From positions 248,001-312,000 of the forward strand of contig NZ_JABMCJ010000093.1 in NCBI RefSeq assembly GCF_013359755.1: a DNA stretch of 64,000 nt. Reading direction: 5' to 3'. The position numbers were made by a program, and so were the translations under genes. The DNA comes from Tardiphaga robiniae (GTDB taxonomy: Bacteria; Pseudomonadota; Alphaproteobacteria; Rhizobiales; Xanthobacteraceae). The notes under the pieces are model-generated. The model saw only the letters and a program-made list of their open reading frames with translations, was not told the DNA's origin and ran no database searches. Below are positions 1 through 64,000 of the stretch, piece after piece. Position 1 is the stretch's first letter; each line of letters begins with the position of its first letter.

Positions 1-1143
1 TATCTGCCGAAGCCATTCGATCTGAAGGAATTGATCGCCATCGTCGGTCGCGCGCTGTCCGAGCCGAAGGAGCGTGTCGCAAGCCACGCCGATGACGGCG
101 AGTTCGACTCGATCCCGCTGGTCGGCCGTTCACCGGCGATGCAGGAAATCTACCGCGTCCTCGCCCGCCTGATGCAGACCGATCTGACGGTGATGATCTC
201 CGGCGAGTCCGGCACCGGCAAGGAACTGGTGGCCCGCGCGCTGCACGACTACGGCAAGCGCCGCAACGGCCCGTTCGTTGCGGTCAACATGGCGGCGATC
301 CCGCGCGATCTTATCGAGTCCGAATTGTTCGGCCACGAGCGCGGCGCCTTCACCGGCGCCAATGCCCGCGCCACCGGCCGCTTCGAGCAGGCTGAAGGGG
401 GCACGCTGTTCCTGGACGAAATCGGCGACATGCCGATGGAGGCCCAGACCCGTTTGCTGCGCGTGTTGCAGCAGGGCGAATACACGACCGTTGGCGGCCG
501 CACGCCGATCAAGACCGACGTGCGTATCGTCGCCGCCTCCAACAAGGATCTGCGTATCCTGATCCAGCAGGGCCTGTTCCGCGAGGATCTGTTCTTCCGC
601 CTCAACGTCGTGCCGCTGCGCCTGCCGCCGCTGCGCGAGCGCATCGAGGATCTGCCCGATCTGATCCGCCACTTCTTTGCACTCGCGGAGAAGGACGGCC
701 TGCCGCCGAAGAAGCTCGACGCCTTGGCGCTCGAGCGCATGAAGCAGCATCGCTGGCCGGGCAACGTTCGCGAACTGGAAAACCTCGCGCGCCGTCTGGC
801 AGCACTCTATCCGCAGGATGTCATTACCGGCTCGGTGATCGACGGCGAACTGGCGCCGCCCGCTGTGGCCTCGGGTGGTAGTGCGCCGACCGGCGTGGAT
901 AATCTCGGTGGTGCCGTCGAGGTCTATCTGTCCTCGCACTTCTCCGGCTTCCCGAACGGCGTGCCGCCGCCGGGTCTCTATCACCGCATTCTCCGCGAGA
1001 TCGAGGTGCCGCTGCTGACCGCAGCACTGGCCGCGACCCGAGGCAACCAGATTCGCGCTGCGGATCTGCTCGGCCTCAACCGCAACACGCTGCGGAAGAA
1101 AATTCGCGATCTCGACATTCAGGTCTATCGAACCGGCGGCTGA
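1..1143 (+). CDS. ntrC: Nitrogen regulation response regulator NtrC (5' truncated by window)
   Basis: Sigma-54 activator of nitrogen-assimilation genes, phosphorylated by NtrB. The frame is open from base 1: the first residues ([12 protein letters not shown]) are the end of a receiver domain, so the start lies outside the window. An AAA+ domain follows with Walker A GESGTGKE, the sigma-54 contact loop GAFTGA and a Walker B-type LFLDEIGDM. The C-terminus is a Fis-type helix-turn-helix ([17 protein letters not shown]). The ntrYX pair lies directly downstream, the usual order in Rhizobiales (ntrB-ntrC-ntrY-ntrX). NtrB and most of the receiver domain are not visible here. Confidence 0.96.
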
Positions 1144-1190
1144 TCCCAGCAGCGAGATCGAGCAATTCCAGGGTTTGAGACGCAAAAACA

Positions 1191-1219
1191 AACGAAAACG
1201 CAGGGTATGCGTTTTCGTT
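1191..1219. repeat. Perfect 12-bp inverted repeat between ntrC and ntrY
   Basis: AACGAAAACGCA at 1191-1202 is the exact reverse complement of TGCGTTTTCGTT at 1208-1219, with a 5-base loop. It lies 48 bp after the ntrC stop. No T-run follows, so it is not a clear intrinsic terminator. It could attenuate read-through from ntrBC into ntrYX, stabilise a 3' end, or be a dispersed palindromic repeat. Confidence 0.7.
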
Positions 1220-1335
1220 GGCTGGTCTGCGCCGTGGATTTGTCGTAATTGGGCAACATTGTTGTATGATTGCATCAGTGCGGTCCGGGCTGTCTCCGGC
1301 AGCCGCACGGCGTCCACGCTCACCACATTGTCGGA

Positions 1336-3621
1336 ATGACCAGCGCAGACACGTCGGCTACAGCCTATGAACCGTCGATGGCGGAGCCGCGCAGGTGGAC
1401 CCTGCGGCGGCTGTTCGTGCCATTGGCCGTTGGCTTGGCACTCCTGTCGTCATGCCTGACCTTCCTCGTCCTGAATGGCCTCACGCCGATCGCGCCGACC
1501 CATCAGGTCGTCGTTACCTTCCTGCTGATCAATGCCGCCAGCGTCCTCCTGCTGGTCCTGATCATTGCGCGGGAGATCTGGAAGGTTGTCCAGGCGCGTC
1601 GCAGGGGCAGGGCGGCGGCCCGGCTACATGTGCAGATCGTCAGCCTGTTCTCGGTGATCGCCGTGCTTCCGGCGGTACTCGTTTCGATCGTCGCCAATGT
1701 GACCCTCGACCGCGGCCTCGATCGGCTGTTCTCCGGCCCAACCAAGGCGGTCATCAACAATTCGCTCGTGATTGCCAGCGCCTATCTGCACGAGCACGGC
1801 CAATTGATTGGCGGTGATATCCTCGGTATGGCCGACGATCTCGCGCGCATCCAACCGCTTTTCTATCAGGACCGCGGTACGTTCCGTTCGTTGATGCTGG
1901 CAAATGCAACCGCGCGCAATCTGCCGGGCGCCATGTTGATCGACAAGGATCGCAACGTCATCGAACCCGACCAGCCCGGCATCAAACAGGAATTCTCACC
2001 GCCGCCGGCAGACTTCCTCGTCAATGTCAGCGCGTCCGAGCCGGCCATCGCTGTAATCCCCGAGGGAAATTACGTCGCCGCCGTGATCCGGTTGCGAGCG
2101 TTCGACAATATGTTCCTCTATGTCGCCCGCAAGCTCGATCCGCGCGTGGTCGCGCAGATGAACCAGAGCCAGGCTGGCGCAGCCGAATATGCCGAACTGG
2201 AATCGCGCAGGCTCGGCATTCAGGTCGCCTTCGCGCTGATGTTCACCGTGATCGCACTGACGGTGCTGATGTCCGCCGTGCTGATCGGCCTGAATTTCGC
2301 CAACTGGCTGGTGGCGCCGATCCGCCGCCTGATGGGCGCTGCGAACATGGTCTCGACCGGTGATCTTCATGTCCAGGTACCGGTGATCCAGTCCGAGGGC
2401 GATCTCGCTCATCTCGGCGAGACTTTCAACAAGATGACGCAGGAGCTGCGCACCCAGCGTGACGAACTGGTCAGCGCCAGCGACGTCATCGACAGTCGCC
2501 GCCGTTTCATCGAGGCCGTGTTGTCATCGGCCAGCGCCGGCATCATCGGCGTCGATGGCTCGAACATGATCGGCATTCTCAACCGCTCGGCCGAGAAGCT
2601 GGTCGGACATTCGGAGTCCGAGACGCTGGGCCACCCGCTGCACGAGATCATTCCCGAGCTCGACGAATTGATGCAGACCGCACGCGAGGGATCGCAGCGG
2701 CTGGTGCAGGGACAGGTGACGATCACCCGCGACGGGCAGGAGCGCAATCTGTCGGTGCGCGTCAGCGCAGAACAGACCAGCCAGTCGCGCGATAGCTACA
2801 TCATCACCCTTGACGACATCACCGAACTCGTCTCGGCACAGCGCACCTCGGCCTGGGCCGACGTGGCGCGTCGCATCGCGCATGAGATCAAGAATCCGCT
2901 GACGCCGATCCAGCTCTCTGCCGAGCGCATCAAGCGCAAATTCGGCAAGGTGATCGTCGATGACAAGGCGATCTTCGAACAATGCACCGACACCATCGTC
3001 CGGCAGGTCGATGACATCAGGCGCATGGTCGACGAATTTTCGCGCTTTGCGCGCATGCCAAAGCCCGTGATCGAGGGTGAGGATGTCGCCGACACTGTGC
3101 GTCAGGCCGTATTCCTGATGCGCGTCGGTCACCCCGAGCTCGACATCTCCGCCGAGATCAAGGAAGAGCCGATGCGCGCGCGGTTCGATCGCCGGCTGAT
3201 CTCGCAGGCGCTCACCAATATCATCAAGAATGCGACAGAGGCGATCGAGGCCGTGCCGCCAGAAGAACTCGGCAAAGGTCGTATTGATGTCACAGCGTCG
3301 CGCGAGAACGACATGATATTGATCGACGTGATCGACAACGGCGTCGGTCTGCCGACTGTCAACAGGTCGCGTTTGCTCGAACCCTATGTCACGACTCGCG
3401 AGAAAGGCACTGGCCTCGGCCTCGCGATCGTCGGCAAGGTGCTCGAGGATCATGGTGGAGGCATCGAACTTGGCGACGCATCGAGTGTTCGTCCAGGACA
3501 GCGCGGTGCCTGGATGCGGCTGCGGTTTTCTATCTCTGGTCAGAAGGCTGACGCGGACAAGAGTGAACCGGAAGCCCCGCCTGATGACGAACCGAAGATC
3601 AAAACTGCTACCGGCAACTGA
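1336..3621 (+). CDS. ntrY: Nitrogen regulation sensor histidine kinase NtrY
   Basis: Membrane sensor kinase that phosphorylates NtrX; about 761 residues from the ATG chosen here. Hydrophobic segments lie near residues 20-70 and 85-115, then a periplasmic region, a further membrane segment (ALMFTVIALTVLMSAVLIGL), a HAMP linker, a PAS domain and a HisKA/HATPase core. The phosphoacceptor His is in RRIAHEIKNPLTPIQ and the ATP-lid region has EKGTGLGLAIVGK. An upstream in-frame TTG at 1270 is possible but would add 22 residues of uncharacteristic composition; ATG 1378 is another option. NtrX starts 31 bp downstream, so the two are probably co-transcribed. Confidence 0.95.
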   Translation: MTSADTSATAYEPSMAEPRRWTLRRLFVPLAVGLALLSSCLTFLVLNGLTPIAPTHQVVVTFLLINAASVLLLVLIIAREIWKVVQARRRGRAAARLHVQIVSLFSVIAVLPAVLVSIVANVTLDRGLDRLFSGPTKAVINNSLVIASAYLHEHGQLIGGDILGMADDLARIQPLFYQDRGTFRSLMLANATARNLPGAMLIDKDRNVIEPDQPGIKQEFSPPPADFLVNVSASEPAIAVIPEGNYVAAVIRLRAFDNMFLYVARKLDPRVVAQMNQSQAGAAEYAELESRRLGIQVAFALMFTVIALTVLMSAVLIGLNFANWLVAPIRRLMGAANMVSTGDLHVQVPVIQSEGDLAHLGETFNKMTQELRTQRDELVSASDVIDSRRRFIEAVLSSASAGIIGVDGSNMIGILNRSAEKLVGHSESETLGHPLHEIIPELDELMQTAREGSQRLVQGQVTITRDGQERNLSVRVSAEQTSQSRDSYIITLDDITELVSAQRTSAWADVARRIAHEIKNPLTPIQLSAERIKRKFGKVIVDDKAIFEQCTDTIVRQVDDIRRMVDEFSRFARMPKPVIEGEDVADTVRQAVFLMRVGHPELDISAEIKEEPMRARFDRRLISQALTNIIKNATEAIEAVPPEELGKGRIDVTASRENDMILIDVIDNGVGLPTVNRSRLLEPYVTTREKGTGLGLAIVGKVLEDHGGGIELGDASSVRPGQRGAWMRLRFSISGQKADADKSEPEAPPDDEPKIKTATGN

Positions 3622-3652
3622 CAAGATAAACGTGACCAGGATATTTTGACCC

Positions 3653-5023
3653 ATGGCAAATGACATTCTGATCGTCGACGACGAAGCCGATATTCGCGAT
3701 CTTGTTGCGGGCATTCTGGACGATGAGGGCTTCACCACCCGCACCGCACGAGACAGCGATTCCGCGCTCGCGGAAATCGCCAATCGCCGCCCCAACATGG
3801 TGTTTCTCGACATCTGGCTGCAGGGCAGCAAGCTCGACGGCCTGCAACTGCTCGAGCAGGTCAAACGCGACAATCCCGAATTGCCTGTGGTGATGATCTC
3901 AGGCCACGGCAATATCGAAACCGCTGTCGCGGCAATCAAGCGCGGCGCCTATGACTTCATCGAGAAGCCATTCAAGGCTGACCGGCTGATCCTTGTCGCG
4001 ACGCGCGCGCTGGAAACCTCGCGCCTGAAACGCGAAGTCAAGGAACTGAAGCAACTCGCACCGGTCGCCAATTCGCTGACGGGGCGCTCGGCCGCCATGA
4101 ACCAGCTGCGCCAGACCATCGATCGCGCCGCGAAGGCCAATAGCCGCATTCTGATCGTCGGCCCGTCGGGCGCCGGCAAGGAGCTCGCCGCGCGCACGCT
4201 GCACACGGCCTCTGCCCGCTCCACGGGGCCGTTCGTCGTCATCAACGCTGCGGCGATTACGCCGGAGCGCATGGAAGTCGAACTGTTCGGCATCGAACAG
4301 TCCAATGGCGAACAGGCGCGTAAGGCAGGAGCCCTAGAGGAGGCTCATGGTGGCACGCTATTCATCGACGAGATCGGCGATCTGCCGCGCGAGACCCAGA
4401 ACAAGATCCTGCGCGTGCTGGTCGATCAGACTTTCATGCGGGCAGGGGGAACCACCAAGGTCAATGTCGACGTCCGCATCATTTCGTCGACCGCGCGCAA
4501 TCTCGAAGAGGAAATCGCCGAAGGTCGTTTCCGTGAGGATCTCTATCATCGCCTCTCGGTAGTGCCGATCCGCGTGCCGCCGCTGTCCGAGCATCGCGAG
4601 GATATCCCGGAGCTGATCGAATATTTCATGGAGCAGATCTCCATCGCGACGGGCCTGCCGAAGCGGCAGATCGGCGAGGACGCCATGGCGGTCCTGCAAT
4701 CCCACGTTTGGCCCGGCAATATCCGCCAGCTTCGCAACAACGTCGAACGCGTCATGATCCTGGCCGGCGGCGGGCCGGAAGTGATCATCACCGCCGACAT
4801 GCTACCGCAGGACGTGGGCTCAATGGTGCCGTCGATGCCCACCAGCAACAATGGCGAGCACATCATGGGCCTGCCGCTGCGCGAAGCCCGCGAAGTGTTC
4901 GAACGCGATTATCTGATTGCGCAGATCAGCCGTTTTTCGGGTAATATCTCGCGCACCGCTGAATTCGTCGGCATGGAGCGCTCCGCCTTGCACCGCAAGC
5001 TCAAGGCGCTCGGCGTCGGCTAA
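3653..5023 (+). CDS. ntrX: Nitrogen regulation response regulator NtrX
   Basis: Partner regulator of NtrY, 456 residues. The receiver domain begins ILIVDDEADIRD, with the phosphoacceptor Asp in VFLDIWLQG. The AAA+ domain has Walker A GPSGAGKE and a FIDEIGDLP motif. The GAFTGA loop that contacts sigma-54 is missing; the region reads ELFGIEQSNGEQARKAG. This is typical of alphaproteobacterial NtrX and suggests it does not act as a classical sigma-54 activator. The C-terminus has a Fis-type HTH (RTAEFVGMERSALHRKLKALG). Confidence 0.95.
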   Translation: MANDILIVDDEADIRDLVAGILDDEGFTTRTARDSDSALAEIANRRPNMVFLDIWLQGSKLDGLQLLEQVKRDNPELPVVMISGHGNIETAVAAIKRGAYDFIEKPFKADRLILVATRALETSRLKREVKELKQLAPVANSLTGRSAAMNQLRQTIDRAAKANSRILIVGPSGAGKELAARTLHTASARSTGPFVVINAAAITPERMEVELFGIEQSNGEQARKAGALEEAHGGTLFIDEIGDLPRETQNKILRVLVDQTFMRAGGTTKVNVDVRIISSTARNLEEEIAEGRFREDLYHRLSVVPIRVPPLSEHREDIPELIEYFMEQISIATGLPKRQIGEDAMAVLQSHVWPGNIRQLRNNVERVMILAGGGPEVIITADMLPQDVGSMVPSMPTSNNGEHIMGLPLREAREVFERDYLIAQISRFSGNISRTAEFVGMERSALHRKLKALGVG

Positions 5024-5063
5024 ATCACTCACCTCAAGTTTCAACTCAAGCCTCGGAACGAAC

Positions 5064-5921
5064 ATGTCGCGCATCGCCTATGTGAATGGTCAATACGTCA
5101 ACCTGCGCGATGCCGCCGTGAACGTCGAGGACCGTGGCTATCAGTTCGCCGATGGCATTTACGAGGTCTGCGAGATCATCGGCGGCAAGATGGTCGACTT
5201 TCCCCGCCATATTGCGCGCATGCAGCGCTCCTTGCGGGAGCTGCGCATCGCCGAGGCCATGCCGCTGACATCGCTCAAGGTGGTGATGCAGGAAGTGATT
5301 CGCCGCAACCGCATCAATTACGGCATCGTCTATCTGCAGATCAGCCGCGGCGTCGCCCATCGCGATCACGGATTTCCGTCGCCGGACGTGAAACCCAGCG
5401 TCGTCGTGACGGCGAAATCACTCAACTTCGCCAAGAACCAGGCGACTGCTGCCAAGGGCGTGAAGGTCATCACCACGGCGGAGAATCGCTGGCCGCGCGT
5501 CGACATCAAGACTGTCGGCCTGCTGCCCAATGTGCTGGCGCGACAGGAAGCCCGCGACAAGGGCGCCTATGAAGCCTGGTATGTCGACGCCGACGGTTTC
5601 GTCACCGAGGGTGCGTCGTGCAACGCCTGGATCGTCACCAAGGACGGCAAGGTGGTGACGCGCACGGCCGCGTCAGGCATTCTCGCAGGCATCACCCGCG
5701 CCGTACTGATCGAGGTTCTGGCTTCGATGCAGCTCAAGCTGGAAGAGCGGAACTTCACACCGGCAGAGGCTTATGACGCCGCGGAAGCCTTCGTCTCGTC
5801 GGCGAGTCAGATCGTGATGCCGGTCATCAATATCGACGGCAAACCGATCGGTGACGGCAAGCCTGGTGGTATCGCGACGCGCCTGAGGCAGGAATTCCAT
5901 AAATTCGCAGCGATTTCATAA
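5064..5921 (+). CDS. dat: D-amino acid aminotransferase-like PLP enzyme (class IV)
   Basis: Fold-type IV PLP aminotransferase, 285 residues, normal length for the family. The PLP lysine is probably K149 in RVDIKTVGLLPNV, and the conserved VTEGASCNAW motif follows. Family members interconvert D-amino acids (D-Ala/D-Glu) or branched-chain amino acids; the N-terminus (FADGIYEVCEI) favours the D-amino acid type, but substrate is inferred. ATG 5064 is chosen because the open frame upstream of it overlaps the 3' end of ntrX. It lies in the ntrYX-dat-hfq-hflX arrangement common in this order. Confidence 0.9.
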   Translation: MSRIAYVNGQYVNLRDAAVNVEDRGYQFADGIYEVCEIIGGKMVDFPRHIARMQRSLRELRIAEAMPLTSLKVVMQEVIRRNRINYGIVYLQISRGVAHRDHGFPSPDVKPSVVVTAKSLNFAKNQATAAKGVKVITTAENRWPRVDIKTVGLLPNVLARQEARDKGAYEAWYVDADGFVTEGASCNAWIVTKDGKVVTRTAASGILAGITRAVLIEVLASMQLKLEERNFTPAEAYDAAEAFVSSASQIVMPVINIDGKPIGDGKPGGIATRLRQEFHKFAAIS

Positions 5922-6108
5922 AATTTGCCGCGCTTTCAGGCACCAATTCCGCGTTCCGGCTTGCCTAAAAAGCGCGCCTGCCGTCTAATCATGTCGTCGC
6001 GCTCCCGGAGGGGGATCTCAGGGGAAAGTGCGGCAGCTTGGTAAGGCCCCGGAGAGGGCTGCGCCGGGTTCAAAAAAAGCAACAAAACAGACTGCGGGAT
6101 TAAAAAAA

Positions 6109-6354
6109 ATGGCGGCAGACCGCGCACAGAATCTACAGGACACCTTCCTCAACCACGTACGCAAGACCAAGACTCCGCTCACGATCTTTCTGGTGAACGG
6201 CGTCAAATTGCAGGGCATTGTCACCTGGTTCGATAATTTCTGTCTTCTGCTCCGGCGCGACGGACACTCGCAGCTGGTGTATAAGCATGCGATCTCGACC
6301 ATCATGCCGGGCGCACCGATTCAGCTTTTTGAGGGTGGCGAGGATCCGGCTTGA
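6109..6354 (+). CDS. hfq: RNA chaperone Hfq
   Basis: Sm-like hexameric RNA-binding protein that mediates sRNA-mRNA pairing; 81 residues. Sm1 ([18 protein letters not shown]) and Sm2 (YKHAISTI) are intact and the sequence is near the Rhizobiales consensus. The canonical protein starts [11 protein letters not shown] at ATG 6109. An in-frame GTG at 6028 would add 27 Lys/Ala-rich residues and is less likely. hflX begins 23 bp downstream. Confidence 0.97.
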
Positions 6355-6377
6355 GCGAACTCTTGAGAGACGCTTGA

Positions 6378-7769
6378 TTGGAATTTCGTAGCTTCGAAGG
6401 CAATGCTGCCGACCGACCCTCGGCCAGCAGCGAATCGACCGGCCGCGTTCTCGTGGTCGGTCCTTACCTGCGCGAACGGCGGGGCGACGCCGACGCGCAA
6501 GCCTATTCTCATGTCCGCGATACGGAAGCCCGGCTCGAAGAGGCGGTCGGTCTCGCACGCGCCATCGACCTCACCGTGGTCGAGGCCGTCGCCGCGCCGC
6601 TGAGCCAGATCCGCCCGGCCACCTATCTCGGCAAGGGCAAGGTCGAGGAGATCGCCGGCCTGATCGCGGCGAACGAGATCGGCATCGTGGTGATGGATTG
6701 CGCGCTGTCGCCGATCCAGCAGCGCAATCTCGAAAAGGAACTGAAGGCCAAGGTGCTCGACCGTACCGGTCTCATCCTTGAAATCTTCGGCCGCCGTGCC
6801 AAGACCAAGGAAGGCACGCTGCAGGTTGAGCTCGCGCATCTCAATTATCAGCGCAGCCGTCTCGTCCGCTCATGGACCCATCTCGAGCGCCAGCGCGGCG
6901 GCTTTGGCTTTATGGGCGGCCCCGGCGAAACCCAGATCGAGGCGGATCGCCGCATGATCGGCGACCGCATCGCGCGGCTCGAAGCCGATCTGAAGAAGGT
7001 CCAGGCGACGCGGCGCCTGCATCGCGCCGGCCGCCAGCGCGTGCCGTATCGCGTTGTTGCGCTGGTCGGTTACACCAATGCCGGCAAGTCGACGCTGTTC
7101 AACCGGCTGACGCGCGCCGACGTGCAGGCCGAGGACATGTTGTTCGCGACCCTCGATCCGACGCTGCGCGCGCTGACGCTGCCGCATGGCGGCAAGGCCA
7201 TGCTGTCGGACACGGTGGGCTTCATCTCCAACCTGCCGACCCAGCTCGTAGCCGCGTTTCGCGCGACGCTGGAAGAGGTACTGGAAGCCGACATCATTCT
7301 CCATGTCCGCGACATCTCGCATGAGGATGCGGAAGCGCAGCAAAGCGACGTCGACAACGTGCTGCGCAAGCTCGGCATCGATACGGATGCAACAGCGCGC
7401 ATTCTCGAAGTCTGGAACAAGATCGATCGTTTCCCTCCGGAGGAGCGCGAGAACCTCGCCAATATCGCGGCGCGGCGGCCGCTGGACAAGCCGTGCTTCA
7501 TGGTCTCAGCCGAAACCGGCGAGGGCATCGACGATCTGCTCGCTGCCATCGAAACACGGCTCGCCGCCAGCCGCATCACGCTGGATCTGTCGATCGACGC
7601 TGCGGACGGCGCTGGCGTGAGCTGGCTGCATCGCAATGCGGAAGTACTGGTGAAAGAACTGCACGACGGCCATTTCGACATGGTGGTGCGTGTCGATGAG
7701 ACCAAACGCGATATCGTCATGAGTCGGTTCAGTGCGGTGCTGCATCCGGTCGTGGATCTGAGTGCCTGA
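6378..7769 (+). CDS. hflX: Ribosome-associated GTPase HflX
   Basis: GTPase that binds the 50S subunit and can split stalled ribosomes. From a TTG start it has 463 residues. The HflX N-terminal domain is followed by the linker motif GPGETQIE (181-188), the G1 loop GYTNAGKST (231-239), the G3 region DTVGFISNLP and G4 NKID. The TTG is preferred because no ATG precedes the conserved N-terminus (TGRVLVVGPYLR). It follows hfq by 23 bp, the widely conserved hfq-hflX pairing. Confidence 0.95.
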   Translation: MEFRSFEGNAADRPSASSESTGRVLVVGPYLRERRGDADAQAYSHVRDTEARLEEAVGLARAIDLTVVEAVAAPLSQIRPATYLGKGKVEEIAGLIAANEIGIVVMDCALSPIQQRNLEKELKAKVLDRTGLILEIFGRRAKTKEGTLQVELAHLNYQRSRLVRSWTHLERQRGGFGFMGGPGETQIEADRRMIGDRIARLEADLKKVQATRRLHRAGRQRVPYRVVALVGYTNAGKSTLFNRLTRADVQAEDMLFATLDPTLRALTLPHGGKAMLSDTVGFISNLPTQLVAAFRATLEEVLEADIILHVRDISHEDAEAQQSDVDNVLRKLGIDTDATARILEVWNKIDRFPPEERENLANIAARRPLDKPCFMVSAETGEGIDDLLAAIETRLAASRITLDLSIDAADGAGVSWLHRNAEVLVKELHDGHFDMVVRVDETKRDIVMSRFSAVLHPVVDLSA

Positions 7770-7786
7770 CGAAACTCCGTTGTTGT

Positions 7787-8572
7787 TCAAGTGGCAGCTT
7801 TAAACGCCATGAACACTGCCATGCCGGCGATGACAGCGATGAGTGTCATCCGCAAAGCTCTCTGACTCATGCGATTCGCCAGCCGTGATCCAAGACCGGT
7901 ACCGATCCACAGCCCAATGATCAGACTTGCAATCGTGAGCCACGGCAGCTCTGTGCCCTGCTGCACATAGAGCAGGGCGGCCGGTAAAGTGACGGGCAGT
8001 GCTGTGACGGCAAGGCTAAGGGCCTGGGATTGATGCTGGGACACCTTCAGCAGGCCCGTCATCAAGGCGGTGATCGCAAGCCCGCCGCCGATCCCCAGAA
8101 ATCCCGACGACCAGCCCGCGACCGCGCCGATGGCAACGAGCGCTGACCCGCGTAACGACACCTCTTTCGCTTCGTCTGCAGTGCCTTCGAGCTTGGAATG
8201 TGACGGCCGACGGATGACGATCACTTCGAGAACCAGCAGATAGCCGACAAAAGTCCATTGCAGCGCGCGAGCAGAAACGGTTGTTGCGAGCAAGGCGCCA
8301 ACGCACCCGCCCACTGCAAATCCGATGGCCAGCCAGGCAAGCCAACGCGGCGGCACGTGATGGCCGCTGCGTTGATAGTTGCGGACGCCGGAAAGACTGG
8401 TGGGCACAACCTGCACGACGAGAGAAACGCCCTGGGCGACGTGCTGATCTTTGCCAAGCAGGAGCACCAGCAGCGGGACGAGGATTCCGCCACTGGTAAT
8501 ACCGAGCAAGCCGGACGCCATGCCGCCGACACCGCCCGCCAGAAGACCGCCGAGGACGTCAGTCAGTGTCAT
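7787..8572 (-). CDS. TSUP/TauE-SafE family membrane permease
   Basis: Polytopic inner-membrane protein of 261 residues with about eight hydrophobic segments and two repeated glycine-rich motifs (GGMASGLLGITSGGILVPLL and GWSSGFLGIGGGLAITALM). These are typical of the sulfite exporter TauE/SafE family (DUF81). Members move sulfite, sulfoacetate or other small organosulfur anions, but nothing here fixes the substrate. It converges on hflX with a 17-bp gap and may be co-oriented with mazG. Confidence 0.88.
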   Translation of the reverse strand: MTLTDVLGGLLAGGVGGMASGLLGITSGGILVPLLVLLLGKDQHVAQGVSLVVQVVPTSLSGVRNYQRSGHHVPPRWLAWLAIGFAVGGCVGALLATTVSARALQWTFVGYLLVLEVIVIRRPSHSKLEGTADEAKEVSLRGSALVAIGAVAGWSSGFLGIGGGLAITALMTGLLKVSQHQSQALSLAVTALPVTLPAALLYVQQGTELPWLTIASLIIGLWIGTGLGSRLANRMSQRALRMTLIAVIAGMAVFMAFKAAT

Positions 8573-8603
8573 CGTCGGTTTTTCCTTGGCGGTTGCGAGT
8601 CAT

Positions 8604-9428
8604 TCAATCCGCGATTTCGTTACCCTTCGCCTCATTCCACAGCGCATCCATCTCCTCGAGCGACGCCTCCTGCAGGGTCCGTCCCTTCGCCGCCAGCGCC
8701 TGTTCGATATAGCCAAAACGTCGCTCGAACTTCACGTTGGTGCCGCGTAGTGCGAGTTCGGGATCGGCGTCCACATGGCGCGCCAGATTGACCAGCGCGA
8801 ACATCAGGTCGCCGGTCTCGGCCGCCACCTCGGCGCGGTCGCCGCGATCGAGTGCGGCTTCGATCTCGTCGGCTTCCTCGCGGATTTTCGCCAGCACGGC
8901 ACGCGGATCATTCCAGTCGAAGCCGACGCTGGAGGCTTTTGTTTGCAGCTCCATGGCCTGGCTCAACGCGGGTTGCCCGGCCTTGACGCTGGCAAGGAAC
9001 GAGGAGGGCGGCGTGGCTTCAACGCCGCGCCGGGCGGCGCGTTCAGCCTTTTCCTCGGCCTTGATACGCCCCCACGTCCCCTTCACATCCGTCGGTGCGA
9101 TCTTTCCATCCTTGCCGGGAAACACATGCGGATGCCGGCGGATCATCTTGCGGGTGATCGCCTCCACGACGTCGCCGAACGCGAATGCGTTCTGCTCTTC
9201 GGCCATCCGGGCGTGGAACACCACCTGCAGCAGGAGATCGCCGAGTTCGTCGCAGAGGTCGTGGAGATCGTGCCGGGCGATGGCATCGGCGACCTCGTAG
9301 GCCTCCTCGATCGTATAGGGCGCGATACTCGCGAAATCCTGCTCCAGATCCCATGGGCACCCCGTCACGGGCGTGCGCAACTGGGCCATGATCTCGATCA
9401 GGCCGACGATATCGCGGGAAGGGGTCAT
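8604..9428 (-). CDS. mazG: Nucleoside triphosphate pyrophosphohydrolase MazG
   Basis: House-cleaning all-alpha NTP pyrophosphatase, 274 residues. It has two MazG repeats; the first contains PWDLEQDFASIAPYTIEEAYEV and ELGDLLLQVVFHARMAEE, the second the EExDEIEAAL-type and ETGDLMFALVNLARH motifs carrying the Mg-binding acidic residues. ATG 9428 is chosen because the family starts just before the GLIEIMAQLR helix; the open frame upstream to 9611 reads as non-coding. Confidence 0.95.
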   Translation of the reverse strand: MTPSRDIVGLIEIMAQLRTPVTGCPWDLEQDFASIAPYTIEEAYEVADAIARHDLHDLCDELGDLLLQVVFHARMAEEQNAFAFGDVVEAITRKMIRRHPHVFPGKDGKIAPTDVKGTWGRIKAEEKAERAARRGVEATPPSSFLASVKAGQPALSQAMELQTKASSVGFDWNDPRAVLAKIREEADEIEAALDRGDRAEVAAETGDLMFALVNLARHVDADPELALRGTNVKFERRFGYIEQALAAKGRTLQEASLEEMDALWNEAKGNEIAD

Positions 9429-9547
9429 GAGGCACCACGGTTCACAGCAGGAGCCTTTGCTATGCCGCAGGACGGCGGCGTGGCCCAGCGGAAATGCCCG
9501 GTTTTGCCTGTCTTTCACACAGGGCTGCAGAGTGCTATCTGCAGCCG

Positions 9548-10264
9548 ATGAGCGACACTTTCCCAGATCAAACCGCGCTGGTGCTGTTCTCCGGCGGCCA
9601 GGATTCCGCAACCTGTCTGGCCTGGGCGCTGGCGCGCTTCAAGCGCGTCGAGATGCTCGGCTTCGCTTACGGCCAGCGCCACGCCATCGAACTCGACAGC
9701 CGCGACAAGCTGCTGGCTGGCGTGAAGGCCTTGAATGCTGATTGGGCCACGAAACTCGGTGACAGCCACACGCTGGACATCCCGACGCTATCAGCCATCT
9801 CCGACACCGCGCTGACGCGTGACGTCGCCATCGAGATGGGGGCCGACGGCCTGCCCAATACGTTTGTGCCCGGCCGCAATCTGGTGTTCCTGACATTCGC
9901 GGCAGCGCTGGCCTATCGACGCGGCATCACCCACATCATCGGCGGCATGTGCGAGACGGATTACTCCGGCTATCCCGATTGTCGCGACGACACCATCAAG
10001 GCGCTGCAGCAGGCGCTCAATCTCGGCATGGCCAAGAATTTCACGCTGCACACGCCGCTGATGTGGCGCGACAAGGCGGCGACCTGGGCGCTGGCGCATG
10101 AGCTCGCCGGGCAGGGCCTCGTCGACCTGATCCGCGAACACTCGCACACCTGCTATCTCGGCGAACGAGGTTCGCTGCACGACTGGGGCTATGGCTGCGG
10201 CAAATGCCCGGCCTGCGAACTGCGCGCCAAAGGCTGGCGCGCGTTCGCAGCCACAGCTGTCTAG
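9548..10264 (+). CDS. queC: 7-cyano-7-deazaguanine synthase QueC
   Basis: ATP-dependent ligase converting 7-carboxy-7-deazaguanine to preQ0 in queuosine biosynthesis; 238 residues. The PP-loop is [13 protein letters not shown] near the N-terminus. The zinc site is the C-terminal cluster of cysteines around CYLGER and [15 protein letters not shown] 9548 (MSDTFPDQ) fits the family; an upstream frame to 9494 is open but unlikely. The stop codon shares a CTAG palindrome with the stop of the convergent aldolase gene. Confidence 0.96.
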
Positions 10265-11160
10265 ACCGACATCGACTCACGGACCTTGGCCGCTTCGCTG
10301 GCACTGAGGCCCGTCAGTGGCGGTCGCACCCGCAGCCAGTTGTCATTGTTGTCACGCTTCGCCAGCAGCACCTTCAGCGAGGGAAGCTGCACATAGGTCG
10401 ACACCGCATTGCGCGTCGCCACGATCCGCTCCTGCGCGGCCGCTACCTCAGCCGCCTTCGCCGGATCGTTGAAGCTGGCGAATACGGTCGCAAGCTCACG
10501 GCTGACGAGGTTCGACGCCGCCGTGATACAGCCGGCGCCGCCCAGCGGCAGCAGCTTCAGCATCAAGGGATCGGCGCCGACCAACACGGAGAAGCCTGGG
10601 AAGCGCTCGACGATGGCCTTCATATTGGAAAACTCGCCTGCCGAATCCTTGATGCCAACCACGATCTCCGGGAAGCGCTTGCGCAACCGATCGATGACGT
10701 CGAGCGAGATCGGCACCGCCGACATCTGCGGGATGTGATACAGCACGACGCGCAGGCGCGGATCGTTGACGCGCTCGATCACGGCCGTATAGGCGTCGAC
10801 GATACCGTCATCGGACACGCCCTTGTAGTAGAACGGCGGCAGCATCACGACAGCGCCGACACCACTGGCGACAGCGTGCTTCGTGAGTTCGACGGTTTCC
10901 ATGATCGACGCAACGCCGGTGCCCGGCAGCAGCTTCGACGGCGCGATCCCCGACTTCACCACCGCGTCCAGCAGCGCCATGCGCTCGCGGGACGACAGCG
11001 AATTGGCTTCGCCGGTGGTGCCGAGCATGGCAATGCCGGTACAGCCATTATCGAGCAGGCGCTGGCAGTGCGACGTGAACAGTCCCTGATCGACCGTGAG
11101 GTCGGCGTTGAAGGGGGTGGTCGCCGCGCAGTAGACGCCGGCCGGAAATGGTGCAGTCAT
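10261..11160 (-). CDS. Dihydrodipicolinate synthase / N-acetylneuraminate lyase family aldolase
   Basis: TIM-barrel Schiff-base aldolase, 299 residues. Visible motifs are the [14 protein letters not shown] loop, the catalytic Tyr in VVLYHIP and the Schiff-base Lys in VVGIKDSAG. Because a catabolic cluster surrounds it (SDR dehydrogenase, FadR-type regulator, FAD-linked hydroxyacid dehydrogenase), a role in cleaving or dehydrating a sugar acid or keto acid is more likely than lysine biosynthesis; this is inference. ATG 11160 starts the family's N-terminus ([13 protein letters not shown]). Confidence 0.88.
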
Positions 11161-11224
11161 GGTGAAGCCTCCCAGATTGGTTGTTTGAGATGTTACGGCA
11201 CGACGGGCCGCGCCGCAGCCTTGT

Positions 11225-11989
11225 TCAGGGCATGATCTGCCCGCCATTCACCTCGATGACCTGGCCGGTAATGTAACTGCTCATGGTCTCGTCGGCGAGG
11301 AACTGATAGGCGCCGACGCAATCCTCCGGCGTGCCGATCCGGCCCAGCGGAATCCCCTGGCGGGCGCCTTCGAGCTGCTCCGCGGTCGAATAGCGCTGAT
11401 GGAACGGCGTCATGATCACGCCCGGCGCCACCGCATTGGCGCGCACGTTGAACGGAGCCAGTTCCTTCGCCAGCACACGCGTGATGGTCGAGACAAAACC
11501 CTTGGCCGAACCGTAGAGGCCGGCGCCGCCGCTGCCGCCATTGCGGGCCGCAACCGAGGTCGTGTTGATGATCGAGCCGGAACGCTGCGCCTCCATGATC
11601 TTCGCGGCCTTGCGGCAGGCGAAGAACACCGAGCCGATGTTGAGATCGACCACGTCGTCATACTGTTCGTCGGTGGCATTGGCGATCGAGGTGCGGCCGA
11701 ACATGGCGCCGGCATTGTTGATCAGCACGTCGATGCGGCCGAGCTTGGCATGGGCTTCGTCGATCACGCGCGCAGCCTCAGCGCGCTCCGACACGTCGCC
11801 GCGGAGCAGCTCGGCCGTGCCACCACTCGCGCGGATATTCGCGACCACTTCCTCGGCGCCTTCCGGATTGCCGTTGTAGTGCACGATCAGCCTGGCACCG
11901 AGGGCGCCGAATTTCCTCGCCACGGCAGCGCCGATGCCGGAGCTTGCGCCGATGATCACGATAGCCTTGCCGTTCAGTCCGTTGGTCAC
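11225..11989 (-). CDS. SDR family oxidoreductase
   Basis: NAD(P)-dependent short-chain dehydrogenase of 254 residues. It has the nucleotide-binding GASSGIGAA motif, NNAG, a catalytic Ser region (INTTSVAARN) and YGSAKG carrying the Tyr-x-x-x-Lys pair. The C-terminus ITGQVIEVNGGQIM is typical. GTG 11989 is chosen because AAGGA lies about 8 bases upstream and because the longer reading to ATG 12055 would place a perfect operator-like palindrome inside the gene. It is divergent from the FadR-type regulator and upstream of the aldolase in the same orientation. Confidence 0.88.
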   Translation of the reverse strand: MTNGLNGKAIVIIGASSGIGAAVARKFGALGARLIVHYNGNPEGAEEVVANIRASGGTAELLRGDVSERAEAARVIDEAHAKLGRIDVLINNAGAMFGRTSIANATDEQYDDVVDLNIGSVFFACRKAAKIMEAQRSGSIINTTSVAARNGGSGGAGLYGSAKGFVSTITRVLAKELAPFNVRANAVAPGVIMTPFHQRYSTAEQLEGARQGIPLGRIGTPEDCVGAYQFLADETMSSYITGQVIEVNGGQIMP

Positions 11990-12037
11990 GCCTGGTCCTT
12001 TCCGATTGAGCGAGCGTTCGACCACGATTTCAGCAGC

Positions 12038-12052
12038 CTGACAAGTTGTCAG
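12038..12052. promoter_or_regulatory. Palindromic operator candidate (CTGACAAGTTGTCAG)
   Basis: A perfect 15-bp palindrome with 7-bp arms and one central base lies 49 bp upstream of the SDR start, in the space divergent to a GntR/FCD regulator. TGACAAGTT recurs at 12156-12164 in the same interval. Short palindromes of this type are usual targets of FadR-subfamily regulators, so the adjacent regulator probably binds here. The rest of 11990-12293 shows no other gene. Confidence 0.5.
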
Positions 12053-12293
12053 CATTTGTGCGATGCAGCACGGTATTTGATCAGATCAAGCGATTTAACT
12101 GTTGTATATCAATGTAATACGGCCCTGATAGCTCATCCGCACTACATTGACATGTTGACAAGTTTGCCGTCGCCTCTCATGGTCGCCGAAATTTTTGGGC
12201 GAGGAAGTGTTTCCATGCGACGGCGCTCCCGGGCGATCGGACCGTCACACGAAACCTCCACCGCCATTCCTGTGAGCTGCGGTTTGACCGATC

Positions 12294-13043
12294 ATGAAGC
12301 CGATTGATCCCTCTGAATTGCCTGAAGCGCCGCGTCCGCGCGGTGCCGCTGGTTCGCTCGTCGACAAGGTCTATGGCGAACTCGCGCAGCGCATCGCCAA
12401 TGGCGACTACGCACCGGACCAGAAGCTGCCTGGCGAGCACGAACTTTCCGACATGTTCGACGTCTCCCGCCCGGTGCTGCGCGAAGCCCTCGGCCGGTTG
12501 CGCGAAGACGGCCTGATCATGTCGCGACAGGGCGCAGGCAGTTTCGTCCAGATGCGTGCGCAGCCACAGCCACTCGGCTTCGCGCGGGTGGAGACCATCG
12601 CGGACATCCAGCGTTGCTTCGAATTCCGCATCACCATGGAAGCCGATGCCGCGCATTTTGCAGCGCTCCGACGCAGCGACGACAATCTCGGCAAGATGGA
12701 AGCAGCGCTCGGCCTGCTGCGCGAGGCGACGAAGAAGCGCAAGCATCGCGAAGACGCCGACTACGCCTTCCATCTCGCTGTCTCCGAGGCGACCAACAAT
12801 CATTATTTCGCGACCTCGCTGAACGCCCTCAAGGACCACGTCGCTGTCGGCATGAAGCTGCACGGCCTGTCGCTGATGGGCCCGCGGCCCGGCCTTGAAC
12901 AGGTGTTCGAGGAACACAGCAGTATTTTTGAAGCGATCCGTGATCGCGACGCCGAAGCGGCGCGCACGGCCATGCGTCTCCATCTCGAAAGCTCGCGCGA
13001 TCGCCTGTTCGAAGGCCGACTGCTCGACCTCTCGTTCCGGTGA
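12294..13043 (+). CDS. GntR/FadR-family transcriptional regulator (FCD domain)
   Basis: 249 residues. The N-terminal winged HTH (SLVDKVYGELAQRIANGDY, then LPGEHELSDMFDVSRPVLREAL) is followed by an all-helical FCD ligand domain with metal-binding-type Asp/His residues (DADYAFHLAVSEATNNHYF and a later EEHSSIFEAI). Family members are usually repressors released by an organic acid. It lies between the divergent SDR/aldolase genes and the co-oriented dehydrogenase/receptor genes, so it probably controls both. Confidence 0.92.
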   Translation: MKPIDPSELPEAPRPRGAAGSLVDKVYGELAQRIANGDYAPDQKLPGEHELSDMFDVSRPVLREALGRLREDGLIMSRQGAGSFVQMRAQPQPLGFARVETIADIQRCFEFRITMEADAAHFAALRRSDDNLGKMEAALGLLREATKKRKHREDADYAFHLAVSEATNNHYFATSLNALKDHVAVGMKLHGLSLMGPRPGLEQVFEEHSSIFEAIRDRDAEAARTAMRLHLESSRDRLFEGRLLDLSFR

Positions 13044-13056
13044 CGGGGAGAGTGAA

Positions 13057-14487
13057 TTGACTGACCATACCGCATTTCTTGCAATGCTTGCCGGCATCGT
13101 CGGCGACCGACACCTGATCGGTCCCGGCGGCGATTTCGAACCTTATGTGGTCGACTGGCGCGGCCGCTATCACGGCAAGGCGCTGGCCGTCGTGAAGCCT
13201 GGCTCGACGCAGGAAGTCTCATCCATCGTGAAGGCCTGCGCGGCCGCCGGCATCGCCATCGTACCCCAGGGCGGCAACACCGGCATGTGCGGCGCAGCCA
13301 CGCCGCTCGCCGACCGCACCACGATCGTGTTGCGTCTCGATCGCCTCAACAAGATCCGTAGCGTCAGCCGTCTCGGTGACTCCATCACCGTCGATGCCGG
13401 CTGCATCCTCGCCGACATCCAGAAAGCGGCCGACGATATCGACCGCCTGTTTCCGCTCAGCCTCGGCGCTGAAGGTTCGTGCCAGATCGGCGGCAATCTT
13501 TCCACCAATGCCGGTGGCACCGCCGTGTTGCGCTACGGCACCACACGCGAACTCACGCTTGGCCTCGAAGTCGTGCTGCCCGATGGCGAGATCCTCGACG
13601 GCATGACGGCGCTGCGCAAGGACTCCACGGGCTTTGACACCAAGCAGCTCTTCATCGGCGCCGAAGGTACGCTCGGCATTATCACCGGCGCGGTGCTGAA
13701 GCTGTTTCCGAAGCCACGGGCGAGGGCGGTGTCCTTCGCCAAGCTGAACAGCATCGATGCGGTGCTCGACCTGCTCGCACAGGCACGTACCGAACTCGGT
13801 GACCGCATCGGCGCCTTCGAGGTGATGTCGCGCGGCCAGATCGAGGTGATCGCCGAGAACCTGCCGCTAGTGAACATCCCGTTCGAGCTGGATACGCCCT
13901 GGTATGTGCTGATCGAACTCGTCGATACGCTGGTGTCGGTGGATCTGAATGCAGCGCTCGAAGCGTTGCTCAGTAACGCCTATGAGCGCGAGCTGATCAC
14001 CGATGCGCTGGTGGCCTCCAGCGAGACGCAGGCCGCGGCGTTCTGGAAGATCCGCCACAGCGTGTCGGAAGGCAGCAAGAAGGCCGGTTACGTCATCTCG
14101 CACGATAGCGCCGTGCCCTTGTCGCAGCAGGCAACGTTCGTCACGCAGGTGGAGAAGCGCATCGCTGCCTATCGGCCCGACGCACGCATCGTGATGCACG
14201 GCCATATCGGCGATGGCAACATCCACATCCTCGCGATCATTCCAGGCCTCGAGCAGAACCAGAAGGATCAGATCCAGGACACGATCCGCGGCATCAACAC
14301 CATCGTCGATGAAGAGACCGTCGCGCTCGGCGGCAGCATCAGTGCCGAGCACGGCATCGGCATCGCCAATCGCGAACGGCTTGCACGCGTCACCAAGCCG
14401 ACCGAGCTGCGGCTGCTGCGTAGCGTCAAGCAGATGCTGGATCCGAACGACATCATGAATCCCGGAAAAGTGCTGCCTGCGCAATAG
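13057..14487 (+). CDS. FAD-linked D-2-hydroxyacid dehydrogenase (GlcD/D2HGDH-like)
   Basis: 476-residue flavoprotein of the PCMH/VAO type. It has the FAD-binding PQGGNTGMCG and GGNLSTNAGG motifs, and the C-terminal metal/substrate motif HGHIGDGNIHI followed by SAEHGIGIANRERL. Relatives oxidise D-lactate, glycolate or D-2-hydroxyglutarate. TTG 13057 is chosen: GGGGAG lies just upstream and the protein then starts 13 bp after the regulator stop. Likely function is oxidation of a hydroxyacid imported for the cluster, but substrate is unknown. Confidence 0.9.
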   Translation: MTDHTAFLAMLAGIVGDRHLIGPGGDFEPYVVDWRGRYHGKALAVVKPGSTQEVSSIVKACAAAGIAIVPQGGNTGMCGAATPLADRTTIVLRLDRLNKIRSVSRLGDSITVDAGCILADIQKAADDIDRLFPLSLGAEGSCQIGGNLSTNAGGTAVLRYGTTRELTLGLEVVLPDGEILDGMTALRKDSTGFDTKQLFIGAEGTLGIITGAVLKLFPKPRARAVSFAKLNSIDAVLDLLAQARTELGDRIGAFEVMSRGQIEVIAENLPLVNIPFELDTPWYVLIELVDTLVSVDLNAALEALLSNAYERELITDALVASSETQAAAFWKIRHSVSEGSKKAGYVISHDSAVPLSQQATFVTQVEKRIAAYRPDARIVMHGHIGDGNIHILAIIPGLEQNQKDQIQDTIRGINTIVDEETVALGGSISAEHGIGIANRERLARVTKPTELRLLRSVKQMLDPNDIMNPGKVLPAQ

Positions 14488-14540
14488 GCGAGGCGGCCGC
14501 AAGCATTCATCAGAACACTCATTCGAGAAGAGGAACACGC

Positions 14541-15518
14541 ATGAAGATCAAATCCATCCTGATGGCGGCCTGCGTCGCCGTGGGCGCCGTGGGGCAGGCG
14601 AGCGCGCAAGATGCGAAATACCCCACCAAGCCGATCACCATCGTCGTGCCCTTCGCGGCCGGCGGCACCGTGGACATCATCGCCCGCATGGTGTCGGAGA
14701 ACCTGCAAAAGAAGCTCGGCGCCACCGTGCTGGTCGAAAATATGGGCGGCGCCGGCGGCAATATCGGCGTCAACCGTGTCGCCAAGGCGCAGCCTGATGG
14801 CTACACGATCGGCCTCGCCAGCACCTCGCCGCTGGCGATCGCGCCCTCGCTCTATGGCAGCAAGCTTCAGTTCCAGCCGGAGAAGGATCTGGTGGCCTTC
14901 GCCCAAGTGAGCATCGTACCTAACGTGCTGGTGGTGAATCCCGATCGCATCAAGGCCCGCACGGTTCCAGAGTTGATCGAATACATGAAGGCCAATCCAG
15001 ACAAAGTGACGTTCGGCTCGGCCGGACCGGGCACGTCGCAGCATCTTGCCGGCGAGCTGTTCCAGCAGATGACCGGCACCAAGATGGTTCACGTGCCCTA
15101 CAAGGGCTCGAGCCAGATGGTCACCGACCTGATCTCGGGTCAGATCGACATCGCTTTCGACAATGTCCCGCTGCTGCTGCCGCATGTGGCCGGCGGCAAG
15201 CTGGCAATGCTCGCCACGGCAACGCCGAAGCGCGCCGAGTTCGACGCGAATGTTCCCGCCGTCGCCGAATTCCTGCCGGGCTTCGAGGCTGTCGCATGGC
15301 ACGGCTTCATCGCGCCGGCGGCAACGCCGAAGCCGATCGTCGACAAGCTCTCGGCGGAAATCCGCGAATTCATGAGCCTGCCGGAAACCAGGAAGAAGAT
15401 GGCCGAACTCGGCGCTGTCGCTGTCGCCATTCCGCAGGATGAATTCACCAAATACATCGCCAGCGAGACACAGCGCTGGAAGGGTGTGATGGAGAAGGCC
15501 AACGTCACGATGAACTAG
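14541..15518 (+). CDS. Bug/TctC-family periplasmic solute receptor (first copy)
   Basis: Periplasmic tripartite tricarboxylate receptor-type protein, 325 residues. The signal peptide ends at GQASAQ, and the mature protein starts with the family motif YPTKPITIVVPFAAGG. The internal motifs VNRVAKAQPDGYTIG and VPYKGSSQMVTDLISGQID are typical. Bug proteins bind small carboxylates. No TctA/TctB membrane subunits lie nearby. The next gene is a close paralogue of the same length. Confidence 0.92.
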   Translation: MKIKSILMAACVAVGAVGQASAQDAKYPTKPITIVVPFAAGGTVDIIARMVSENLQKKLGATVLVENMGGAGGNIGVNRVAKAQPDGYTIGLASTSPLAIAPSLYGSKLQFQPEKDLVAFAQVSIVPNVLVVNPDRIKARTVPELIEYMKANPDKVTFGSAGPGTSQHLAGELFQQMTGTKMVHVPYKGSSQMVTDLISGQIDIAFDNVPLLLPHVAGGKLAMLATATPKRAEFDANVPAVAEFLPGFEAVAWHGFIAPAATPKPIVDKLSAEIREFMSLPETRKKMAELGAVAVAIPQDEFTKYIASETQRWKGVMEKANVTMN

Positions 15519-15626
15519 GCGACCGCGCAGGTGGTGACGACGTCACGTTCGTCACCACCCCCAATATCGAGCGTCCACCAAAGGACGCCGACGATCAAAA
15601 TAGAAAAACACATGGAGGAATGTTCA

Positions 15627-16604
15627 ATGAGACTTCGGTCAATCCTGACGGCTGCCTGCCTGACGCTTGGAACGCTCACGCAAGCGACGGCCCAGGACAC
15701 GAATTACCCGAGCCGCCCGATCACCAGCATCGTTCCGTTTGCCGCCGGCGGCACCGCCGATATCTTTGCGCGCATGGTGTCGGAACATCTGCAGAAGAAG
15801 ATGGGCGCGACCGTCATCATCGAGAATGTCGGCGGCGCCGGCAGTATCATCGGCGTCACCCGCGTCGCCCGCGCTACGCCTGATGGCTACACGATCGGCC
15901 TTGCCAGCACCTCGGCGCTGTCGATCAATCCGACGCTGTATGGCGCAAAACTGTCCTACAATCCCGAAAAGGATCTCGTGCCGATCGCGCAGATCAGCAT
16001 GGTGCCGAATGTCCTGGTGGTGAACCCGACCAGGATCGCGGCGCGCACGGTGCCGGACCTGATCGCCTATATCAAAGCCAATCCCGACAAGGTGACATTC
16101 GGCTCGGCCGGCGTCGGCACCACGCAGCATCTTGCCGGCGAACTGTTCCAGCAGATGACCGGCACCAAGATGGTGCACGTGCCCTACAAGGGCTCGAGCC
16201 AGATGGTTACGGACTTGCTGAGTGGCCAGATCGACATCGCCTTCGACAACGTGCCACTGCTGCTGCCGCACGCCGCGGCCGGCAAACTCGCGATGCTGGC
16301 AACGGCCTCGCCGAAACGCGCCGAGTTCGATCCGAACCTGCCGGCGGTGTCGGAATTCCTTCCGGGTTTTGAGGCCGTCGCCTGGCACGGCTTCATGGCA
16401 CCGGCCGGAACGCCGAAAGCCGTCACCGACAAGCTGTCAGTTTCGATCCGCGAATTCATGCAGTTGCCCGAGACGAAGAAGAAGATGTCCGAACTCGGGG
16501 CCGTCGCCGTGGCGGTCCCGCCGGATGACTTCGCCAAATACATCGCCAGCGAAACGCAGCGCTGGAAGAGTGTGATCGAGAAGGCCAACATCACGATGAA
16601 CTGA
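15627..16604 (+). CDS. Bug/TctC-family periplasmic solute receptor (second copy)
   Basis: 325 residues, the same length as the preceding gene and very similar throughout (compare YPSRPITSIVPFAAGG and the identical VPYKGSSQMVTDL segment). The tandem pair is evidently a duplication. The signal peptide ends at TQATAQ. ATG 15627 is preceded by GGAGGA, so the upstream extension to 15531 is rejected. A duplicated receptor suggests either two related ligands or dosage; neither is shown by the sequence. Confidence 0.92.
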   Translation: MRLRSILTAACLTLGTLTQATAQDTNYPSRPITSIVPFAAGGTADIFARMVSEHLQKKMGATVIIENVGGAGSIIGVTRVARATPDGYTIGLASTSALSINPTLYGAKLSYNPEKDLVPIAQISMVPNVLVVNPTRIAARTVPDLIAYIKANPDKVTFGSAGVGTTQHLAGELFQQMTGTKMVHVPYKGSSQMVTDLLSGQIDIAFDNVPLLLPHAAAGKLAMLATASPKRAEFDPNLPAVSEFLPGFEAVAWHGFMAPAGTPKAVTDKLSVSIREFMQLPETKKKMSELGAVAVAVPPDDFAKYIASETQRWKSVIEKANITMN

Positions 16605-16610
16605 GCTGTG

Positions 16611-16647
16611 CCGTAGGGTGGGTCAGCTTCGCTCATTCACCCTACGG
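16611..16647. terminator. Hairpin between Bug receptor and napC, possible bidirectional terminator
   Basis: CCGTAGGGTG at 16611-16620 pairs perfectly with CACCCTACGG at 16638-16647 across a 17-base loop. It sits between two convergent genes and overlaps the napC stop codon. There is no T-run on either side, so it may be a dispersed repeat that serves as a 3'-end structure. Confidence 0.5.
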
Positions 16648-17337
16648 CTGCGTCTCCTTCACCGATGCCAGATAGCGCGACAACCGATCCGCATCGGGCG
16701 TGTGGTGGCTATGGCGGTCGCGAAGTTCGGCCGGGGCGCTCCAGCCGGGCTCGATCCCGGACATGTCAGGCAATTCATGCGCGATGCCCTTGTGGCAATC
16801 GATACAGGTGCGCTCGCCGGTGACGAGGAACTTGGCATGGATCGCCGCCGCGCGGGGCGCCTGTTTGGTGAAATCCATTGCGATCGCCGAGTGGCAGTTG
16901 CGGCACTCCAGCGAGTCATTGGCCTTCAGGCGCGCCCATTCATGTTTGGCAAGCTCCAGACGCATGTCGAGGAACTTCTCGCGCGTCGAGATCGTGCCGA
17001 AAATCTTGCCCCACACTTCCTTCGACGCCTGCATCTTGCGCGCGATCTTGTCGGTCCAGTTATGCGGCACATGGCAATCCGGACAGGTGGCACGCACGCC
17101 GGATCGATTGGCGAAATGCGGCGTTCGCTGCAGCTCCTGATACACGTTGTCACGCATCTCATGACAGCCGGTGCAGAATTTCTCGGTATTGGTGACTTCC
17201 AGCGCCGTATTGAAACCGCCCCAGAAGATCACGCCACCGAGGAAGCCGCCCAGCGCCAGAACGCCAAGACTGATATGCGTGGCCGGTCGGCTGGCGATGC
17301 GCCAGAACCACAGAAACTTGGATATCAACCACTTCAT
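16642..17337 (-). CDS. napC: NapC/NirT-type tetraheme cytochrome c
   Basis: Membrane-anchored quinol dehydrogenase that passes electrons to NapAB; 231 residues. An N-terminal membrane anchor ([19 protein letters not shown]) is followed by four CXXCH haem sites: CTGCH, CPDCH, CRNCH and CIDCH. It is the last gene of napEDABC, starting 5 bp after the napB stop. ATG 17337 opens directly before the anchor; the longer frame to 17538 overlaps napB. Confidence 0.95.
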
Positions 17338-17342
17338 GGCGC

Positions 17343-17804
17343 TCACCTGCCGGATGCCTTCATGTCGGTGAAGGTGTTCGGGACGAGCGGACGCGCATCG
17401 GTTTGCGGCACGTGGCAGGCCGTGCAGAAATAGCGTCGCGGTGTCACATCGGCGAGCATCTGGCCGTCGCGATCCATGAAATGGGTGATGCTGATCATCG
17501 GCGCACCGGAGCCTTCGGTATATTCGCGGCGATGGCACTCAAGACAGCGATTAGCTCGCAGCGTGAGCTGATAGTTCTCGATCGAATGCGGAATGACCGG
17601 AGGCTGCTCCGGATAGTTCCGCATCACGCGCTTGTCGTCGGTGACGGGCCGCGGGAAGGGCGGCGCAGGAACGTCGCCCATGGGCTGCGCTGCGCCGGTG
17701 ACGCGCGGCACGATCCGTGGCGTTGTCTGGACAGACTGCGCATAGATCGCACCGGACACCAGCACCATGGCGCCGGCGATGATTGCCGCGATGACCGTCT
17801 TCAT
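17343..17804 (-). CDS. napB: Periplasmic nitrate reductase small subunit NapB (diheme cytochrome c)
   Basis: 153-residue periplasmic electron-transfer subunit with an N-terminal signal peptide ([18 protein letters not shown]). Two haem-binding sites are visible, CLECH and CTACH, plus the typical [12 protein letters not shown] region. It starts 5 bp after napA. Position and motifs make the identity secure. Confidence 0.95.
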
Positions 17805-17809
17805 CGCAC

Positions 17810-20305
17810 TTAAACGGAAACGATCTTGACCGCGCATTTCTTGAAGTCCGCCTGTTTGGAGATCGGGTCGGTTGCATCCAGCGTGACCTTGTTGATCAGC
17901 TGGCTGGCATCGAACCACGGCACGAACACCACGCCGCGGGGCATGCGGTTGCGTCCGGTCGTGTCAACGCGCGTGCGGATCTCACCGCGCCGCGACATCA
18001 GCCGGATTTCGGCGCCCTGGTTCAAGCCGCGGGCGCGCGCGTCTTCGGCATGCATGAAGCAGCGCGCGCCGGGAAACGCCTTGTAGAGCTCGGGCACGCG
18101 CATGGTCATCGAACCGGAATGCCAGTGCTCCAGCACGCGGCCGGTTACCAGCCAGAGATCGAACTCAGCGTCGGGCGACTCGGCCGGCGGCTCATAGGGC
18201 ACCGCGATGATGCGCGCGCGTCCATCCGGGTTGCCGTAGAATTCGATCTTCTTGCCCGGTTTGACGTAGGGATCGAGACCTTCGCGGTAGCGCCACTTGG
18301 TCTCCTTGCCATTGACCACCGGCCAACGCAGTCCGCGCACATCATGATAGGTGTCCCAAGGGGCGAGGTCGTGGCCATGGCCGCGGCCGAACGTGGCATA
18401 TTCCTCGAACAGCCCCTTCTGCACATAGAAACCGAAGTCCTTGGACTCGTGGTTTTCATAGTCAGCGGGGATTTCGCCGACGGGAAATTTGTCGACCTCG
18501 CCGTTGCGATACAGCACGTCGAACAACGTCTTGCCCTTGTAGTTCGGGTTGGCGTCGAGGAGGGCGGCGGGCCACACTTCGTCCGTCGTGAACCGCTTCG
18601 AGAACTCCATCAGCTGCCAGAGATCCGAGCGCGCCTGGCCGGGCGCATCGACCAGCTGGCGCCAGACATGAGTGCGTCGTTCGGCATTGCCGTAGGCGCC
18701 TTCCTTCTCGACCCACATCGCCGCCGGCAGCACGCAATCGGCGGACATCGCCGTCACCGTCGGATAGGCATCCGACACGACGATAAAGTTGGCAGGGTTG
18801 CGGTAGCCCGGATAGGTCTCGCCCGAACTGTTGGGCGCCGCCTGCACATTGTTGTTCACTTGAACCCAATAGAAGTTCAGCTTGCCGTCATGCAACATGC
18901 GGTCCTGCTCGACGGCGTGATAACCGATCTTGTCGGGCAGGAGGCCATGCGGCACGCGCCAGATTTCTTCAGCGTGCTTGCGGTGCTCCGGATTGGTCAC
19001 CACCATGTCGGCGGGGAGACGGTGCGCGAAGGTGCCGACCTCGCGCGCCGTGCCGCAGGCCGATGGTTGGCCCGTCAGCGAGAACGGCGAGTTGCCCGGC
19101 TCGGAGATTTTGCCGGTCAGCAGATGGATGTTGTAGACGAGCTGATTGGCCCAGACGCCGCGGACGTGCTGGTTGAAACCCATGGTCCAGAGCGACATCA
19201 CCTTGCGCTTCGGATCGGCATAGAGCTCGGCGAGCTCCAGCAGAAAGCCGGGCTCGACACCGGTCAGCTTCGACACCTTCTCGAGCGAATAGTCCTTCAC
19301 GAATTCGGCGTAGGCCGCGAAATCGATTGGCGTCGTCGCTGCGGCCGTGGCTGCGCCCTTGGCTTTCTTCTCCAGTGGATGTTCGGGACGCAGCCCGTAG
19401 CCGATATCCGTCGTGCCCTTCACGAACGTCGTATGGTTGTTGACGAATTCGGTGTTCACGCGACCAGTCGAGATAATGTGGTTGGCGATGAAGTTGAGAA
19501 TGGCAAGATCAGTGCCCGGCTTGAACACGATCGGGATGTCGGCAAGGTCAGAGCTGCGATGCGTGAAGGTCGAGAGCACCGCGACTTTCACATGCGGATG
19601 ACCAAGGCGGCGATCGGTGAGGCGCGTCCACAGGATCGGATGCATCTCGGCCATGTTCGAGCCCCACAGCACGAAGGCATCGGCGGCCTCGAAGTCATCA
19701 TAGCATCCCATCGGCTCGTCCATGCCGAAGGTGCGCATGAAAGCCACGGCCGCAGACGCCATGCAATGCCGTGCATTGGGGTCGAGATTGTTGGAGCGGA
19801 AACCCGCGCGCATCAGCTTGGTCGCGGCATAACCTTCGAGGATCGTCCACTGGCCAGATCCGAACATACCGATCGCAGTCGGTCCTTTTTCTTTCAGCGT
19901 CGCTTTGGCGCGCTGCGCCATGGTGTCGAATGCTTCGTCCCAGCTCACCGGCGTGAGTTCGCCGTTCTTGTCGAACACGCCGTTCTTCTTGCGGAGGAGG
20001 GGCGTGGTCAGGCGGTCGGCGCCGTACATGATCTTGGAGAGGAAGTAGCCCTTGATGCAGTTCAGGCCGCGGTTTACTTCCGCCAGCGTGTCGCCATGGG
20101 TGGCGACGACCTTGTTGTTCTTGACGCCGACCATGACGCCACAACCGGTGCCGCAGAACCGGCACGGCGCCTTCGACCATTTGATGGACAGCGACCCGAC
20201 GCCGCCGGCAATCGACTGAGCGGCCGCCGGAACGTTGATGCCAGCCGCCGCTGCAGCGATGGCTGCTGCCTGAGCCTTGAGTAGATCACGCCGCGAAAGG
20301 GGCAT
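17810..20305 (-). CDS. napA: Periplasmic nitrate reductase catalytic subunit NapA
   Basis: 831-residue molybdenum bis-MGD enzyme reducing nitrate to nitrite in the periplasm. It has a Tat signal (SRRDLLK at 4-10), the [4Fe-4S] ligands C48, C51, C55 and C83, and the molybdenum-ligand Cys at about 181 in NARHCMASA. Full length, with no frameshift. Electrons come from NapC via NapB. In bradyrhizobia this complex supports anaerobic nitrate respiration. Confidence 0.98.
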
Positions 20306-20317
20306 TTCGTCGTTCTC

Positions 20318-20614
20318 CTAGTCGAGACGCTGTTCGAAGACCATGTTGGCCGAGAGCACGCCCGGCCACGATGAGATGTCTGCGAGCATCGCACCTAGTG
20401 CGCCGCTGCCTGGACCTTCGAGAACCGCCACGAGTTTGGAGGCCGTGCGGTGATGTATCTCGACACCGGGAAGGCTCGACAACCGCGCAGATACTGCGTC
20501 GATATGGGCCGGAAGCACCGACACGACGGCGCTGGAGATGTGCTCATTGTCGTGCGCGGACGCGCCGGCGGTCGCGCCGGTCAACAGAGCGCGTCTGGTG
20601 AATTTGTCTGTCAT
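20318..20614 (-). CDS. napD: NapA maturation chaperone NapD
   Basis: 98-residue cytoplasmic chaperone that binds the Tat signal of NapA. The core HISSAVVSVLPAHIDAVSARLSSLPGVEIH and the later VLSANMVFEQ match NapD. It has an N-terminal extension MTDKFTRRALLTGA that resembles a twin-arginine segment itself. It lies between napE and napA in the operon. Confidence 0.9.
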   Translation of the reverse strand: MTDKFTRRALLTGATAGASAHDNEHISSAVVSVLPAHIDAVSARLSSLPGVEIHHRTASKLVAVLEGPGSGALGAMLADISSWPGVLSANMVFEQRLD

Positions 20615-20623
20615 GTGAAAGTC

Positions 20624-20821
20624 CTAGTGAAGCAGAGGCGGGCCGGGCGGGCCGAAAATCATCTGGGTCATCCAGACCAGAAAGCCGTAACCGCCGACCA
20701 CGCCCACCGCGACGACGGGCCAGATGAGAACGACGATCGTGAGAAAGACGAGCAACTCCGACATGCGGCTGTTGCGCCTTTGAGCCTCTGCAGGCTGAGC
20801 GATATTCTGGTCCGTCACCAT
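20624..20821 (-). CDS. napE: Periplasmic nitrate reductase membrane protein NapE
   Basis: 65-residue protein with one hydrophobic span (LLVFLTIVVLIWPVVAVGVVG) followed by GFLVWMTQMIFGPPGPP, matching NapE. First gene of the operon. ATG 20821 is supported by a strong upstream GGGGGAG; the open frame to 20935 adds a basic stretch with no support. Its molecular role is unknown even in studied species. Confidence 0.9.
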   Translation of the reverse strand: MVTDQNIAQPAEAQRRNSRMSELLVFLTIVVLIWPVVAVGVVGGYGFLVWMTQMIFGPPGPPLLH

Positions 20822-20914
20822 ACGCTCCCCCTTCGGTTTGCGGCCATATGCCTGGAGAAGAGGCGAGATTCGCCTAGAGCGAGGGCAATATGCCTGCTGC
20901 AGCGCCCACCTTCT

Positions 20915-20928
20915 TTGCGCTGGATCAA
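20915..20928 (-). promoter_or_regulatory. FixK/FNR-type box upstream of napE
   Basis: TTGC-GCTGGA-TCAA fits the bradyrhizobial FixK2 consensus TTG(A/C)-N6-(T/G)CAA. Its centre is about 100 bp upstream of the napE start, in the 254-bp interval between napE and the divergent Crp/Fnr gene. This fits induction of nap under low oxygen. Orientation and the actual transcription start are inferred. Confidence 0.55.
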
Positions 20929-21075
20929 ACAACAAACTCTGCGGAGGATTTATTTGATATCGTTGTTCTGATCGCGATGTCGTCGTGCAGAGCCGCTCGC
21001 ATCAGAATCTTTGATGACAGTTTTATTTGATTGCGACAGCTGCTCGGCGAAATCGCTCGTTCCGGAAGGCGAGCA

Positions 21076-21774
21076 ATGGATCGAGAGATGTGCAATTCGT
21101 TTGGTCAAACGCCGCTTTTTGCGGGCCTGGACGAGGGCGCACGCGGCATCGTCATCGAAGCTGGCAGAAAGCACGTTCTGGATTGCGGTTGTTCGCTCTG
21201 GCAACAGGGCGACGTACCGGCGATAATCGCTGTGGTCATCGATGGTCAGCTCAAGAAGACAATGATCGATGCGCATGGCGCGCAGAAAACGCTGCAATTC
21301 ATGCGACGCGGCGATCTCGCCGGAGCCGCATCGATGTTCGGCAATTTTTCTCGCCCGACAACCCTGCGCGCGACAGTCGCGACCGAACTGCTGTGCTGGT
21401 CCGCCGATCGCTTCAGCGGACTGATGCATGTTGTTCCGCAGCTCGCGATCAATGTCCTCGGTATCGTCGGACGGCAAACCGATCATCTGCTGCGCCGTCT
21501 TCACGAGGCAACGAGTGAGAATGCCGATCGACGTATCGCACGGATCGTTCTGCGCCTGGTGCGGGAAGGAGATCCGGATGGTGAGTGCGTTCCGATCGAA
21601 CTGAGGATCTCGCGCCAGGAACTGGCCGAACTCAGCGACACCACGCTATTCACGGTCAGCCGCACCGTTTCGGCCTGGAACCGGATGCTGATCCTGAAAG
21701 CCGGTCGCGGCCGCTTGACGGTCATCGATCCCGCCAGACTCGCGGGCCTGGCGGGCGACGTGCGGGCGCACTGA
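21076..21774 (+). CDS. Crp/Fnr-family transcriptional regulator
   Basis: 232 residues: a cyclic nucleotide-binding-fold sensor domain followed by a C-terminal winged HTH. The recognition region SRQELAELSDTTLFTVSRTVSAW resembles the DNR/NnrR branch. There is no Fnr-type four-cysteine cluster (Cys at about 6, then DCGC), so an oxygen-labile Fe-S cluster is not expected. ATG 21076 is preceded by GGAAGG. Its divergent position to napE suggests a role in nitrate/NO-dependent control, which is inference. Confidence 0.88.
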   Translation: MDREMCNSFGQTPLFAGLDEGARGIVIEAGRKHVLDCGCSLWQQGDVPAIIAVVIDGQLKKTMIDAHGAQKTLQFMRRGDLAGAASMFGNFSRPTTLRATVATELLCWSADRFSGLMHVVPQLAINVLGIVGRQTDHLLRRLHEATSENADRRIARIVLRLVREGDPDGECVPIELRISRQELAELSDTTLFTVSRTVSAWNRMLILKAGRGRLTVIDPARLAGLAGDVRAH

Positions 21775-21779
21775 GGCAA

Positions 21780-22439
21780 TTACGCCGGATCGAGATATGG
21801 CTCGAACGCCTCGACCGACACCTTCAGCGTCGGATCGCCATCGGGTCCCCACAGCTCGGCACCGTCGAACACGACGGTGTAAAGCCATTGCGGGTTTTCG
21901 CCCTGCTCATGCGCCGCAGTGTCGGGATAGACATGGGCGCCGTGTATGCGCTCGATCACGCCGACATGACCGCGGACATAGCGCGGCAAGCGCGTATGGG
22001 TGGTCGGATGGATGTTCTTCATCCGCACGCGATCGCCGATCGCGAATGTAGCAGGCGCCGAAGCAGGGCGCGTGAATGAGCCCCGGGTCAGCACGCGCTC
22101 GACACTATCAACGGTGAAGTTGCCGCGCTTTAGCGGTTTCGGCGGCACGGATGCGTGGCCGGCCTTGATCTCGTCGGCAGCGAGGAAGCCGCGTTCGACC
22201 AGCATATCCTCAAGGCCGAGAAACCATTTCTTGTAGTAGCTGCTGGAGAGATAGACCTCCGGCGGCAGCGTCTCGCGATAGAAGCGCGAGGCGTCGATGT
22301 TAAAGGCGCCCGTCGCGCCCATGGCGCGCACCATGGCCAGCACGCGGGATTCCCACTCCGCATGAAACATCGGCTCGTTCGGTTCCGGCTCGACCTTGCC
22401 GAAACCGTCCATGCCGCCCATGTCGTGGACGCCGTTCAT
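21780..22439 (-). CDS. nthB: Nitrile hydratase beta subunit
   Basis: 219 residues. The N-terminus [14 protein letters not shown] is diagnostic for nitrile hydratase beta. The C-terminal SH3-like half carries [14 protein letters not shown] and the conserved [10 protein letters not shown] loop. With NthA it forms the enzyme that hydrates nitriles to amides. Its start overlaps the nthA stop by 4 bp (ATGA), so translation is coupled. It ends 5 bp from the convergent Crp/Fnr gene. Confidence 0.95.
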
Positions 22440-23062
22440 GACGGCGCTCCCGGCGTTTGGACGAGACCAGTGCCGATCATCGAGTCGCGCGTGACCAGTT
22501 CGGCCAGTTGTTCCTCGCTCCAGCCCTCGGTGCCCGCAGGTCGCATCGGCAACACGAGAAAACGCGTCTCTGCCGTCGAATCCCAGACGCGAATTTCCGT
22601 CTCATTCGGAATCGTGAAGCCGAAGTCGGCCAGCACGCCGCGCGGATCCTTGACGGCACGGGAGCGGTAGGGCGCCGCCTTGTACCAGACCGGAGGCAGG
22701 CCGAGCATTTCCCAGGGGTAACAGGAGCACAGCGTGCACACGACCATGTTATGGCGCTCGGGCGTGTTCTCGACCACCACGAGATGATCGCCGGTGCGGC
22801 TGATATGGCCGAGGGTGCCGACCGCCGCGGAACCATCCGCCAGCAGCGCTTCCTTGAAGGCGGGATCGGTCCAGGCTTTCGCAACCACCAGGGCGCCGTT
22901 GTGCGGGCCGATCTTGGTCTCATAGGCCTGGATCATCGCGTCCAGCGCTGCCGGATCGATATAGCCTTTCTCGGTCAGGATGGTCTCGAGTGCACGGACG
23001 CGCAGCTCGGTGTCCGACAATTCGGAATGATCGTGATCGTGGTCATGATGGTGTTCGCTCAT
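22436..23062 (-). CDS. nthA: Nitrile hydratase alpha subunit, cobalt type
   Basis: 208 residues. The metal-binding motif VCTLCSCY (C109, C112, S113, C114) has Thr rather than Ser after the first Cys and ends in Tyr, the signature of cobalt rather than iron nitrile hydratases. The N-terminus is His/Asp-rich ([10 protein letters not shown]) and could itself bind metal. ATG 23062 is where family similarity begins; the open frame upstream to 23905 is antisense to the next gene. No activator or cobalt transporter gene lies beside it. Confidence 0.95.
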
Positions 23063-23128
23063 GCCAAGCAGGATAAGCGAGGCGCGATTGTTCTGTCGAG
23101 GATTTCGGGACTCAGCTAGGTCTACAGC

Positions 23129-23887
23129 ATGGCTGCTCCTCGTTATCGCGCGCTGACGCTGTTCGGCTTCGTTCTGGTCGCGCTGCTGATGGCTTCGGGC
23201 CATGCGGAGGCGGCCAATGGCGCCTATGCGGTCGATGCGGCGGATATTTCGGACCTCGGCTCCTGCAAAGTCGAGAGCTGGTATTCGATGGCCACCAACA
23301 GCGACTTCGCGGCGGTGGCCAATCCGTCCTGCGTAGTGGAGATCACGCGTCCGGTCGAACTCAGCGTGCTCACCAATCACAGCCGCTCCGATGGCGAGTT
23401 CAGCACCACGCTGGCGCCAAAGGCGAAGATCAACATTGAGCCGACCGGCATCGGAAAATTCGGCGTATCGGCGCTGGCCAGCGGCACATTCGACGCTGTG
23501 ACCGGCCAGAACACCGCCGTCTTCGCCGAGATTCCGGCGACCTATCGCTTTTCCGAAACCACACGCATCAATCTCAATGCCGGCTGGCTGTGGGATCGCA
23601 CCGTCGATCGCCACTACTTCACCTATGGCGTCGGCTTCGACTGGAAATTCACCGACGTGCTGCAATACACAGTGGAACTGTACGGGCAGGCGGGCCGCGC
23701 CGAATTCGCCAGCGTGATCCAGCCACGCATCCAGACCGGCGTGCGCTATCGGCCCAACGACATCTTCTCGGTCGACGTGATCTATGGCCGCAACATCACC
23801 GGGGAGAATTCCAACTGGATCACCTTGGGCACCACGATCCGGTTTCCGCCGCCGGGAAGCGTGAGCAAACCCGACGCGCATTTGTGA
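23129..23887 (+). CDS. Exported hypothetical protein, probable outer-membrane beta protein
   Basis: 252 residues with a clear signal peptide ([21 protein letters not shown]). The mature part alternates polar and hydrophobic residues in short strands ([55 protein letters not shown]), as in small outer-membrane barrels. I do not recognise a family. It starts 66 bp from the divergent nthA. Confidence 0.75.
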
Positions 23888-24011
23888 TTCACCTGGGGCC
23901 GGCAATCGCTGTAAAACCGCGATATCGGCAAATTGCGTGATTTTCCGACAAGCATCTGAAATATCTCGATGTTAACGTCCGGCCGTGTTCAAGCCGGCTT
24001 GCGGAAATCCA

Positions 24012-25298
24012 GTGTCAATCTTGCGACGATCTTGCGACTTCCTATCCGTCCTCACCATCGCCGCAGCGCTGGTCACGCCCGCATTGGCAGGCACCAGCCT
24101 GCTGACGGACAAGCCTGATCTCAGCAGCTTTTCCCAGGACGGCCTGAACCGCGTCTCCGACATGCTCGACCGCGAAGTCGGCCAAGGCCATCTCGCCGGC
24201 GCGATCATGTTGATTCAGCACCGCGGCAAGCCGGTCTATTATGAGGGCTTTGGCGTCCGCGATCCCGCGACCATGGCGCCGATGACGACGGATACGATCT
24301 TCCGGCTGTATTCGATGTCGAAGCCTGTGACATCGGTCGCGGCGATGATTTTGGTGGAGCAGGGCAAGCTCAGGCTCGACGATCCCATCGCCAAGTTCAT
24401 TCCGTCTTTCGCCCATCCGCAGGTCGCGACCGAACGCGCGGATGCCAGCGGCAAACCCTATCTGGACTTTGCGCCGGCCGAGAAACCGATCACCGTGCTC
24501 GACCTGATGCGGCAATCGTCCGGCATCAGTTCGGCCTTCACCAATCTTGGCCTGATCACGCAGCTTTATCTCGACGCAGGCCTGTTCGACGGCGATTTCG
24601 ACAATGCCGATTTCGCGGCCCGGCTTGCGAAACTGCCGCTGGCCTATCAGCCGGCCACGGTGTGGGATTACGGCCATTCGACCGATCTTCTCGGGCGCGT
24701 CATCGAGATCGCCTCGGGCCAGTCGCTGTACGATTTCCAGAGGCGATATCTATTCGATCCGCTGGGCATGACCGACACCGGCTACTACGTGCTCGATCCC
24801 GCCAAGGCGCCGCGGATTGCGCAGCCGATGCCAACCGACCGCATCATCGGCAACGAGACCATCAGCGATCCCACGGTGAAGCGAAGATGGGAGTCAGGAG
24901 GAGGCGGCCTCGTCTCCACCACGGGCGATTACGCGCGCTTCCTGCAGATGCTGATCGATGGCGGCACGCTCGACGGCGTCCAAATCCTGAAGCCCGAGTC
25001 GGTTCAACTGATGCGCCAGAACCAGGTCGCGCCGGCCAGCGATGTGAAGCCCTGGGCCTATTACTATCCCGGTGCCGGCTTCGGCTACGGTCTTGGCTTC
25101 GGCGTCCGCACAGGACCCGGCGAGGACGGCGTGCCCGGCTTTATTGGTGAGATGGCCTGGGGCGGCGCCGCCGGAACTTACTTCTGGACCTATCCGGACC
25201 AGGACATGGTGATGATCCTGATGGTGCAGACGCCGACCCAGCGCGGCCGCATCCAGCCGATCCTGAAGACGCTGGTCTACGACGCGATCAGGAAATAG
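24012..25298 (+). CDS. Serine hydrolase of the beta-lactamase / class C esterase family
   Basis: About 428 residues, exported (RRSCDFLSVLTIAAALVTPALA signal). The nucleophile motif is SMSK (S-x-x-K) in YSMSKPVTS; the second motif is Y-G-H in WDYGHSTDL, and GGGGL follows. Such proteins act as esterases, D-aminopeptidases or PBP-like enzymes. GTG 24012 has a GGA 7-9 bases upstream; GTG 23985 is the alternative. The Tn7-like element is inserted 24 bp beyond its stop codon, so this gene may be the recognised target. Confidence 0.88.
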   Translation: MSILRRSCDFLSVLTIAAALVTPALAGTSLLTDKPDLSSFSQDGLNRVSDMLDREVGQGHLAGAIMLIQHRGKPVYYEGFGVRDPATMAPMTTDTIFRLYSMSKPVTSVAAMILVEQGKLRLDDPIAKFIPSFAHPQVATERADASGKPYLDFAPAEKPITVLDLMRQSSGISSAFTNLGLITQLYLDAGLFDGDFDNADFAARLAKLPLAYQPATVWDYGHSTDLLGRVIEIASGQSLYDFQRRYLFDPLGMTDTGYYVLDPAKAPRIAQPMPTDRIIGNETISDPTVKRRWESGGGGLVSTTGDYARFLQMLIDGGTLDGVQILKPESVQLMRQNQVAPASDVKPWAYYYPGAGFGYGLGFGVRTGPGEDGVPGFIGEMAWGGAAGTYFWTYPDQDMVMILMVQTPTQRGRIQPILKTLVYDAIRK

Positions 25299-25322
25299 CG
25301 GGAGCGTGGCCTGGGTGCGGCT

Positions 25323-25327
25323 TTAAG
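25323..25327. repeat. Left target-site duplication (TTAAG)
   Basis: TTAAG directly precedes the TGT terminus of the element and is repeated directly after the ACA terminus at 56491-56495. A 5-bp duplication is the hallmark of Tn7/Tn5053-type insertion. Confidence 0.92.
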
Positions 25328-25463
25328 TGTGGATTCCCACATAAACCCGACTTGAAATCAAAGATTCTCCAGTCTTTTCAGTACGGCTTCCCCACATAAA
25401 ATTTACCCGAAACACCCCATAAGACCGACGCAATAGGGGGGCCTCCCCACAATAAACCGACGC
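25328..25463. repeat. Left end of the element: four transposase-binding-type repeats
   Basis: Four related repeats in direct orientation: 25336-25351 (CCCACATAAACCCGAC), 25391-25410 (CCCACATAAA, 4 bases, ACCCGA), 25415-25431 (CCCCATAAGACCGACGC) and 25445-25463 (CCCCACAATAAACCGACGC). Multiple TnsB-binding repeats at each end are a defining property of Tn7-like elements. The first repeat overlaps the terminus. From 25464 to 25568 I see no further feature. Confidence 0.88.
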
Positions 25464-25568
25464 ATTTTTTTTGAGCGGCCGCGAGATCACCACGGCAATC
25501 GGCGGCGCGACCAGTCTGGACTGAGTTGACGCGCGTATTTTAACAAGCAACTAACGTATGCGTGTATA

Positions 25569-26579
25569 ATGCAGATGCCGAACATGATTCGGCGGCTGGA
25601 GCACCCGTATTTGGCAAGTTCATTCAACGATCAGCAGCTTCGACACCAGGCGCTGAAGCTCAAAGACCCTTACGACCAACCAAATCTCACATTTGAAATG
25701 CCGGACCGTTCGGCGCTTCTCGACATCATCAATATTTATACTTTTGATAAGTACCCCGCCAAAAAGGCGTTCTGTGTCCTATGCCAGTCGCATCGGCATC
25801 GAAAAGGGTTCACTGCAGTTCTTACGTCCGGACAACGTATGATGTGCGGTAGCAAATGCGGTGCCGACCACTTTGGGACGAGCTGGGCGGATGCAGAGAA
25901 ACGCATCGAGGAACGTGCCGACAGGCAATTTGAGCTGAAGCGGGTTGACCGACTAGCGGCCTGTGAACGTTCGTTCGATATTGTCTCTTCATGGATCAAG
26001 GCGTTCGAACAGATCGAAAATAGGCGCCGGGCTTTCCATCGCCTCGGCGAGATGGCATCGCGGGTTTACGAAGCGGCGCTCCACAAGGGCGGGGCCTTGA
26101 CGGTCTTCAAGGCGTTGCCACAGCACGCGGACGCCGAAGATCGCAGGCGATCCTTGGGCGGTACGGAAGTTACTGTCGGCCGTATCGTAGGAAGCCGATA
26201 TCTGACCGCAAGCGAATACACCCCACAATTATCGCAGGTGTCGGCGGCGATCGCGGAAATGCTGTCGTCCGCACGCGGAAGCGAACGGCTGTCCACGGAC
26301 TTAATGCGGAAACGCCGACGGGCCTTCGAGCGATCTATCGAGGGTTTGGATGAGGCGGCGGAAGTCCTCGAGGCTGCGCGATCATTCTGGACTGTCGAGA
26401 ACTTCTCGGAAATGGTTCGCTACATTAACGAGCACGGCGCGACCAGCGCGCGATACGAACTTTCGGAGGGTGTCGTTCGAACGGTCAGTGGCTCTGCCGG
26501 AATGAAAGTCTCCATGCCTGTGCCAAACCTGAACCTTGAGATGTTGCAGGCGGTTCGGGACTACAGGCGGGCGGACTGA
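25569..26579 (+). CDS. Hypothetical protein with Cys-rich zinc-finger-like segment
   Basis: 336 residues, not recognised. Residues about 70-105 carry paired cysteines (FCVLCQSH, then MMCGSKCGADHFG) that could bind zinc. The rest is mainly helical and charged (EKRIEERADRQFELKRVDR; MRKRRRAFERSIEGLDEAAEVLEAARSFW), suggesting coiled-coil or nucleic-acid contact. It is the first cargo gene at the left end and no strong ribosome site is visible. Codon use is less GC-biased than the flanking chromosome. Confidence 0.65.
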   Translation: MQMPNMIRRLEHPYLASSFNDQQLRHQALKLKDPYDQPNLTFEMPDRSALLDIINIYTFDKYPAKKAFCVLCQSHRHRKGFTAVLTSGQRMMCGSKCGADHFGTSWADAEKRIEERADRQFELKRVDRLAACERSFDIVSSWIKAFEQIENRRRAFHRLGEMASRVYEAALHKGGALTVFKALPQHADAEDRRRSLGGTEVTVGRIVGSRYLTASEYTPQLSQVSAAIAEMLSSARGSERLSTDLMRKRRRAFERSIEGLDEAAEVLEAARSFWTVENFSEMVRYINEHGATSARYELSEGVVRTVSGSAGMKVSMPVPNLNLEMLQAVRDYRRAD

Positions 26580-26713
26580 TTGCCATAGCTGATGGGTCGC
26601 CATTGAGGCGGCCCATCAGAAGTTGCCTAAAAAAATGGATGCTTAATCGGCACGCGTTCTTCGGGATCCGGTTGTGGGCGAGATAAGTTGCGTTTGGGCT
26701 GAGGGGGCAGGGT

Positions 26714-27469
26714 ATGGGTGGCATAGCGCGCGTCTTGACGGCATGCGCCGTGATCGCAGTCATTGTCTATGCGGTTCGGACTACGGCGCCGCCAAACAGT
26801 CCGGCGTCATTTACCCCCGCTCCCGCCCCGCCACCGGCGCTCCCAGCGGTGAGAACGGTTCCAGACGGCCCCAGCATCCCTCATGCCTTCACGGTTCTGC
26901 CGGTCGGTTACGACAAGGGTCCAGCCGAGAAGCTGGCTGCCGCCGACGCTATGATCGCCCGCTGGGAAAAGTGGAAGGCCAAACCACTGCCCGAGGTCAT
27001 CCCGTTTGCGGATTACCGCAATGCGCGCATGAACCTGACCACGATCAAGGAAACCGATCCCGAGTATCAGGCCGCCCTGGATCGCGCCGCCAAACTAGAT
27101 GGATTCGGCGTGGCGTTGGCCAACGAGGAGATCAAGGTCGCCGAGAAGATCAGGGCTGCGGAGCGGGCAAGGGCCGAGCAGGCCGTCATAAACGACGTTC
27201 CAGGTCGCAAAGCCTTCGCCAAAACCCTTGAGGAACAATTCCTGCGCAAGTCGATGGACGCCCGCGTGTCCACCGAAGGCGATAAAGGCACCGTTCTTCG
27301 GGTGAAATATATTGGCTTCACCCGACCGTCAGTCTTCCAGTTGCAGGAGAACGGGTCATTCTTGCCAGGGCTGATCGAGAACGCCCGCGAAAAGGGCTTC
27401 CGCAAGCTGATCCTTCACAATGGCTATGACCTCAGTTGGACTTGGGAGCTGAAGAAGACGAGCGGTTAA
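26714..27469 (+). CDS. Hypothetical membrane-anchored protein
   Basis: 251 residues. An N-terminal hydrophobic span (GIARVLTACAVIAVIVYAV) is followed by a Pro/Ala-rich linker, a charged helical segment (ANEEIKVAEKIRAAERARAEQ) and a C-terminal globular region (TVLRVKYIGFTRPSVFQL). Probably tethered to the inner membrane or secreted. No family recognised. A GGGGG-rich stretch just upstream may serve as ribosome site. Confidence 0.65.
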   Translation: MGGIARVLTACAVIAVIVYAVRTTAPPNSPASFTPAPAPPPALPAVRTVPDGPSIPHAFTVLPVGYDKGPAEKLAAADAMIARWEKWKAKPLPEVIPFADYRNARMNLTTIKETDPEYQAALDRAAKLDGFGVALANEEIKVAEKIRAAERARAEQAVINDVPGRKAFAKTLEEQFLRKSMDARVSTEGDKGTVLRVKYIGFTRPSVFQLQENGSFLPGLIENAREKGFRKLILHNGYDLSWTWELKKTSG

Positions 27470-27602
27470 AAACGCTCGGGCGTTGCGCCGATAGCCATCG
27501 CTACACGAAAAGGTTCTTCAAGCCCGGCTATATGCGGAACGGTCTGAATTGCGCCGATGGGAGAATGAGATCAGCATTGGTCAACGACGAAGGATCGATG
27601 CC

Positions 27603-27722
27603 ATGCCAGATGTTGAAAACTGCAACGTGCCGCTTCACCCGGTGTTGGCGCTGCTGCGCGACGCAGTCCGAGACATGGAAATTCCAATCGTAAAATTCGG
27701 CCCGGAGGCGGCGGTCCTATAA
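27603..27722 (+). CDS. Possible small protein (39 aa)
   Basis: A 39-codon frame beginning MPDVENCNVPLHPVLALLRD and ending at TAA 27722, with GAAGGA about 12 bases upstream. It is the only coherent candidate in 27470-27865, an interval otherwise without a recognisable gene. Support is weak. Confidence 0.25.
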   Translation: MPDVENCNVPLHPVLALLRDAVRDMEIPIVKFGPEAAVL

Positions 27723-27865
27723 TTTAGAATGTAGTCAACATCCATTGCGCCGATGCACGTCTTCCCACAGCATTGATGGAGGTAGCTTCTAATCGAAGAC
27801 CACATTCCCCACGGCAGAGGCTCCGAGATGCGACAGTCTGCCTACAGCAATAGGAGATCGTAGCG

Positions 27866-28057
27866 ATGAATGTGGATGAAAGACGTAATCGGGCTTCGTT
27901 ATCGGTTCGCTCATCGACCAAAATGACAGACGCTGGGCCGGAATGGGCGGTGAAGGCTGTCCAGAATGCCCTCCGCACAAAGACCCCAGAATGGGAGAAG
28001 GCTGTGGAGGAGCTTCGAGCAGAGTTTAATGCTCCCTCAGCCCGTCAATCCTTGTGA
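27866..28057 (+). CDS. Small hypothetical protein (63 aa)
   Basis: 63 residues, beginning MNVDERRNRASLSV and rich in charged and helical residues (EWAVKAVQNALRTKTPEWEKAVEELRAEF). ATG 27866 is preceded by AGGAG at suitable spacing. It overlaps the 3' end of the convergent gene at 28026 by 32 bp. No function recognised. Confidence 0.45.
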   Translation: MNVDERRNRASLSVRSSTKMTDAGPEWAVKAVQNALRTKTPEWEKAVEELRAEFNAPSARQSL

Positions 28058-28445
28058 TGCACTCTGAAAGGCGGGTTGCAAGCACTCGTGTCAATTGTTC
28101 GCTGAACGCGAGTGTAATCGCATTACGATCTGGTGGGGTAATTCGATAAACTAAGCCATCGTTACCTACGGACACTACCTCGGTGAACATTGCCAAAAGA
28201 TCTGCTTCTATGCCATCCAGCGCGACCTGCTTGATGAAATGCGAATTGTCAACACTAGAAGATACGTGATCCTCTCGAAAGCCGGCTGCTCGTAGAGATC
28301 GCAGAAGCTTCATGATTTGATAAGGATGCAGCGTGATTGAAAAGGATGGCGTATCCATCGCGCCGACAAGTAGCGCACCATAGTCGCCCTCTTCGAGGTG
28401 GACCACTCTCAATGCGAAGTTTTCTATAATCAATTGTTCTGACAT
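28026..28445 (-). CDS. Hypothetical protein (139 aa)
   Basis: 139 residues from ATG 28445 (MSEQLIIENFALRVVHL). The first half looks like mixed alpha/beta, the second helical. No recognised motif. It lies downstream of tniQ in the same orientation but 268 bp away. The interval 28446-28712 shows no convincing gene. Extension upstream to 28589 lacks support. Confidence 0.5.
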   Translation of the reverse strand: MSEQLIIENFALRVVHLEEGDYGALLVGAMDTPSFSITLHPYQIMKLLRSLRAAGFREDHVSSSVDNSHFIKQVALDGIEADLLAMFTEVVSVGNDGLVYRITPPDRNAITLAFSEQLTRVLATRLSECITRIDGLREH

Positions 28446-28712
28446 TTTTCTATCGAGGTTCGGTGAATCGAAGCTGATGACTCTGATATGGAAAGAACAC
28501 GATCCGGCGCAACGCGGGCTCGATACATTCGTAGACCTTTGGCGCCGTCCGCCGAGCGGCAGTATGGGGTTAAGACATATACCGACCAAAACGCGCGCTA
28601 CGCGGACACCTATGCCTCGAACCGACCTCTTAGCATATCCGACGATTCGCCTACCGGATGCGTCTGGAGCGTCTCATGCACGTCATCTCGCGACTTCACG
28701 GTCGGATCGATT

Positions 28713-29684
28713 CTAAGCCTCGCCGCAAGACGGCCTCGGCCCCGGAGCAAAGTTTCGAAGATCGCTTTCACTGATTCTGAATTTCGAAGCCGCGTTCGCG
28801 AACACGGCGTCGGCGAAGTACGCTGCCATATGCGGCGGATGCAAATCCCTGAACCATTCCGCAAGCCAACCGTAAGCATTGTTGATCGTAGGCGGCCTTC
28901 GTCGTTCGGAAGCCAGGTATCCGGCATAGACTTTATCGAGGACAGCACGCAATCGGCCTTCCTTTATGGCCTGGAACCCTCTCGAACGTAAATCGGCCGC
29001 CGACACATCAAGATCGCCGATATCCATCCATGTGTTTCGATAACCTCGCGCATCGAGAATTCCGATCCTTTCGATGACATGGAGCGCAGCCTTTAAGGGC
29101 ATCGTGTCCAACGATGGAGCCGAGACCGCATTTCCAACGCCGAGGCGCCCCAAGGCCCATTGATCGACCTCGGCCAAGTCCGGGGGTGGAGCAGAGGTGA
29201 GCATGCGGGTAACATCGCCGTCCGTGCAATTTCGGCACTTGGCAATGTGGACATCGGTCCACGAGAGCTTCCTGCCGCACGAGCAATCCGAGATCAGCGT
29301 AGTTCCGTGCGCCGGGCATGTGGAAATAAAAGCAAGATCGAACCAGAAGCGATGGTAAGCGGACTTCTCCACGCACCGCGGACATAAGCGGCGGGATGAC
29401 TGCTTTACGGCGTGATTTCCGTTGATCCTTTCGCCACGGATCATCAAGGAACCGCCCACATCGCGAAATGTGGAATCCAGAATGGGGAGGGTATCGCTCC
29501 GGACGGCGGCCGCGATTTTTTCTACACCGATTCCGTACTGTAATTCGCGCGCTGTGACCCCGAGCAAGTTCGAGATATGGTGCATCGATTGGAACCCATT
29601 GCGTTCCGCCAATCGAATGAGGATTCCGTGCGCGGGTTCATCCTGCTCCGGGACGACCCAAAGCGGCATTGCCGTCCGATTCAT
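28713..29684 (-). CDS. tniQ: TniQ-family protein, second copy (target selection)
   Basis: About 323 residues from ATG 29684. The N-terminal TniQ motif is PLWVVPEQDEPAHGILIRLAE. The zinc-binding core has CPRC, then CPAHG, CSCG and CRNC, as in TniQ/TnsD proteins that link the target to TnsC. It is clearly paralogous to the preceding gene. Its start overlaps the 3' end of that gene by 47 bp, indicating translational coupling. ATG 29735 and ATG 29669 are alternative starts. Confidence 0.88.
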   Translation of the reverse strand: MNRTAMPLWVVPEQDEPAHGILIRLAERNGFQSMHHISNLLGVTARELQYGIGVEKIAAAVRSDTLPILDSTFRDVGGSLMIRGERINGNHAVKQSSRRLCPRCVEKSAYHRFWFDLAFISTCPAHGTTLISDCSCGRKLSWTDVHIAKCRNCTDGDVTRMLTSAPPPDLAEVDQWALGRLGVGNAVSAPSLDTMPLKAALHVIERIGILDARGYRNTWMDIGDLDVSAADLRSRGFQAIKEGRLRAVLDKVYAGYLASERRRPPTINNAYGWLAEWFRDLHPPHMAAYFADAVFANAASKFRISESDLRNFAPGPRPSCGEA

Positions 29685-30714
29685 TGACTGAACCTTTGCG
29701 TCGATAGGCAAGCGACTTGCGTGCTGCGTTTGCAATTACAATGTCGGCGAACCGACTGTGGGGTACATCTGAAGCCGTTCTATGGTGCCATTGCATGAAC
29801 CATGTCCCAAACCAACTAAATGCTCCGTGGAACGAGGCACCACGGAAATAAGGCCTGTACCTCGCGTAAACTCGGTCCAACAGTTGGTCCAATACGCCGT
29901 CTCGCAGAATTCCAAATCCAGCCGCACGCGCTTCATTGATCGAGACGTCCGCTGTGGAAATACTCTCCTTCATCGACTTGCGCGTTTCATTTCCACCAAC
30001 TTGAAGCGCCCCGACTGCGGTGATGGCGCTAAACGCGTGAGTCAACGGAAGCTCGTCTAGAACCGGGATGCTTGCAGATTTCGTCACTCCGAGCCTACCC
30101 AGTATCCAACGGTCCACTTCAAGAACATCTTCGTTCGCGTTAGCATTTCGTATGTTTTGAACATCGCCGTTCTCGCAGTGGCGACATTTTGAGACCCGAA
30201 CATCACTCCACGACAGGGGATGACCGCACGAACAGTCGCTTATCAACTCGATATTGTGCTTGGGGCACGTCGAGATGAAGGTGACGTCAAACCAAAAACG
30301 TTGATGCGGGGACTCTGCGATGCAGTGCGGGCAAAGCCGGCGACGCGTGCCTTCAATATCTCGACGCCCTTGGAGGCGCTGCCCTCGGACACTGCACCAA
30401 CCGTCATCTCCGGCGACAAACGTGGAATCCAGTATATCGATCGGGCTGCATCGGATTAGTTTGGCCAACTTCGGAACTTCGCGGCCGACACGCAGGTCGC
30501 TGGTTCTCAAGCCCGTGTGATTCAGGATGCCGACTGGATTCTCAATGCCATTGCGTTCTGCGAGGCGGAGGAGAATGCCGTGTGCCGGTTCATCTTTCTC
30601 AGGCGAGACCCATAGCGGCAACGACGGTCCCTCCACGACCACGGGCCTCGGACGTCGTCGTCGCAGGATTGGAGAATAGTTCCCAAACATTCGGATTCGA
30701 TACTCGATCATCAT
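29638..30714 (-). CDS. tniQ: TniQ-family protein, first copy (target selection)
   Basis: 358 residues. The N-terminal motif PLWVSPEKDEPAHGILLRLAE and zinc cluster (CPHC, CPKHN, CSCG, CRHC) match the neighbouring copy closely. In Tn7-like elements two TniQ-domain proteins often divide the work: one for a fixed attachment site (TnsD-like) and one for another target mode. Which copy does which cannot be told here; neither is long enough to carry the large C-terminal DNA-binding region of Tn7 TnsD. Confidence 0.88.
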   Translation of the reverse strand: MMIEYRIRMFGNYSPILRRRRPRPVVVEGPSLPLWVSPEKDEPAHGILLRLAERNGIENPVGILNHTGLRTSDLRVGREVPKLAKLIRCSPIDILDSTFVAGDDGWCSVRGQRLQGRRDIEGTRRRLCPHCIAESPHQRFWFDVTFISTCPKHNIELISDCSCGHPLSWSDVRVSKCRHCENGDVQNIRNANANEDVLEVDRWILGRLGVTKSASIPVLDELPLTHAFSAITAVGALQVGGNETRKSMKESISTADVSINEARAAGFGILRDGVLDQLLDRVYARYRPYFRGASFHGAFSWFGTWFMQWHHRTASDVPHSRFADIVIANAARKSLAYRRKGSVNESDGNAALGRPGAG

Positions 30715-30784
30715 ACGGCTCCCATCTTCATCGCGTCCTACGGGCCTTCTGCGGATCTACCCACCGCGATGAAGATCCGAACCA

Positions 30785-31879
30785 CTACGACGCTCTCTTC
30801 TTGAGGCCGTTTTTTCGAGCTTTTGCACGCCGAATGGTATGGCCTTCGAGAGCCTTCAGTTCGCTTTCCTCCCTCCGTTCCTTCTTCATCCGCAGAAAGC
30901 CTTCCGCATTTGGATCCTCTTTTGGAAAGAACGGATTTTCGCCGTCCGGAACATCATGCTTCCTGCGGTAGGCCTCCGCCAAGGCCAGCATCGTGATGGT
31001 TTCCATCTCTTCCTCGATCGCGACCTTAACCGCCTCGGTCACGTACTTGGTGATGCCACCAAGGTAGCCGTCAGACGCCAAAAAGAGGCGAAGCGCCGTC
31101 GACTTATGATGCAAGTTGGGATTGACGTCGAACGGAAGGTCGTCAGACAGCGACTTCAGGAATCTTCGAAGATCTGCCTTCTCGTCGAGGTCAAGAGGGA
31201 ACGGCGGCATAGTCCATTGCTCGCTTTTCACGGTTTCAAGCTGTCCGTTTGCCAGAAGGAAGTCGAGCGCATGCGGCAGGCCCATGCACATGACTTGCAC
31301 GCGTGTTTCTTTCATGAGCGCCTTGAAAACGTCTGCCGCCTCGTAAGGATCTCCTTTCAAGGTGCTCTCTGCGATGTGCTGACAGTCATCGAAAATGATT
31401 AGGCGAATGCTCTGTTCTTTGATTTGGTGTCTCGCCATCGCCTGCATTTCGCCGAGCGTTGGTCTGCCGCTAGGCTTGATGCCGATTGCGTTGAGCGTGT
31501 CAGCGAAAAGCTGCTTGTAAGTGGTCTTCTTTCCGACCTGTAACTTTACCACTGGGCGCACGAGGCCATGCCCAGGCTTCTCGAAGGTTACGCTCATGGT
31601 CCGGTCGTACTCGGCCGCATCAGTGAGCTTCAAGTTTTGCCCATCCATGATCGCGCCGCGATAGTCCTCCCGAACCTCTTCGAGGAAGTCGTTGGCGACG
31701 GTGGTCTTTCCCACGCCGGTTTCGCCGACGAGAAACGAACAGCTCGCCTGCTGCGTCTCGTGCCAGGAGCTATAACAGCGACGCAGGATACCAGTTGCAC
31801 GTTTCATGGTCGGGGTCACGGCTACGAAACTTCCGACGTGCTTGCGGCGTTCTTCGGCGGTACGGTTCATCCAGGTCAT
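30785..31879 (-). CDS. tnsC: TnsC/TniB-like AAA+ transposition ATPase
   Basis: 364 residues. Walker A GETGVGKT at 52-59 and Walker B LIIFDD at about 161-165 followed by CQHIAE, which is the TniB/TnsC arrangement. The N-terminal region (RRKHVGSFVAVTP) matches TniB. It bridges TniQ-bound target and the transposase. ATG 31879 is preceded by GAGGAG; it begins 14 bp after the transposase stop, in the same operon. Confidence 0.92.
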   Translation of the reverse strand: MTWMNRTAEERRKHVGSFVAVTPTMKRATGILRRCYSSWHETQQASCSFLVGETGVGKTTVANDFLEEVREDYRGAIMDGQNLKLTDAAEYDRTMSVTFEKPGHGLVRPVVKLQVGKKTTYKQLFADTLNAIGIKPSGRPTLGEMQAMARHQIKEQSIRLIIFDDCQHIAESTLKGDPYEAADVFKALMKETRVQVMCMGLPHALDFLLANGQLETVKSEQWTMPPFPLDLDEKADLRRFLKSLSDDLPFDVNPNLHHKSTALRLFLASDGYLGGITKYVTEAVKVAIEEEMETITMLALAEAYRRKHDVPDGENPFFPKEDPNAEGFLRMKKERREESELKALEGHTIRRAKARKNGLKKRAS

Positions 31880-31893
31880 AAAAATCTCCTCGG

Positions 31894-34122
31894 TCAGTCG
31901 AGATTGCGCCGCTTGACCACAATCTGTTCCTCGATCGGTTCATCGAGCGGTGTTACGAATGGGTTAGGCAGTCTGGCGCGCTCAGAGGAAATCTTCGGCG
32001 TAGCGGCCTCGACGGCAGATGCGTCGAGAGACGGGGAGGGGATGCGCGCAGTGGACGGCGGCGGCGAGATCTCCGGGTGTTCGTCGCGATAGGGACCCCG
32101 TTCGTCCGGCGGGTTGGATTTGACGTCGTCGGCGTGCCAATCGTGTCCGGTTAGTTCCTCGGCGCTTTCCGCAGGGTCGATCCGATCCGGCCTGATGTGC
32201 TGAGAGTCGTTACGACCGTCGGTCACGAAGCGGGCGACGCGCTTGGACATCTTCAGCGTGGACTTCCTCGAGCCATTGAGGACATCGAAGATTTCCTGAT
32301 TTGTTTGAGCAGAATCCAGGAGCTTCTTCGGGTCAACGTGTTCCACGATTTCGCTGCGAGCGGCTTTACGTACGGTCTCGTACTGATGGAGGGTCATGCG
32401 ACGGACCTCGTCCCCGGTTTGCAATTCGCCGACGACCCAAGCTTTCCGAAGATCGCTTTCGGTCGGATCGAGTACATATGCAAAGGCGAGATCGAACGGG
32501 TCGATACGGACTGTAACGTCATATCCGTCATCGTTGATGCGGTTGCGTAGCGCTGAGAAATCATCGGACTGCCAGCGGAGATCTTTGTAGTAGATTCCGT
32601 TGGGACCGAGCTTCCGCTGGATCACCTTGCCCGTCATGGCGACAAGAAGATCGCTAGGCGGAGGCGGTCGTTCACCAACGTCCCGGATTTCGCGGGTCCA
32701 GCGGTCGAGCGGCGTTTCCTGCGTCATGCGGTTAATCTTCACGTGATAGACATCGACGATCCATTTGGTGATAAGCCAAGTCACTTGTTTGAGAGTGAGA
32801 CAGGCTTCCTGGCGGGAGTTGTATTTTCCCTTGGCCTTGATGTTCGACTTTGTCGTACCCGGAGCGGTATGAATGAGGTCGTCGTTGATCGTTCGGAACC
32901 AACGTTCGATGCGTCCCTTCAGATGAGGTTGGCCGCGCTTCAAATCGACCATCTGAATGTTCAGCGCCTGGGCCGCCGCGGTCATGGATTTCGAGCGAAA
33001 CTCCGGGCCATTGTCGACGAACAGGCGCGAGCACGCCCCGTAGCAGAGCCATCTGTTCTTGAAGTTTGGCTCGAGGCCGATCGCATGGCTAACCTCTTCC
33101 ATGAAGGCTTCCTTGGGCTGAACGGCATGTCTGAGGGCTTCCATCACACTAACCCAGGACGGAGGCGTGAAGCTGAGGGAGAACCCCAGAATCATGCGCG
33201 TCCGTCGGTCGCTGATCGTCGTTAGATAGGGACGACTGAGGTTGCGCCCATTGTCATCGACCACTTCGAGATCCAAAGGTGTGTGATCGACTTCGGCTTC
33301 CTCGAGAGGATAGTTGCATGTCGGCCCCGCGCGAACGGCCTTCAGCAGGAAGTCTGCCGCATGCTTGCCATGCCGTGCCTTCGTGAGGTCGTAAAGCTCC
33401 ATATTAGCGATCATTCTCGTCACGAGATGTTTGCCGATGCAGCGTTCCGGATGCATTGCAAGGTTCGGCAGAGCGCGCCCCTCACGTTCGGCACGAAGAA
33501 CGATGCGAGCGTTGACCCGACGAAGCGCGACCTCCAAGGTTGTATGTGGGCTCGCCTTATAGGTCTCGAGAATACCGTCGGACACTTCCTGCATGAGCCA
33601 GTCTTCGTACCGTCCGGTGCGATTACCCTTCTTTCTGTGGTTCGCAATCAGCGCACGAATGTCACGACCGGTGACGAGCCAGCGCCGATACCACTCGCGC
33701 GCCAGTCGAAAATTGACGGTCTTGGGACGGTCATCCTCCGACAGCTTAGTGACAAGATCCACGATGACCGGTTCGACATATTTCTTCTTGTCGCGCCGCA
33801 TGATCGGAAGCGCGTCGATCGCTGCTACGAATGGATAGCGTCGCTGCGCCGACTTCCGTTCGAGGTCGGAAAAGGCACCCCAGTCAACTTGCGTGTTTGC
33901 GACGACATGGGGATCCAATGCACGGTAGGCGGCATCCGTGGTAATTCGGCCCGACCGCACCATGTGCGCAATGGCGTGATCGGAAAACGGCTTCTCGGTT
34001 CCGGACTGCTTATCCGTGAACACGCGGCCCTGGTCGCTTGGCGGTCCGACGATGAACGCCCGGGCGTCAATTCGGATGACACCATTGGTGCGGAGCTGAA
34101 CTGGCATGTGGTCGAGATTCAT
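31894..34122 (-). CDS. tnsB: TnsB/TniA-like DDE transposase
   Basis: 742 residues. The RNase H-like catalytic core has D279 (EVDHTPLD), D370 (LFVDNGPEF) and E406 (KGRIERWF), all present. An N-terminal DNA-binding part precedes it and a Mu-C-type beta domain (GKVIQRKLGPNGIYYKDLRW) follows. The acidic Pro-rich tail may contact TnsC. It joins the element's 3' ends to target DNA. It starts 14 bp after the TnsA-like gene. The enzyme looks intact. Confidence 0.95.
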   Translation of the reverse strand: MNLDHMPVQLRTNGVIRIDARAFIVGPPSDQGRVFTDKQSGTEKPFSDHAIAHMVRSGRITTDAAYRALDPHVVANTQVDWGAFSDLERKSAQRRYPFVAAIDALPIMRRDKKKYVEPVIVDLVTKLSEDDRPKTVNFRLAREWYRRWLVTGRDIRALIANHRKKGNRTGRYEDWLMQEVSDGILETYKASPHTTLEVALRRVNARIVLRAEREGRALPNLAMHPERCIGKHLVTRMIANMELYDLTKARHGKHAADFLLKAVRAGPTCNYPLEEAEVDHTPLDLEVVDDNGRNLSRPYLTTISDRRTRMILGFSLSFTPPSWVSVMEALRHAVQPKEAFMEEVSHAIGLEPNFKNRWLCYGACSRLFVDNGPEFRSKSMTAAAQALNIQMVDLKRGQPHLKGRIERWFRTINDDLIHTAPGTTKSNIKAKGKYNSRQEACLTLKQVTWLITKWIVDVYHVKINRMTQETPLDRWTREIRDVGERPPPPSDLLVAMTGKVIQRKLGPNGIYYKDLRWQSDDFSALRNRINDDGYDVTVRIDPFDLAFAYVLDPTESDLRKAWVVGELQTGDEVRRMTLHQYETVRKAARSEIVEHVDPKKLLDSAQTNQEIFDVLNGSRKSTLKMSKRVARFVTDGRNDSQHIRPDRIDPAESAEELTGHDWHADDVKSNPPDERGPYRDEHPEISPPPSTARIPSPSLDASAVEAATPKISSERARLPNPFVTPLDEPIEEQIVVKRRNLD

Positions 34123-34136
34123 CGGATTTCTTTTTT

Positions 34137-34727
34137 TCAGGTCCGTACGAAGGTGGATTGCCGGGTGAACTTGACGCGCTCATCGAGTTTCAAGCGCCCC
34201 CACCAGTGGAGCCGCACCGCGAGAACGAACGCGTCGTAACGACTGCCGATGCGCTCCTGCAGGGCTGCGATCGAGGATCTTTCCGGAAGCTCCTGCAGAA
34301 CCTCGAACGCCAAATACTCGTCGTTAAGCTCGCGATATGGAACGACGTGACGTTGGACAAGGCGCGCGTTGTAAAGGCGCCACTGGACGCGGATCTTGTC
34401 TTCAGTAATGAGCATGAACTTCCGTCCGGCACGCTCCGAGGCAAGTTTCATCGCGTCGAGGAAATCGCGACGGAAAGCAGCGCGTTTTTCGGTCTTCCCT
34501 TTCATCCATTTAACCGTGCGGACCATCACGAAAGTCCGCGTACCGTCACTCATCGTCATTTCGTAGTCGGCGCTCCATTTCTTCGTTTTCCCGCGAACCA
34601 CGAGCGAAAGCTCGGGAGGCGCGTCGTCCATGCCGATGAGATCGTGCGTGAACGCGTCAACTAGGGTCAGGTAGTCCAGCGCGAGCAGGGACCGCGCGCC
34701 GACGAGTTTCTGTGCAAGGCGCGTCAT
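34137..34727 (-). CDS. TnsA-like protein with degenerate active site (start uncertain)
   Basis: From ATG 34727 it has 196 residues. By eye the fold order matches TnsA: a helix SLLALDYLTLVDAF, a D in SADYEM (D54), a strand TFVMVR, then the C-terminal part FMLITEDKIRVQWRLYNAR and a winged-helix-like end. The nuclease Glu position is Ala16 and the usual E-x-K strand reads MVR. The same frame stays open without ATG, GTG or TTG up to the stop at 35058-35060, and residues upstream (ENEPTIEVRRRV, FEPKPSKAPVGKNSKKG) look coding. The true N-terminus may lie near 34986, by frameshift or unusual start. Confidence 0.7.
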   Translation of the reverse strand: MTRLAQKLVGARSLLALDYLTLVDAFTHDLIGMDDAPPELSLVVRGKTKKWSADYEMTMSDGTRTFVMVRTVKWMKGKTEKRAAFRRDFLDAMKLASERAGRKFMLITEDKIRVQWRLYNARLVQRHVVPYRELNDEYLAFEVLQELPERSSIAALQERIGSRYDAFVLAVRLHWWGRLKLDERVKFTRQSTFVRT

Positions 34728-35026
34728 CGGCGTTTCCCCGACGTAGCGGTCCTCTTGTCCCGACCGGATTTGTCCGGGCTTGGTCCCAACGCGGCGTCCC
34801 TTTTTCGAATTCTTTCCGACCGGGGCTTTGGACGGTTTCGGTTCGAAAATTTTCTCCGGACGCGTTAGTTCGCGTTCGGCTTCGACGTCGGGATCGCCTG
34901 GCGTGACTCGGCGACGCCGGACCTCGATTGTCGGTTCGTTCTCGTGATGGGTGTTGCCTTCTGCCTCCTGGCAGGCATGCCGACATACATTGCCCTCGTT
35001 CGTTCCGGATTGCGCCGGATCGACCG

Positions 35027-35164
35027 TCAGCCTGTTATGAGGCAGCCCCCGTAGGTGTCATCGACGTGAGCACCGGGCGCGGTCCCGCAATGGTTGGGCG
35101 CATCCTTGGGATCGAAGGAACTGGCGTGGTGGGTGAACGCGTTATGTTTCTTTTGGATGGTCAT
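35027..35164 (-). CDS. Possible small protein (45 aa) in the tns operon
   Basis: A 45-codon frame (MTIQKKHNAFTHHASSFDPK...) starts at ATG 35164, 13 bp after the stop of the preceding 110-aa gene, with AGGAG about 9 bases upstream. It ends at TGA 35027, just before the region where the TnsA-like protein must begin. Too short for family assignment. Confidence 0.4.
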   Translation of the reverse strand: MTIQKKHNAFTHHASSFDPKDAPNHCGTAPGAHVDDTYGGCLITG

Positions 35165-35177
35165 TGCACACGACTCC

Positions 35178-35510
35178 TCATCTCAACGCCTGCAAAGCGT
35201 CGAGCGTCTTTGTCGTTGCCGGTTTCCCGGCACGTGTCAGCGGTGCGAAACGGTCTCCGCGGGTTCGGGGTTGAACGCTGACATTGACGGCTTTGAGGAT
35301 TGAGTCGAAGTTCGCGAAAGAGGAAACGAGTTGACGAGCGTTTGCATCGAGTTTCTCCTTCTTGTTGCGACCCGACAGTTCGGTCGTGATTGACCTTTCC
35401 CCACCGGCATGGTGGAGACGAAGTCGCGCCGAAGGATTGGGTCCTTTCAAACGCAACAACGAGATCCACATAGCAATGGTGAATTCATAGATCCAGATCT
35501 GATGGAACAT
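35178..35510 (-). CDS. Hypothetical protein (110 aa) coupled to the FtsH-like protease
   Basis: 110 residues from ATG 35510, whose first base is the last base of the preceding gene's TGA stop (TGATG), a classic coupling arrangement. The N-terminus is moderately hydrophobic (IWIYEFTIAMWISLLRL) and the C-terminus basic (VQPRTRGDRFAPLTRAGK). No family recognised. Its position suggests a partner of the protease or a transposition accessory factor. Confidence 0.55.
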   Translation of the reverse strand: MFHQIWIYEFTIAMWISLLRLKGPNPSARLRLHHAGGERSITTELSGRNKKEKLDANARQLVSSFANFDSILKAVNVSVQPRTRGDRFAPLTRAGKPATTKTLDALQALR

Positions 35511-37498
35511 CACGTGGCACTCGTTTGCTCGACGGTTACCGCGTCGTTCTTCGGTTGGCTGGAAAATTCGGGAAAATTTTCTCGATCGATGATCCGCGCG
35601 ATCTCCTCGGCTTCGATCGCGCCACGCTCCGTAAGGATTCGCGCAATGTCGTCCACATATCGCAAATGCTTGGCGATCTCGTCCTTCGCGCGCTGCAAGC
35701 AAGCATCCAGCACGACAGCAACCTGACGACGAAGGATTGGGTCGGCGCGAATTCTTGCGAACACTTGGTCAGGCTTGCTCGCCGCGACGTAAACGAGATC
35801 GTCGCCGAGGCCGTAGGAAACTTGCATCGCTGCGGCGATCAGCGTGGCGTGCCTGAGGTCGCTGGCATCACCGCCTCCGCCGCTGTCACCGTATTCATCG
35901 TAGACGTGGACCTCGGCGGCGATGCCAGAAAGAAGCACGGTGATCTGCGCGAGGTACGCTTTTTTGGTGAAATTGGCGCTGGGGATTTGATGGAAGACGG
36001 TCCAGCCTCCGTCGCCGTTTTGAGTTACTTCCCGGAACGCACGAGCTTCGACCACGGTCCGGCGCGTTTCCGCAGCCAGAAGAGTACCGACGACGACGTG
36101 GCCCGCCTCATGGACACATGCCTTGCGGAAGGCTTCATCGGACAGCCGGACGCGAGGGGGAAGCCCATGTTCGAGATCGGCAGTCGTCAGCGGACGGCGC
36201 TCCGCCCGAGCCTTCCGGCGGGCATCGCGCACGGTCTGCTCGATCACAGCGCCGGACGCTCCTTCGAGACGGATGGCGATGTCCATCAGGCCGCTGAGAT
36301 GCCGATCCTCGCGGAGATGATGCCTCAGGATGCCAAGCCTTGCCGTCGCGTCCGGAAGCCCGATGCGGATGTGTTTGCCGAGACGACCGGGACGCAGGAT
36401 TGCGCTGTCGATCTTGTCCGGCATGTTCGTAGCACCGACGGCCACGACGCCCTCGCGGCCATCGACACCGTCGAGACACTCCAGGAAGGCGTTGATGACC
36501 TCGCGCTCGTAAGTCTCATTCTTTCCATTCAGTGTTTCACGATCCCCGAAGCTGTCCAGCTCGTCGATGAACAGGATGCAGGGAGCGTCTCGGCGTGCAG
36601 CATCGAATGCCCCGCGCATCGCCTTCAAGAGGTCGTTCAGGTACCCTTTGGCCTGCCAGCGGGCGAGCGAATGGATGTGAATGGGCACGCCGCATGTGCG
36701 GGCCAATGCCTGCGCGAAAGTCGTCTTCCCCGTTCCCGTGGGACCGCTGAGGAGGACACCCCGGTCGACGTCCGCCCAAGGCAGGTCTCCAGCCAGATAG
36801 GCTCTCAGGTCCTTAGCAAGTTCGAGCCCCCAGACTGCGGCATCGCCGAGCCCATGCAGGTCCTCGAGACGCGTCTCATTGGGCGGATCGGCTTTCAGGC
36901 TTTTCTCGGAGGCGTTCTTCAGTTGCTCGAGGCTGCGAACGACAAGATTCGAGTTGCGCCCCTGCCTGATCACCGCACCAAGCAAGGAAAGGGGCGTCTC
37001 TACGACAGCCTGAAGGAGGTCCGTCGAAATACCGTGGAAGCCCACGGCACGACTTGCCGCCAGAATGGCGCTCACGTCGGTCGCCGGGATCGTCACGATA
37101 CCATCGGCTGCCAGCCTGAAGGTTGCAGGGAAAGCGTCGATGTCCGTAGTAAGCCCAAAGACGTGGCTGTTCGCCGCGATATTTTCTGCGGTATCCGCTT
37201 CGTCGTCGCGGGGACGCGTTGGTTTGCCGTTGTCGGTCCACTGCAGAACCTTGTAACCGTGTACGGCGGTCTCGCGGTGCATCCTCTGCAACATCAGCCG
37301 ACCAACCTTGGCCACGATGTCGATGTCGCTGGGATTTTTGACGACGACCCCGACAACAAACGGGGTGCCGGCGAGGGCGTGATGCATGCCGCCGTGACGG
37401 AGAGCGCGAACAAGCATACACCGGGCGATGGCGATTCCGACGTCCAGAATGGGACGCTTCATTACCCGCCTTCTCGATTTCCTGTTCATCCGTGACAT
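35510..37498 (-). CDS. FtsH-like AAA+ ATP-dependent zinc metalloprotease in tns operon
   Basis: About 662 residues. The AAA+ module has Walker A GPTGTGKT (252-259), Walker B ILFIDELD (308-315) and an arginine-finger region ILRPGRLG. The C-terminal M41 peptidase has HEAGH (463-467) and a probable third zinc ligand Asp in GGGGDASDL (about 547), like GASNDI in FtsH. Unlike FtsH there is no transmembrane pair; residues 1-240 are a different N-terminal domain. ATG 37498 has GGAG upstream; ATG 37528 and ATG 37462 (GAAGG upstream) are alternatives. A nearly full-length plus-strand frame here is a shadow. Confidence 0.88.
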   Translation of the reverse strand: MSRMNRKSRRRVMKRPILDVGIAIARCMLVRALRHGGMHHALAGTPFVVGVVVKNPSDIDIVAKVGRLMLQRMHRETAVHGYKVLQWTDNGKPTRPRDDEADTAENIAANSHVFGLTTDIDAFPATFRLAADGIVTIPATDVSAILAASRAVGFHGISTDLLQAVVETPLSLLGAVIRQGRNSNLVVRSLEQLKNASEKSLKADPPNETRLEDLHGLGDAAVWGLELAKDLRAYLAGDLPWADVDRGVLLSGPTGTGKTTFAQALARTCGVPIHIHSLARWQAKGYLNDLLKAMRGAFDAARRDAPCILFIDELDSFGDRETLNGKNETYEREVINAFLECLDGVDGREGVVAVGATNMPDKIDSAILRPGRLGKHIRIGLPDATARLGILRHHLREDRHLSGLMDIAIRLEGASGAVIEQTVRDARRKARAERRPLTTADLEHGLPPRVRLSDEAFRKACVHEAGHVVVGTLLAAETRRTVVEARAFREVTQNGDGGWTVFHQIPSANFTKKAYLAQITVLLSGIAAEVHVYDEYGDSGGGGDASDLRHATLIAAAMQVSYGLGDDLVYVAASKPDQVFARIRADPILRRQVAVVLDACLQRAKDEIAKHLRYVDDIARILTERGAIEAEEIARIIDRENFPEFSSQPKNDAVTVEQTSAT

Positions 37499-37568
37499 AG
37501 ACGTGCTCCGTCGCCTTCGGCCACGCATCGCGTCGCCGGCGAACCGTTATTCGTAAGGGAGAGGGCGA

Positions 37569-38213
37569 TCAGCCTCGGAAGGTGGACACTCTGGTGTCGG
37601 GGCCAATACGGGCCTCGTCGAGGTCCATTTCGATGAAACGGCGCAGGACCAGCGCGGCGACGACGCCTATGGCATCGTGTCCATTCTGGACGACTTGAAG
37701 ACAGGTCGAGAGCGGCACAGAGCCGTATTCCTCTAGCAGACCGAGAATCCTAACTCGGTCACCGAGGGATGCTCTGTAGGCGGCGTATTGGACGAGATCG
37801 CGCGCGTTCTCGAGCCTGACGTGACCACGCAAGTCATCTTCACGATGGGTCTCATAACCGTAGCCGAGAGCCTGGGCGGATGAGCTCGCCCATTCGGGAG
37901 GAATACGGCTGCACAGGTTCGGGATGACATCGATCAGGCTTTGGCCTGTAGCCCGTGTCACCGCAAAGTCCGGAACGTGCCTTCGAGTTCGATGGCTTAG
38001 AACCAGGGGAAGGCACGACCACGACGTGACCGTTGGGTCCAGATCGAGAAGGACGCCGACGTCGCGCGCAGCCTGCGTCCGGAAGACCGGATAGGCCGTG
38101 CACCGAACGACATTCCTCGGCGGGAAGGAAAGGGCGGACGCTTCCTCTCGGATGCTTGTTAACAACTTCGAGATGGAGTCTTGCCGATCAAGATTACGCT
38201 GGGCTTTGGGCAT
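37569..38213 (-). CDS. TnsA-like protein, first gene of the tns operon, degenerate active site
   Basis: 214 residues. The layout is that of TnsA: helix RDVGVLLDLDPTVTSW, then VPDFAV (D82), strand SLIDVI, and a C-terminal part with RLENARDLVQYAAYR followed by a winged-helix-like end. Ala49 occupies the position of the catalytic Glu, and the E-x-K strand reads IDVI with no Lys. This suggests a TnsA-fold protein without normal nuclease chemistry. It starts at ATG 38213, divergent from the Gabija-like genes. Assignment rests on motif order, not on a search. Confidence 0.65.
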   Translation of the reverse strand: MPKAQRNLDRQDSISKLLTSIREEASALSFPPRNVVRCTAYPVFRTQAARDVGVLLDLDPTVTSWSCLPLVLSHRTRRHVPDFAVTRATGQSLIDVIPNLCSRIPPEWASSSAQALGYGYETHREDDLRGHVRLENARDLVQYAAYRASLGDRVRILGLLEEYGSVPLSTCLQVVQNGHDAIGVVAALVLRRFIEMDLDEARIGPDTRVSTFRG

Positions 38214-38568
38214 GAATACGCTTGTCCCGAAGCGGATGAAATCATCCGGGAATCCTTGGAATGCTCAGATCAAAGGAGTCAGCGTATGCGTATGTACGAT
38301 GAACGTGTCTTCGCGCTGCGCTGCGGGCGCATCTGGGCGATTAGGGTGTGAGAAAACACGGTCATCATGAAAAGAACAAATAGCGAACTAAAAGGCAGAG
38401 TCAATACCAGATTTGCTTCGGGTGATATTGCCGATGCCCTTCCAGCCACCGGGCATGCTCCTCGGGAGTGGATAGGTCGCACCAGGAAACGGTGTGTAGT
38501 TCCGGCGCTCGGCTTTGCTCGAAATCGCGTAGCTCGTAAGTTCATGCAAATCAGGGAGCAAACGAACC
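38214..38568. other. Divergent interval between tns operon and gajA, with a short leader ORF
   Basis: 355 bp that should hold promoters for both directions. A 21-codon plus-strand frame at 38286-38351 (MRMYDERVFALRCGRIWAIRV) has AAAGGAG seven bases upstream and could be a leader peptide. A second frame from ATG 38367 runs 88 codons and overlaps the gajA start, but has no ribosome site I can defend. No clear -35/-10 pair stands out. Confidence 0.4.
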
Positions 38569-40341
38569 GTGACGAGCCATCCCATCATAAAGCGTCTCGA
38601 CATAACGCGCTTCAGGGGCATCGAACATCTTGAGTGGCGGCCTGCAAATGGCGTGAATGTTATGGTCGGCGGTGGCGATTCCGGAAAAAGCACGGTTCTC
38701 CACGCAATAGCTCTGCTTTTCAGCCCGACAAACGCGGTGCAAATTCTCGAAACCGACTACTTCAACCGACGAAGCGATGAGGGCTTCTCAATCGAGGCGA
38801 CGGTCGAACTGCCCGACGAAATCGGCTTAGCCAACCTGCAACAGACGTTTTGGCCTTGGACGTGGGACGGGCAGGCCGGAGTCATTCCAGACGCCGACGC
38901 ATCAGGCGGACAGGAAACCCCGGTCTATCGATTGCGTGTGCGAGGAACGAGCGAACTCGATCTCGCATGGGAGGTCGTCCAACCCAACGACGAGGTAGTC
39001 GCCTTGCCAGTTAGTCTGCGGCGCCGGGTCGGCGTCGTTCGCCTGACTAACGATGATCGCAATGATCGCGACCTTCGACTTGTCGCCGGATCGGCACTGG
39101 ACCGGCTGCTTTCGAACGGCAATTTGAAGTCGAGGATCAGCCAAAAAATTTCGGAAGTGGATATCGATGCCGCCCTTCAGGAAGGCGAGACTGAGGCCCT
39201 GAGGGAGCTCGATAGCAAACTGCAGAAGGCAGGCCTGCCCCACGATCTCGCGCTTGGTCTCACGAGCAGCCAGGGACTGTCGATAGGTGCGCTCATCGGC
39301 TTGTTGGCCAGTCGCGACGATGTCATGCTTCCTCTCGCCAGTTGGGGGGCGGGTACGCGTCGCATGTCATCGCTCGAGATTGCTGGTAGCACCGAAGCAG
39401 CGACAAGGCTGACAATTATCGACGAGATAGAGCGAGGTCTGGAGCCTTATCGACTTCGGCAGCTCATCGTCAAATTGGACGAGGGCGGGGGTCAGTGCTT
39501 TGTAACAACCCACAGCCCGGTCGCCGTTGCTGCCGCCGGTCGCGGGGTATCGGCTTTGTGGTACGTCGATATCAAAGCAAAGATCGGATCGTTGCCTCGG
39601 GAAGCGATCGAGAACCAACAAAAGCGCGATCCAGAAACATTTCTGGCGAAGCTTCCCGTCATCGCCGAGGGCATAACCGAGGTCGGCTTTCTGCGGCGTA
39701 TCTTTCAAACCGCGTTCGCCGCGCAACCTGAGTTTTTGGGGATAAGGGTCTGCGACGGTGGAGGTAACGACACGATGCTTGGCCTCTTGGAGGCTTTGCG
39801 TGATGCCGGATTGACACTGGGAGCGTTCTGCGACGACGAAGGAAGGTTCTCGGGTCGATGGAAGGCTATCTCCGAAGCACTAGGGCCACGGTTTTTCCAA
39901 TGGCCGAAAGGGTGCTTGGAAGAGAATGTCATAAAACATATCGCAGACAAAAATCTAATGGCGCTCGCGCGTGACCCCGACGGGGCATCGGGTCGCAGGC
40001 TGCGCACGCTGGCAGTTCGATTGGACATCGCGGAAAAGGACGAAACGAGCATTCTGAAGGCTTGCGGCGCCCCCGAGATGCGATTTGCTAGACTTCGATC
40101 CGTCATCATCGCCGCAGCGACTGGCGACACGGAAGGAGCGCCGAACGACGAAGCAAAGAAGGAGTGGAAGAGCCACAGCCGGGAATGGTTCAAATCGCTT
40201 CAGGGCGGCAGCGAACTGGTGGACAAGGCGGTGCAGTTGAAAGCCTGGCCGAAGATTGAGACTGATATACTGCCGTTCATCAATGGACTGCGCGCCGCAT
40301 TTGGACAGCCTGCTCTAGCCTTGGGGGCACTGAGGCCGTGA
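38569..40341 (+). CDS. gajA: GajA-like OLD-family ATPase/TOPRIM nuclease (Gabija)
   Basis: 590 residues, the usual GajA length. The N-terminal ABC-type ATPase has GGGDSGKST (34-42), Walker B LTIIDE (281-286) and the H-loop TTHS (313-316). The C-terminal TOPRIM region has IAEGITEVGFL with its Glu (about 365-375) and the acidic motif FCDDEG (420-425). In Gabija, GajA is a sequence-guided nicking nuclease controlled by nucleotides. GTG 38569 is preceded by AGGGAG. It overlaps gajB by 4 bp. Confidence 0.88.
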   Translation: MTSHPIIKRLDITRFRGIEHLEWRPANGVNVMVGGGDSGKSTVLHAIALLFSPTNAVQILETDYFNRRSDEGFSIEATVELPDEIGLANLQQTFWPWTWDGQAGVIPDADASGGQETPVYRLRVRGTSELDLAWEVVQPNDEVVALPVSLRRRVGVVRLTNDDRNDRDLRLVAGSALDRLLSNGNLKSRISQKISEVDIDAALQEGETEALRELDSKLQKAGLPHDLALGLTSSQGLSIGALIGLLASRDDVMLPLASWGAGTRRMSSLEIAGSTEAATRLTIIDEIERGLEPYRLRQLIVKLDEGGGQCFVTTHSPVAVAAAGRGVSALWYVDIKAKIGSLPREAIENQQKRDPETFLAKLPVIAEGITEVGFLRRIFQTAFAAQPEFLGIRVCDGGGNDTMLGLLEALRDAGLTLGAFCDDEGRFSGRWKAISEALGPRFFQWPKGCLEENVIKHIADKNLMALARDPDGASGRRLRTLAVRLDIAEKDETSILKACGAPEMRFARLRSVIIAAATGDTEGAPNDEAKKEWKSHSREWFKSLQGGSELVDKAVQLKAWPKIETDILPFINGLRAAFGQPALALGALRP

Positions 40342-41852
40342 AAGACGATGAGATCGCCGATCTCCTGAGGTCGGAGATGCCGTTGGTTTTGATTGAAGCC
40401 CCAGCGGGATGCGGGAAAACGCATCAAGGAGCGATCTTCGCCGCAGAAACTGCGGCTCGCAACAAGCGGGGCCGACTTCTCATCCTCACCCACACGCACG
40501 CGGCGAGATCCGTGTTTGCCGGCCGGACCAAAAGCGGATCGGTCTCGATCAGGACGATCGACAGTTTCCTCACCGAGATCGCGACCGCTTATCATGCTGC
40601 TCTCGATTTGCCGCTGGATGTCGGCAGATGGGCACGCGAGAGCGGTGGATACGACGATGTCGCGAGGCGGTGTCGTCAATTTCTCGAAGGTTCTTCGATG
40701 GTCGCGAGCATGCTGGCCGACCGCCATCCGTGGATCGTCTGCGACGAGCACCAGGACGCGAGCGAAGACCAGCATCGGGCAATAATGGCGATCCATTCCG
40801 CGGGTGCCCGGGTGCGGGTCTTTGGCGATCCGATGCAGATGATCTTTGCGAAAACTGAAAAGGAAATCCAAAGGAACCTCAAGCGTTGGGAAGACCTCAA
40901 AGCGCGGGGCGTTTGGGGAGAACTCGAACATCCACATCGCTGGCATCCCCATTCGCCCGAGCTCGGTGAGTGGGTGCTGCAGGCTCGACACATCCTTCGC
41001 GATGGTGGATCGATTGATCTGACAGGTCGCTTACCGCGTGGTTTGGCGGTGCATATCGCCGAGAACTCCGCTCCCATCCCGAGAAATTCGATGAGCATGA
41101 CGGCCGAACATCGCGCCCCCATAAACGCGCTCACACGCCGCGATCGATCATTGCTCGTGTTGGCTTCCGGAAACGAGCGCGTCGAGCATCTCAATGGCTT
41201 CTTCGGCCGATCAATGCCGATTTGGGAGGGACATACTCGCGATCATCTGACGGCATTGATCACGTGCGTCAGGTCGGCTTCGGGCGACGTCGGCACGATA
41301 TCCGACGGTCTCTTGGATTTTGTCTATGCAACGACGGCGAGGTTCTCCGCATCGAGTCACGGAAATAGGCTGAAAGCCCAGATCGAGAACGGTTGCTCGA
41401 AGCGCGCGCGAGGCGCAACGGTTCATCTGCAGGTGATGGCGCGGCATTTGATCGATGAACCAGATCATCGTGGCATAGCGAAGGTCCTCCTTAAACTGAC
41501 CGAGCTCGTTCGGGCTAAGGAAGAGGGCTTCGCGGAAGTCGCCCTGGATCTCAAGAGCGAAATCCGTGAAGCAATCCAGATAGGGCGTTTTTTGAATGCA
41601 GACGAGGGGTTTGCAGAGGTCTCGCGCCGCCGCTCGTTCACCCATCCGAAACCGGCACCACGAAGCCTCAGTACAGTCCACAAATCCAAAGGGCTGGAAT
41701 GCGACCATGCGTTGATGATGCTATGCGACAAGCAATCGTTTTCGAACAGCCTTTACAAGCGACGTGTGTTCTATGTCGGTATCAGTCGTGCCAAGAAAGC
41801 GCTCGCTCTCGTTATATCTCGCAACGACCCAGTTCCATTTCTCTCCATGTAA
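40338..41852 (+). CDS. gajB: GajB-like UvrD/Rep-type helicase (Gabija)
   Basis: 504 residues, typical for GajB. Walker A APAGCGKT (21-28), Walker B IVCDEHQD (133-140), the motif GDPMQMIF (motif III type) and a C-terminal helicase part ending in VHKSKGLECD and FYVGISRAKKAL (motifs V-VI). It starts at GTG inside the gajA stop (GTGA overlap), so the two are translationally coupled. Together they should give anti-phage defence. Confidence 0.88.
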   Translation: MKDDEIADLLRSEMPLVLIEAPAGCGKTHQGAIFAAETAARNKRGRLLILTHTHAARSVFAGRTKSGSVSIRTIDSFLTEIATAYHAALDLPLDVGRWARESGGYDDVARRCRQFLEGSSMVASMLADRHPWIVCDEHQDASEDQHRAIMAIHSAGARVRVFGDPMQMIFAKTEKEIQRNLKRWEDLKARGVWGELEHPHRWHPHSPELGEWVLQARHILRDGGSIDLTGRLPRGLAVHIAENSAPIPRNSMSMTAEHRAPINALTRRDRSLLVLASGNERVEHLNGFFGRSMPIWEGHTRDHLTALITCVRSASGDVGTISDGLLDFVYATTARFSASSHGNRLKAQIENGCSKRARGATVHLQVMARHLIDEPDHRGIAKVLLKLTELVRAKEEGFAEVALDLKSEIREAIQIGRFLNADEGFAEVSRRRSFTHPKPAPRSLSTVHKSKGLECDHALMMLCDKQSFSNSLYKRRVFYVGISRAKKALALVISRNDPVPFLSM

Positions 41853-42257
41853 ATCCCGCTCGTTGAACATGGCGAGCATCACAGCTTTCTCCAAATTCAG
41901 CCGTCTTGACACCTCAATCGCGGATTCCTTCCTTTCGCTGTAGCGGTCTGTCAGATGCGCCGAGATGCCCCGAGTGAGCAGTGTGAATTTCACCAACTCC
42001 TCGGCGACGTCAACGATCCGATCATAATAGGGGGACGGCTTCATCCGTTTCGACGACTGCGTCCACATGGCGGCCTTAACCAGCTTGCAGAATAAGCCGC
42101 GATTGTTCCCATCAATGCGTAGCTTGAGAAACCTTATCCGGAGTGATACAGTATTTCCTCGGGCCATCGACAACCACCCGATGAGCCTTCGAGGCCAAGC
42201 GTTGTTTCTCTCCATTTCGGAGTTGGAACATGTCTTGTGCCAGCGCGACTTCTGCAT
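41721..42257 (-). CDS. Hypothetical protein overlapping the 3' end of gajB
   Basis: 178-codon open frame; a shorter version starts MARGNTVSLRIRFL. It overlaps gajB by 132 bp and the DUF1127 gene by 28 bp in antisense, which is unusual for two real genes. The composition (YYDRIVDVAEELVKFTLLTRG; SAIEVSRRLNLEKAVMLAMFNE) looks protein-like, so I keep it at low confidence. Confidence 0.3.
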   Translation of the reverse strand: MQKSRWHKTCSNSEMERNNAWPRRLIGWLSMARGNTVSLRIRFLKLRIDGNNRGLFCKLVKAAMWTQSSKRMKPSPYYDRIVDVAEELVKFTLLTRGISAHLTDRYSERKESAIEVSRRLNLEKAVMLAMFNERDLHGEKWNWVVARYNESERFLGTTDTDIEHTSLVKAVRKRLLVA

Positions 42258-42493
42258 CGATAAATCACGCGAAACTCAAAACGACGTCACGCCAACGCCT
42301 AAAGCGGCCTTGGCTGCGCCTCTTTGGACGGTTGACGGCATTTTCTCGGTATTTTGAGCGACTGAACTCGCGTCCAGAACTGCTCGACCTCAATGACCAT
42401 CTGCTCGCTGACATCGGTCTATCGAGGCAGGATGCCGGCCAAGATACCCTCAGGTCCTGTCGGACGCAGCTAACATTGTGGCATGTCCACTGA
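42230..42493 (+). CDS. DUF1127-family small protein
   Basis: 87 residues. The C-terminal core RYFERLNSRPELLDLNDHLLADIGLSRQDA matches the DUF1127 (YjiS-like) pattern of a short Arg-rich helix ending in LLADIGLSR. In Rhizobiales such proteins influence RNA metabolism and phosphate/carbon responses, often through Hfq-linked regulation; that role is only a family expectation. ATG 42230. Confidence 0.7.
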   Translation: MSCASATSASINHAKLKTTSRQRLKRPWLRLFGRLTAFSRYFERLNSRPELLDLNDHLLADIGLSRQDAGQDTLRSCRTQLTLWHVH

Positions 42494-42607
42494 TGACGGC
42501 GTTCGCGTTCCGTAAAAGCATGTCCTGACGTCCAGTACGTAAATCGCGAAAATCTTTAACGTAGCGCACCGATGACGCCTGCGATCGTTGATCGGCTCGA
42601 AGATTGA

Positions 42608-42793
42608 AGCTGGCCGAGGAATCACGACATTCCTTGTGCCGTCCTTTTTGAGGCTGGTAATCGATTTCGCACCGTTCATGATCGCAGTGGTGAAAGTCAC
42701 CGTGTCCCCGTAGCGGAGCGCGTCGAACAACAATCCGTCCTGCAATCGGAAGTCTTGGGTCGAATTTGCACCGACGGTTCCAGAAGGGGCCAC
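42608..42793 (-). pseudogene. Remnant of a CusF-like copper-binding domain
   Basis: The frame starting near 42793 reads DFRLQDGLLFDALRYGDTVTFT and then GAKSITSLKKDG, the second half of a CusF/CusB-tail copper chaperone domain. The first half, with the Met/Trp ligands, is absent, and the frame continues into unrelated sequence overlapping the DUF1127 gene. It is best read as a decayed fragment. The rest of 42494-42835 shows nothing else. Confidence 0.35.
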
Positions 42794-42835
42794 ACAAAGT
42801 CATAGGAAAAGTAACCAGCGCTGCCGCATGCGTCG

Positions 42836-43852
42836 CTAGGCGGTCGCGCGGCGGACCATGTTGACATGAGATGGGTCGGGATACCGGATCGATCTTGTCT
42901 TCCGCAAATCTCCACCAAGCGTATGTGACGGATATTCTCCGAACATGTCGCGGTAGTCGCCGGCGAAGCGTCCAAGATTTATGAAGCCATACTGCATGGC
43001 AACATCGGCGATTGTCGCCATGCGTGGGTCTGCTTCGAGCAAGGCGGTATGTACCGAACACAATCTCTTGCGCCGTAAAAACGTGACGGGTCCCATGCCG
43101 AATGTTTCATGGAAAGCTCTGTGGAGACTCCGTCTAGAAACCTTCAGCCTGTTACAGACTTCCGAAATATGGATTGGCTTCAGGCTGTTTCGATCGACAT
43201 AGTCTTCCACCTCTCGCACGATTTTAAGCGCTGACGCCAGAGGACCAAGCGCTTCCGCCGGAACGTTGCGGACGACAGGAAGTGTCATCATCTCGATAAT
43301 CGCGCGGCGCCAAAACGCGATGGCGTCGTCCGTCAGAATCGAATGCATGGCCATCGCCTGTCGCAATATGTCCAGAAGACGCGGAATGAAACTCGAGTCC
43401 GGGACGCCGCGCAGGTGGATCTTCTTCCAGGATTCCAGATCGCAAATGCGAGGCTCCTGCGCGAAAAAGGAAAGTATGTCGCTGTCGGACAGCGATATGG
43501 TCAGGATGGACGCTCCTCCAAAGTATCGTCCTCCATATTCGACGCCCGGAGGAGTGACCAAGACGTCGCCCACGGCCATGTCGCGGGACCAGTGTACGAC
43601 ACGCCCCTCTGTCGATGTCAGCATTCCGATCGTTGTCCGATCCGGACTCAGGATTCCCCGTGTTCTCACGCCGACCGAGAACGAGCCGACATTGACGGGC
43701 AGGCCGTCGATCGTGAGATTTGAAATGAAGCCGCTGACACGGCCCGGATCGAGCTGGATCACTTCACTGCTGGCTCCCTTGACCGTCGAGGCGAGCTCTT
43801 CAAAGTTTGTAAGCTGCAGCGTCTTGACCGATATGCCCATCGACCCCCCCAT
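42836..43852 (-). CDS. AraC-family transcriptional regulator
   Basis: 338 residues. The N-terminal sensing domain (FSVGVRTRGILSPDRTTIGM; VGDVLVTPPGVEYGG) is followed by a C-terminal double HTH: ISEVCNRLKVSRRSLHRAFHETFG and IADVAMQYGFINLGRFAGDYRDMFGEYPS. It lies 56 bp after the outer-membrane protein gene, same strand, and is a good candidate regulator of the divergent sulfatase operon. Start ATG 43852 or 43840. Confidence 0.92.
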   Translation of the reverse strand: MGGSMGISVKTLQLTNFEELASTVKGASSEVIQLDPGRVSGFISNLTIDGLPVNVGSFSVGVRTRGILSPDRTTIGMLTSTEGRVVHWSRDMAVGDVLVTPPGVEYGGRYFGGASILTISLSDSDILSFFAQEPRICDLESWKKIHLRGVPDSSFIPRLLDILRQAMAMHSILTDDAIAFWRRAIIEMMTLPVVRNVPAEALGPLASALKIVREVEDYVDRNSLKPIHISEVCNRLKVSRRSLHRAFHETFGMGPVTFLRRKRLCSVHTALLEADPRMATIADVAMQYGFINLGRFAGDYRDMFGEYPSHTLGGDLRKTRSIRYPDPSHVNMVRRATA

Positions 43853-43908
43853 TCCGTATCGGAAATAACCTGAAGAGCCTCCAGCGGGCGCTCCACGTTG
43901 CGACGGCC

Positions 43909-44916
43909 TTAGAACTTGGCTTTGATGGTGCGTCCCTGGGAAAGAGCCATGGCGTTCGTATCGATCGCGACAGGAACCGAGACCGTGAAATATCCGGCCG
44001 TACCTTCCATGCGATTGACTGCGTCGAACTCGCGGTAGACCTTGAGCCGCGTCGAGACTGGCAACTTTCCTATCTCGAATGTGTAGCCGATCGATCCCCC
44101 CAGCGCCACGACCCGCCCTTCGTAGCCGCCTAGACGGGCTCCCGTGCCGGAATCAGCGGTGAGCTGTTGGTAGTAGTAACCAACGAGGCCGAGCGTGAAT
44201 TCTTTGGTGATGTATTTCGTTGCGGCCCATTCGAGATGAAATTCATCGCCACTCTTATAATCTGTGGCCGTATTGGTCTGGTTGAATGTCACGCCCATCG
44301 CCGCAGACAAATCCCAGCCGATGGCAGGATCGAGCCATGTAAAAGTGCCGAACACATCCAGTGCCGGTCGGTTGAGCGAGGCATTCGATAGCTGCCCGGC
44401 GACATAGGTTCCCGATGGGATGACGCCGCCGACGCCGAGTTGCCAGTGGAAGTTTCCGGCATGCCATCCAACGAAGGACTGCAGGAAAAAGTCGCTGAGA
44501 TTGGCCTGTGAGTCCGTGACGTTCAAGCCAATCGGACCGAATCGTGGAGAGTTTACGAGGAGACTTGCATTCACGCGCGGTTCGCCGACGGGGACCGTCA
44601 GCGAGAAGGCAAGATCGCCGCCAAGAATTTTGGCTGGCGTGACCCAGAGGGTCGTCGGCAACTCGATCCAGCTTTGAGCTGAAACATTTGCAACGAGGAG
44701 ACCGCCCGTCGGCAAAGTGCGTCCGCCGCCGAGTTTCCCATCGTAATAATAGAAATCATTCTGGAAGAAGACGCCGGGTGGCGGCGTTATGCCCGCGCCG
44801 GTGGCATGCGACCCCAACAGAAAAACACCGACGCCGCCTTCGGCTGCCATCACTGGCGACAAGCATGAGAACGACACCACCGAGGAAATGGCAGCAGCAA
44901 GAAACCGAGCGCGCAT
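43909..44916 (-). CDS. Outer-membrane transporter-like protein (meta-pathway phenol-degradation type)
   Basis: 335 residues with a signal peptide (ISSVVSFSCLSPVMA). Repeated amphipathic strands (DFYYYDGKLGGGR, SFVGWHAGNFHWQLGVGG, FTLGLVGYYYQQLTADSG, STRLKVYREFDAVNRMEGTAGYF) match the family annotated as phenol-degradation meta-pathway/transporter barrels. It could admit a sulfated or aromatic substrate for the adjacent sulfatase operon, which is inference. Confidence 0.82.
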   Translation of the reverse strand: MRARFLAAAISSVVSFSCLSPVMAAEGGVGVFLLGSHATGAGITPPPGVFFQNDFYYYDGKLGGGRTLPTGGLLVANVSAQSWIELPTTLWVTPAKILGGDLAFSLTVPVGEPRVNASLLVNSPRFGPIGLNVTDSQANLSDFFLQSFVGWHAGNFHWQLGVGGVIPSGTYVAGQLSNASLNRPALDVFGTFTWLDPAIGWDLSAAMGVTFNQTNTATDYKSGDEFHLEWAATKYITKEFTLGLVGYYYQQLTADSGTGARLGGYEGRVVALGGSIGYTFEIGKLPVSTRLKVYREFDAVNRMEGTAGYFTVSVPVAIDTNAMALSQGRTIKAKF

Positions 44917-45293
44917 CGCAGAACCCCACCGACAAGCGGACTACAAATCGAGACAGAATCAACATACGCGGAAATATTTGTTCGTCACGACAATTCATCT
45001 GCGGGCGTGATCCGGCTATCGACTGTTGCAAAAGAGCGTCGTGATCGCGAAATTTTATCAATATTGTTTGGACAGTTTGTAAGGCCTGCGACGAAATATC
45101 TTAAGCCTACGTCCTGCAGAAGATAAGATTGGCACAAACTGGACATCACAAAATTGCAGAGCTTCTCTAAACTCACCAGTACATAAGGAGGAGGAGCTGC
45201 TCCGGCAGCTCGCATGCTTTTGTTAATAGGGAAGAAACGCTGACGTAGATGCGCCTGCCTGACGGCGCGCGCCAGTACACATAAGGGGTGCCA
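44917..45293. promoter_or_regulatory. Divergent regulatory interval upstream of the sulfatase operon
   Basis: 377 bp between the outer-membrane protein gene and the operon on the plus strand, noticeably AT-richer than the genes. A perfect hairpin GAGCTGC-TCCG-GCAGCTC lies at 45194-45211, about 83 bp before the first start codon, and could act on the leader transcript. No gene is evident. Confidence 0.4.
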
Positions 45294-45779
45294 ATGAACT
45301 GCGTATCACTTGCATCTATCAAAAATGGCCGTGCTGGTCGCCTTCTACTCGCCGTGACGATTGTTACGTCCGCGCTTGCCATAAATATCTCTGATGGGTC
45401 GGCGATGGGGGTCGTCCCGACATCGACCTCCCTGTTGCGACACGATAGGGAGAGCGCAATCGTTCCAATTGTCGTTGTGCGACGCGGCGCTGCGGCGCGA
45501 CGAACAACAGTCGTCGGACCGCGCGGCGGCGTGGCAAGCAGGACCGTGGTGCGCCGCGGAGCCGTCGTGCGGCCCGGCGTGGTACGGCCCGGAGCGTGGG
45601 TACGGCCGACCTGGTATCGTTGGGCACCGGGCGGTGCGATTGCTGCAGGCGCTGCGCTGGGTTTTGTCACTGCGGCAACTGCGGTCGCGTGGGCCGGGGC
45701 TCCGCCGGCGCCGGGCTACTGCTGGTACTACACCGACGCGAGCAGGCAACAAGGATTCTGGGACGTTTGCCCGCGCTAG
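45294..45779 (+). CDS. Exported hypothetical protein
   Basis: 161 residues from ATG 45294, which is preceded by AAGGGG; an in-frame GTG at 45288 is less likely. It has an N-terminal signal (AGRLLLAVTIVTSALA), a basic Arg/Val-rich repeat region (VVRRGAAARRTTVVGPRGG, VRPGVVRPGAWVRP) and a C-terminal motif CWYYTDASRQQGFWDVCP seen in small rhizobial exported proteins. The two Cys may form a disulfide. Function unknown; first gene of the sulfatase operon. Confidence 0.75.
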   Translation: MNCVSLASIKNGRAGRLLLAVTIVTSALAINISDGSAMGVVPTSTSLLRHDRESAIVPIVVVRRGAAARRTTVVGPRGGVASRTVVRRGAVVRPGVVRPGAWVRPTWYRWAPGGAIAAGAALGFVTAATAVAWAGAPPAPGYCWYYTDASRQQGFWDVCPR

Positions 45780-45806
45780 TGCCGCAAGCAAGCCGGTGGG
45801 AATGCC

Positions 45807-46790
45807 ATGGATGTAGCATCGTTGTTGGACGAGACTGCTGACGGGTCTGTTGTCAATGGTGTGCGCAGCCGCGACATGGTGAGGATTTCCGGCGGCACGT
45901 TCCTGATGGGATCGAACCGCCATTATCCGGAAGAGGCGCCCGCTCATCGGGTCAGCGTGAGCGCGTTCTCGATAGATGCAACGCCTGTCACGAACCGCCA
46001 GTTCAAGGCTTTTGTGAAAGCGACTGGCTACGTCACGACGGCGGAGATAGCTCCCGATCCCAAGGATTATCCGGGTGCGCTGCCGCATATGCTTTATGCG
46101 GGGTCGTTGACCTTCATGCCGCCGCCCAGCGGCGTCGTCGATCTGCGCGACTGGAGCCAATGGTGGTGCTTCCTCAAAGGCGCGGACTGGCGACATCCAT
46201 ACGGTCTCGGAAGCAACATCAATGTCCTGGACAACCATCCCGTTGTCCATGTCTCGTTTGCCGACGCGGCGGCTTATGCGGCATGGGCCGGGAAAGAGTT
46301 GCCGACCGAAGCGGAATGGGAGTTTGCCGCACGCGGCGGCCTCGACGACGCTGAATTTGCCTGGGGCGACGAGTTCACGCCCGCTGGCCTGCATCTTGCC
46401 AACACGTGGCAAGGCGAATTTCCAATCCGGAATGACGTTGACGATGGCTACGTACGCACATCTCCCGTGAAGGCGTTCCCGCCGAATGGCTTCGGCCTGC
46501 ACGACATGATCGGAAATGTGTGGGAGTGGACCAGCGACTGGTACACACCCGGGCACGAAGCCGATGCGCCGAAGGCCTGCTGCATACCGCAAAACCCGCG
46601 CGGCGGACCGGAGGACGCCAGCTATGACCCGCACCAGCCGGACATCCGTATTCCCCGCAAGGTACTGAAGGGCGGCTCGCACCTCTGCGCGCCGAACTAC
46701 TGCCGCCGTTATCGCCCGGCAGCGCGCCATGCCGAGCCGATCGATACGTCGGCAAGCCATGTCGGCTTTAGATGCATCATTCGAAACTAG
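45807..46790 (+). CDS. Formylglycine-generating enzyme (sulfatase-modifying factor)
   Basis: 327 residues. The FGE fold is clear (ISGGTFLMGSNRHYPEEAP; HPVVHVSFADAAAYAAWAGKELPTEAEWEFAARGG; GLHDMIGNVWEWTSDW). The two copper-binding active-site cysteines are C294 and C299 in GGSHLCAPNYCRRYR, so it should be catalytically competent and not just a SUMF1-like relative. It has no signal peptide and would act in the cytoplasm, converting the sulfatase Cys to formylglycine. The sulfatase gene starts 38 bp downstream. Confidence 0.93.
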   Translation: MDVASLLDETADGSVVNGVRSRDMVRISGGTFLMGSNRHYPEEAPAHRVSVSAFSIDATPVTNRQFKAFVKATGYVTTAEIAPDPKDYPGALPHMLYAGSLTFMPPPSGVVDLRDWSQWWCFLKGADWRHPYGLGSNINVLDNHPVVHVSFADAAAYAAWAGKELPTEAEWEFAARGGLDDAEFAWGDEFTPAGLHLANTWQGEFPIRNDVDDGYVRTSPVKAFPPNGFGLHDMIGNVWEWTSDWYTPGHEADAPKACCIPQNPRGGPEDASYDPHQPDIRIPRKVLKGGSHLCAPNYCRRYRPAARHAEPIDTSASHVGFRCIIRN

Positions 46791-46828
46791 CACCAGACGT
46801 ACGTTTTCTTTGAAAGATGGAGACTTGA

Positions 46829-48514
46829 ATGGCCAGCGACGTCCGAACGGAACAGCCCAAAGAAGCCTTATCGCGAGACGCGGAAAACCATGCGCTCAAC
46901 CGCAGAAACCTGTTGCTGGGCAGTTCAGCGATTGTCGCGGCTGTAACGCTTACATCTGCCGCACTGGCTCAGGCGCAGAAAGCGGCCCCAATCGCCAGTT
47001 CGGCACGTCGACCGAACATCCTGCTGATCCTGGCAGATGATATCGGGTGGTTCGATGTGGGGGCCTATAACCGCGGAATGATGGGCGGGGCGACCCCCAA
47101 CATCGATCGCATCGCCTCAGAAGGCGCGCTGCATACCGATCATTACGGTCAGGCGAGTTGCACGGCCGGACGCGCGGCATTCATCACCGGGCAGATTCCC
47201 ATGCGCACCGGCATGACCACTGTTGGCATGCCGGGCGCCAAGCAGGGACTACAGGCTGAAGATCCTACCATCGCCGATCTGCTCAAACCCTTGGGCTACA
47301 TGACGTGCCAGACCGGCAAGAACCACCTTGGCGACCGCAACGAACATCTGCCGACTGTGCATGGCTTCGATGAGTTTTATGGCAACCTCTATCATCTCAA
47401 CGCAGAGGAGGAGCCTGAGCAGGACGACTATCCGAAGGGAAACGAGAAATTCAAGGAGACGTTCGGTCCCCGCGGCGTTCTCGAATGCAAGGCCACCGAC
47501 CGGGACGATCCGACCGAGGACCGGCGCTTCGGCCGGGTCGGCAAGCAGACCATCAAGGATACCGGACCTCTGACACGAGAGCGCATGACGACTGTCGAAG
47601 ATGACCTGCTTGGGCGTTCGACGGACTTCATGGATCGCGCCACCAAGGCAGGGAAGCCGTTTTTTCTCTGGCACAATACGACGCGCATGCATGTCTGGAC
47701 ACGTCTCTCCAAGCGATGGGACGGCAAGACCGGGCTTGGGCTGTACTCGGACGGCATGCAGGAGCTTGATTACGTTGTTGGCGGTCTGCTGAAAAAACTG
47801 GATGATCTCGGCATCGCCGACAACACGCTGGTGATTTTCACGACCGACAATGGCGCAGAGAAGTTCACCTGGCCGGACGGCGGCACATCACCGTTCCGGG
47901 GTGAAAAGGGACTCGGTTGGGAAGGTGGCTTTAGAGTCCCGTTCCTGATCCGATGGCCCGGCAAGATCCAGCCCGGCCGTGTCTTCAACGGAATCACGTC
48001 GCATGAAGACGTGCTTCCGACGGTCCTCGCCGCAGCAGGTGAGCCTGACGTAGTCGCGAAGTGCAAAGCGGGCTACGCGGCTGGGGAAAAGACGTACAAG
48101 GTGCATCTCGATGGCTTCAACCAACTGCCCTACCTGACGGGGGAAGCCAAGGAGTCGGCGCGTGACCAGTTCGTCTACTACGGAGAGACCAGTCTCTACG
48201 CCATCCGTTACAAGAACTGGAAGGTCCACTTCGAGACAAAGGACGACTGGTTCGCAGGACACTCGGCCGCACCGACGGTGCCGCAGCCGGTCAATCTCCG
48301 CTCGGACCCGTTCGAGCAACACATGCAGGCGCCGAACTATCCGAATTATGCGGTCAACAAGCTCTGGACCGTTCTGCCGATTGCGGCCCTGGTCGAACAG
48401 CACCTTGCAACGTTCAAGGACTTCCCGCAGCGGCAATCCCCCATCGACGTCGATGTCAATGCGATGATGAAGCGCGTGATGGCGGCGGCCGCAAAAGTCA
48501 GAGGCGGAAACTAG
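46829..48514 (+). CDS. Arylsulfatase, Tat-exported
   Basis: 561 residues. The N-terminus carries a twin-arginine signal (LNRRNLLLG at 23-31, then a hydrophobic stretch ending AALAQA). The mature enzyme begins RPNILLILADDIGW with the metal-binding D70/D71. The modification site is C111 in CTAGRAAFITG (C-T-A-G-R), the substrate of FGE. Further metal and active-site regions are visible (TTDNGAEKF). It cleaves sulfate esters; substrate unknown. Confidence 0.94.
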   Translation: MASDVRTEQPKEALSRDAENHALNRRNLLLGSSAIVAAVTLTSAALAQAQKAAPIASSARRPNILLILADDIGWFDVGAYNRGMMGGATPNIDRIASEGALHTDHYGQASCTAGRAAFITGQIPMRTGMTTVGMPGAKQGLQAEDPTIADLLKPLGYMTCQTGKNHLGDRNEHLPTVHGFDEFYGNLYHLNAEEEPEQDDYPKGNEKFKETFGPRGVLECKATDRDDPTEDRRFGRVGKQTIKDTGPLTRERMTTVEDDLLGRSTDFMDRATKAGKPFFLWHNTTRMHVWTRLSKRWDGKTGLGLYSDGMQELDYVVGGLLKKLDDLGIADNTLVIFTTDNGAEKFTWPDGGTSPFRGEKGLGWEGGFRVPFLIRWPGKIQPGRVFNGITSHEDVLPTVLAAAGEPDVVAKCKAGYAAGEKTYKVHLDGFNQLPYLTGEAKESARDQFVYYGETSLYAIRYKNWKVHFETKDDWFAGHSAAPTVPQPVNLRSDPFEQHMQAPNYPNYAVNKLWTVLPIAALVEQHLATFKDFPQRQSPIDVDVNAMMKRVMAAAAKVRGGN

Positions 48515-48585
48515 CCTGAGTGCTCTGTTGAGCAACGAAGAGATGGCGGCGAATGAACGCCGCCATTAAACTTGGGAGGCAATCC

Positions 48586-48930
48586 ATGAACAAGAAATTC
48601 TCGTGCAAGGCACTTCTCCTTGGTGCAATGGTCGGGATGTCCAGCCCGGCCTATGCGCAGGTCCCGCTGACCAGCTATCAAGACAGTAAGGGCTTTATCG
48701 ATGTCCAGGCGCTGACATGTGCCCAGCTCATCAACACCTATCAGGAAGACGCGGACACGCTCGCCGCATGGTATAGCGGCTGGTACAACGGCCTTGCCAA
48801 GAAGCATTTCGCCCATATCACGCGGGCGAAATCCGGCGAACACCATCTCATCCTCTACTGTCGTGCTAATCCGCAGTTGAAGATCATCGAGGCCATCGAC
48901 GTTCTGCTCAAGAACGAAGCCTCAAAATAA
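48586..48930 (+). CDS. HdeA/HdeB-like periplasmic protein
   Basis: 114 residues from ATG 48586 (GGGAGG upstream). A signal peptide ends at PAYAQ. The mature part has LTCAQLINTYQEDADTLAAWYSGWYNGLAKKH and a second Cys in LILYCRANPQ, the two-Cys layout of HdeA-type acid-stress chaperones. It may aid folding of exported proteins of this operon. Confidence 0.75.
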   Translation: MNKKFSCKALLLGAMVGMSSPAYAQVPLTSYQDSKGFIDVQALTCAQLINTYQEDADTLAAWYSGWYNGLAKKHFAHITRAKSGEHHLILYCRANPQLKIIEAIDVLLKNEASK

Positions 48931-48957
48931 TCCGCGTATAACGTTTGAAGGTCAGCG

Positions 48958-49941
48958 ATGCGTCGTGTCATTCACCTCATTTCATCTGTCGTATTCTGGA
49001 TCTGCGCATCGTCAGCCTATGCCCAGTCAGATGCGTTGCCATCCTGGAACGACGGTGGAACAAAACAATCCATCGTTGATTTTGTGGCGCGCGTGACAGC
49101 GCAAGGCAGCGCTGATTTCGTGCCGGTGGAGCAGCGAATTGCTGTCTTCGATAATGACGGGACGCTGTGGTGCGAACAGCCGATCTACTTTCAATTCGCG
49201 TTTGCATTCGATCGCATCAAGGCCATGGCGGCGCAGCACCCTGAATGGAAGACGACCCAACCCTACAAAGCGATCCTGGACGGCGATATGAAGGCATTCG
49301 CGGCGTCAGGCGAAAAAGGCCTGCTGCAAATCGTAACTGCCGCCCACAGCGGCATGACGACCGACGAGTTCTCGAAAGCGGTCATCGAATGGACGACAAC
49401 CGCCCGGCATCCGCGCTTTAACCGCCCTTATACCCAGCTCGTCTATCAGCCGATGCTCGAACTGCTGGCCTATCTGCGCGCCAACGGCTTCAAGACCTTC
49501 ATCGTGTCGGGTGGCGGCATCGAATTTATGCGGCCATGGGTGGAAAAGATTTACGGCATCCCGCCGGAGCAAGTGGTCGGCTCGTCTGGCACTGTCGCGC
49601 TCCAAATGGATGCCGGCGGCAAGCCATCACTTCTCAAGACACCCAAAATTGAGTTCGTCGATGACGGGCCGGGCAAGCCCGTAGGCATCAACCGCTTCAT
49701 CGGCCGCCGTCCGATCTTCGCGTTCGGCAATTCGGATGGTGATCTGCAGATGCTGCAATGGACAGCGGCAGGCGGAGGCGCGCGATTCATGGGATTGGTG
49801 CGCCATACCGATGCCGAGCGCGAGTACGCCTACGACCGGCAATCGAAGATCGGAAAGCTGGACAAGGCATTGGACGAGGCCACTGCGAAAGGGTGGAAGG
49901 TCGTTGATATGAAGAAGGACTGGAAGACGATTTTTCCTTGA
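48958..49941 (+). CDS. Exported HAD-superfamily hydrolase
   Basis: 327 residues. Signal peptide (LISSVVFWICASSAYAQ), then the HAD motif I FDNDGTLW with D65 and D67. Motif II is IVSGGG and motif IV FGNSDGDLQML. Such exported HAD proteins are probably phosphatases or sulfate/phosphonate-processing enzymes in the periplasm. It sits in the sulfatase operon. Confidence 0.85.
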   Translation: MRRVIHLISSVVFWICASSAYAQSDALPSWNDGGTKQSIVDFVARVTAQGSADFVPVEQRIAVFDNDGTLWCEQPIYFQFAFAFDRIKAMAAQHPEWKTTQPYKAILDGDMKAFAASGEKGLLQIVTAAHSGMTTDEFSKAVIEWTTTARHPRFNRPYTQLVYQPMLELLAYLRANGFKTFIVSGGGIEFMRPWVEKIYGIPPEQVVGSSGTVALQMDAGGKPSLLKTPKIEFVDDGPGKPVGINRFIGRRPIFAFGNSDGDLQMLQWTAAGGGARFMGLVRHTDAEREYAYDRQSKIGKLDKALDEATAKGWKVVDMKKDWKTIFP

Positions 49942-49990
49942 GATGATCGGATTACGGAAGTTCCAGAGCAGAAGCTCATGACATGAGATA

Positions 49991-50239
49991 GTGACCTTGA
50001 GTGGCATCGATATCTTCGCCTGGATCGTTCTGATCATCATGGTCGCCAGCGCGATTGGGGTAGTCTGCATCGCTGGCTGGCTGCCGGGGCACATCGCCGC
50101 CACACGCGGCCATCCATGGGCGGAGGCCGTGACGGTGGCCGGCTGGATCACGTTGATCTGCGGATTTGCGCTGTGGCCGATTGTATTGGTTTGGGCCTAT
50201 GTAGACGTGCCCGCGCCGCCCAGAACGAAGCAATCCTGA
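49991..50239 (+). CDS. DUF3302 inner-membrane protein (YiaW-like)
   Basis: 82 residues, two hydrophobic spans (IFAWIVLIIMVASAIGVVCIAGW; AGWITLICGFALWPIVLVWAYV) separated by RGHPWAEAVTV, matching DUF3302. It is coupled to the downstream HlyD-type gene by a TGATG overlap, the same pairing as YiaW/YiaV. GTG 49991 is the start; TTG 49997 is possible. Confidence 0.78.
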   Translation: MTLSGIDIFAWIVLIIMVASAIGVVCIAGWLPGHIAATRGHPWAEAVTVAGWITLICGFALWPIVLVWAYVDVPAPPRTKQS

Positions 50240-51180
50240 TGGGCGCCGCGATCATCAACACTTATTTGGTGCTGCTCTTTCTACTGGTGCATTTCAGGTT
50301 CGTCCGCTTCAACCTGTTTTGGAAACTGTCTCCCTTCATTGTGGCGTTGCTGGTCCTGTTCGGCTTGCTGGTGCCGATGGGGTGGGGGGCGCCGCAAGGT
50401 CCTGCCGTCGTCATCCGCAATTCCGTTGCCATCGTTCCTGATGTCGCGGGTGAAGTGATCGAAGTGCCCGTTGCGGCGAACGTTACGCTGAAGGCAGGAG
50501 ACGTGCTGTTCCGGATAGACCCAACGCCCTACGCCGCCCAAGTGAAAGCGATCCAGGCGCAATCGACGCTGGCCGACCAGCGCCTGGCCCAGATGACACA
50601 ACTGTTCGATCGTAACGCCGGTCGCGGCTTCGACGTCGAGCAGCGGCAAGCCGAAGCCGATCAGGCGAAAGCTCAGCTCGAAGGCGCGCGTTGGAATCTG
50701 GAGAAGACGACGGTGCGAGCGCCGGCAGACGGCTATGTCACCAACCTGGCACTGCGTAAAGGGGCACGCGTCGCCAATTTGCCGCTCGCGCCAGTGATGG
50801 CCTTCATCGATACGTCGCAAACCATCATCGGCGTCGAGATTGCGCAGAACGATGCACGCTATGTCAAACCCGGTCAGTCCGTCGAGGTCACGTTCAAGTT
50901 CATGCCGGGCAGGGTCTATGACGGCAAAGTCGAGAGCGTGCTTCAGGCCATCGCCACCGGGCAGGTGCAGACATCGGGCGCCGCTGTGACGCCGAAGACG
51001 ATTCAGACCACGCCTTTCGTGGTGCGCGTCGTGCTTGACGATGCCGCGTTCGCTCATTCACTGCCGGCTGGAAGCACGGGCGACGCCGCGATCTTCACCG
51101 ACAGACTTCAGGTCACGCATGTCGTCCGGCGAGTCCTGCTGCGGCAAACCGCGATTACGAACTACGTCAATCCGTTCTAG
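50239..51180 (+). CDS. HlyD-family membrane fusion/efflux protein (YiaV-like)
   Basis: 313 residues from ATG 50239, overlapping the DUF3302 stop. Two N-terminal hydrophobic spans are followed by the biotinyl-lipoyl halves (VPDVAGEVIEVPVAANVTLKAGDVLFRIDP; TTVRAPADGYVTNLALRKGARV), a coiled-coil hairpin (AQSTLADQRLAQM) and a beta-barrel (VKPGQSVEVTFKFMPG). Likely an export or envelope-maintenance component; no outer-membrane partner is in the operon. Confidence 0.87.
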   Translation: MGAAIINTYLVLLFLLVHFRFVRFNLFWKLSPFIVALLVLFGLLVPMGWGAPQGPAVVIRNSVAIVPDVAGEVIEVPVAANVTLKAGDVLFRIDPTPYAAQVKAIQAQSTLADQRLAQMTQLFDRNAGRGFDVEQRQAEADQAKAQLEGARWNLEKTTVRAPADGYVTNLALRKGARVANLPLAPVMAFIDTSQTIIGVEIAQNDARYVKPGQSVEVTFKFMPGRVYDGKVESVLQAIATGQVQTSGAAVTPKTIQTTPFVVRVVLDDAAFAHSLPAGSTGDAAIFTDRLQVTHVVRRVLLRQTAITNYVNPF

Positions 51181-51218
51181 CCAAACACGTATCAACGCGC
51201 GCAGGTCGGGAGGCCACG

Positions 51219-53150
51219 ATGTCAGCAGCCAATCCGACCCGCTTTCGTGTCGGATTTCGCACGTCTATCATCGTGCTGTTCGTCGGAATTGTGTTGTTCG
51301 TCGGTCTGGCGCTGGTCTATCTCGCCTTCAGCCGGGTCACATTGATCACGCGGTCCGCGGCGAGCTCATTCATGGACAGTGTCGCCGAACTTGCCGCCGA
51401 CCGTGTCAATGGCCAGCTTAAGACGGTACGGGACAGTCTTGATATCCTCCAGGGGCTGACCTCGGTCCAGTCCGCCGCCATCCAGGACAACCCGCGATTA
51501 CATATCGTGTTGGCGTCGATGCTGCGCAACAACAAACAGCTCTATAATCTCTACATGGGTTACGACAACGGGACCTTCCTGGAGATGGACTTCATCGATC
51601 GCGGAGGTGAGGGGGCAAGAAGCCGACTGGCTGCGCCGCACGATGCCACCTTCCGGCTCGTCATCATCGCAAAGAGCGGCAATGATGGCCTGACATCCAC
51701 CATCACTTTTCTGTCCGACGCGTTGGTCCCCGTCAGTCAGCGTCCGGGTCCGACCGATTACGATCCGCGCAGTCGTCCGTGGTTTAGGGACGCCTTCGGT
51801 CCGAATCCCAGCCTGCTGACGGAGCCGTATTTGTTCTTCGCGACCGGAGAGATCGGCTACACGGTGCGGATGCCGATCGCCGAAGGCTTCAAAGGCGTGG
51901 TCGCTGGCGATATCCTGCTGAGCGAAGCCGAGACCATGCTGCGCAAACAGCAGCTCGGCAAGTCCGGACTGGCGTTCCTGTTCGACGATGCCGGCCGCGT
52001 GCTGGTCCATCCCGACATGTCTCAATTTATTTCCCATGCGGGAGGCGGACGATTGAGCGAGCTGCCGCGCCTTGGTGATATTGATAAGGCAGGCGTCTCG
52101 TCCGCCATCGATGCCTGGAAACGAACCGGTGTAGCGCAACAGTTCTTTCACGACAGCGATGGGCGAGTATATGCGGCGGCGTTCCGTCCCATCGAGATGT
52201 CCGGTTCCGCAAACCTGCGGTTGGGGCTGTTTGCTCCCATCGACGAGTTCTACGCCAAAATCGAGTCGGAGCGACGCGCCCTGTTTCTTGCTGCCGTCGG
52301 TCTGGTGCTGGCGGTGCTTCCGATCGCGTTTGGGCTGGGCTCTATGCTGTCGCGATCATTGGGGGCGCTCGCACGCGAGACAGATGCCATCCAACGATTT
52401 CAGTTCACCGAAACAGCGAAATGGCATTCGCCCATTCGCGAAATTGACGAACTGAGCCGTTCGGTCTTCACGATGCGTACGCTTGTCCAGACATTCTCCC
52501 ACTTTGTGCCCAAACTCCTCGTCCAGCAGCTCGTCGAAACTGGAAGCGCCATGAAGTTGGGAGGAGCTCGGCGAGAGATAACCGTTCTATTCACCGACGT
52601 GGAGAATTTCACGGGAATGACCGAAGACAGAGACCCGACCGATGTCATGACCTTCACTTCGCGCTACTTCGCAGCAATGTCGGAGGCCATCATGGCGCAC
52701 AATGGCATTGTCGATAAATTCATCGGCGATGCCGTGATGGGCATCTGGAATGCGCCTGTGCAGGATGACAACCATGTCCAGGACGCGTGCGCAGCGGTGC
52801 TCGCCTGCATCGAAGCGAATGCGAGGCTGAACGCAGAATTTGAACGCGAGGGATGGCCAGCCTACCGCACTCGCTTTGGCTTACATGTGGGGGAGGCCGT
52901 TGTCGGAAATATCGGATCGCCCGACCGAATGAGTTATACGGCGCTCGGCGCCACCGTGAATCTTGCTGCTCGTCTTGAGGCTCTCAACAAGAACTATGGG
53001 ACATCTGTTCTCGTCAGCAGTGAAATTAAACAGCGAACGGAGGCGTTCTACCTCTTCCGCCATGTGGACGTGGTGAAGCCCAAAGGCTTCGCAGCAGAGG
53101 TAAGTATCTACGAATTATTGGACTGCCGTCGGTCAAGGGATAACGATTGA
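51219..53150 (+). CDS. Membrane adenylate/guanylate cyclase with Cache-type sensor
   Basis: 643 residues. TM1 (SIIVLFVGIVLFVGLALVYLAF) and TM2 near 352-375 bracket a large extracytoplasmic Cache-like sensor domain (YDPRSRPWFRDAF is typical). A HAMP-like linker leads to a class III cyclase domain with the metal-binding Asp in LFTDVENFT (about 459) and FIGDAVMG (about 504), and the ALGATVNLAARLE motif. It would make cAMP (or cGMP) in response to a periplasmic ligand. Probably the last gene of the operon. Confidence 0.9.
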   Translation: MSAANPTRFRVGFRTSIIVLFVGIVLFVGLALVYLAFSRVTLITRSAASSFMDSVAELAADRVNGQLKTVRDSLDILQGLTSVQSAAIQDNPRLHIVLASMLRNNKQLYNLYMGYDNGTFLEMDFIDRGGEGARSRLAAPHDATFRLVIIAKSGNDGLTSTITFLSDALVPVSQRPGPTDYDPRSRPWFRDAFGPNPSLLTEPYLFFATGEIGYTVRMPIAEGFKGVVAGDILLSEAETMLRKQQLGKSGLAFLFDDAGRVLVHPDMSQFISHAGGGRLSELPRLGDIDKAGVSSAIDAWKRTGVAQQFFHDSDGRVYAAAFRPIEMSGSANLRLGLFAPIDEFYAKIESERRALFLAAVGLVLAVLPIAFGLGSMLSRSLGALARETDAIQRFQFTETAKWHSPIREIDELSRSVFTMRTLVQTFSHFVPKLLVQQLVETGSAMKLGGARREITVLFTDVENFTGMTEDRDPTDVMTFTSRYFAAMSEAIMAHNGIVDKFIGDAVMGIWNAPVQDDNHVQDACAAVLACIEANARLNAEFEREGWPAYRTRFGLHVGEAVVGNIGSPDRMSYTALGATVNLAARLEALNKNYGTSVLVSSEIKQRTEAFYLFRHVDVVKPKGFAAEVSIYELLDCRRSRDND

Positions 53151-53269
53151 TTCGGGCTTAGTGCATCGAACGCGGGAAGAATTGGGACGAGATGGATGAG
53201 CGGGCGGGGAGCTCGGGAGGACCGAAGGCGAAGCCCCAATAGATGGTAGCTTCGCCGACTTCACAATCC

Positions 53270-53785
53270 CTAGAATTTCAGCCCCGTCGGCTCGACGGCG
53301 ACGATCTCGGAATCCAGACTATTTCTCCAGTCATACGAGCCGATCGGATTTTCCGATTCTTCCGGATCCCAGCGTCCCTCGGGTTCATGTTCCGGTGGAA
53401 GCGAATCCGTTTGACCCGCCTCTCGCAGGAGACGATGCCGACAACGGTCGCGCCAATGCATCGCTTCTTTGTTCTCCGTTGGAGACAAAAGATCGAGAAT
53501 GCGCTGCGGGCAGAAATCTGACACTGGACCTTCGTCTTCAAGAATGCCGCTGAGCTCGTACATGTTCTCGCCCGATGCAGGCTTGGGCATGACCAGAAGA
53601 ACGCCACCATCGACGACGTCGCCGGTCTGCAACGCAATGGCTACGCTGTGTTCGCCACGGTCGTTGTAGTAAATTTGGAAATCGAGGACGTCGTCGCCGA
53701 ACTCTTCGTCCAGATGGGCCTCGATGGCCTCGCCGATGTCCCCAGATATCTCGACGGTTTCGCGCATGTCGAACGCATTGCCCAT
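53270..53785 (-). CDS. Hypothetical acidic protein (171 aa)
   Basis: 171 residues from ATG 53785, which is supported by a strong GGGAGGAA. Acidic first half (AIEAHLDEEFGDDVLDFQIYYND) and an acidic, Pro-rich end (PPEHEPEGRWDPEESENPIG). No family recognised. It is divergent from the CoiA-like gene, with 179 bp between the two starts. Confidence 0.6.
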   Translation of the reverse strand: MGNAFDMRETVEISGDIGEAIEAHLDEEFGDDVLDFQIYYNDRGEHSVAIALQTGDVVDGGVLLVMPKPASGENMYELSGILEDEGPVSDFCPQRILDLLSPTENKEAMHWRDRCRHRLLREAGQTDSLPPEHEPEGRWDPEESENPIGSYDWRNSLDSEIVAVEPTGLKF

Positions 53786-53964
53786 ATGAATTCCTCCCTC
53801 TGCCTCCCGCGAAAGATAGCGAGGTCTGGCGCAAGCAACGAAACCGCTCTGACGCGTGAGGAACTCGCTCATGCGAGCTTTGGATTGGAGTGTCGAATCG
53901 TCCTAGATTCCACCGACCACGTAGGCTGGACAGCATCTGAAATGCGAGTGGAAACGCCCCTGAA

Positions 53965-55866
53965 ATGACGCGCCACGCGCCCAGAAAGTTCTCAGACGGC
54001 TCCGCTGAATTGGTTTATGCGATCGACGCCGCCGGTAAGATTCGACACATTTCCGAAGTCGAACGGGGATACGCCTGCGACTGCACATGTCCGGCCTGCG
54101 GAGCGATGCTGAACGCCAGGAAGGGCCCCGACAATGTCCACCATTTCGGGCATCGCTCGTTTTTCTCGTGCGCCAACGGCCCTGAAACGGCGCTGCACAA
54201 ACTGGCTAAGGAGATTATCTCGACGGAGCGAAGACTGCTCGTTCCAGAAGTGAAGGCTATATTTGGAGAGCAGTCCTCGCTGATACACCAGAGAAAGCTC
54301 GTCTGCTTTGACGAAGTCGTCGAAGAGGCCCGGCATCTGAGCCAATTGGTGCCGGATATCCATGCCAAACTGGACGAGCACCATCTCTTCGTCGAGATCT
54401 ACGTGACGCATGCATGCGATGAACTGAAACGCGAGAATCTCCGAGCCAATGGCGTCGCCGCTGTCGAGATCGACCTGTCTCGGCTTCGAAGAGACTCGGA
54501 GAGGTCCGTGGTTCGGGATGCGGTCATCGAAAAGGCTGACCGACAGTGGCTATTTCATCCGAGGATAGACGCCGCGGTTGATGCAATGCGAATAGCACAC
54601 AGGGCAAAAGTGAATGCACAGCGAAAGCAATTCGACGATGAGGTTTCAGTCCGTCTCCGCAGGTATGATGCCGGTCTGACGGAGTTGGCAATTCGAAAGG
54701 TCGCCTCACCCGACAACACCAAGGAATTCTTCAGGATTGGTCTCGGCAATCACATCGGTTGCTCGCTTGGCGGATCGGGCGGCTTCACGGTGACCGAGAG
54801 GGAGTGGCAGTACCGCGTTCTCCGTGTATTCATTCCGAAAGATGACGTGCGGCGCTCTTTCCGCCATCAGGCGATCTTCGAGTGGATCAAGGACAAAAAG
54901 CTTCTGCGCGCTGGTTTCCATTATGTGAGACCTGAGCTGGAGGAAGCGATGCGAGAGCGTAACTCTCAGTTCCTGAGCCCGTACCGAGCCATTGAGGCCT
55001 ATCTTGATGAGCTCGTTGGTCGCGGTGTGCTTCAAAAAATCAAGTCATATTCGCTTTCGGAGGCCGTGTTCACGAAGCTCATGGACTTGCGCGAAAGCAT
55101 TGATCGGAAACACCAGCGTAGGACGAGCCTGGTCGAGCGCATTGAAAAACTCCTAGAACGCCTGCCGGAGAGCGAACTGGATGATTTCTCTTTGAACGAC
55201 TGGATGTGGCAAGTTCAAGAGGACGGCATGTCGTTCGGCGAGGCCATCGAGGCCGACGACGAGAGCTTCGACGCGATGCTCGTACCGCTCCGCAAGATCG
55301 AAGCGATGATGTTCCGGAAGGGCGCTGCGGTCGCGTATTCATTGGGGCTTCCTATCGGTGCCGAGCAGGCACGCCAGATGGAAGCAAGAAAACGGGAAGC
55401 GGACGACAGGGAGGCAGCAAAGCAAGCGGAGGCGGTCCGTCGGGAAGAGGCTTTACAGAAGGCCGCTGCCGACCGTGGCGATGCTCTCGGGCTTACCGCA
55501 GCAAAGCACGGAGACGAATGGGTCTCCTGGATAACCATCGGACAGCCCGAACTCGACGGAATGACGCCGTTGGCCGTTGCTATTTTGGGACAGGAGGGCG
55601 CGGATAGGGCGCGCCGTCTGCTTCAAAGCCTCATCGAGAGGCGCGACGAAGAATGCGCCAGAAACGCCGAGATTGAGAGATGGAAATCCGAACTCGAGCG
55701 GGAGGTCTTCGGGCTTCTTAAAGACAGGACCCAGCCATTCTTGGATTCGCCATATGCTCTCGGACCAAGTGGAAAGAAAGTGAAGCCGCGGGACTACTGT
55801 GTGTCGAAGGAAACGTTTGAGGAATGCCTCAAATTGGCAACGAGCATAGCAAAAAAGAAACGATAG
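53965..55866 (+). CDS. CoiA-like PD-(D/E)XK nuclease with zinc ribbon
   Basis: 633 residues, longer than competence CoiA. N-terminal zinc site: CDCTCPACG (C38, C40, C42, C45) and HHFGH (59-63). A nuclease-type core follows: PD (D131 in LVPDIHAK), E144 (LFVEIYVT) and K155 (DELKREN), the PD-(D/E)XK order. The C-terminal half is helical with a coiled-coil (EADDREAAKQAEAVRREEALQKAAADRG). Possibly DNA processing or defence cargo; function unproven. Confidence 0.72.
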   Translation: MTRHAPRKFSDGSAELVYAIDAAGKIRHISEVERGYACDCTCPACGAMLNARKGPDNVHHFGHRSFFSCANGPETALHKLAKEIISTERRLLVPEVKAIFGEQSSLIHQRKLVCFDEVVEEARHLSQLVPDIHAKLDEHHLFVEIYVTHACDELKRENLRANGVAAVEIDLSRLRRDSERSVVRDAVIEKADRQWLFHPRIDAAVDAMRIAHRAKVNAQRKQFDDEVSVRLRRYDAGLTELAIRKVASPDNTKEFFRIGLGNHIGCSLGGSGGFTVTEREWQYRVLRVFIPKDDVRRSFRHQAIFEWIKDKKLLRAGFHYVRPELEEAMRERNSQFLSPYRAIEAYLDELVGRGVLQKIKSYSLSEAVFTKLMDLRESIDRKHQRRTSLVERIEKLLERLPESELDDFSLNDWMWQVQEDGMSFGEAIEADDESFDAMLVPLRKIEAMMFRKGAAVAYSLGLPIGAEQARQMEARKREADDREAAKQAEAVRREEALQKAAADRGDALGLTAAKHGDEWVSWITIGQPELDGMTPLAVAILGQEGADRARRLLQSLIERRDEECARNAEIERWKSELEREVFGLLKDRTQPFLDSPYALGPSGKKVKPRDYCVSKETFEECLKLATSIAKKKR

Positions 55867-56315
55867 GTTCTGACCGACCTCTGGAAGGAAATTTACTTCG
55901 CCGGCGCAGCACTGGACGCCGGGGCGACCTGATCGACGACTAACCGGGCAGGGCTGCAGAAGTACACAACAGCGAAAACCGCAAGGGCATCCGCACTACC
56001 AAACTCGTGCTTGGTGCAAGGTTACAGCTCTTTTGGCGTCTTACGGTGCCATAAACGGCTTTTGAGGAGGCTTAAGCTACCATGCCGCCGCGAAGCCGGT
56101 TCACCACCGCGCCGCCGTTTGCCGTCGAAGATGCAAGCCAAACCCGTCGACTACGCTGGTCAAGGATTAGACGACCGACGATCCACGAATCCGGAAACGC
56201 TCGCCACGAGGAGCCAGCGGCCCTCTAAGGCGAACACCCATGGGCGATCAGCATAATTCACTTGTGATCGCACAGCAGAATAAACGTGTACCTGCACGAA
56301 TTTGCCCGCCAAAAC
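55867..56315. other. Interval without recognised gene before the right end
   Basis: 449 bp after the CoiA-like stop. A short C-terminal-looking frame (LWKEIYFAGAALDAGAT, then TGA) occurs near 55877-55933 and may be the tail of a lost gene. I see nothing else. Confidence 0.35.
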
Positions 56316-56490
56316 GCGTCCGCCTTTTGTGGGGTGACGCGGCTGTCTTATGTGGTCGATTGAATCCCACAACCAGCTTCAGAGGATCGTCAGCCAGGGC
56401 CGACGGAGCCAGCGAGCAAACGCGTCGATCATATGTGGGGTAGCGCGACGATCATTTGCGATGAAATGCAGACTTATGTGGGGATCAACA
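56316..56490. repeat. Right end of the element: about four inverted transposase-binding-type repeats
   Basis: Repeats in the opposite orientation to those at the left end lie at 56316-56334 (ends TTTTGTGGGG), 56345-56355 (GTCTTATGTGG), 56424-56440 (GTCGATCATATGTGGGG) and 56471-56483 (GACTTATGTGGGG, overlapping the terminus). The terminal ACA is at 56488-56490. Confidence 0.85.
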
Positions 56491-56495
56491 TTAAG
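56491..56495. repeat. Right target-site duplication (TTAAG)
   Basis: Identical to the five bases directly before the left terminus (25323-25327), confirming the right boundary. Confidence 0.92.
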
Positions 56496-56667
56496 AGAAC
56501 TGAAACTGGGACCACACGCCAATATCTCTGATTCGCATAAGGTATATTATGGAATATATTATCCCATAGCGATCCCAGAGACTTAGCTCAAATTGTTGCG
56601 ATATCCAGTCGACCGACCAGCCATTCGAGCCAGTTTGTGGCCCCACATCATTGCGGCCCATATAACC
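56496..56667. other. Chromosomal flank right of the element, AT-rich
   Basis: 172 bp without a gene, AT-rich around 56542-56565 (GGTATATTATGG then AATATATTATCC). It contains TGTGGCCCCACAT at 56636-56648, which resembles the element's terminus but lacks the matching duplication. Confidence 0.5.
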
Positions 56668-57558
56668 TCAGCCGCCGAAATATCTGACTTGATCGAGGTC
56701 CGCGATCAATCCCGGCTGCGTTGGTTGCCAGTCGAGTCGCTGCTGCGTCCAGTCGCTGGATGCCGGCGCATCCATCGATGCGAAGCCTGCGAACCAGCCG
56801 AAGTGATCGGCGGCTTCAGCCGGCGATTTCGAGACGATTGGCAGGTTCAGGTGCCGACCGATGACCTCGGCTATCTCACGGAATACGACGCCTTGTTCGG
56901 CGCTGGCGTGATACCGAATGTCGGCGGAACCGTGCTCGAGGACGAGCCTGTAGAGCCGGGCGACGTCCAGCCGATGTGCGGCGGGCCAGCGGTTGAGACC
57001 GTCGCCGAAGTAGGCCGAGGCGCCCTTCTCCCGCGCGATATTGATCAGCATCGGCACGAAGCCATGGTCGCCATCGCCATGGACCGATGGCGGCAGCCGG
57101 ACCGACGAAGTACGCACGCCGCGTGCCGCCAGACGTTCGGCGACCTGCTCCGATACGCGCGGGCTTGGCGACGCGCTCGACGGGCCCATGTCTTCGGTCG
57201 CCAGACGTCCGGGCGCGATGAAGGCCATGCCCGAAGTTACGATCAAGGGCCGCTCGGAGCCTGCCAGCACATCGCCAAGCGTCTCGATGGCACGTGCGTC
57301 GATCGCGCAGTTTTCCTTGAATTTCGAGAAGTCGTGGATGAAGGCCGTATGGATCACGCCGTCTGAATTGGCAGCCCCGGACCGTAGGCTGTCCAGATCT
57401 TCCAGATCGCCGCGATGTATCTGGGCACCCGCGTCGGCCAGCGCCTTGGCAGATGTATCCGAGCGCGCGAGACCGAGCACCTGATGACCGGCGCCGATCA
57501 ATTCCTGAACCACCGCAGATCCGACAAAGCCCGAAGCACCGGTAACGAAGACACGCAT
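56668..57558 (-). CDS. NAD-dependent epimerase/dehydratase-like (extended SDR) protein
   Basis: 296 residues. N-terminal Rossmann motif VFVTGASGFVGSAVV, and a long substrate domain with a YFGDGLNRWPAAHRLDVARL segment seen in extended SDRs that act on NAD(P)-dependent sugar or aldehyde substrates. ATG 57558 has GAGAGGAA upstream; the open frame to 57846 is rejected. Divergent from the XRE-type regulator, which probably controls it. Confidence 0.9.
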   Translation of the reverse strand: MRVFVTGASGFVGSAVVQELIGAGHQVLGLARSDTSAKALADAGAQIHRGDLEDLDSLRSGAANSDGVIHTAFIHDFSKFKENCAIDARAIETLGDVLAGSERPLIVTSGMAFIAPGRLATEDMGPSSASPSPRVSEQVAERLAARGVRTSSVRLPPSVHGDGDHGFVPMLINIAREKGASAYFGDGLNRWPAAHRLDVARLYRLVLEHGSADIRYHASAEQGVVFREIAEVIGRHLNLPIVSKSPAEAADHFGWFAGFASMDAPASSDWTQQRLDWQPTQPGLIADLDQVRYFGG

Positions 57559-57633
57559 GTGATATTCCTCTCGTGAATGCGCGGATGTATCGGTCCTGCG
57601 GTACAGTGCGTGAAGCCGTGACGTTATACGGGT

Positions 57634-58500
57634 ATGGCGACTAACAGGCTGAGCATGACGGTCACCGAAACAACTTCCGGCGCTGGCTCCAATCCGCTTG
57701 GCGCTTATCTCAGGGATCGCCGCGCCAGGCTCGATCCCGTGGCGTTCGGTTTTTCGTCCGAGCGCCGCCGCACGCCGGGCCTGCGGCGCGAGGAAGTCGC
57801 GCAGCGCGCCAATGTCAGCGCCACCTGGTACACATGGCTGGAACAAGGACGCGGCGGCGCGCCATCGGCCGATGTGCTCGACCGGATTTCACGCGCACTG
57901 GAATTATCGACAGTCGAGCGCGAGCATCTGTTTCTGCTGGCGCAGCACCGGCTACCCGAGGTGCGCTTTGCGCCGTCCGATATCGTCACACCGACGCTGC
58001 AGCGCGTGCTGGATTCGATGGAGTTCAGCGCTGCCGTCGTGCGCAATGCGACCTGGGACATCGTGGCCTGGAATCGTGCGGCACTGGCCGTGCTTGGCGA
58101 CTATCCGAACATCGCGCCCGAAGACCGCAACGTCCTGCGCATCCTGTTCTGTCGTCCGAATGTCCGCACCAAGATGCCGGACTGGGAGAATGATGCACGT
58201 TTCGCCGTGGCGGCATTTCGCGCCGACATCACGCGCAGCGGCGCGTCGCAGCGCGCCCAGACATTGATCGACGAGCTCTGCCGCATCAGCCCCGACTTCG
58301 CAGCCATGTGGCATGACAACGATGTCGGCAGTTACGGCGAAGGCCGCAAGCATGTGAACCATCCCGTCGTCGGGCCATTCACGATGAGCTATTCGACATT
58401 TTCGGTCGACGGTCAGCCGAATTTGGGCATGGTGGTCTATACGCCGGAGACGGCTGCAGATGCCGAGCGGATGAAGGCGCTGATCGCGGCGAAGGGCTAG
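57634..58500 (+). CDS. XRE-family regulator with MmyB-like ligand domain
   Basis: 288 residues. N-terminal HTH (LGAYLRDRRARLDP; GLRREEVAQRANVSATWYTWLEQGRG) and a C-terminal MmyB-like domain (ERDHLFLLAQ-type helix, VAWNRAALAVLGDY, WHDNDVGSYGEGRKHVNHPVVG). Such genes typically repress an adjacent oxidoreductase. Start ATG 57634; ATG 57655 is an alternative. Confidence 0.9.
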   Translation: MATNRLSMTVTETTSGAGSNPLGAYLRDRRARLDPVAFGFSSERRRTPGLRREEVAQRANVSATWYTWLEQGRGGAPSADVLDRISRALELSTVEREHLFLLAQHRLPEVRFAPSDIVTPTLQRVLDSMEFSAAVVRNATWDIVAWNRAALAVLGDYPNIAPEDRNVLRILFCRPNVRTKMPDWENDARFAVAAFRADITRSGASQRAQTLIDELCRISPDFAAMWHDNDVGSYGEGRKHVNHPVVGPFTMSYSTFSVDGQPNLGMVVYTPETAADAERMKALIAAKG

Positions 58501-58515
58501 GTGCGTAGCGACAAT

Positions 58516-58646
58516 CTCGTCATTCCGGGATTCGTCATGACCGGCTTGCCGGTCTAGACGAAGGCCCGGAATCTCGATGTGTTTTCACTAGGTCGGGATT
58601 CCGGGTTCGCGTGCGCGAAAGTACGCCCGCGCCCCGGAATGACGAG
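58516..58646. repeat. 131-bp element with 14-bp perfect inverted ends
   Basis: CTCGTCATTCCGGG at 58516-58529 is the exact reverse complement of CCCGGAATGACGAG at 58633-58646. It lies between two convergent genes, just where dispersed palindromic repeats of bradyrhizobia are usual. Internal sub-repeats (GGATTC, CCGG) suggest a folded structure. Confidence 0.6.
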
Positions 58647-58653
58647 TTTCTTG

Positions 58654-59427
58654 CTACGGATATTTCGGCAGCAAGCCATGCGCGGCGAAGCCGCCATCGA
58701 CGTTGAGAATGTGGCCCGTCACGAAGCTCGACTTGCTGTCATCCAGCAGGAACATCGCGGCACCAGCGACCTCCTCCGGCTCGGCATAACGCCGCTGCGG
58801 CACCACCTGCATCCAGCCTTCCCGCGTTGCCACCGTATGCATCTCCTGCACCATGGGCGTCTCGAACGGGCCCGGCGCAATGGCGTTGACGCGGATCTTC
58901 AACGGCGCCAGTTCGCAGGCCATCACCTGGGTCAGCGTGACGACGCCGCCTTTGGATGCGCCATAGGCCGAGCGCTCGATATTGCCGCGCAGCCCCGACA
59001 CCGACGCCACATTCACGATGGCGCCGCCGCCATGAGCCTTCATCAGCCGCGCAGCTTCCTTGGCAACGGCAAAGGTGCCAACCAGATTGATGTCGAGGAT
59101 CTCGCGAAACAGTTTCACCGAGGTCTCGAAGAACGGCACCTGACGGCCGATACCCGCGGAATTCACCAGGCCACGCACCGGGCCGAAACCGGCTTCGCAG
59201 TCCTGCAGGCCGGCAATCACGGCGTCTTCATTGGCCACATCCATGACGACGGTTTTGGTCACACCGGCTTTGATGGCGTCGACCTGGGCCTTGGCGGCAT
59301 CCAGAGCAGGCTGGGTGAGGTCGGCGAGCAGCACTTTCCAGCCCTCGCCCACGGCCGCCTTGGCGATTGCCAAACCGATTCCCGATGCGCCGCCGGTGAT
59401 GATCGCTACGCCGTGATCCCTATTCAT
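58654..59427 (-). CDS. SDR family oxidoreductase
   Basis: 257 residues. GGASGIGLA nucleotide-binding motif, NSAG, and the catalytic region NVASVSGLRG then YGASKG (Tyr-x-x-x-Lys). The C-terminus VTGHILNVDGGFAAHG is typical. ATG 59427 has AAGGA upstream. It is divergent from the TRAP transporter genes and may oxidise a substrate they import. Confidence 0.9.
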   Translation of the reverse strand: MNRDHGVAIITGGASGIGLAIAKAAVGEGWKVLLADLTQPALDAAKAQVDAIKAGVTKTVVMDVANEDAVIAGLQDCEAGFGPVRGLVNSAGIGRQVPFFETSVKLFREILDINLVGTFAVAKEAARLMKAHGGGAIVNVASVSGLRGNIERSAYGASKGGVVTLTQVMACELAPLKIRVNAIAPGPFETPMVQEMHTVATREGWMQVVPQRRYAEPEEVAGAAMFLLDDSKSSFVTGHILNVDGGFAAHGLLPKYP

Positions 59428-59657
59428 ATGCTGTCCTTGCGTTTCCTCCACCGGTCCTGGCTGCCGGCGGCTTCAGTCGCGCGATGCTTCCCACAAATTC
59501 GCGCGGTGCAAAAGCCATGCGCGGGCGTCCTCTATTGGGCCTTGGCCGTTGGTCGCACGGCGAAAAGGCTTGACCGGGCAGCCCGGGCATGATGACCAGA
59601 CGGCAAGGGCCCTTGGGCCTCACAAAGGCAAACAAAGAAGTGGTTGGGAGAAACAAA

Positions 59658-60677
59658 ATGACGATTTCACGCCGGACTCTGTTGAAGGCATCGGCCGCTG
59701 CGACCGCATTTGGCGGCGTCAGCATGCCGTTCATCGCGCGCGCGCAGCAGGCCGAATACGTCTACAAATACGCGAATAACCTGCCCGATACGCATCCGAT
59801 GAACATCCGCGCCCGCGAGATGTCGGCGGCGATCAAGACCGAGACCAACGGCAAGGTCGACCTGCAGGTATTCCCCAACAACCAGCTCGGCTCCGACACC
59901 GACATGCTGAGCCAGATCCGCTCCGGCGGCGTCGAGTTCTTCACGCTGTCCGGCCTGATCCTGGCCACCTTGGTGCCGGCCGCCTCGATCAACGGCATCG
60001 GCTTCGCCTTCCCGAATTACGACACGGTCTGGAAGGCCATGGACGGCGATCTCGGCGCCTATATCCGCAAGGAGATCACCAAGGCCAATCTCGTGGTCAT
60101 GGACAAGATCTGGGACAACGGTTTTCGCGAAATCACCTCGTCCACGAAGCCGATCAAGAGCCCCGACGATCTGAAGGGCTTCAAGATCCGCGTGCCGGTG
60201 TCGCCGCTGTGGACCTCGATGTTCAAGGCGTTCGACAGTGCGCCCGCCTCGATCAATATCAGCGAAGTCTATTCGGCGATGCAGACCAAGGTCGTCGAAG
60301 GCCAGGAAAATCCGCTGGCGATCATCTCGACGGCGAAGTTCTACGAAGTGCAGAAGTTCTGCTCGCTGACCAACCACATGTGGGACGGCTACTGGTTCCT
60401 GGCCAACCGCCGCGCCTGGGAGAAGCTGCCGGCCGATCTGCGCGACATCGTCGCCAAGAACATCAATGCCGCCGGCATGAAGGAGCGCGAGGACGTCGCC
60501 AAGCTCAATGCCAATCTGCGCGGCGAGCTGGAATCAAAGGGGCTGGCCTTCAATGAGCTCGAGCCCGGCCCGTTCCGCGACAAGCTGAAGTCGGCCGGCT
60601 TCTACAAGGAATGGCAGGGCAAGTATGGCGACGAAGCCTGGGCCATCCTTGAGAAGGCCGTCGGCAAGCTCGGCTGA
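59658..60677 (+). CDS. dctP: TRAP transporter substrate-binding protein DctP
   Basis: 339 residues. A Tat-type signal (SRRTLLKASAAATAFGG, cleaved near ARAQQ). The mature protein has the TRAP-receptor pattern (YKYANNLPDTHPMNIRA; FPNNQLGSDTDMLSQIRSG; LKGFKIRVPVSPLW). It binds an organic acid and delivers it to the DctQM subunit encoded 11 bp downstream. ATG 59658 is chosen by position just before the signal. Confidence 0.94.
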   Translation: MTISRRTLLKASAAATAFGGVSMPFIARAQQAEYVYKYANNLPDTHPMNIRAREMSAAIKTETNGKVDLQVFPNNQLGSDTDMLSQIRSGGVEFFTLSGLILATLVPAASINGIGFAFPNYDTVWKAMDGDLGAYIRKEITKANLVVMDKIWDNGFREITSSTKPIKSPDDLKGFKIRVPVSPLWTSMFKAFDSAPASINISEVYSAMQTKVVEGQENPLAIISTAKFYEVQKFCSLTNHMWDGYWFLANRRAWEKLPADLRDIVAKNINAAGMKEREDVAKLNANLRGELESKGLAFNELEPGPFRDKLKSAGFYKEWQGKYGDEAWAILEKAVGKLG

Positions 60678-60688
60678 TCGGAACCAAT

Positions 60689-62584
60689 ATGGCCGTGCAT
60701 GACATCTCCGCCCTTGAAAGCGGCGCGTCCAGCGTGGAGAGGGCGCCCCTCTCCCGCCGCGACGCCATCCTGACCTCCATCGACCGCGCGCTCGGCCATC
60801 TGGTCGAGATTCCCGCGGCGCTGTTGGTGGTGGCGGAGGTGATCATCCTGTTCATCGGCGTGGTCGCCCGTTACGGCTTCCACCGTCCGCTGATCTGGTC
60901 CGATGAACTGTCCTCGATCCTGTTCCTGTGGCTCGCCATGCTCGGTTCCGCCGTTGCGTTCCGGCGCGGCGAGCATATGCGGATGACCGCGCTGGTGGCG
61001 TCGGTCGGTCCCCGAATGTGGGCCTTTCTCGACGTCGTCGGGACCTGCGCCGCACTCGCCTTCCTCGTGATGATCGTCGCGCCGTCCTTCGAATACGCCT
61101 ATGAGGAAAGCTACATCACGACACCGGCGCTGCAGATCGCCAACAGCTTTCGCGCGGCCGCGCTGCCGGTCGGCATCTCGCTGATGATCGTCTTCGCGCT
61201 GCTGCGGCTGCTGCGCTACGGCCAGGTCCGCACCGTGCTGACGGCGCTGGGTACCGTCGTGGCGATCATTGGTCTGTTCTGGCTCGCCGAGCCGCTGTTG
61301 CGGACGCTCGGCAATCTCAACCTGATCATCTTCTTCGTCGGCGTCGTGGCGCTGTGTGTGTTCGCCGGCGTGCCGATTGCCTTCGCTTTTGGCCTCGCGA
61401 TCTTCGGCTATATGGCACTGACCACGCACACGCCGATGATGGTGCTGGTCGGCCGCATGGACGAGGGCATGAGTCATCTCATCCTGCTGTCGGTGCCGCT
61501 GTTCGTGTTCCTTGGCCTGCTGATCGAGATGACCGGCATGGCGCGCGCCATGGTGGCGTTCCTCGCCAGCCTGCTCGGCCATGTCCGCGGCGGCCTGCAT
61601 TACGTGCTGATCGGCGCGATGTATCTCGTCTCCGGCATTTCCGGCTCCAAGGCTGCTGACATGGCGGCGGTAGCGCCAGTGCTGTTCCCGGAAATGAAGG
61701 CGCGCGGCGCCAAGCCGGGCGATCTCGTCGCCCTGCTCTCGGCGACCGGCGCGCAGACCGAAACCATTCCGCCGAGCCTGGTGCTCATCACCATCGGCTC
61801 GGTCACCGGCGTGTCGATCTCGGCGCTGTTCACCGGCGGCTTGCTGCCGGGCGTCGTGCTGGCGATCACACTCGGCGCATTGGTGTGGTGGCGCTATCGC
61901 GGCGAGGACCTCAGCCACGTCAAACGGGCTTCCGGGCGCGACATCTTCAAGGCTTTCATAATCTCGGTGCCGGCCATCGCGCTGCCCTTCGTGATCCGCG
62001 CTGCCGTGGTCGAGGGTGTGGCGACCGCCACGGAGGTCTCCACCATCGGCATCGTCTATGCCGTGCTGGCGGGCCTGTTGATCTATCGCCAGTTCGACTG
62101 GAATCGGCTGAAGCCGATGCTCATCGATACGGCCTGCCTCTCCGGTGCAATCCTGCTGATCATCGGAACCGCGACCGGCATGGCCTGGGGCCTGACCCAG
62201 TCCGGCTTCTCGCGCTCGCTGGCGGCGGCCATGACGGGCCTGCCGGGCGGCGGTGCGACCTTCATCGCGGTCTCCATCGTGGCCTTTGTCATCCTTGGCA
62301 GCGTACTGGAAGGCATCCCCGCCATCGTGCTGTTCGGCCCGCTGCTGTTCCCGATCGCGCGGCTGGTCGGCGTCCACGAGGTCCACTATGCGATGGTGGT
62401 GATCCTCGCCATGGGCATCGGATTGTTCGCGCCGCCCTTCGGCGTGGGCTATTATGCCGCCTGCGCCATCGGCCGTGTCGATCCCGCGGAAGGCATCCGG
62501 CCGATCCTCGGCTATCTGCTGGCGCTGCTGATCGGCCTGATCATCGTGGCAATCTTCCCATGGATATCGATTGGATTCCTTTAA
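60689..62584 (+). CDS. TRAP transporter fused permease DctQM
   Basis: 631 residues combining the small DctQ-type part (residues about 35-190, with HRPLIWSDELSSILFLWLAMLG) and the large DctM part (about 200-631, with MDEGMSHLILLSVPLFVFLGLLIEMTG and GSKAADMAAVAPVLFPEM). About 16 membrane spans. Such fusions are common in TRAP systems. Substrate not evident. Confidence 0.93.
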   Translation: MAVHDISALESGASSVERAPLSRRDAILTSIDRALGHLVEIPAALLVVAEVIILFIGVVARYGFHRPLIWSDELSSILFLWLAMLGSAVAFRRGEHMRMTALVASVGPRMWAFLDVVGTCAALAFLVMIVAPSFEYAYEESYITTPALQIANSFRAAALPVGISLMIVFALLRLLRYGQVRTVLTALGTVVAIIGLFWLAEPLLRTLGNLNLIIFFVGVVALCVFAGVPIAFAFGLAIFGYMALTTHTPMMVLVGRMDEGMSHLILLSVPLFVFLGLLIEMTGMARAMVAFLASLLGHVRGGLHYVLIGAMYLVSGISGSKAADMAAVAPVLFPEMKARGAKPGDLVALLSATGAQTETIPPSLVLITIGSVTGVSISALFTGGLLPGVVLAITLGALVWWRYRGEDLSHVKRASGRDIFKAFIISVPAIALPFVIRAAVVEGVATATEVSTIGIVYAVLAGLLIYRQFDWNRLKPMLIDTACLSGAILLIIGTATGMAWGLTQSGFSRSLAAAMTGLPGGGATFIAVSIVAFVILGSVLEGIPAIVLFGPLLFPIARLVGVHEVHYAMVVILAMGIGLFAPPFGVGYYAACAIGRVDPAEGIRPILGYLLALLIGLIIVAIFPWISIGFL

Positions 62585-62706
62585 GATACGTTCTTTCAGA
62601 AGGTTACGGTCATCACCTCGCGTAATTTTGGAAGATCATTTCTGTGATAATCTGATAGATGAAATATCTTACATAACCTACTGAACTAAATATAGGAGTC
62701 TTAAAA

Positions 62707-64000
62707 ATGATCCCAGATCAGGGCGCCTATAGCGTCGGCCTCGACCAGACTCCGGCCAACTTCGTGCCGCTGTCGCCGCTGAGCTTTCTCAAACGCAGCG
62801 CGGCGGTTTATCCAGACCTCACCAGCACGGTCTATGAGGGCCGCCGTTTCACCTGGGCGCAGACCTATGAACGCTGCCGGCGCTTTGCCTCGTTCCTGAC
62901 GGGGCGCGGCATCGGACGGGGCGACACCGTCGCGGCGATGCTGCCGAACCTGCCGGCGATGAACGAAGCGCACTTCGCAGTCCCCATGGCCGGCGCCGTC
63001 CTCAACGCCCTAAACATCCGGCTCGACGCCGCGGCCATCGCGTTCCAGCTCGACCATGGCGGCGCCAGGCTGCTGCTGGTCGACCCTGAATTCTCCGGCG
63101 TGATCACCGAGGCCCTCGGCCTCATGACCGGACCGAAGCCGTCCGTGATTGACGTCGACGACGCGTCCTTCGCCGGCGGCCAACGGATCGGGGAACTTGA
63201 ATATGAAGCCGCCCTTGCCGAGGGCAGTCCCGATTTCACCAGCGCGTTCCCGCTCGACGAATGGGACGCTATCGCACTCGGCTACACCTCGGGGACCACA
63301 GGCAATCCGAAAGGCGTCGTGACCCATCACCGCGGCGCCTACCTCAACGCAGTCTCCAACATTCTCGCGGCCGGTCTCGGCCAGCATCCGGTCTATCTGT
63401 GGACCCTGCCGATGTTCCACTGCAACGGCTGGTGCTTCCCCTGGACGGTCGCGGCGAGTGCCGGCGTCAATGTCTGCCTGCGCAAGGTCGATCCGACCAA
63501 GATCTTCGCGCTGATGCGCGAGCATGGCGTCACCCACATGTCAGGCGCGCCGATCGTCTACAACACGCTGATCAATGCGCCCGATGCGCCGGTTTATTCC
63601 GGCGGACCTCTGGTGCAAGGCTCGATCGCCGGCGCGCCGCCGCCGATGGCCGTTTTGTCGGGCGCCGAGAAGATCGGCATCAAGCTGACCCATGTTTACG
63701 GCCTGACCGAAGTCTACGGGCCCGCCTCGGTCTGCGCCGAGCAACCCGGCTGGGATGCCCTGCCCGCCGATGAGCGCGCCAACCTGAAGCGCCGCCAGGG
63801 CGTACCCTATCACCTGCAGGAAGCCGTCACGGTGATCGATCCCGAAACGATGCTGGAAGTGCCGCACGACGGCGAGACCATTGGCGAGGTCATGTTCCGG
63901 GGCAATATCGTGATGAAGGGCTATCTGAAGAACGAGAAGGCCACCAAGGAGGCCTTCGAAGGCGGCTGGTTCCACACCGGCGATCTCGGCGTGCTCGATG
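62707..64000 (+). CDS. Acyl-CoA synthetase / AMP-dependent ligase (3' truncated by window)
   Basis: 431 codons are visible and the frame runs off the window. It starts at ATG 62707 with AGGAG eight bases upstream. Motifs of the ANL superfamily: P-loop YTSGTTGNPKGV, LPMFHCNGWCFPW, VYGLTEVYGP (motif VYGLTE) and the hinge region GGWFHTGDLGVLD near the end. Its place after a TRAP transporter suggests activation of an imported carboxylate. The interval 62585-62706 is AT-rich and holds only the ribosome site. Confidence 0.92.
   Translation, partial: MIPDQGAYSVGLDQTPANFVPLSPLSFLKRSAAVYPDLTSTVYEGRRFTWAQTYERCRRFASFLTGRGIGRGDTVAAMLPNLPAMNEAHFAVPMAGAVLNALNIRLDAAAIAFQLDHGGARLLLVDPEFSGVITEALGLMTGPKPSVIDVDDASFAGGQRIGELEYEAALAEGSPDFTSAFPLDEWDAIALGYTSGTTGNPKGVVTHHRGAYLNAVSNILAAGLGQHPVYLWTLPMFHCNGWCFPWTVAASAGVNVCLRKVDPTKIFALMREHGVTHMSGAPIVYNTLINAPDAPVYSGGPLVQGSIAGAPPPMAVLSGAEKIGIKLTHVYGLTEVYGPASVCAEQPGWDALPADERANLKRRQGVPYHLQEAVTVIDPETMLEVPHDGETIGEVMFRGNIVMKGYLKNEKATKEAFEGGWFHTGDLGVLD

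Follow-up and report, generated by a model that had tools for sequence, protein, structure and literature searches.

The window analysed here (64,000 nt of Tardiphaga robiniae assembly GCF_013359755.1, i.e. positions 248,001-312,000 of the forward strand of contig NZ_JABMCJ010000093.1) contains a Tn7-like element of 31,163 bp (25328-56490). Sequence comparison indicates, at a probability of roughly 0.9, that its attachment site is dif, where XerC/XerD recombine at the replication terminus to resolve chromosome dimers, and that it belongs to a small family inserting with fixed polarity at 35-39 bp from the XerC arm whilst leaving dif intact. Homing to dif by this family is well supported. We infer that dif is recognised by a pair of short TniQ proteins, acting either directly or through XerC/XerD.

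Ends of the element

The element is bounded by the target-site duplication TTAAG (25323-25327 and 56491-56495), which occurs just once where the sister genome G026 has the empty site. The left terminal repeat (25328-25344, plus strand), which includes the outermost TnsB-site-like repeat, is TGTGGATTCCCACATAA and the right terminal repeat (56474-56490, minus strand) reads inwards as TGTTGATCCCCACATAA; 15 of 17 positions are identical. When every TGT...ACA pair in the vicinity of the tns genes was compared, the next best pair matched at 10/17; a common 5-bp flank was a requirement of this search, so that the match between flanks is built in. Inward-facing TnsB-site-like repeats form a left array (25335-25454, plus strand; starts at 25335, 25390, 25413 and 25445) and a right array (56325-56483, minus strand; starts at 56325, 56348, 56431 and 56474). 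The whole window was searched for CCCCACATAA or CACCCCATAA with at most one mismatch: three of five plus-strand copies fell within the left 170 bp and four of five minus-strand copies within the right 170 bp, and the largest plus-strand cluster across 100 Markov shuffles was one.

The first-pass annotation had described a complete Tn7-like transposon with TTAAG flanks, TGT/ACA termini of 15/17 identity and four inward repeats at each end. The flanks and termini were borne out by the sequence and the ranked end-pair search, the four repeats per end hold if two mismatches are allowed, and the empty site that the annotation had suggested looking for in a relative exists in G026, with its single TTAAG. 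As in Tn7-like elements, the ends are TGT/ACA, multiple TnsB-type repeats point inwards and the duplication is 5 bp long.

Transposition genes and cargo

The core genes are all on the minus strand and include homologues of the TnsB, TnsC and TniQ operon of Tn7-like elements, as the annotation had proposed. These are tniQ2 (28713-29735, 340 aa, likely start 29684), tniQ1 (29638-30714, 358 aa as listed, likely shorter), tnsC (30785-31879; AAA+ ATPase, TniB E=1.7e-15) and tnsB (31894-34122; DDE transposase, 742 aa). The TnsC/TniB-type ATPase and both TniQ proteins exceed Pfam cut-offs. The transposase falls under them (rve E=0.01) and was assigned by its nearly full-length alignment to TnsB of related elements. 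A long relative has a C-terminal extension with a weak HTH match that is missing from both TniQs. TniQ proteins share invariant cysteine and histidine columns that may bind zinc. TniQ2, the candidate dif selector, lies in a Q2 clade made up of only two-TniQ elements (support 96/97). Upstream are an FtsH-like AAA+ ATPase gene with a peptidase M41 domain (35510-37528), conserved near tnsA in this lineage, and its conserved adjoining partner orf214 (37569-38213; no Pfam match).

A tnsA-like gene (34137-34727, minus strand, 196 aa), homologous to a Pfam-recognised Bosea TnsA, was missed in the first reading. Its product has lost the conserved E and ExK of the PD-(D/E)XK nuclease; hence the earlier description of the element as intact stands for the ends and duplication and is too strong for the transposition genes. 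These residues are lost in 6/6 copies of the window's clade and kept in 12/12 outgroup copies. Two of these dead-TnsA members (G089 and G106) are located away from dif. An intact-nuclease TnsA is present in Tn7 and absent from some relatives. TnsA may be retained here for a structural role, no longer acting as a nuclease; transfer of only the 3' strands is therefore predicted, and the resulting cointegrates or nicked intermediates would be completed by host repair.

Among 29 ORFs of the element scanned with Pfam, no TnsE domain and no site-specific recombinase domain were detected. Guidance by CRISPR was rejected, as these ORFs contain no cas domain and neither a repeat array nor an Rfam hit was found; the element thus lacks the Cas effector and array of CRISPR-associated transposons.

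The cargo includes the Gabija anti-phage defence genes gajA (38569-40341, plus strand) and gajB (helicase; 40338-41852, plus strand), followed by a block (42836-53150) encoding an AraC regulator, a Phenol_MetA_deg family protein, an FGE-sulfatase factor, a sulfatase and HdeA-like, HAD phosphatase, HlyD-like and Cache-cyclase proteins. A 633-aa ORF (53965-55866, plus strand) has a weak CoiA_N match under cut-off. The adjacent orf200 (53270-53872, minus strand) has relatives near the dif-side end of two other elements (G088 and G180), and a 336-aa ORF of cargo or accessory type (25569-26579, plus strand) gave no Pfam or PADLOC match.

Conservation of dif at the insertion sites

The host dif (56530-56557, plus strand) is a 28-bp sequence outside the element, 39 bp beyond its right end, and is identical to the published dif of Bradyrhizobium japonicum USDA 110 (Table 1, PMC2731167). 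By arm assignment from E. coli dif, the XerC arm presumably faces the element. Searching with up to three mismatches detected dif in 18/18 chosen genomes, once in 16 and twice in two (G188 and G088), with no matches for a reversed control. Both GC skew and GGGNAGGG polarity switch between the tiles flanking dif in both sampled chromosomes (20 tiles each), with noisy skew in tiles distant from dif in G207. XerD exceeded the cut-off in 4/4 genomes, with no match on the element's contig in G000.

Related elements were found beside dif in five other genomes, at gaps of 35 (G207), 36 (G199), 38 (G180), 37 (G067) and 36 bp (G088). All six elements, from two genera of one family, lie on one side of dif in one orientation, with a spread of 5 bp. 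Exact 5-bp duplications flank five of the six; G088 has a 6-bp AGAGAA on both sides and is split over two contigs, both ends being assumed to belong to one element. Termini match at 14-15 of 17 positions as compared to 9-12 for the next best pair. The spacers between element and dif are unconserved, with identity at merely 8-14 of 35 positions, indicating that dif is what the sites have in common. Insertion occurs ~50 bp away from the middle of dif, hence outside dif itself.

The elements of G207 and G199 were first located through TnsB homology and not via the dif pattern. Those of G180, G067 and G088 were located by inspecting dif, and so are not independent of the choice of dif. Genes for tns functions are known in only three of the six, with no tns match in G180 and G067. 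Each of these three has two short TniQs; three related elements away from dif have one long TnsD-like protein each. The only one of the latter with a located site is beside nrdJ, where the G089 element has its left end 13 bp past the stop codon, a right end of poorer fit and flanks sharing only 4 bp. In the fragmented G072 assembly, two TniQs (the second of 220 aa) were found and no element end is present at dif. Ends were also sought for the Bosea, G188, G038, G106 and G072 elements and were not resolved. The ORFs of at least 90 aa common to the window and G207 or G199 elements are only tnsABC, both tniQ genes, the M41 gene and orf214 (G207), plus antisense frames of those genes and three cargo-type pairs with G199.

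A search for the terminal repeats in other genomes had been proposed by the annotation. Related ends do exist elsewhere, yet beside dif and not widely: the right end plus dif pattern occurred in 6/391 family genomes (2/47 genera; reversed control, 0). Class-wide, this pattern, which is blind to other end sequences, was detected only in the window's own genome (1/352), and a strict TnsB threshold (E<=1e-120) likewise returned only this genome among 397 order genomes. No match was found in viral contigs or, for the tns region, in plasmid DNA, though plasmids do carry distant relatives of TnsB and TniQ.

Target selection

In the proposed mechanism, TnsB would bind the end repeats and TniQ would recruit TnsC, which would fix the offset at ~50 bp from the dif centre. 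The target would be recognised by the pair of short TniQs, and most probably by TniQ2, whether through direct reading of dif or through docking onto dif-bound XerC/XerD. A bolder reading, at close to an even chance, is that the XerC/XerD-dif complex is the target selector, with both TniQs docking on the recombinase pair and TnsA acting as a non-catalytic scaffold.

Direct contact of TniQ with dif DNA, without XerC/XerD, is a serious possibility that we rate somewhat short of even. It is consistent with dif being the sole conserved sequence at the sites and with the putative zinc-binding columns. Faure et al. (PMC10293859) remark that, with a canonical tyrosine recombinase covering the distorted DNA, TnsC would be denied access, which also favours direct contact and counts against docking on XerC/XerD. 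However, both TniQs lack the extension of the long relative, and short TniQs are termed a hallmark of elements with another selector (PMC10293859).

XerC/XerD might instead act chiefly after insertion, by resolving cointegrates from an element with a dead TnsA. Each of the six elements is followed by a Xer site, always oriented alike, the TnsA active site is lost, and a TnsA D90A mutant of another system yields >95% cointegrate reads (PMC8188705). Exchange by Xer would, however, leave a donor spacer and unmatched duplications, whereas five of six elements have matched ones and the window spacer resembles the G026 empty site. This role is largely refuted for these copies and is unlikely.

Even less probable is a loose, TnsE-like bias towards the terminus, or free insertion, with selection sparing only the safe intergenic gap beside dif. 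A reference title in PMC11406308 states that Tn7 transposes into regions where chromosomal replication terminates, but a 5-bp spread over two genera with a single polarity and side, and the lack of a TnsE domain in the scanned ORFs, argue against such a bias. The annotation had taken the 3' end of a serine hydrolase gene as one side of the empty site and overlooked dif; the site is defined by dif and not by this gene. The 3' end of the hydrolase gene as attachment site, with dif just nearby, was rejected as highly improbable: the duplication starts 25 bp past the stop codon, and insertion shortly past a gene end is the arrangement of Tn7 with glmS, but left flanks vary while the distance to dif is constant, the sole relatives in the G207, G199 and G067 stretches being 47-49% identical and ~15, 26 and 28 kb from the left end, and the G180 stretch having no relative and an unchanged gap.

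Relationship to known systems

The element resembles Tn7 and Tn7-like elements in its TnsA-like, TnsB, TnsC and TniQ proteins, TGT/ACA ends, 5-bp duplication, defence cargo and an offset insertion that spares the site. It differs in that it attaches at dif, both its TniQs are short and have no long extension, its TnsA has lost the catalytic residues, and its core includes the M41 gene and orf214. Prototypic Tn7 has glmS attachment and TnsE, whereas this element is at dif and has no TnsE domain among the 29 scanned ORFs. IMEX elements also home to dif, integrating through XerCD and recombining into dif itself; unlike these, the window element lies at a distance from dif (35-39 bp across its family), is flanked by a 5-bp duplication and has its own transposase. 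Attachment sites listed for TnsD/TniQ are glmS, yhiN, comM, tRNA genes and parE (Table 1, PMC11406308).

TniQ-dependent insertion at the site of a site-specific recombinase is shared with the Tn5053/Tn402 'res site hunters' (Minakhina 1999, via PMC11406308). Those elements are without TnsA, rely on a separate resolvase and insert at the res sites of plasmids, whereas the window element has a TnsA homologue, no site-specific recombinase in the scanned ORFs and a chromosomal XerCD site, and is thus outside that group. The combination of a short TniQ and a Xer-like fold in target choice recalls Tn6022 with TnsF (Faure 2023, PMC10293859). TnsF is element-encoded and targets comM (PMC10293859); unlike Tn6022, the window, G207 and G199 elements have no such extra gene in common.

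Implications

Faure et al. described many loci whose TniQ is too short to select a target and for which no partner could be identified, predicted that these recruit selectors in trans, and proposed a recombinase-in-trans mode for early Tn7 evolution and for such partnerless elements (PMC10293859). The dif-homing family may be an instance of this predicted recruitment. Titles and abstracts yielded no recognisable report of a Tn7-like element located at dif, most subscription papers being outside the reach of the search; 'dif' as a whole word is absent from the main text of Faure 2023, and 'dif' and 'Xer' are absent from Benler 2021.

A family that homes to dif ties Tn7 targeting to chromosome dimer resolution. 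Since dif occurs in the majority of bacterial chromosomes and has to remain intact, it offers an almost universal safe site. The family is also a test case for whether TnsA can work without nuclease activity, and it gives the question of selectors in trans a specific DNA site and two specific host proteins on which to test it. If XerC/XerD are the selector, this would be the tyrosine-recombinase counterpart of res hunting by Tn5053 and a present-day example of the recombinase-in-trans mode of Faure et al.

Structure of the element and its empty site

The termini, TTAAG duplications, inward-facing end repeats and tns genes that the first-pass annotation ascribed to the Tn7-like element (25328-56490, 31,163 bp) were all confirmed in the window sequence as described. 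The terminal bases are identical at 15/17 positions, as compared to 10/17 for the next best TGT...ACA pair with matching 5-bp flanks. End repeats were more clustered than in shuffled sequence, in which no plus-strand cluster larger than 1 arose over 100 shuffles. TnsB has one match in the window's genome. The search for an empty site proposed in that annotation was successful, as the same-genus genome G026 joins the 3' end of the serine-hydrolase gene to the downstream flank through a single TTAAG.

Insertion of related elements beside dif

The sequence at 56530-56557 (+), 39 bp past the right end of the element, is the 28-bp dif site of Bradyrhizobium japonicum USDA 110 as given in PMC2731167. 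Matches to dif with at most 3 mismatches were present in 18/18 genomes chosen for this test (reversed control, 0), as one copy in 16 genomes and with a second, weaker match in G188 and G088. GC skew and GGGNAGGG polarity switch between the tiles flanking dif in both G207 and G180 (each sampled as 20 tiles of 20 kb), consistent with a replication terminus; tiles of G207 distant from dif were noisy.

TnsB relatives were detected by homology search in 9/391 family genomes at E<=1e-60, the window's own included. Two elements found by this route, in G207 and G199, have right ends 35 and 36 bp from dif, respectively. A pattern combining the right end with dif was present in 6/391 family genomes (reversed control, 0), namely three of the window's genus (G000, the window's own, G088 and G180) and three of the 16 genomes of a second genus (G067, G199 and G207). 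Because this pattern itself selects for dif, the window, G207 and G199 alone count as unselected cases. Polarity is identical in all six elements. Sizes, exact duplications and terminal matches (with the next best pair in brackets) for five of the six, omitting G088, were 31,163 bp, TTAAG and 15/17 (10/17) for the window; 31,040 bp, ACATC and 14/17 (12/17) for G207; 33,481 bp, CCGAG and 14/17 (11/17) for G199; 7,584 bp, GCAAT and 15/17 (9/17) for G180; and 3,575 bp, ACCGA and 14/17 (9/17) for G067. As matching flanks were demanded in the left-end search, it is the terminal match that provides independent support. No tns match was found in the G067 and G180 elements, which may be non-autonomous.

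Spacers between element and dif are alike at just 8-14 of 35 positions, so that, on sequence comparison, dif appears to be the anchor of the insertion sites. Just upstream of the younger G207 element lies what is probably the right end of an older Tn7-like element with a degenerate left end (L107/L093, about 39.3-45.7 kb of the scaffold). The older right end was probably ~32 bp from dif prior to the newer insertion, and the side-by-side arrangement suggests stacking at dif. Use of dif as an address by a Tn7-like transposon is strongly supported and, as far as our literature searches reach, unreported.

A 12.9-kb insertion, an element of a different class, directly adjoins the XerD arm of dif in another genome of the genus (L089, G066:C7). 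About 1.4 kb separates the hydrolase gene from dif at L090 (G107:C7), without a Tn7-like end beside it; on visual comparison, the reading frame on the dif side of this stretch is similar to the final ORF of the G180 element.

TnsA, conserved genes and cargo

The product of the tnsA-like gene (34137-34727) had no Pfam match; a homologue in the Bosea plasmid element, 32% identical, was recognised as TnsA (E=8.3e-11). The conserved E of ESxLE is substituted in 6/6 elements (window, G072, G199, G207, G106 and G089), as are both the E and the K of ExK; 4/6 retain the D. All of these residues, assigned as catalytic by reference to the PD-(D/E)XK family, are kept in 12/12 others (G188, Bosea, G324, L002, L003, L008, L009, L012, L013, L014, L015 and L018). 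A tnsA dN/dS of 0.18 for one pair (G207 versus G199) indicates constraint on this gene. The D90A mutant of TnsA in another system gave >95% cointegrate reads, according to PMC8188705. Xer exchange at dif was considered as a resolving step; the matched duplications of the dif elements argue against it.

Close to tnsA or tnsB, 9/9 relatives drawn from the family scan and the Bosea plasmid have a match to an FtsH-like AAA+/M41 protein, as a 210-aa fragment in G199 and as two frames in G324. No M41 match was found near the tns genes at 17 loci, several of them short, from the genome-contig search, one of which (L005) is from the alphaproteobacterium Aureimonas. The adjacent orf214 was detected in the window, G072, G089, G106 and G207; L005 and L010 gave weaker matches. 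In this lineage, the M41 gene and orf214 (35510-38213) together make up a conserved block close to tnsA. ClpX remodels the transpososome of Mu, and a transposon-encoded AAA+ protease could, by analogy, do the same here. Cargo of this dif-located element includes a Gabija defence pair (38569-41852) and a set with sulfatase, Phenol_MetA_deg and HlyD-like members.

TniQ proteins and target selection

Six family-scan elements, the window's own included, fall at 50% TnsB identity or more. Three are dif elements (window, G207 and G199), each encoding a pair of short but full-length TniQs (listed lengths, 315-358 aa). G072 encodes TniQs of 316 and 220 aa, and no element end was found at dif in its fragmented assembly. 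G089 and G106 each have a single TniQ (535 and 527 aa, respectively) and are not located at dif; the left end of the G089 element (L146/L101) is 13 bp downstream of the stop codon of nrdJ and the C-terminus of its TniQ has an HTH_17 match below the curated cut-off. More distant relatives have one TniQ of 514 aa (G188), two of 589 and 659 aa (G038) or one of 278 aa (Bosea), with none seen in G324. Eight TniQ frames were measured from nine genome-contig-search loci with a TniQ match; seven were of 611-799 aa and the eighth of 245 aa.

The TniQ2 clade comprises two-TniQ elements only (support 96/97, in a tree with 6/11 inner branches unresolved). Between G207 and G199, dS was 0.32-0.53 for tnsABC, and the tniQ genes gave values of 1.18 and 2.13 (near saturation), a ~2-7-fold higher synonymous divergence, as if selectors had been exchanged.

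Faure et al. (PMC10293859) describe a short TniQ as a hallmark of elements using an additional selector, suggest that partnerless short-TniQ loci recruit selectors in trans and state that TnsC would be denied access by a canonical tyrosine recombinase. The window element has tnsABC, both tniQ genes and M41 in common with G207/G199, and also orf214 with G207; the other matches are antisense frames of shared genes and three cargo-type pairs with G199. XerD scored above its cut-off in 4/4 genomes. Given this set of shared genes and the proposal of selectors in trans, we infer that the host XerC/XerD pair is the leading candidate for the target selector.
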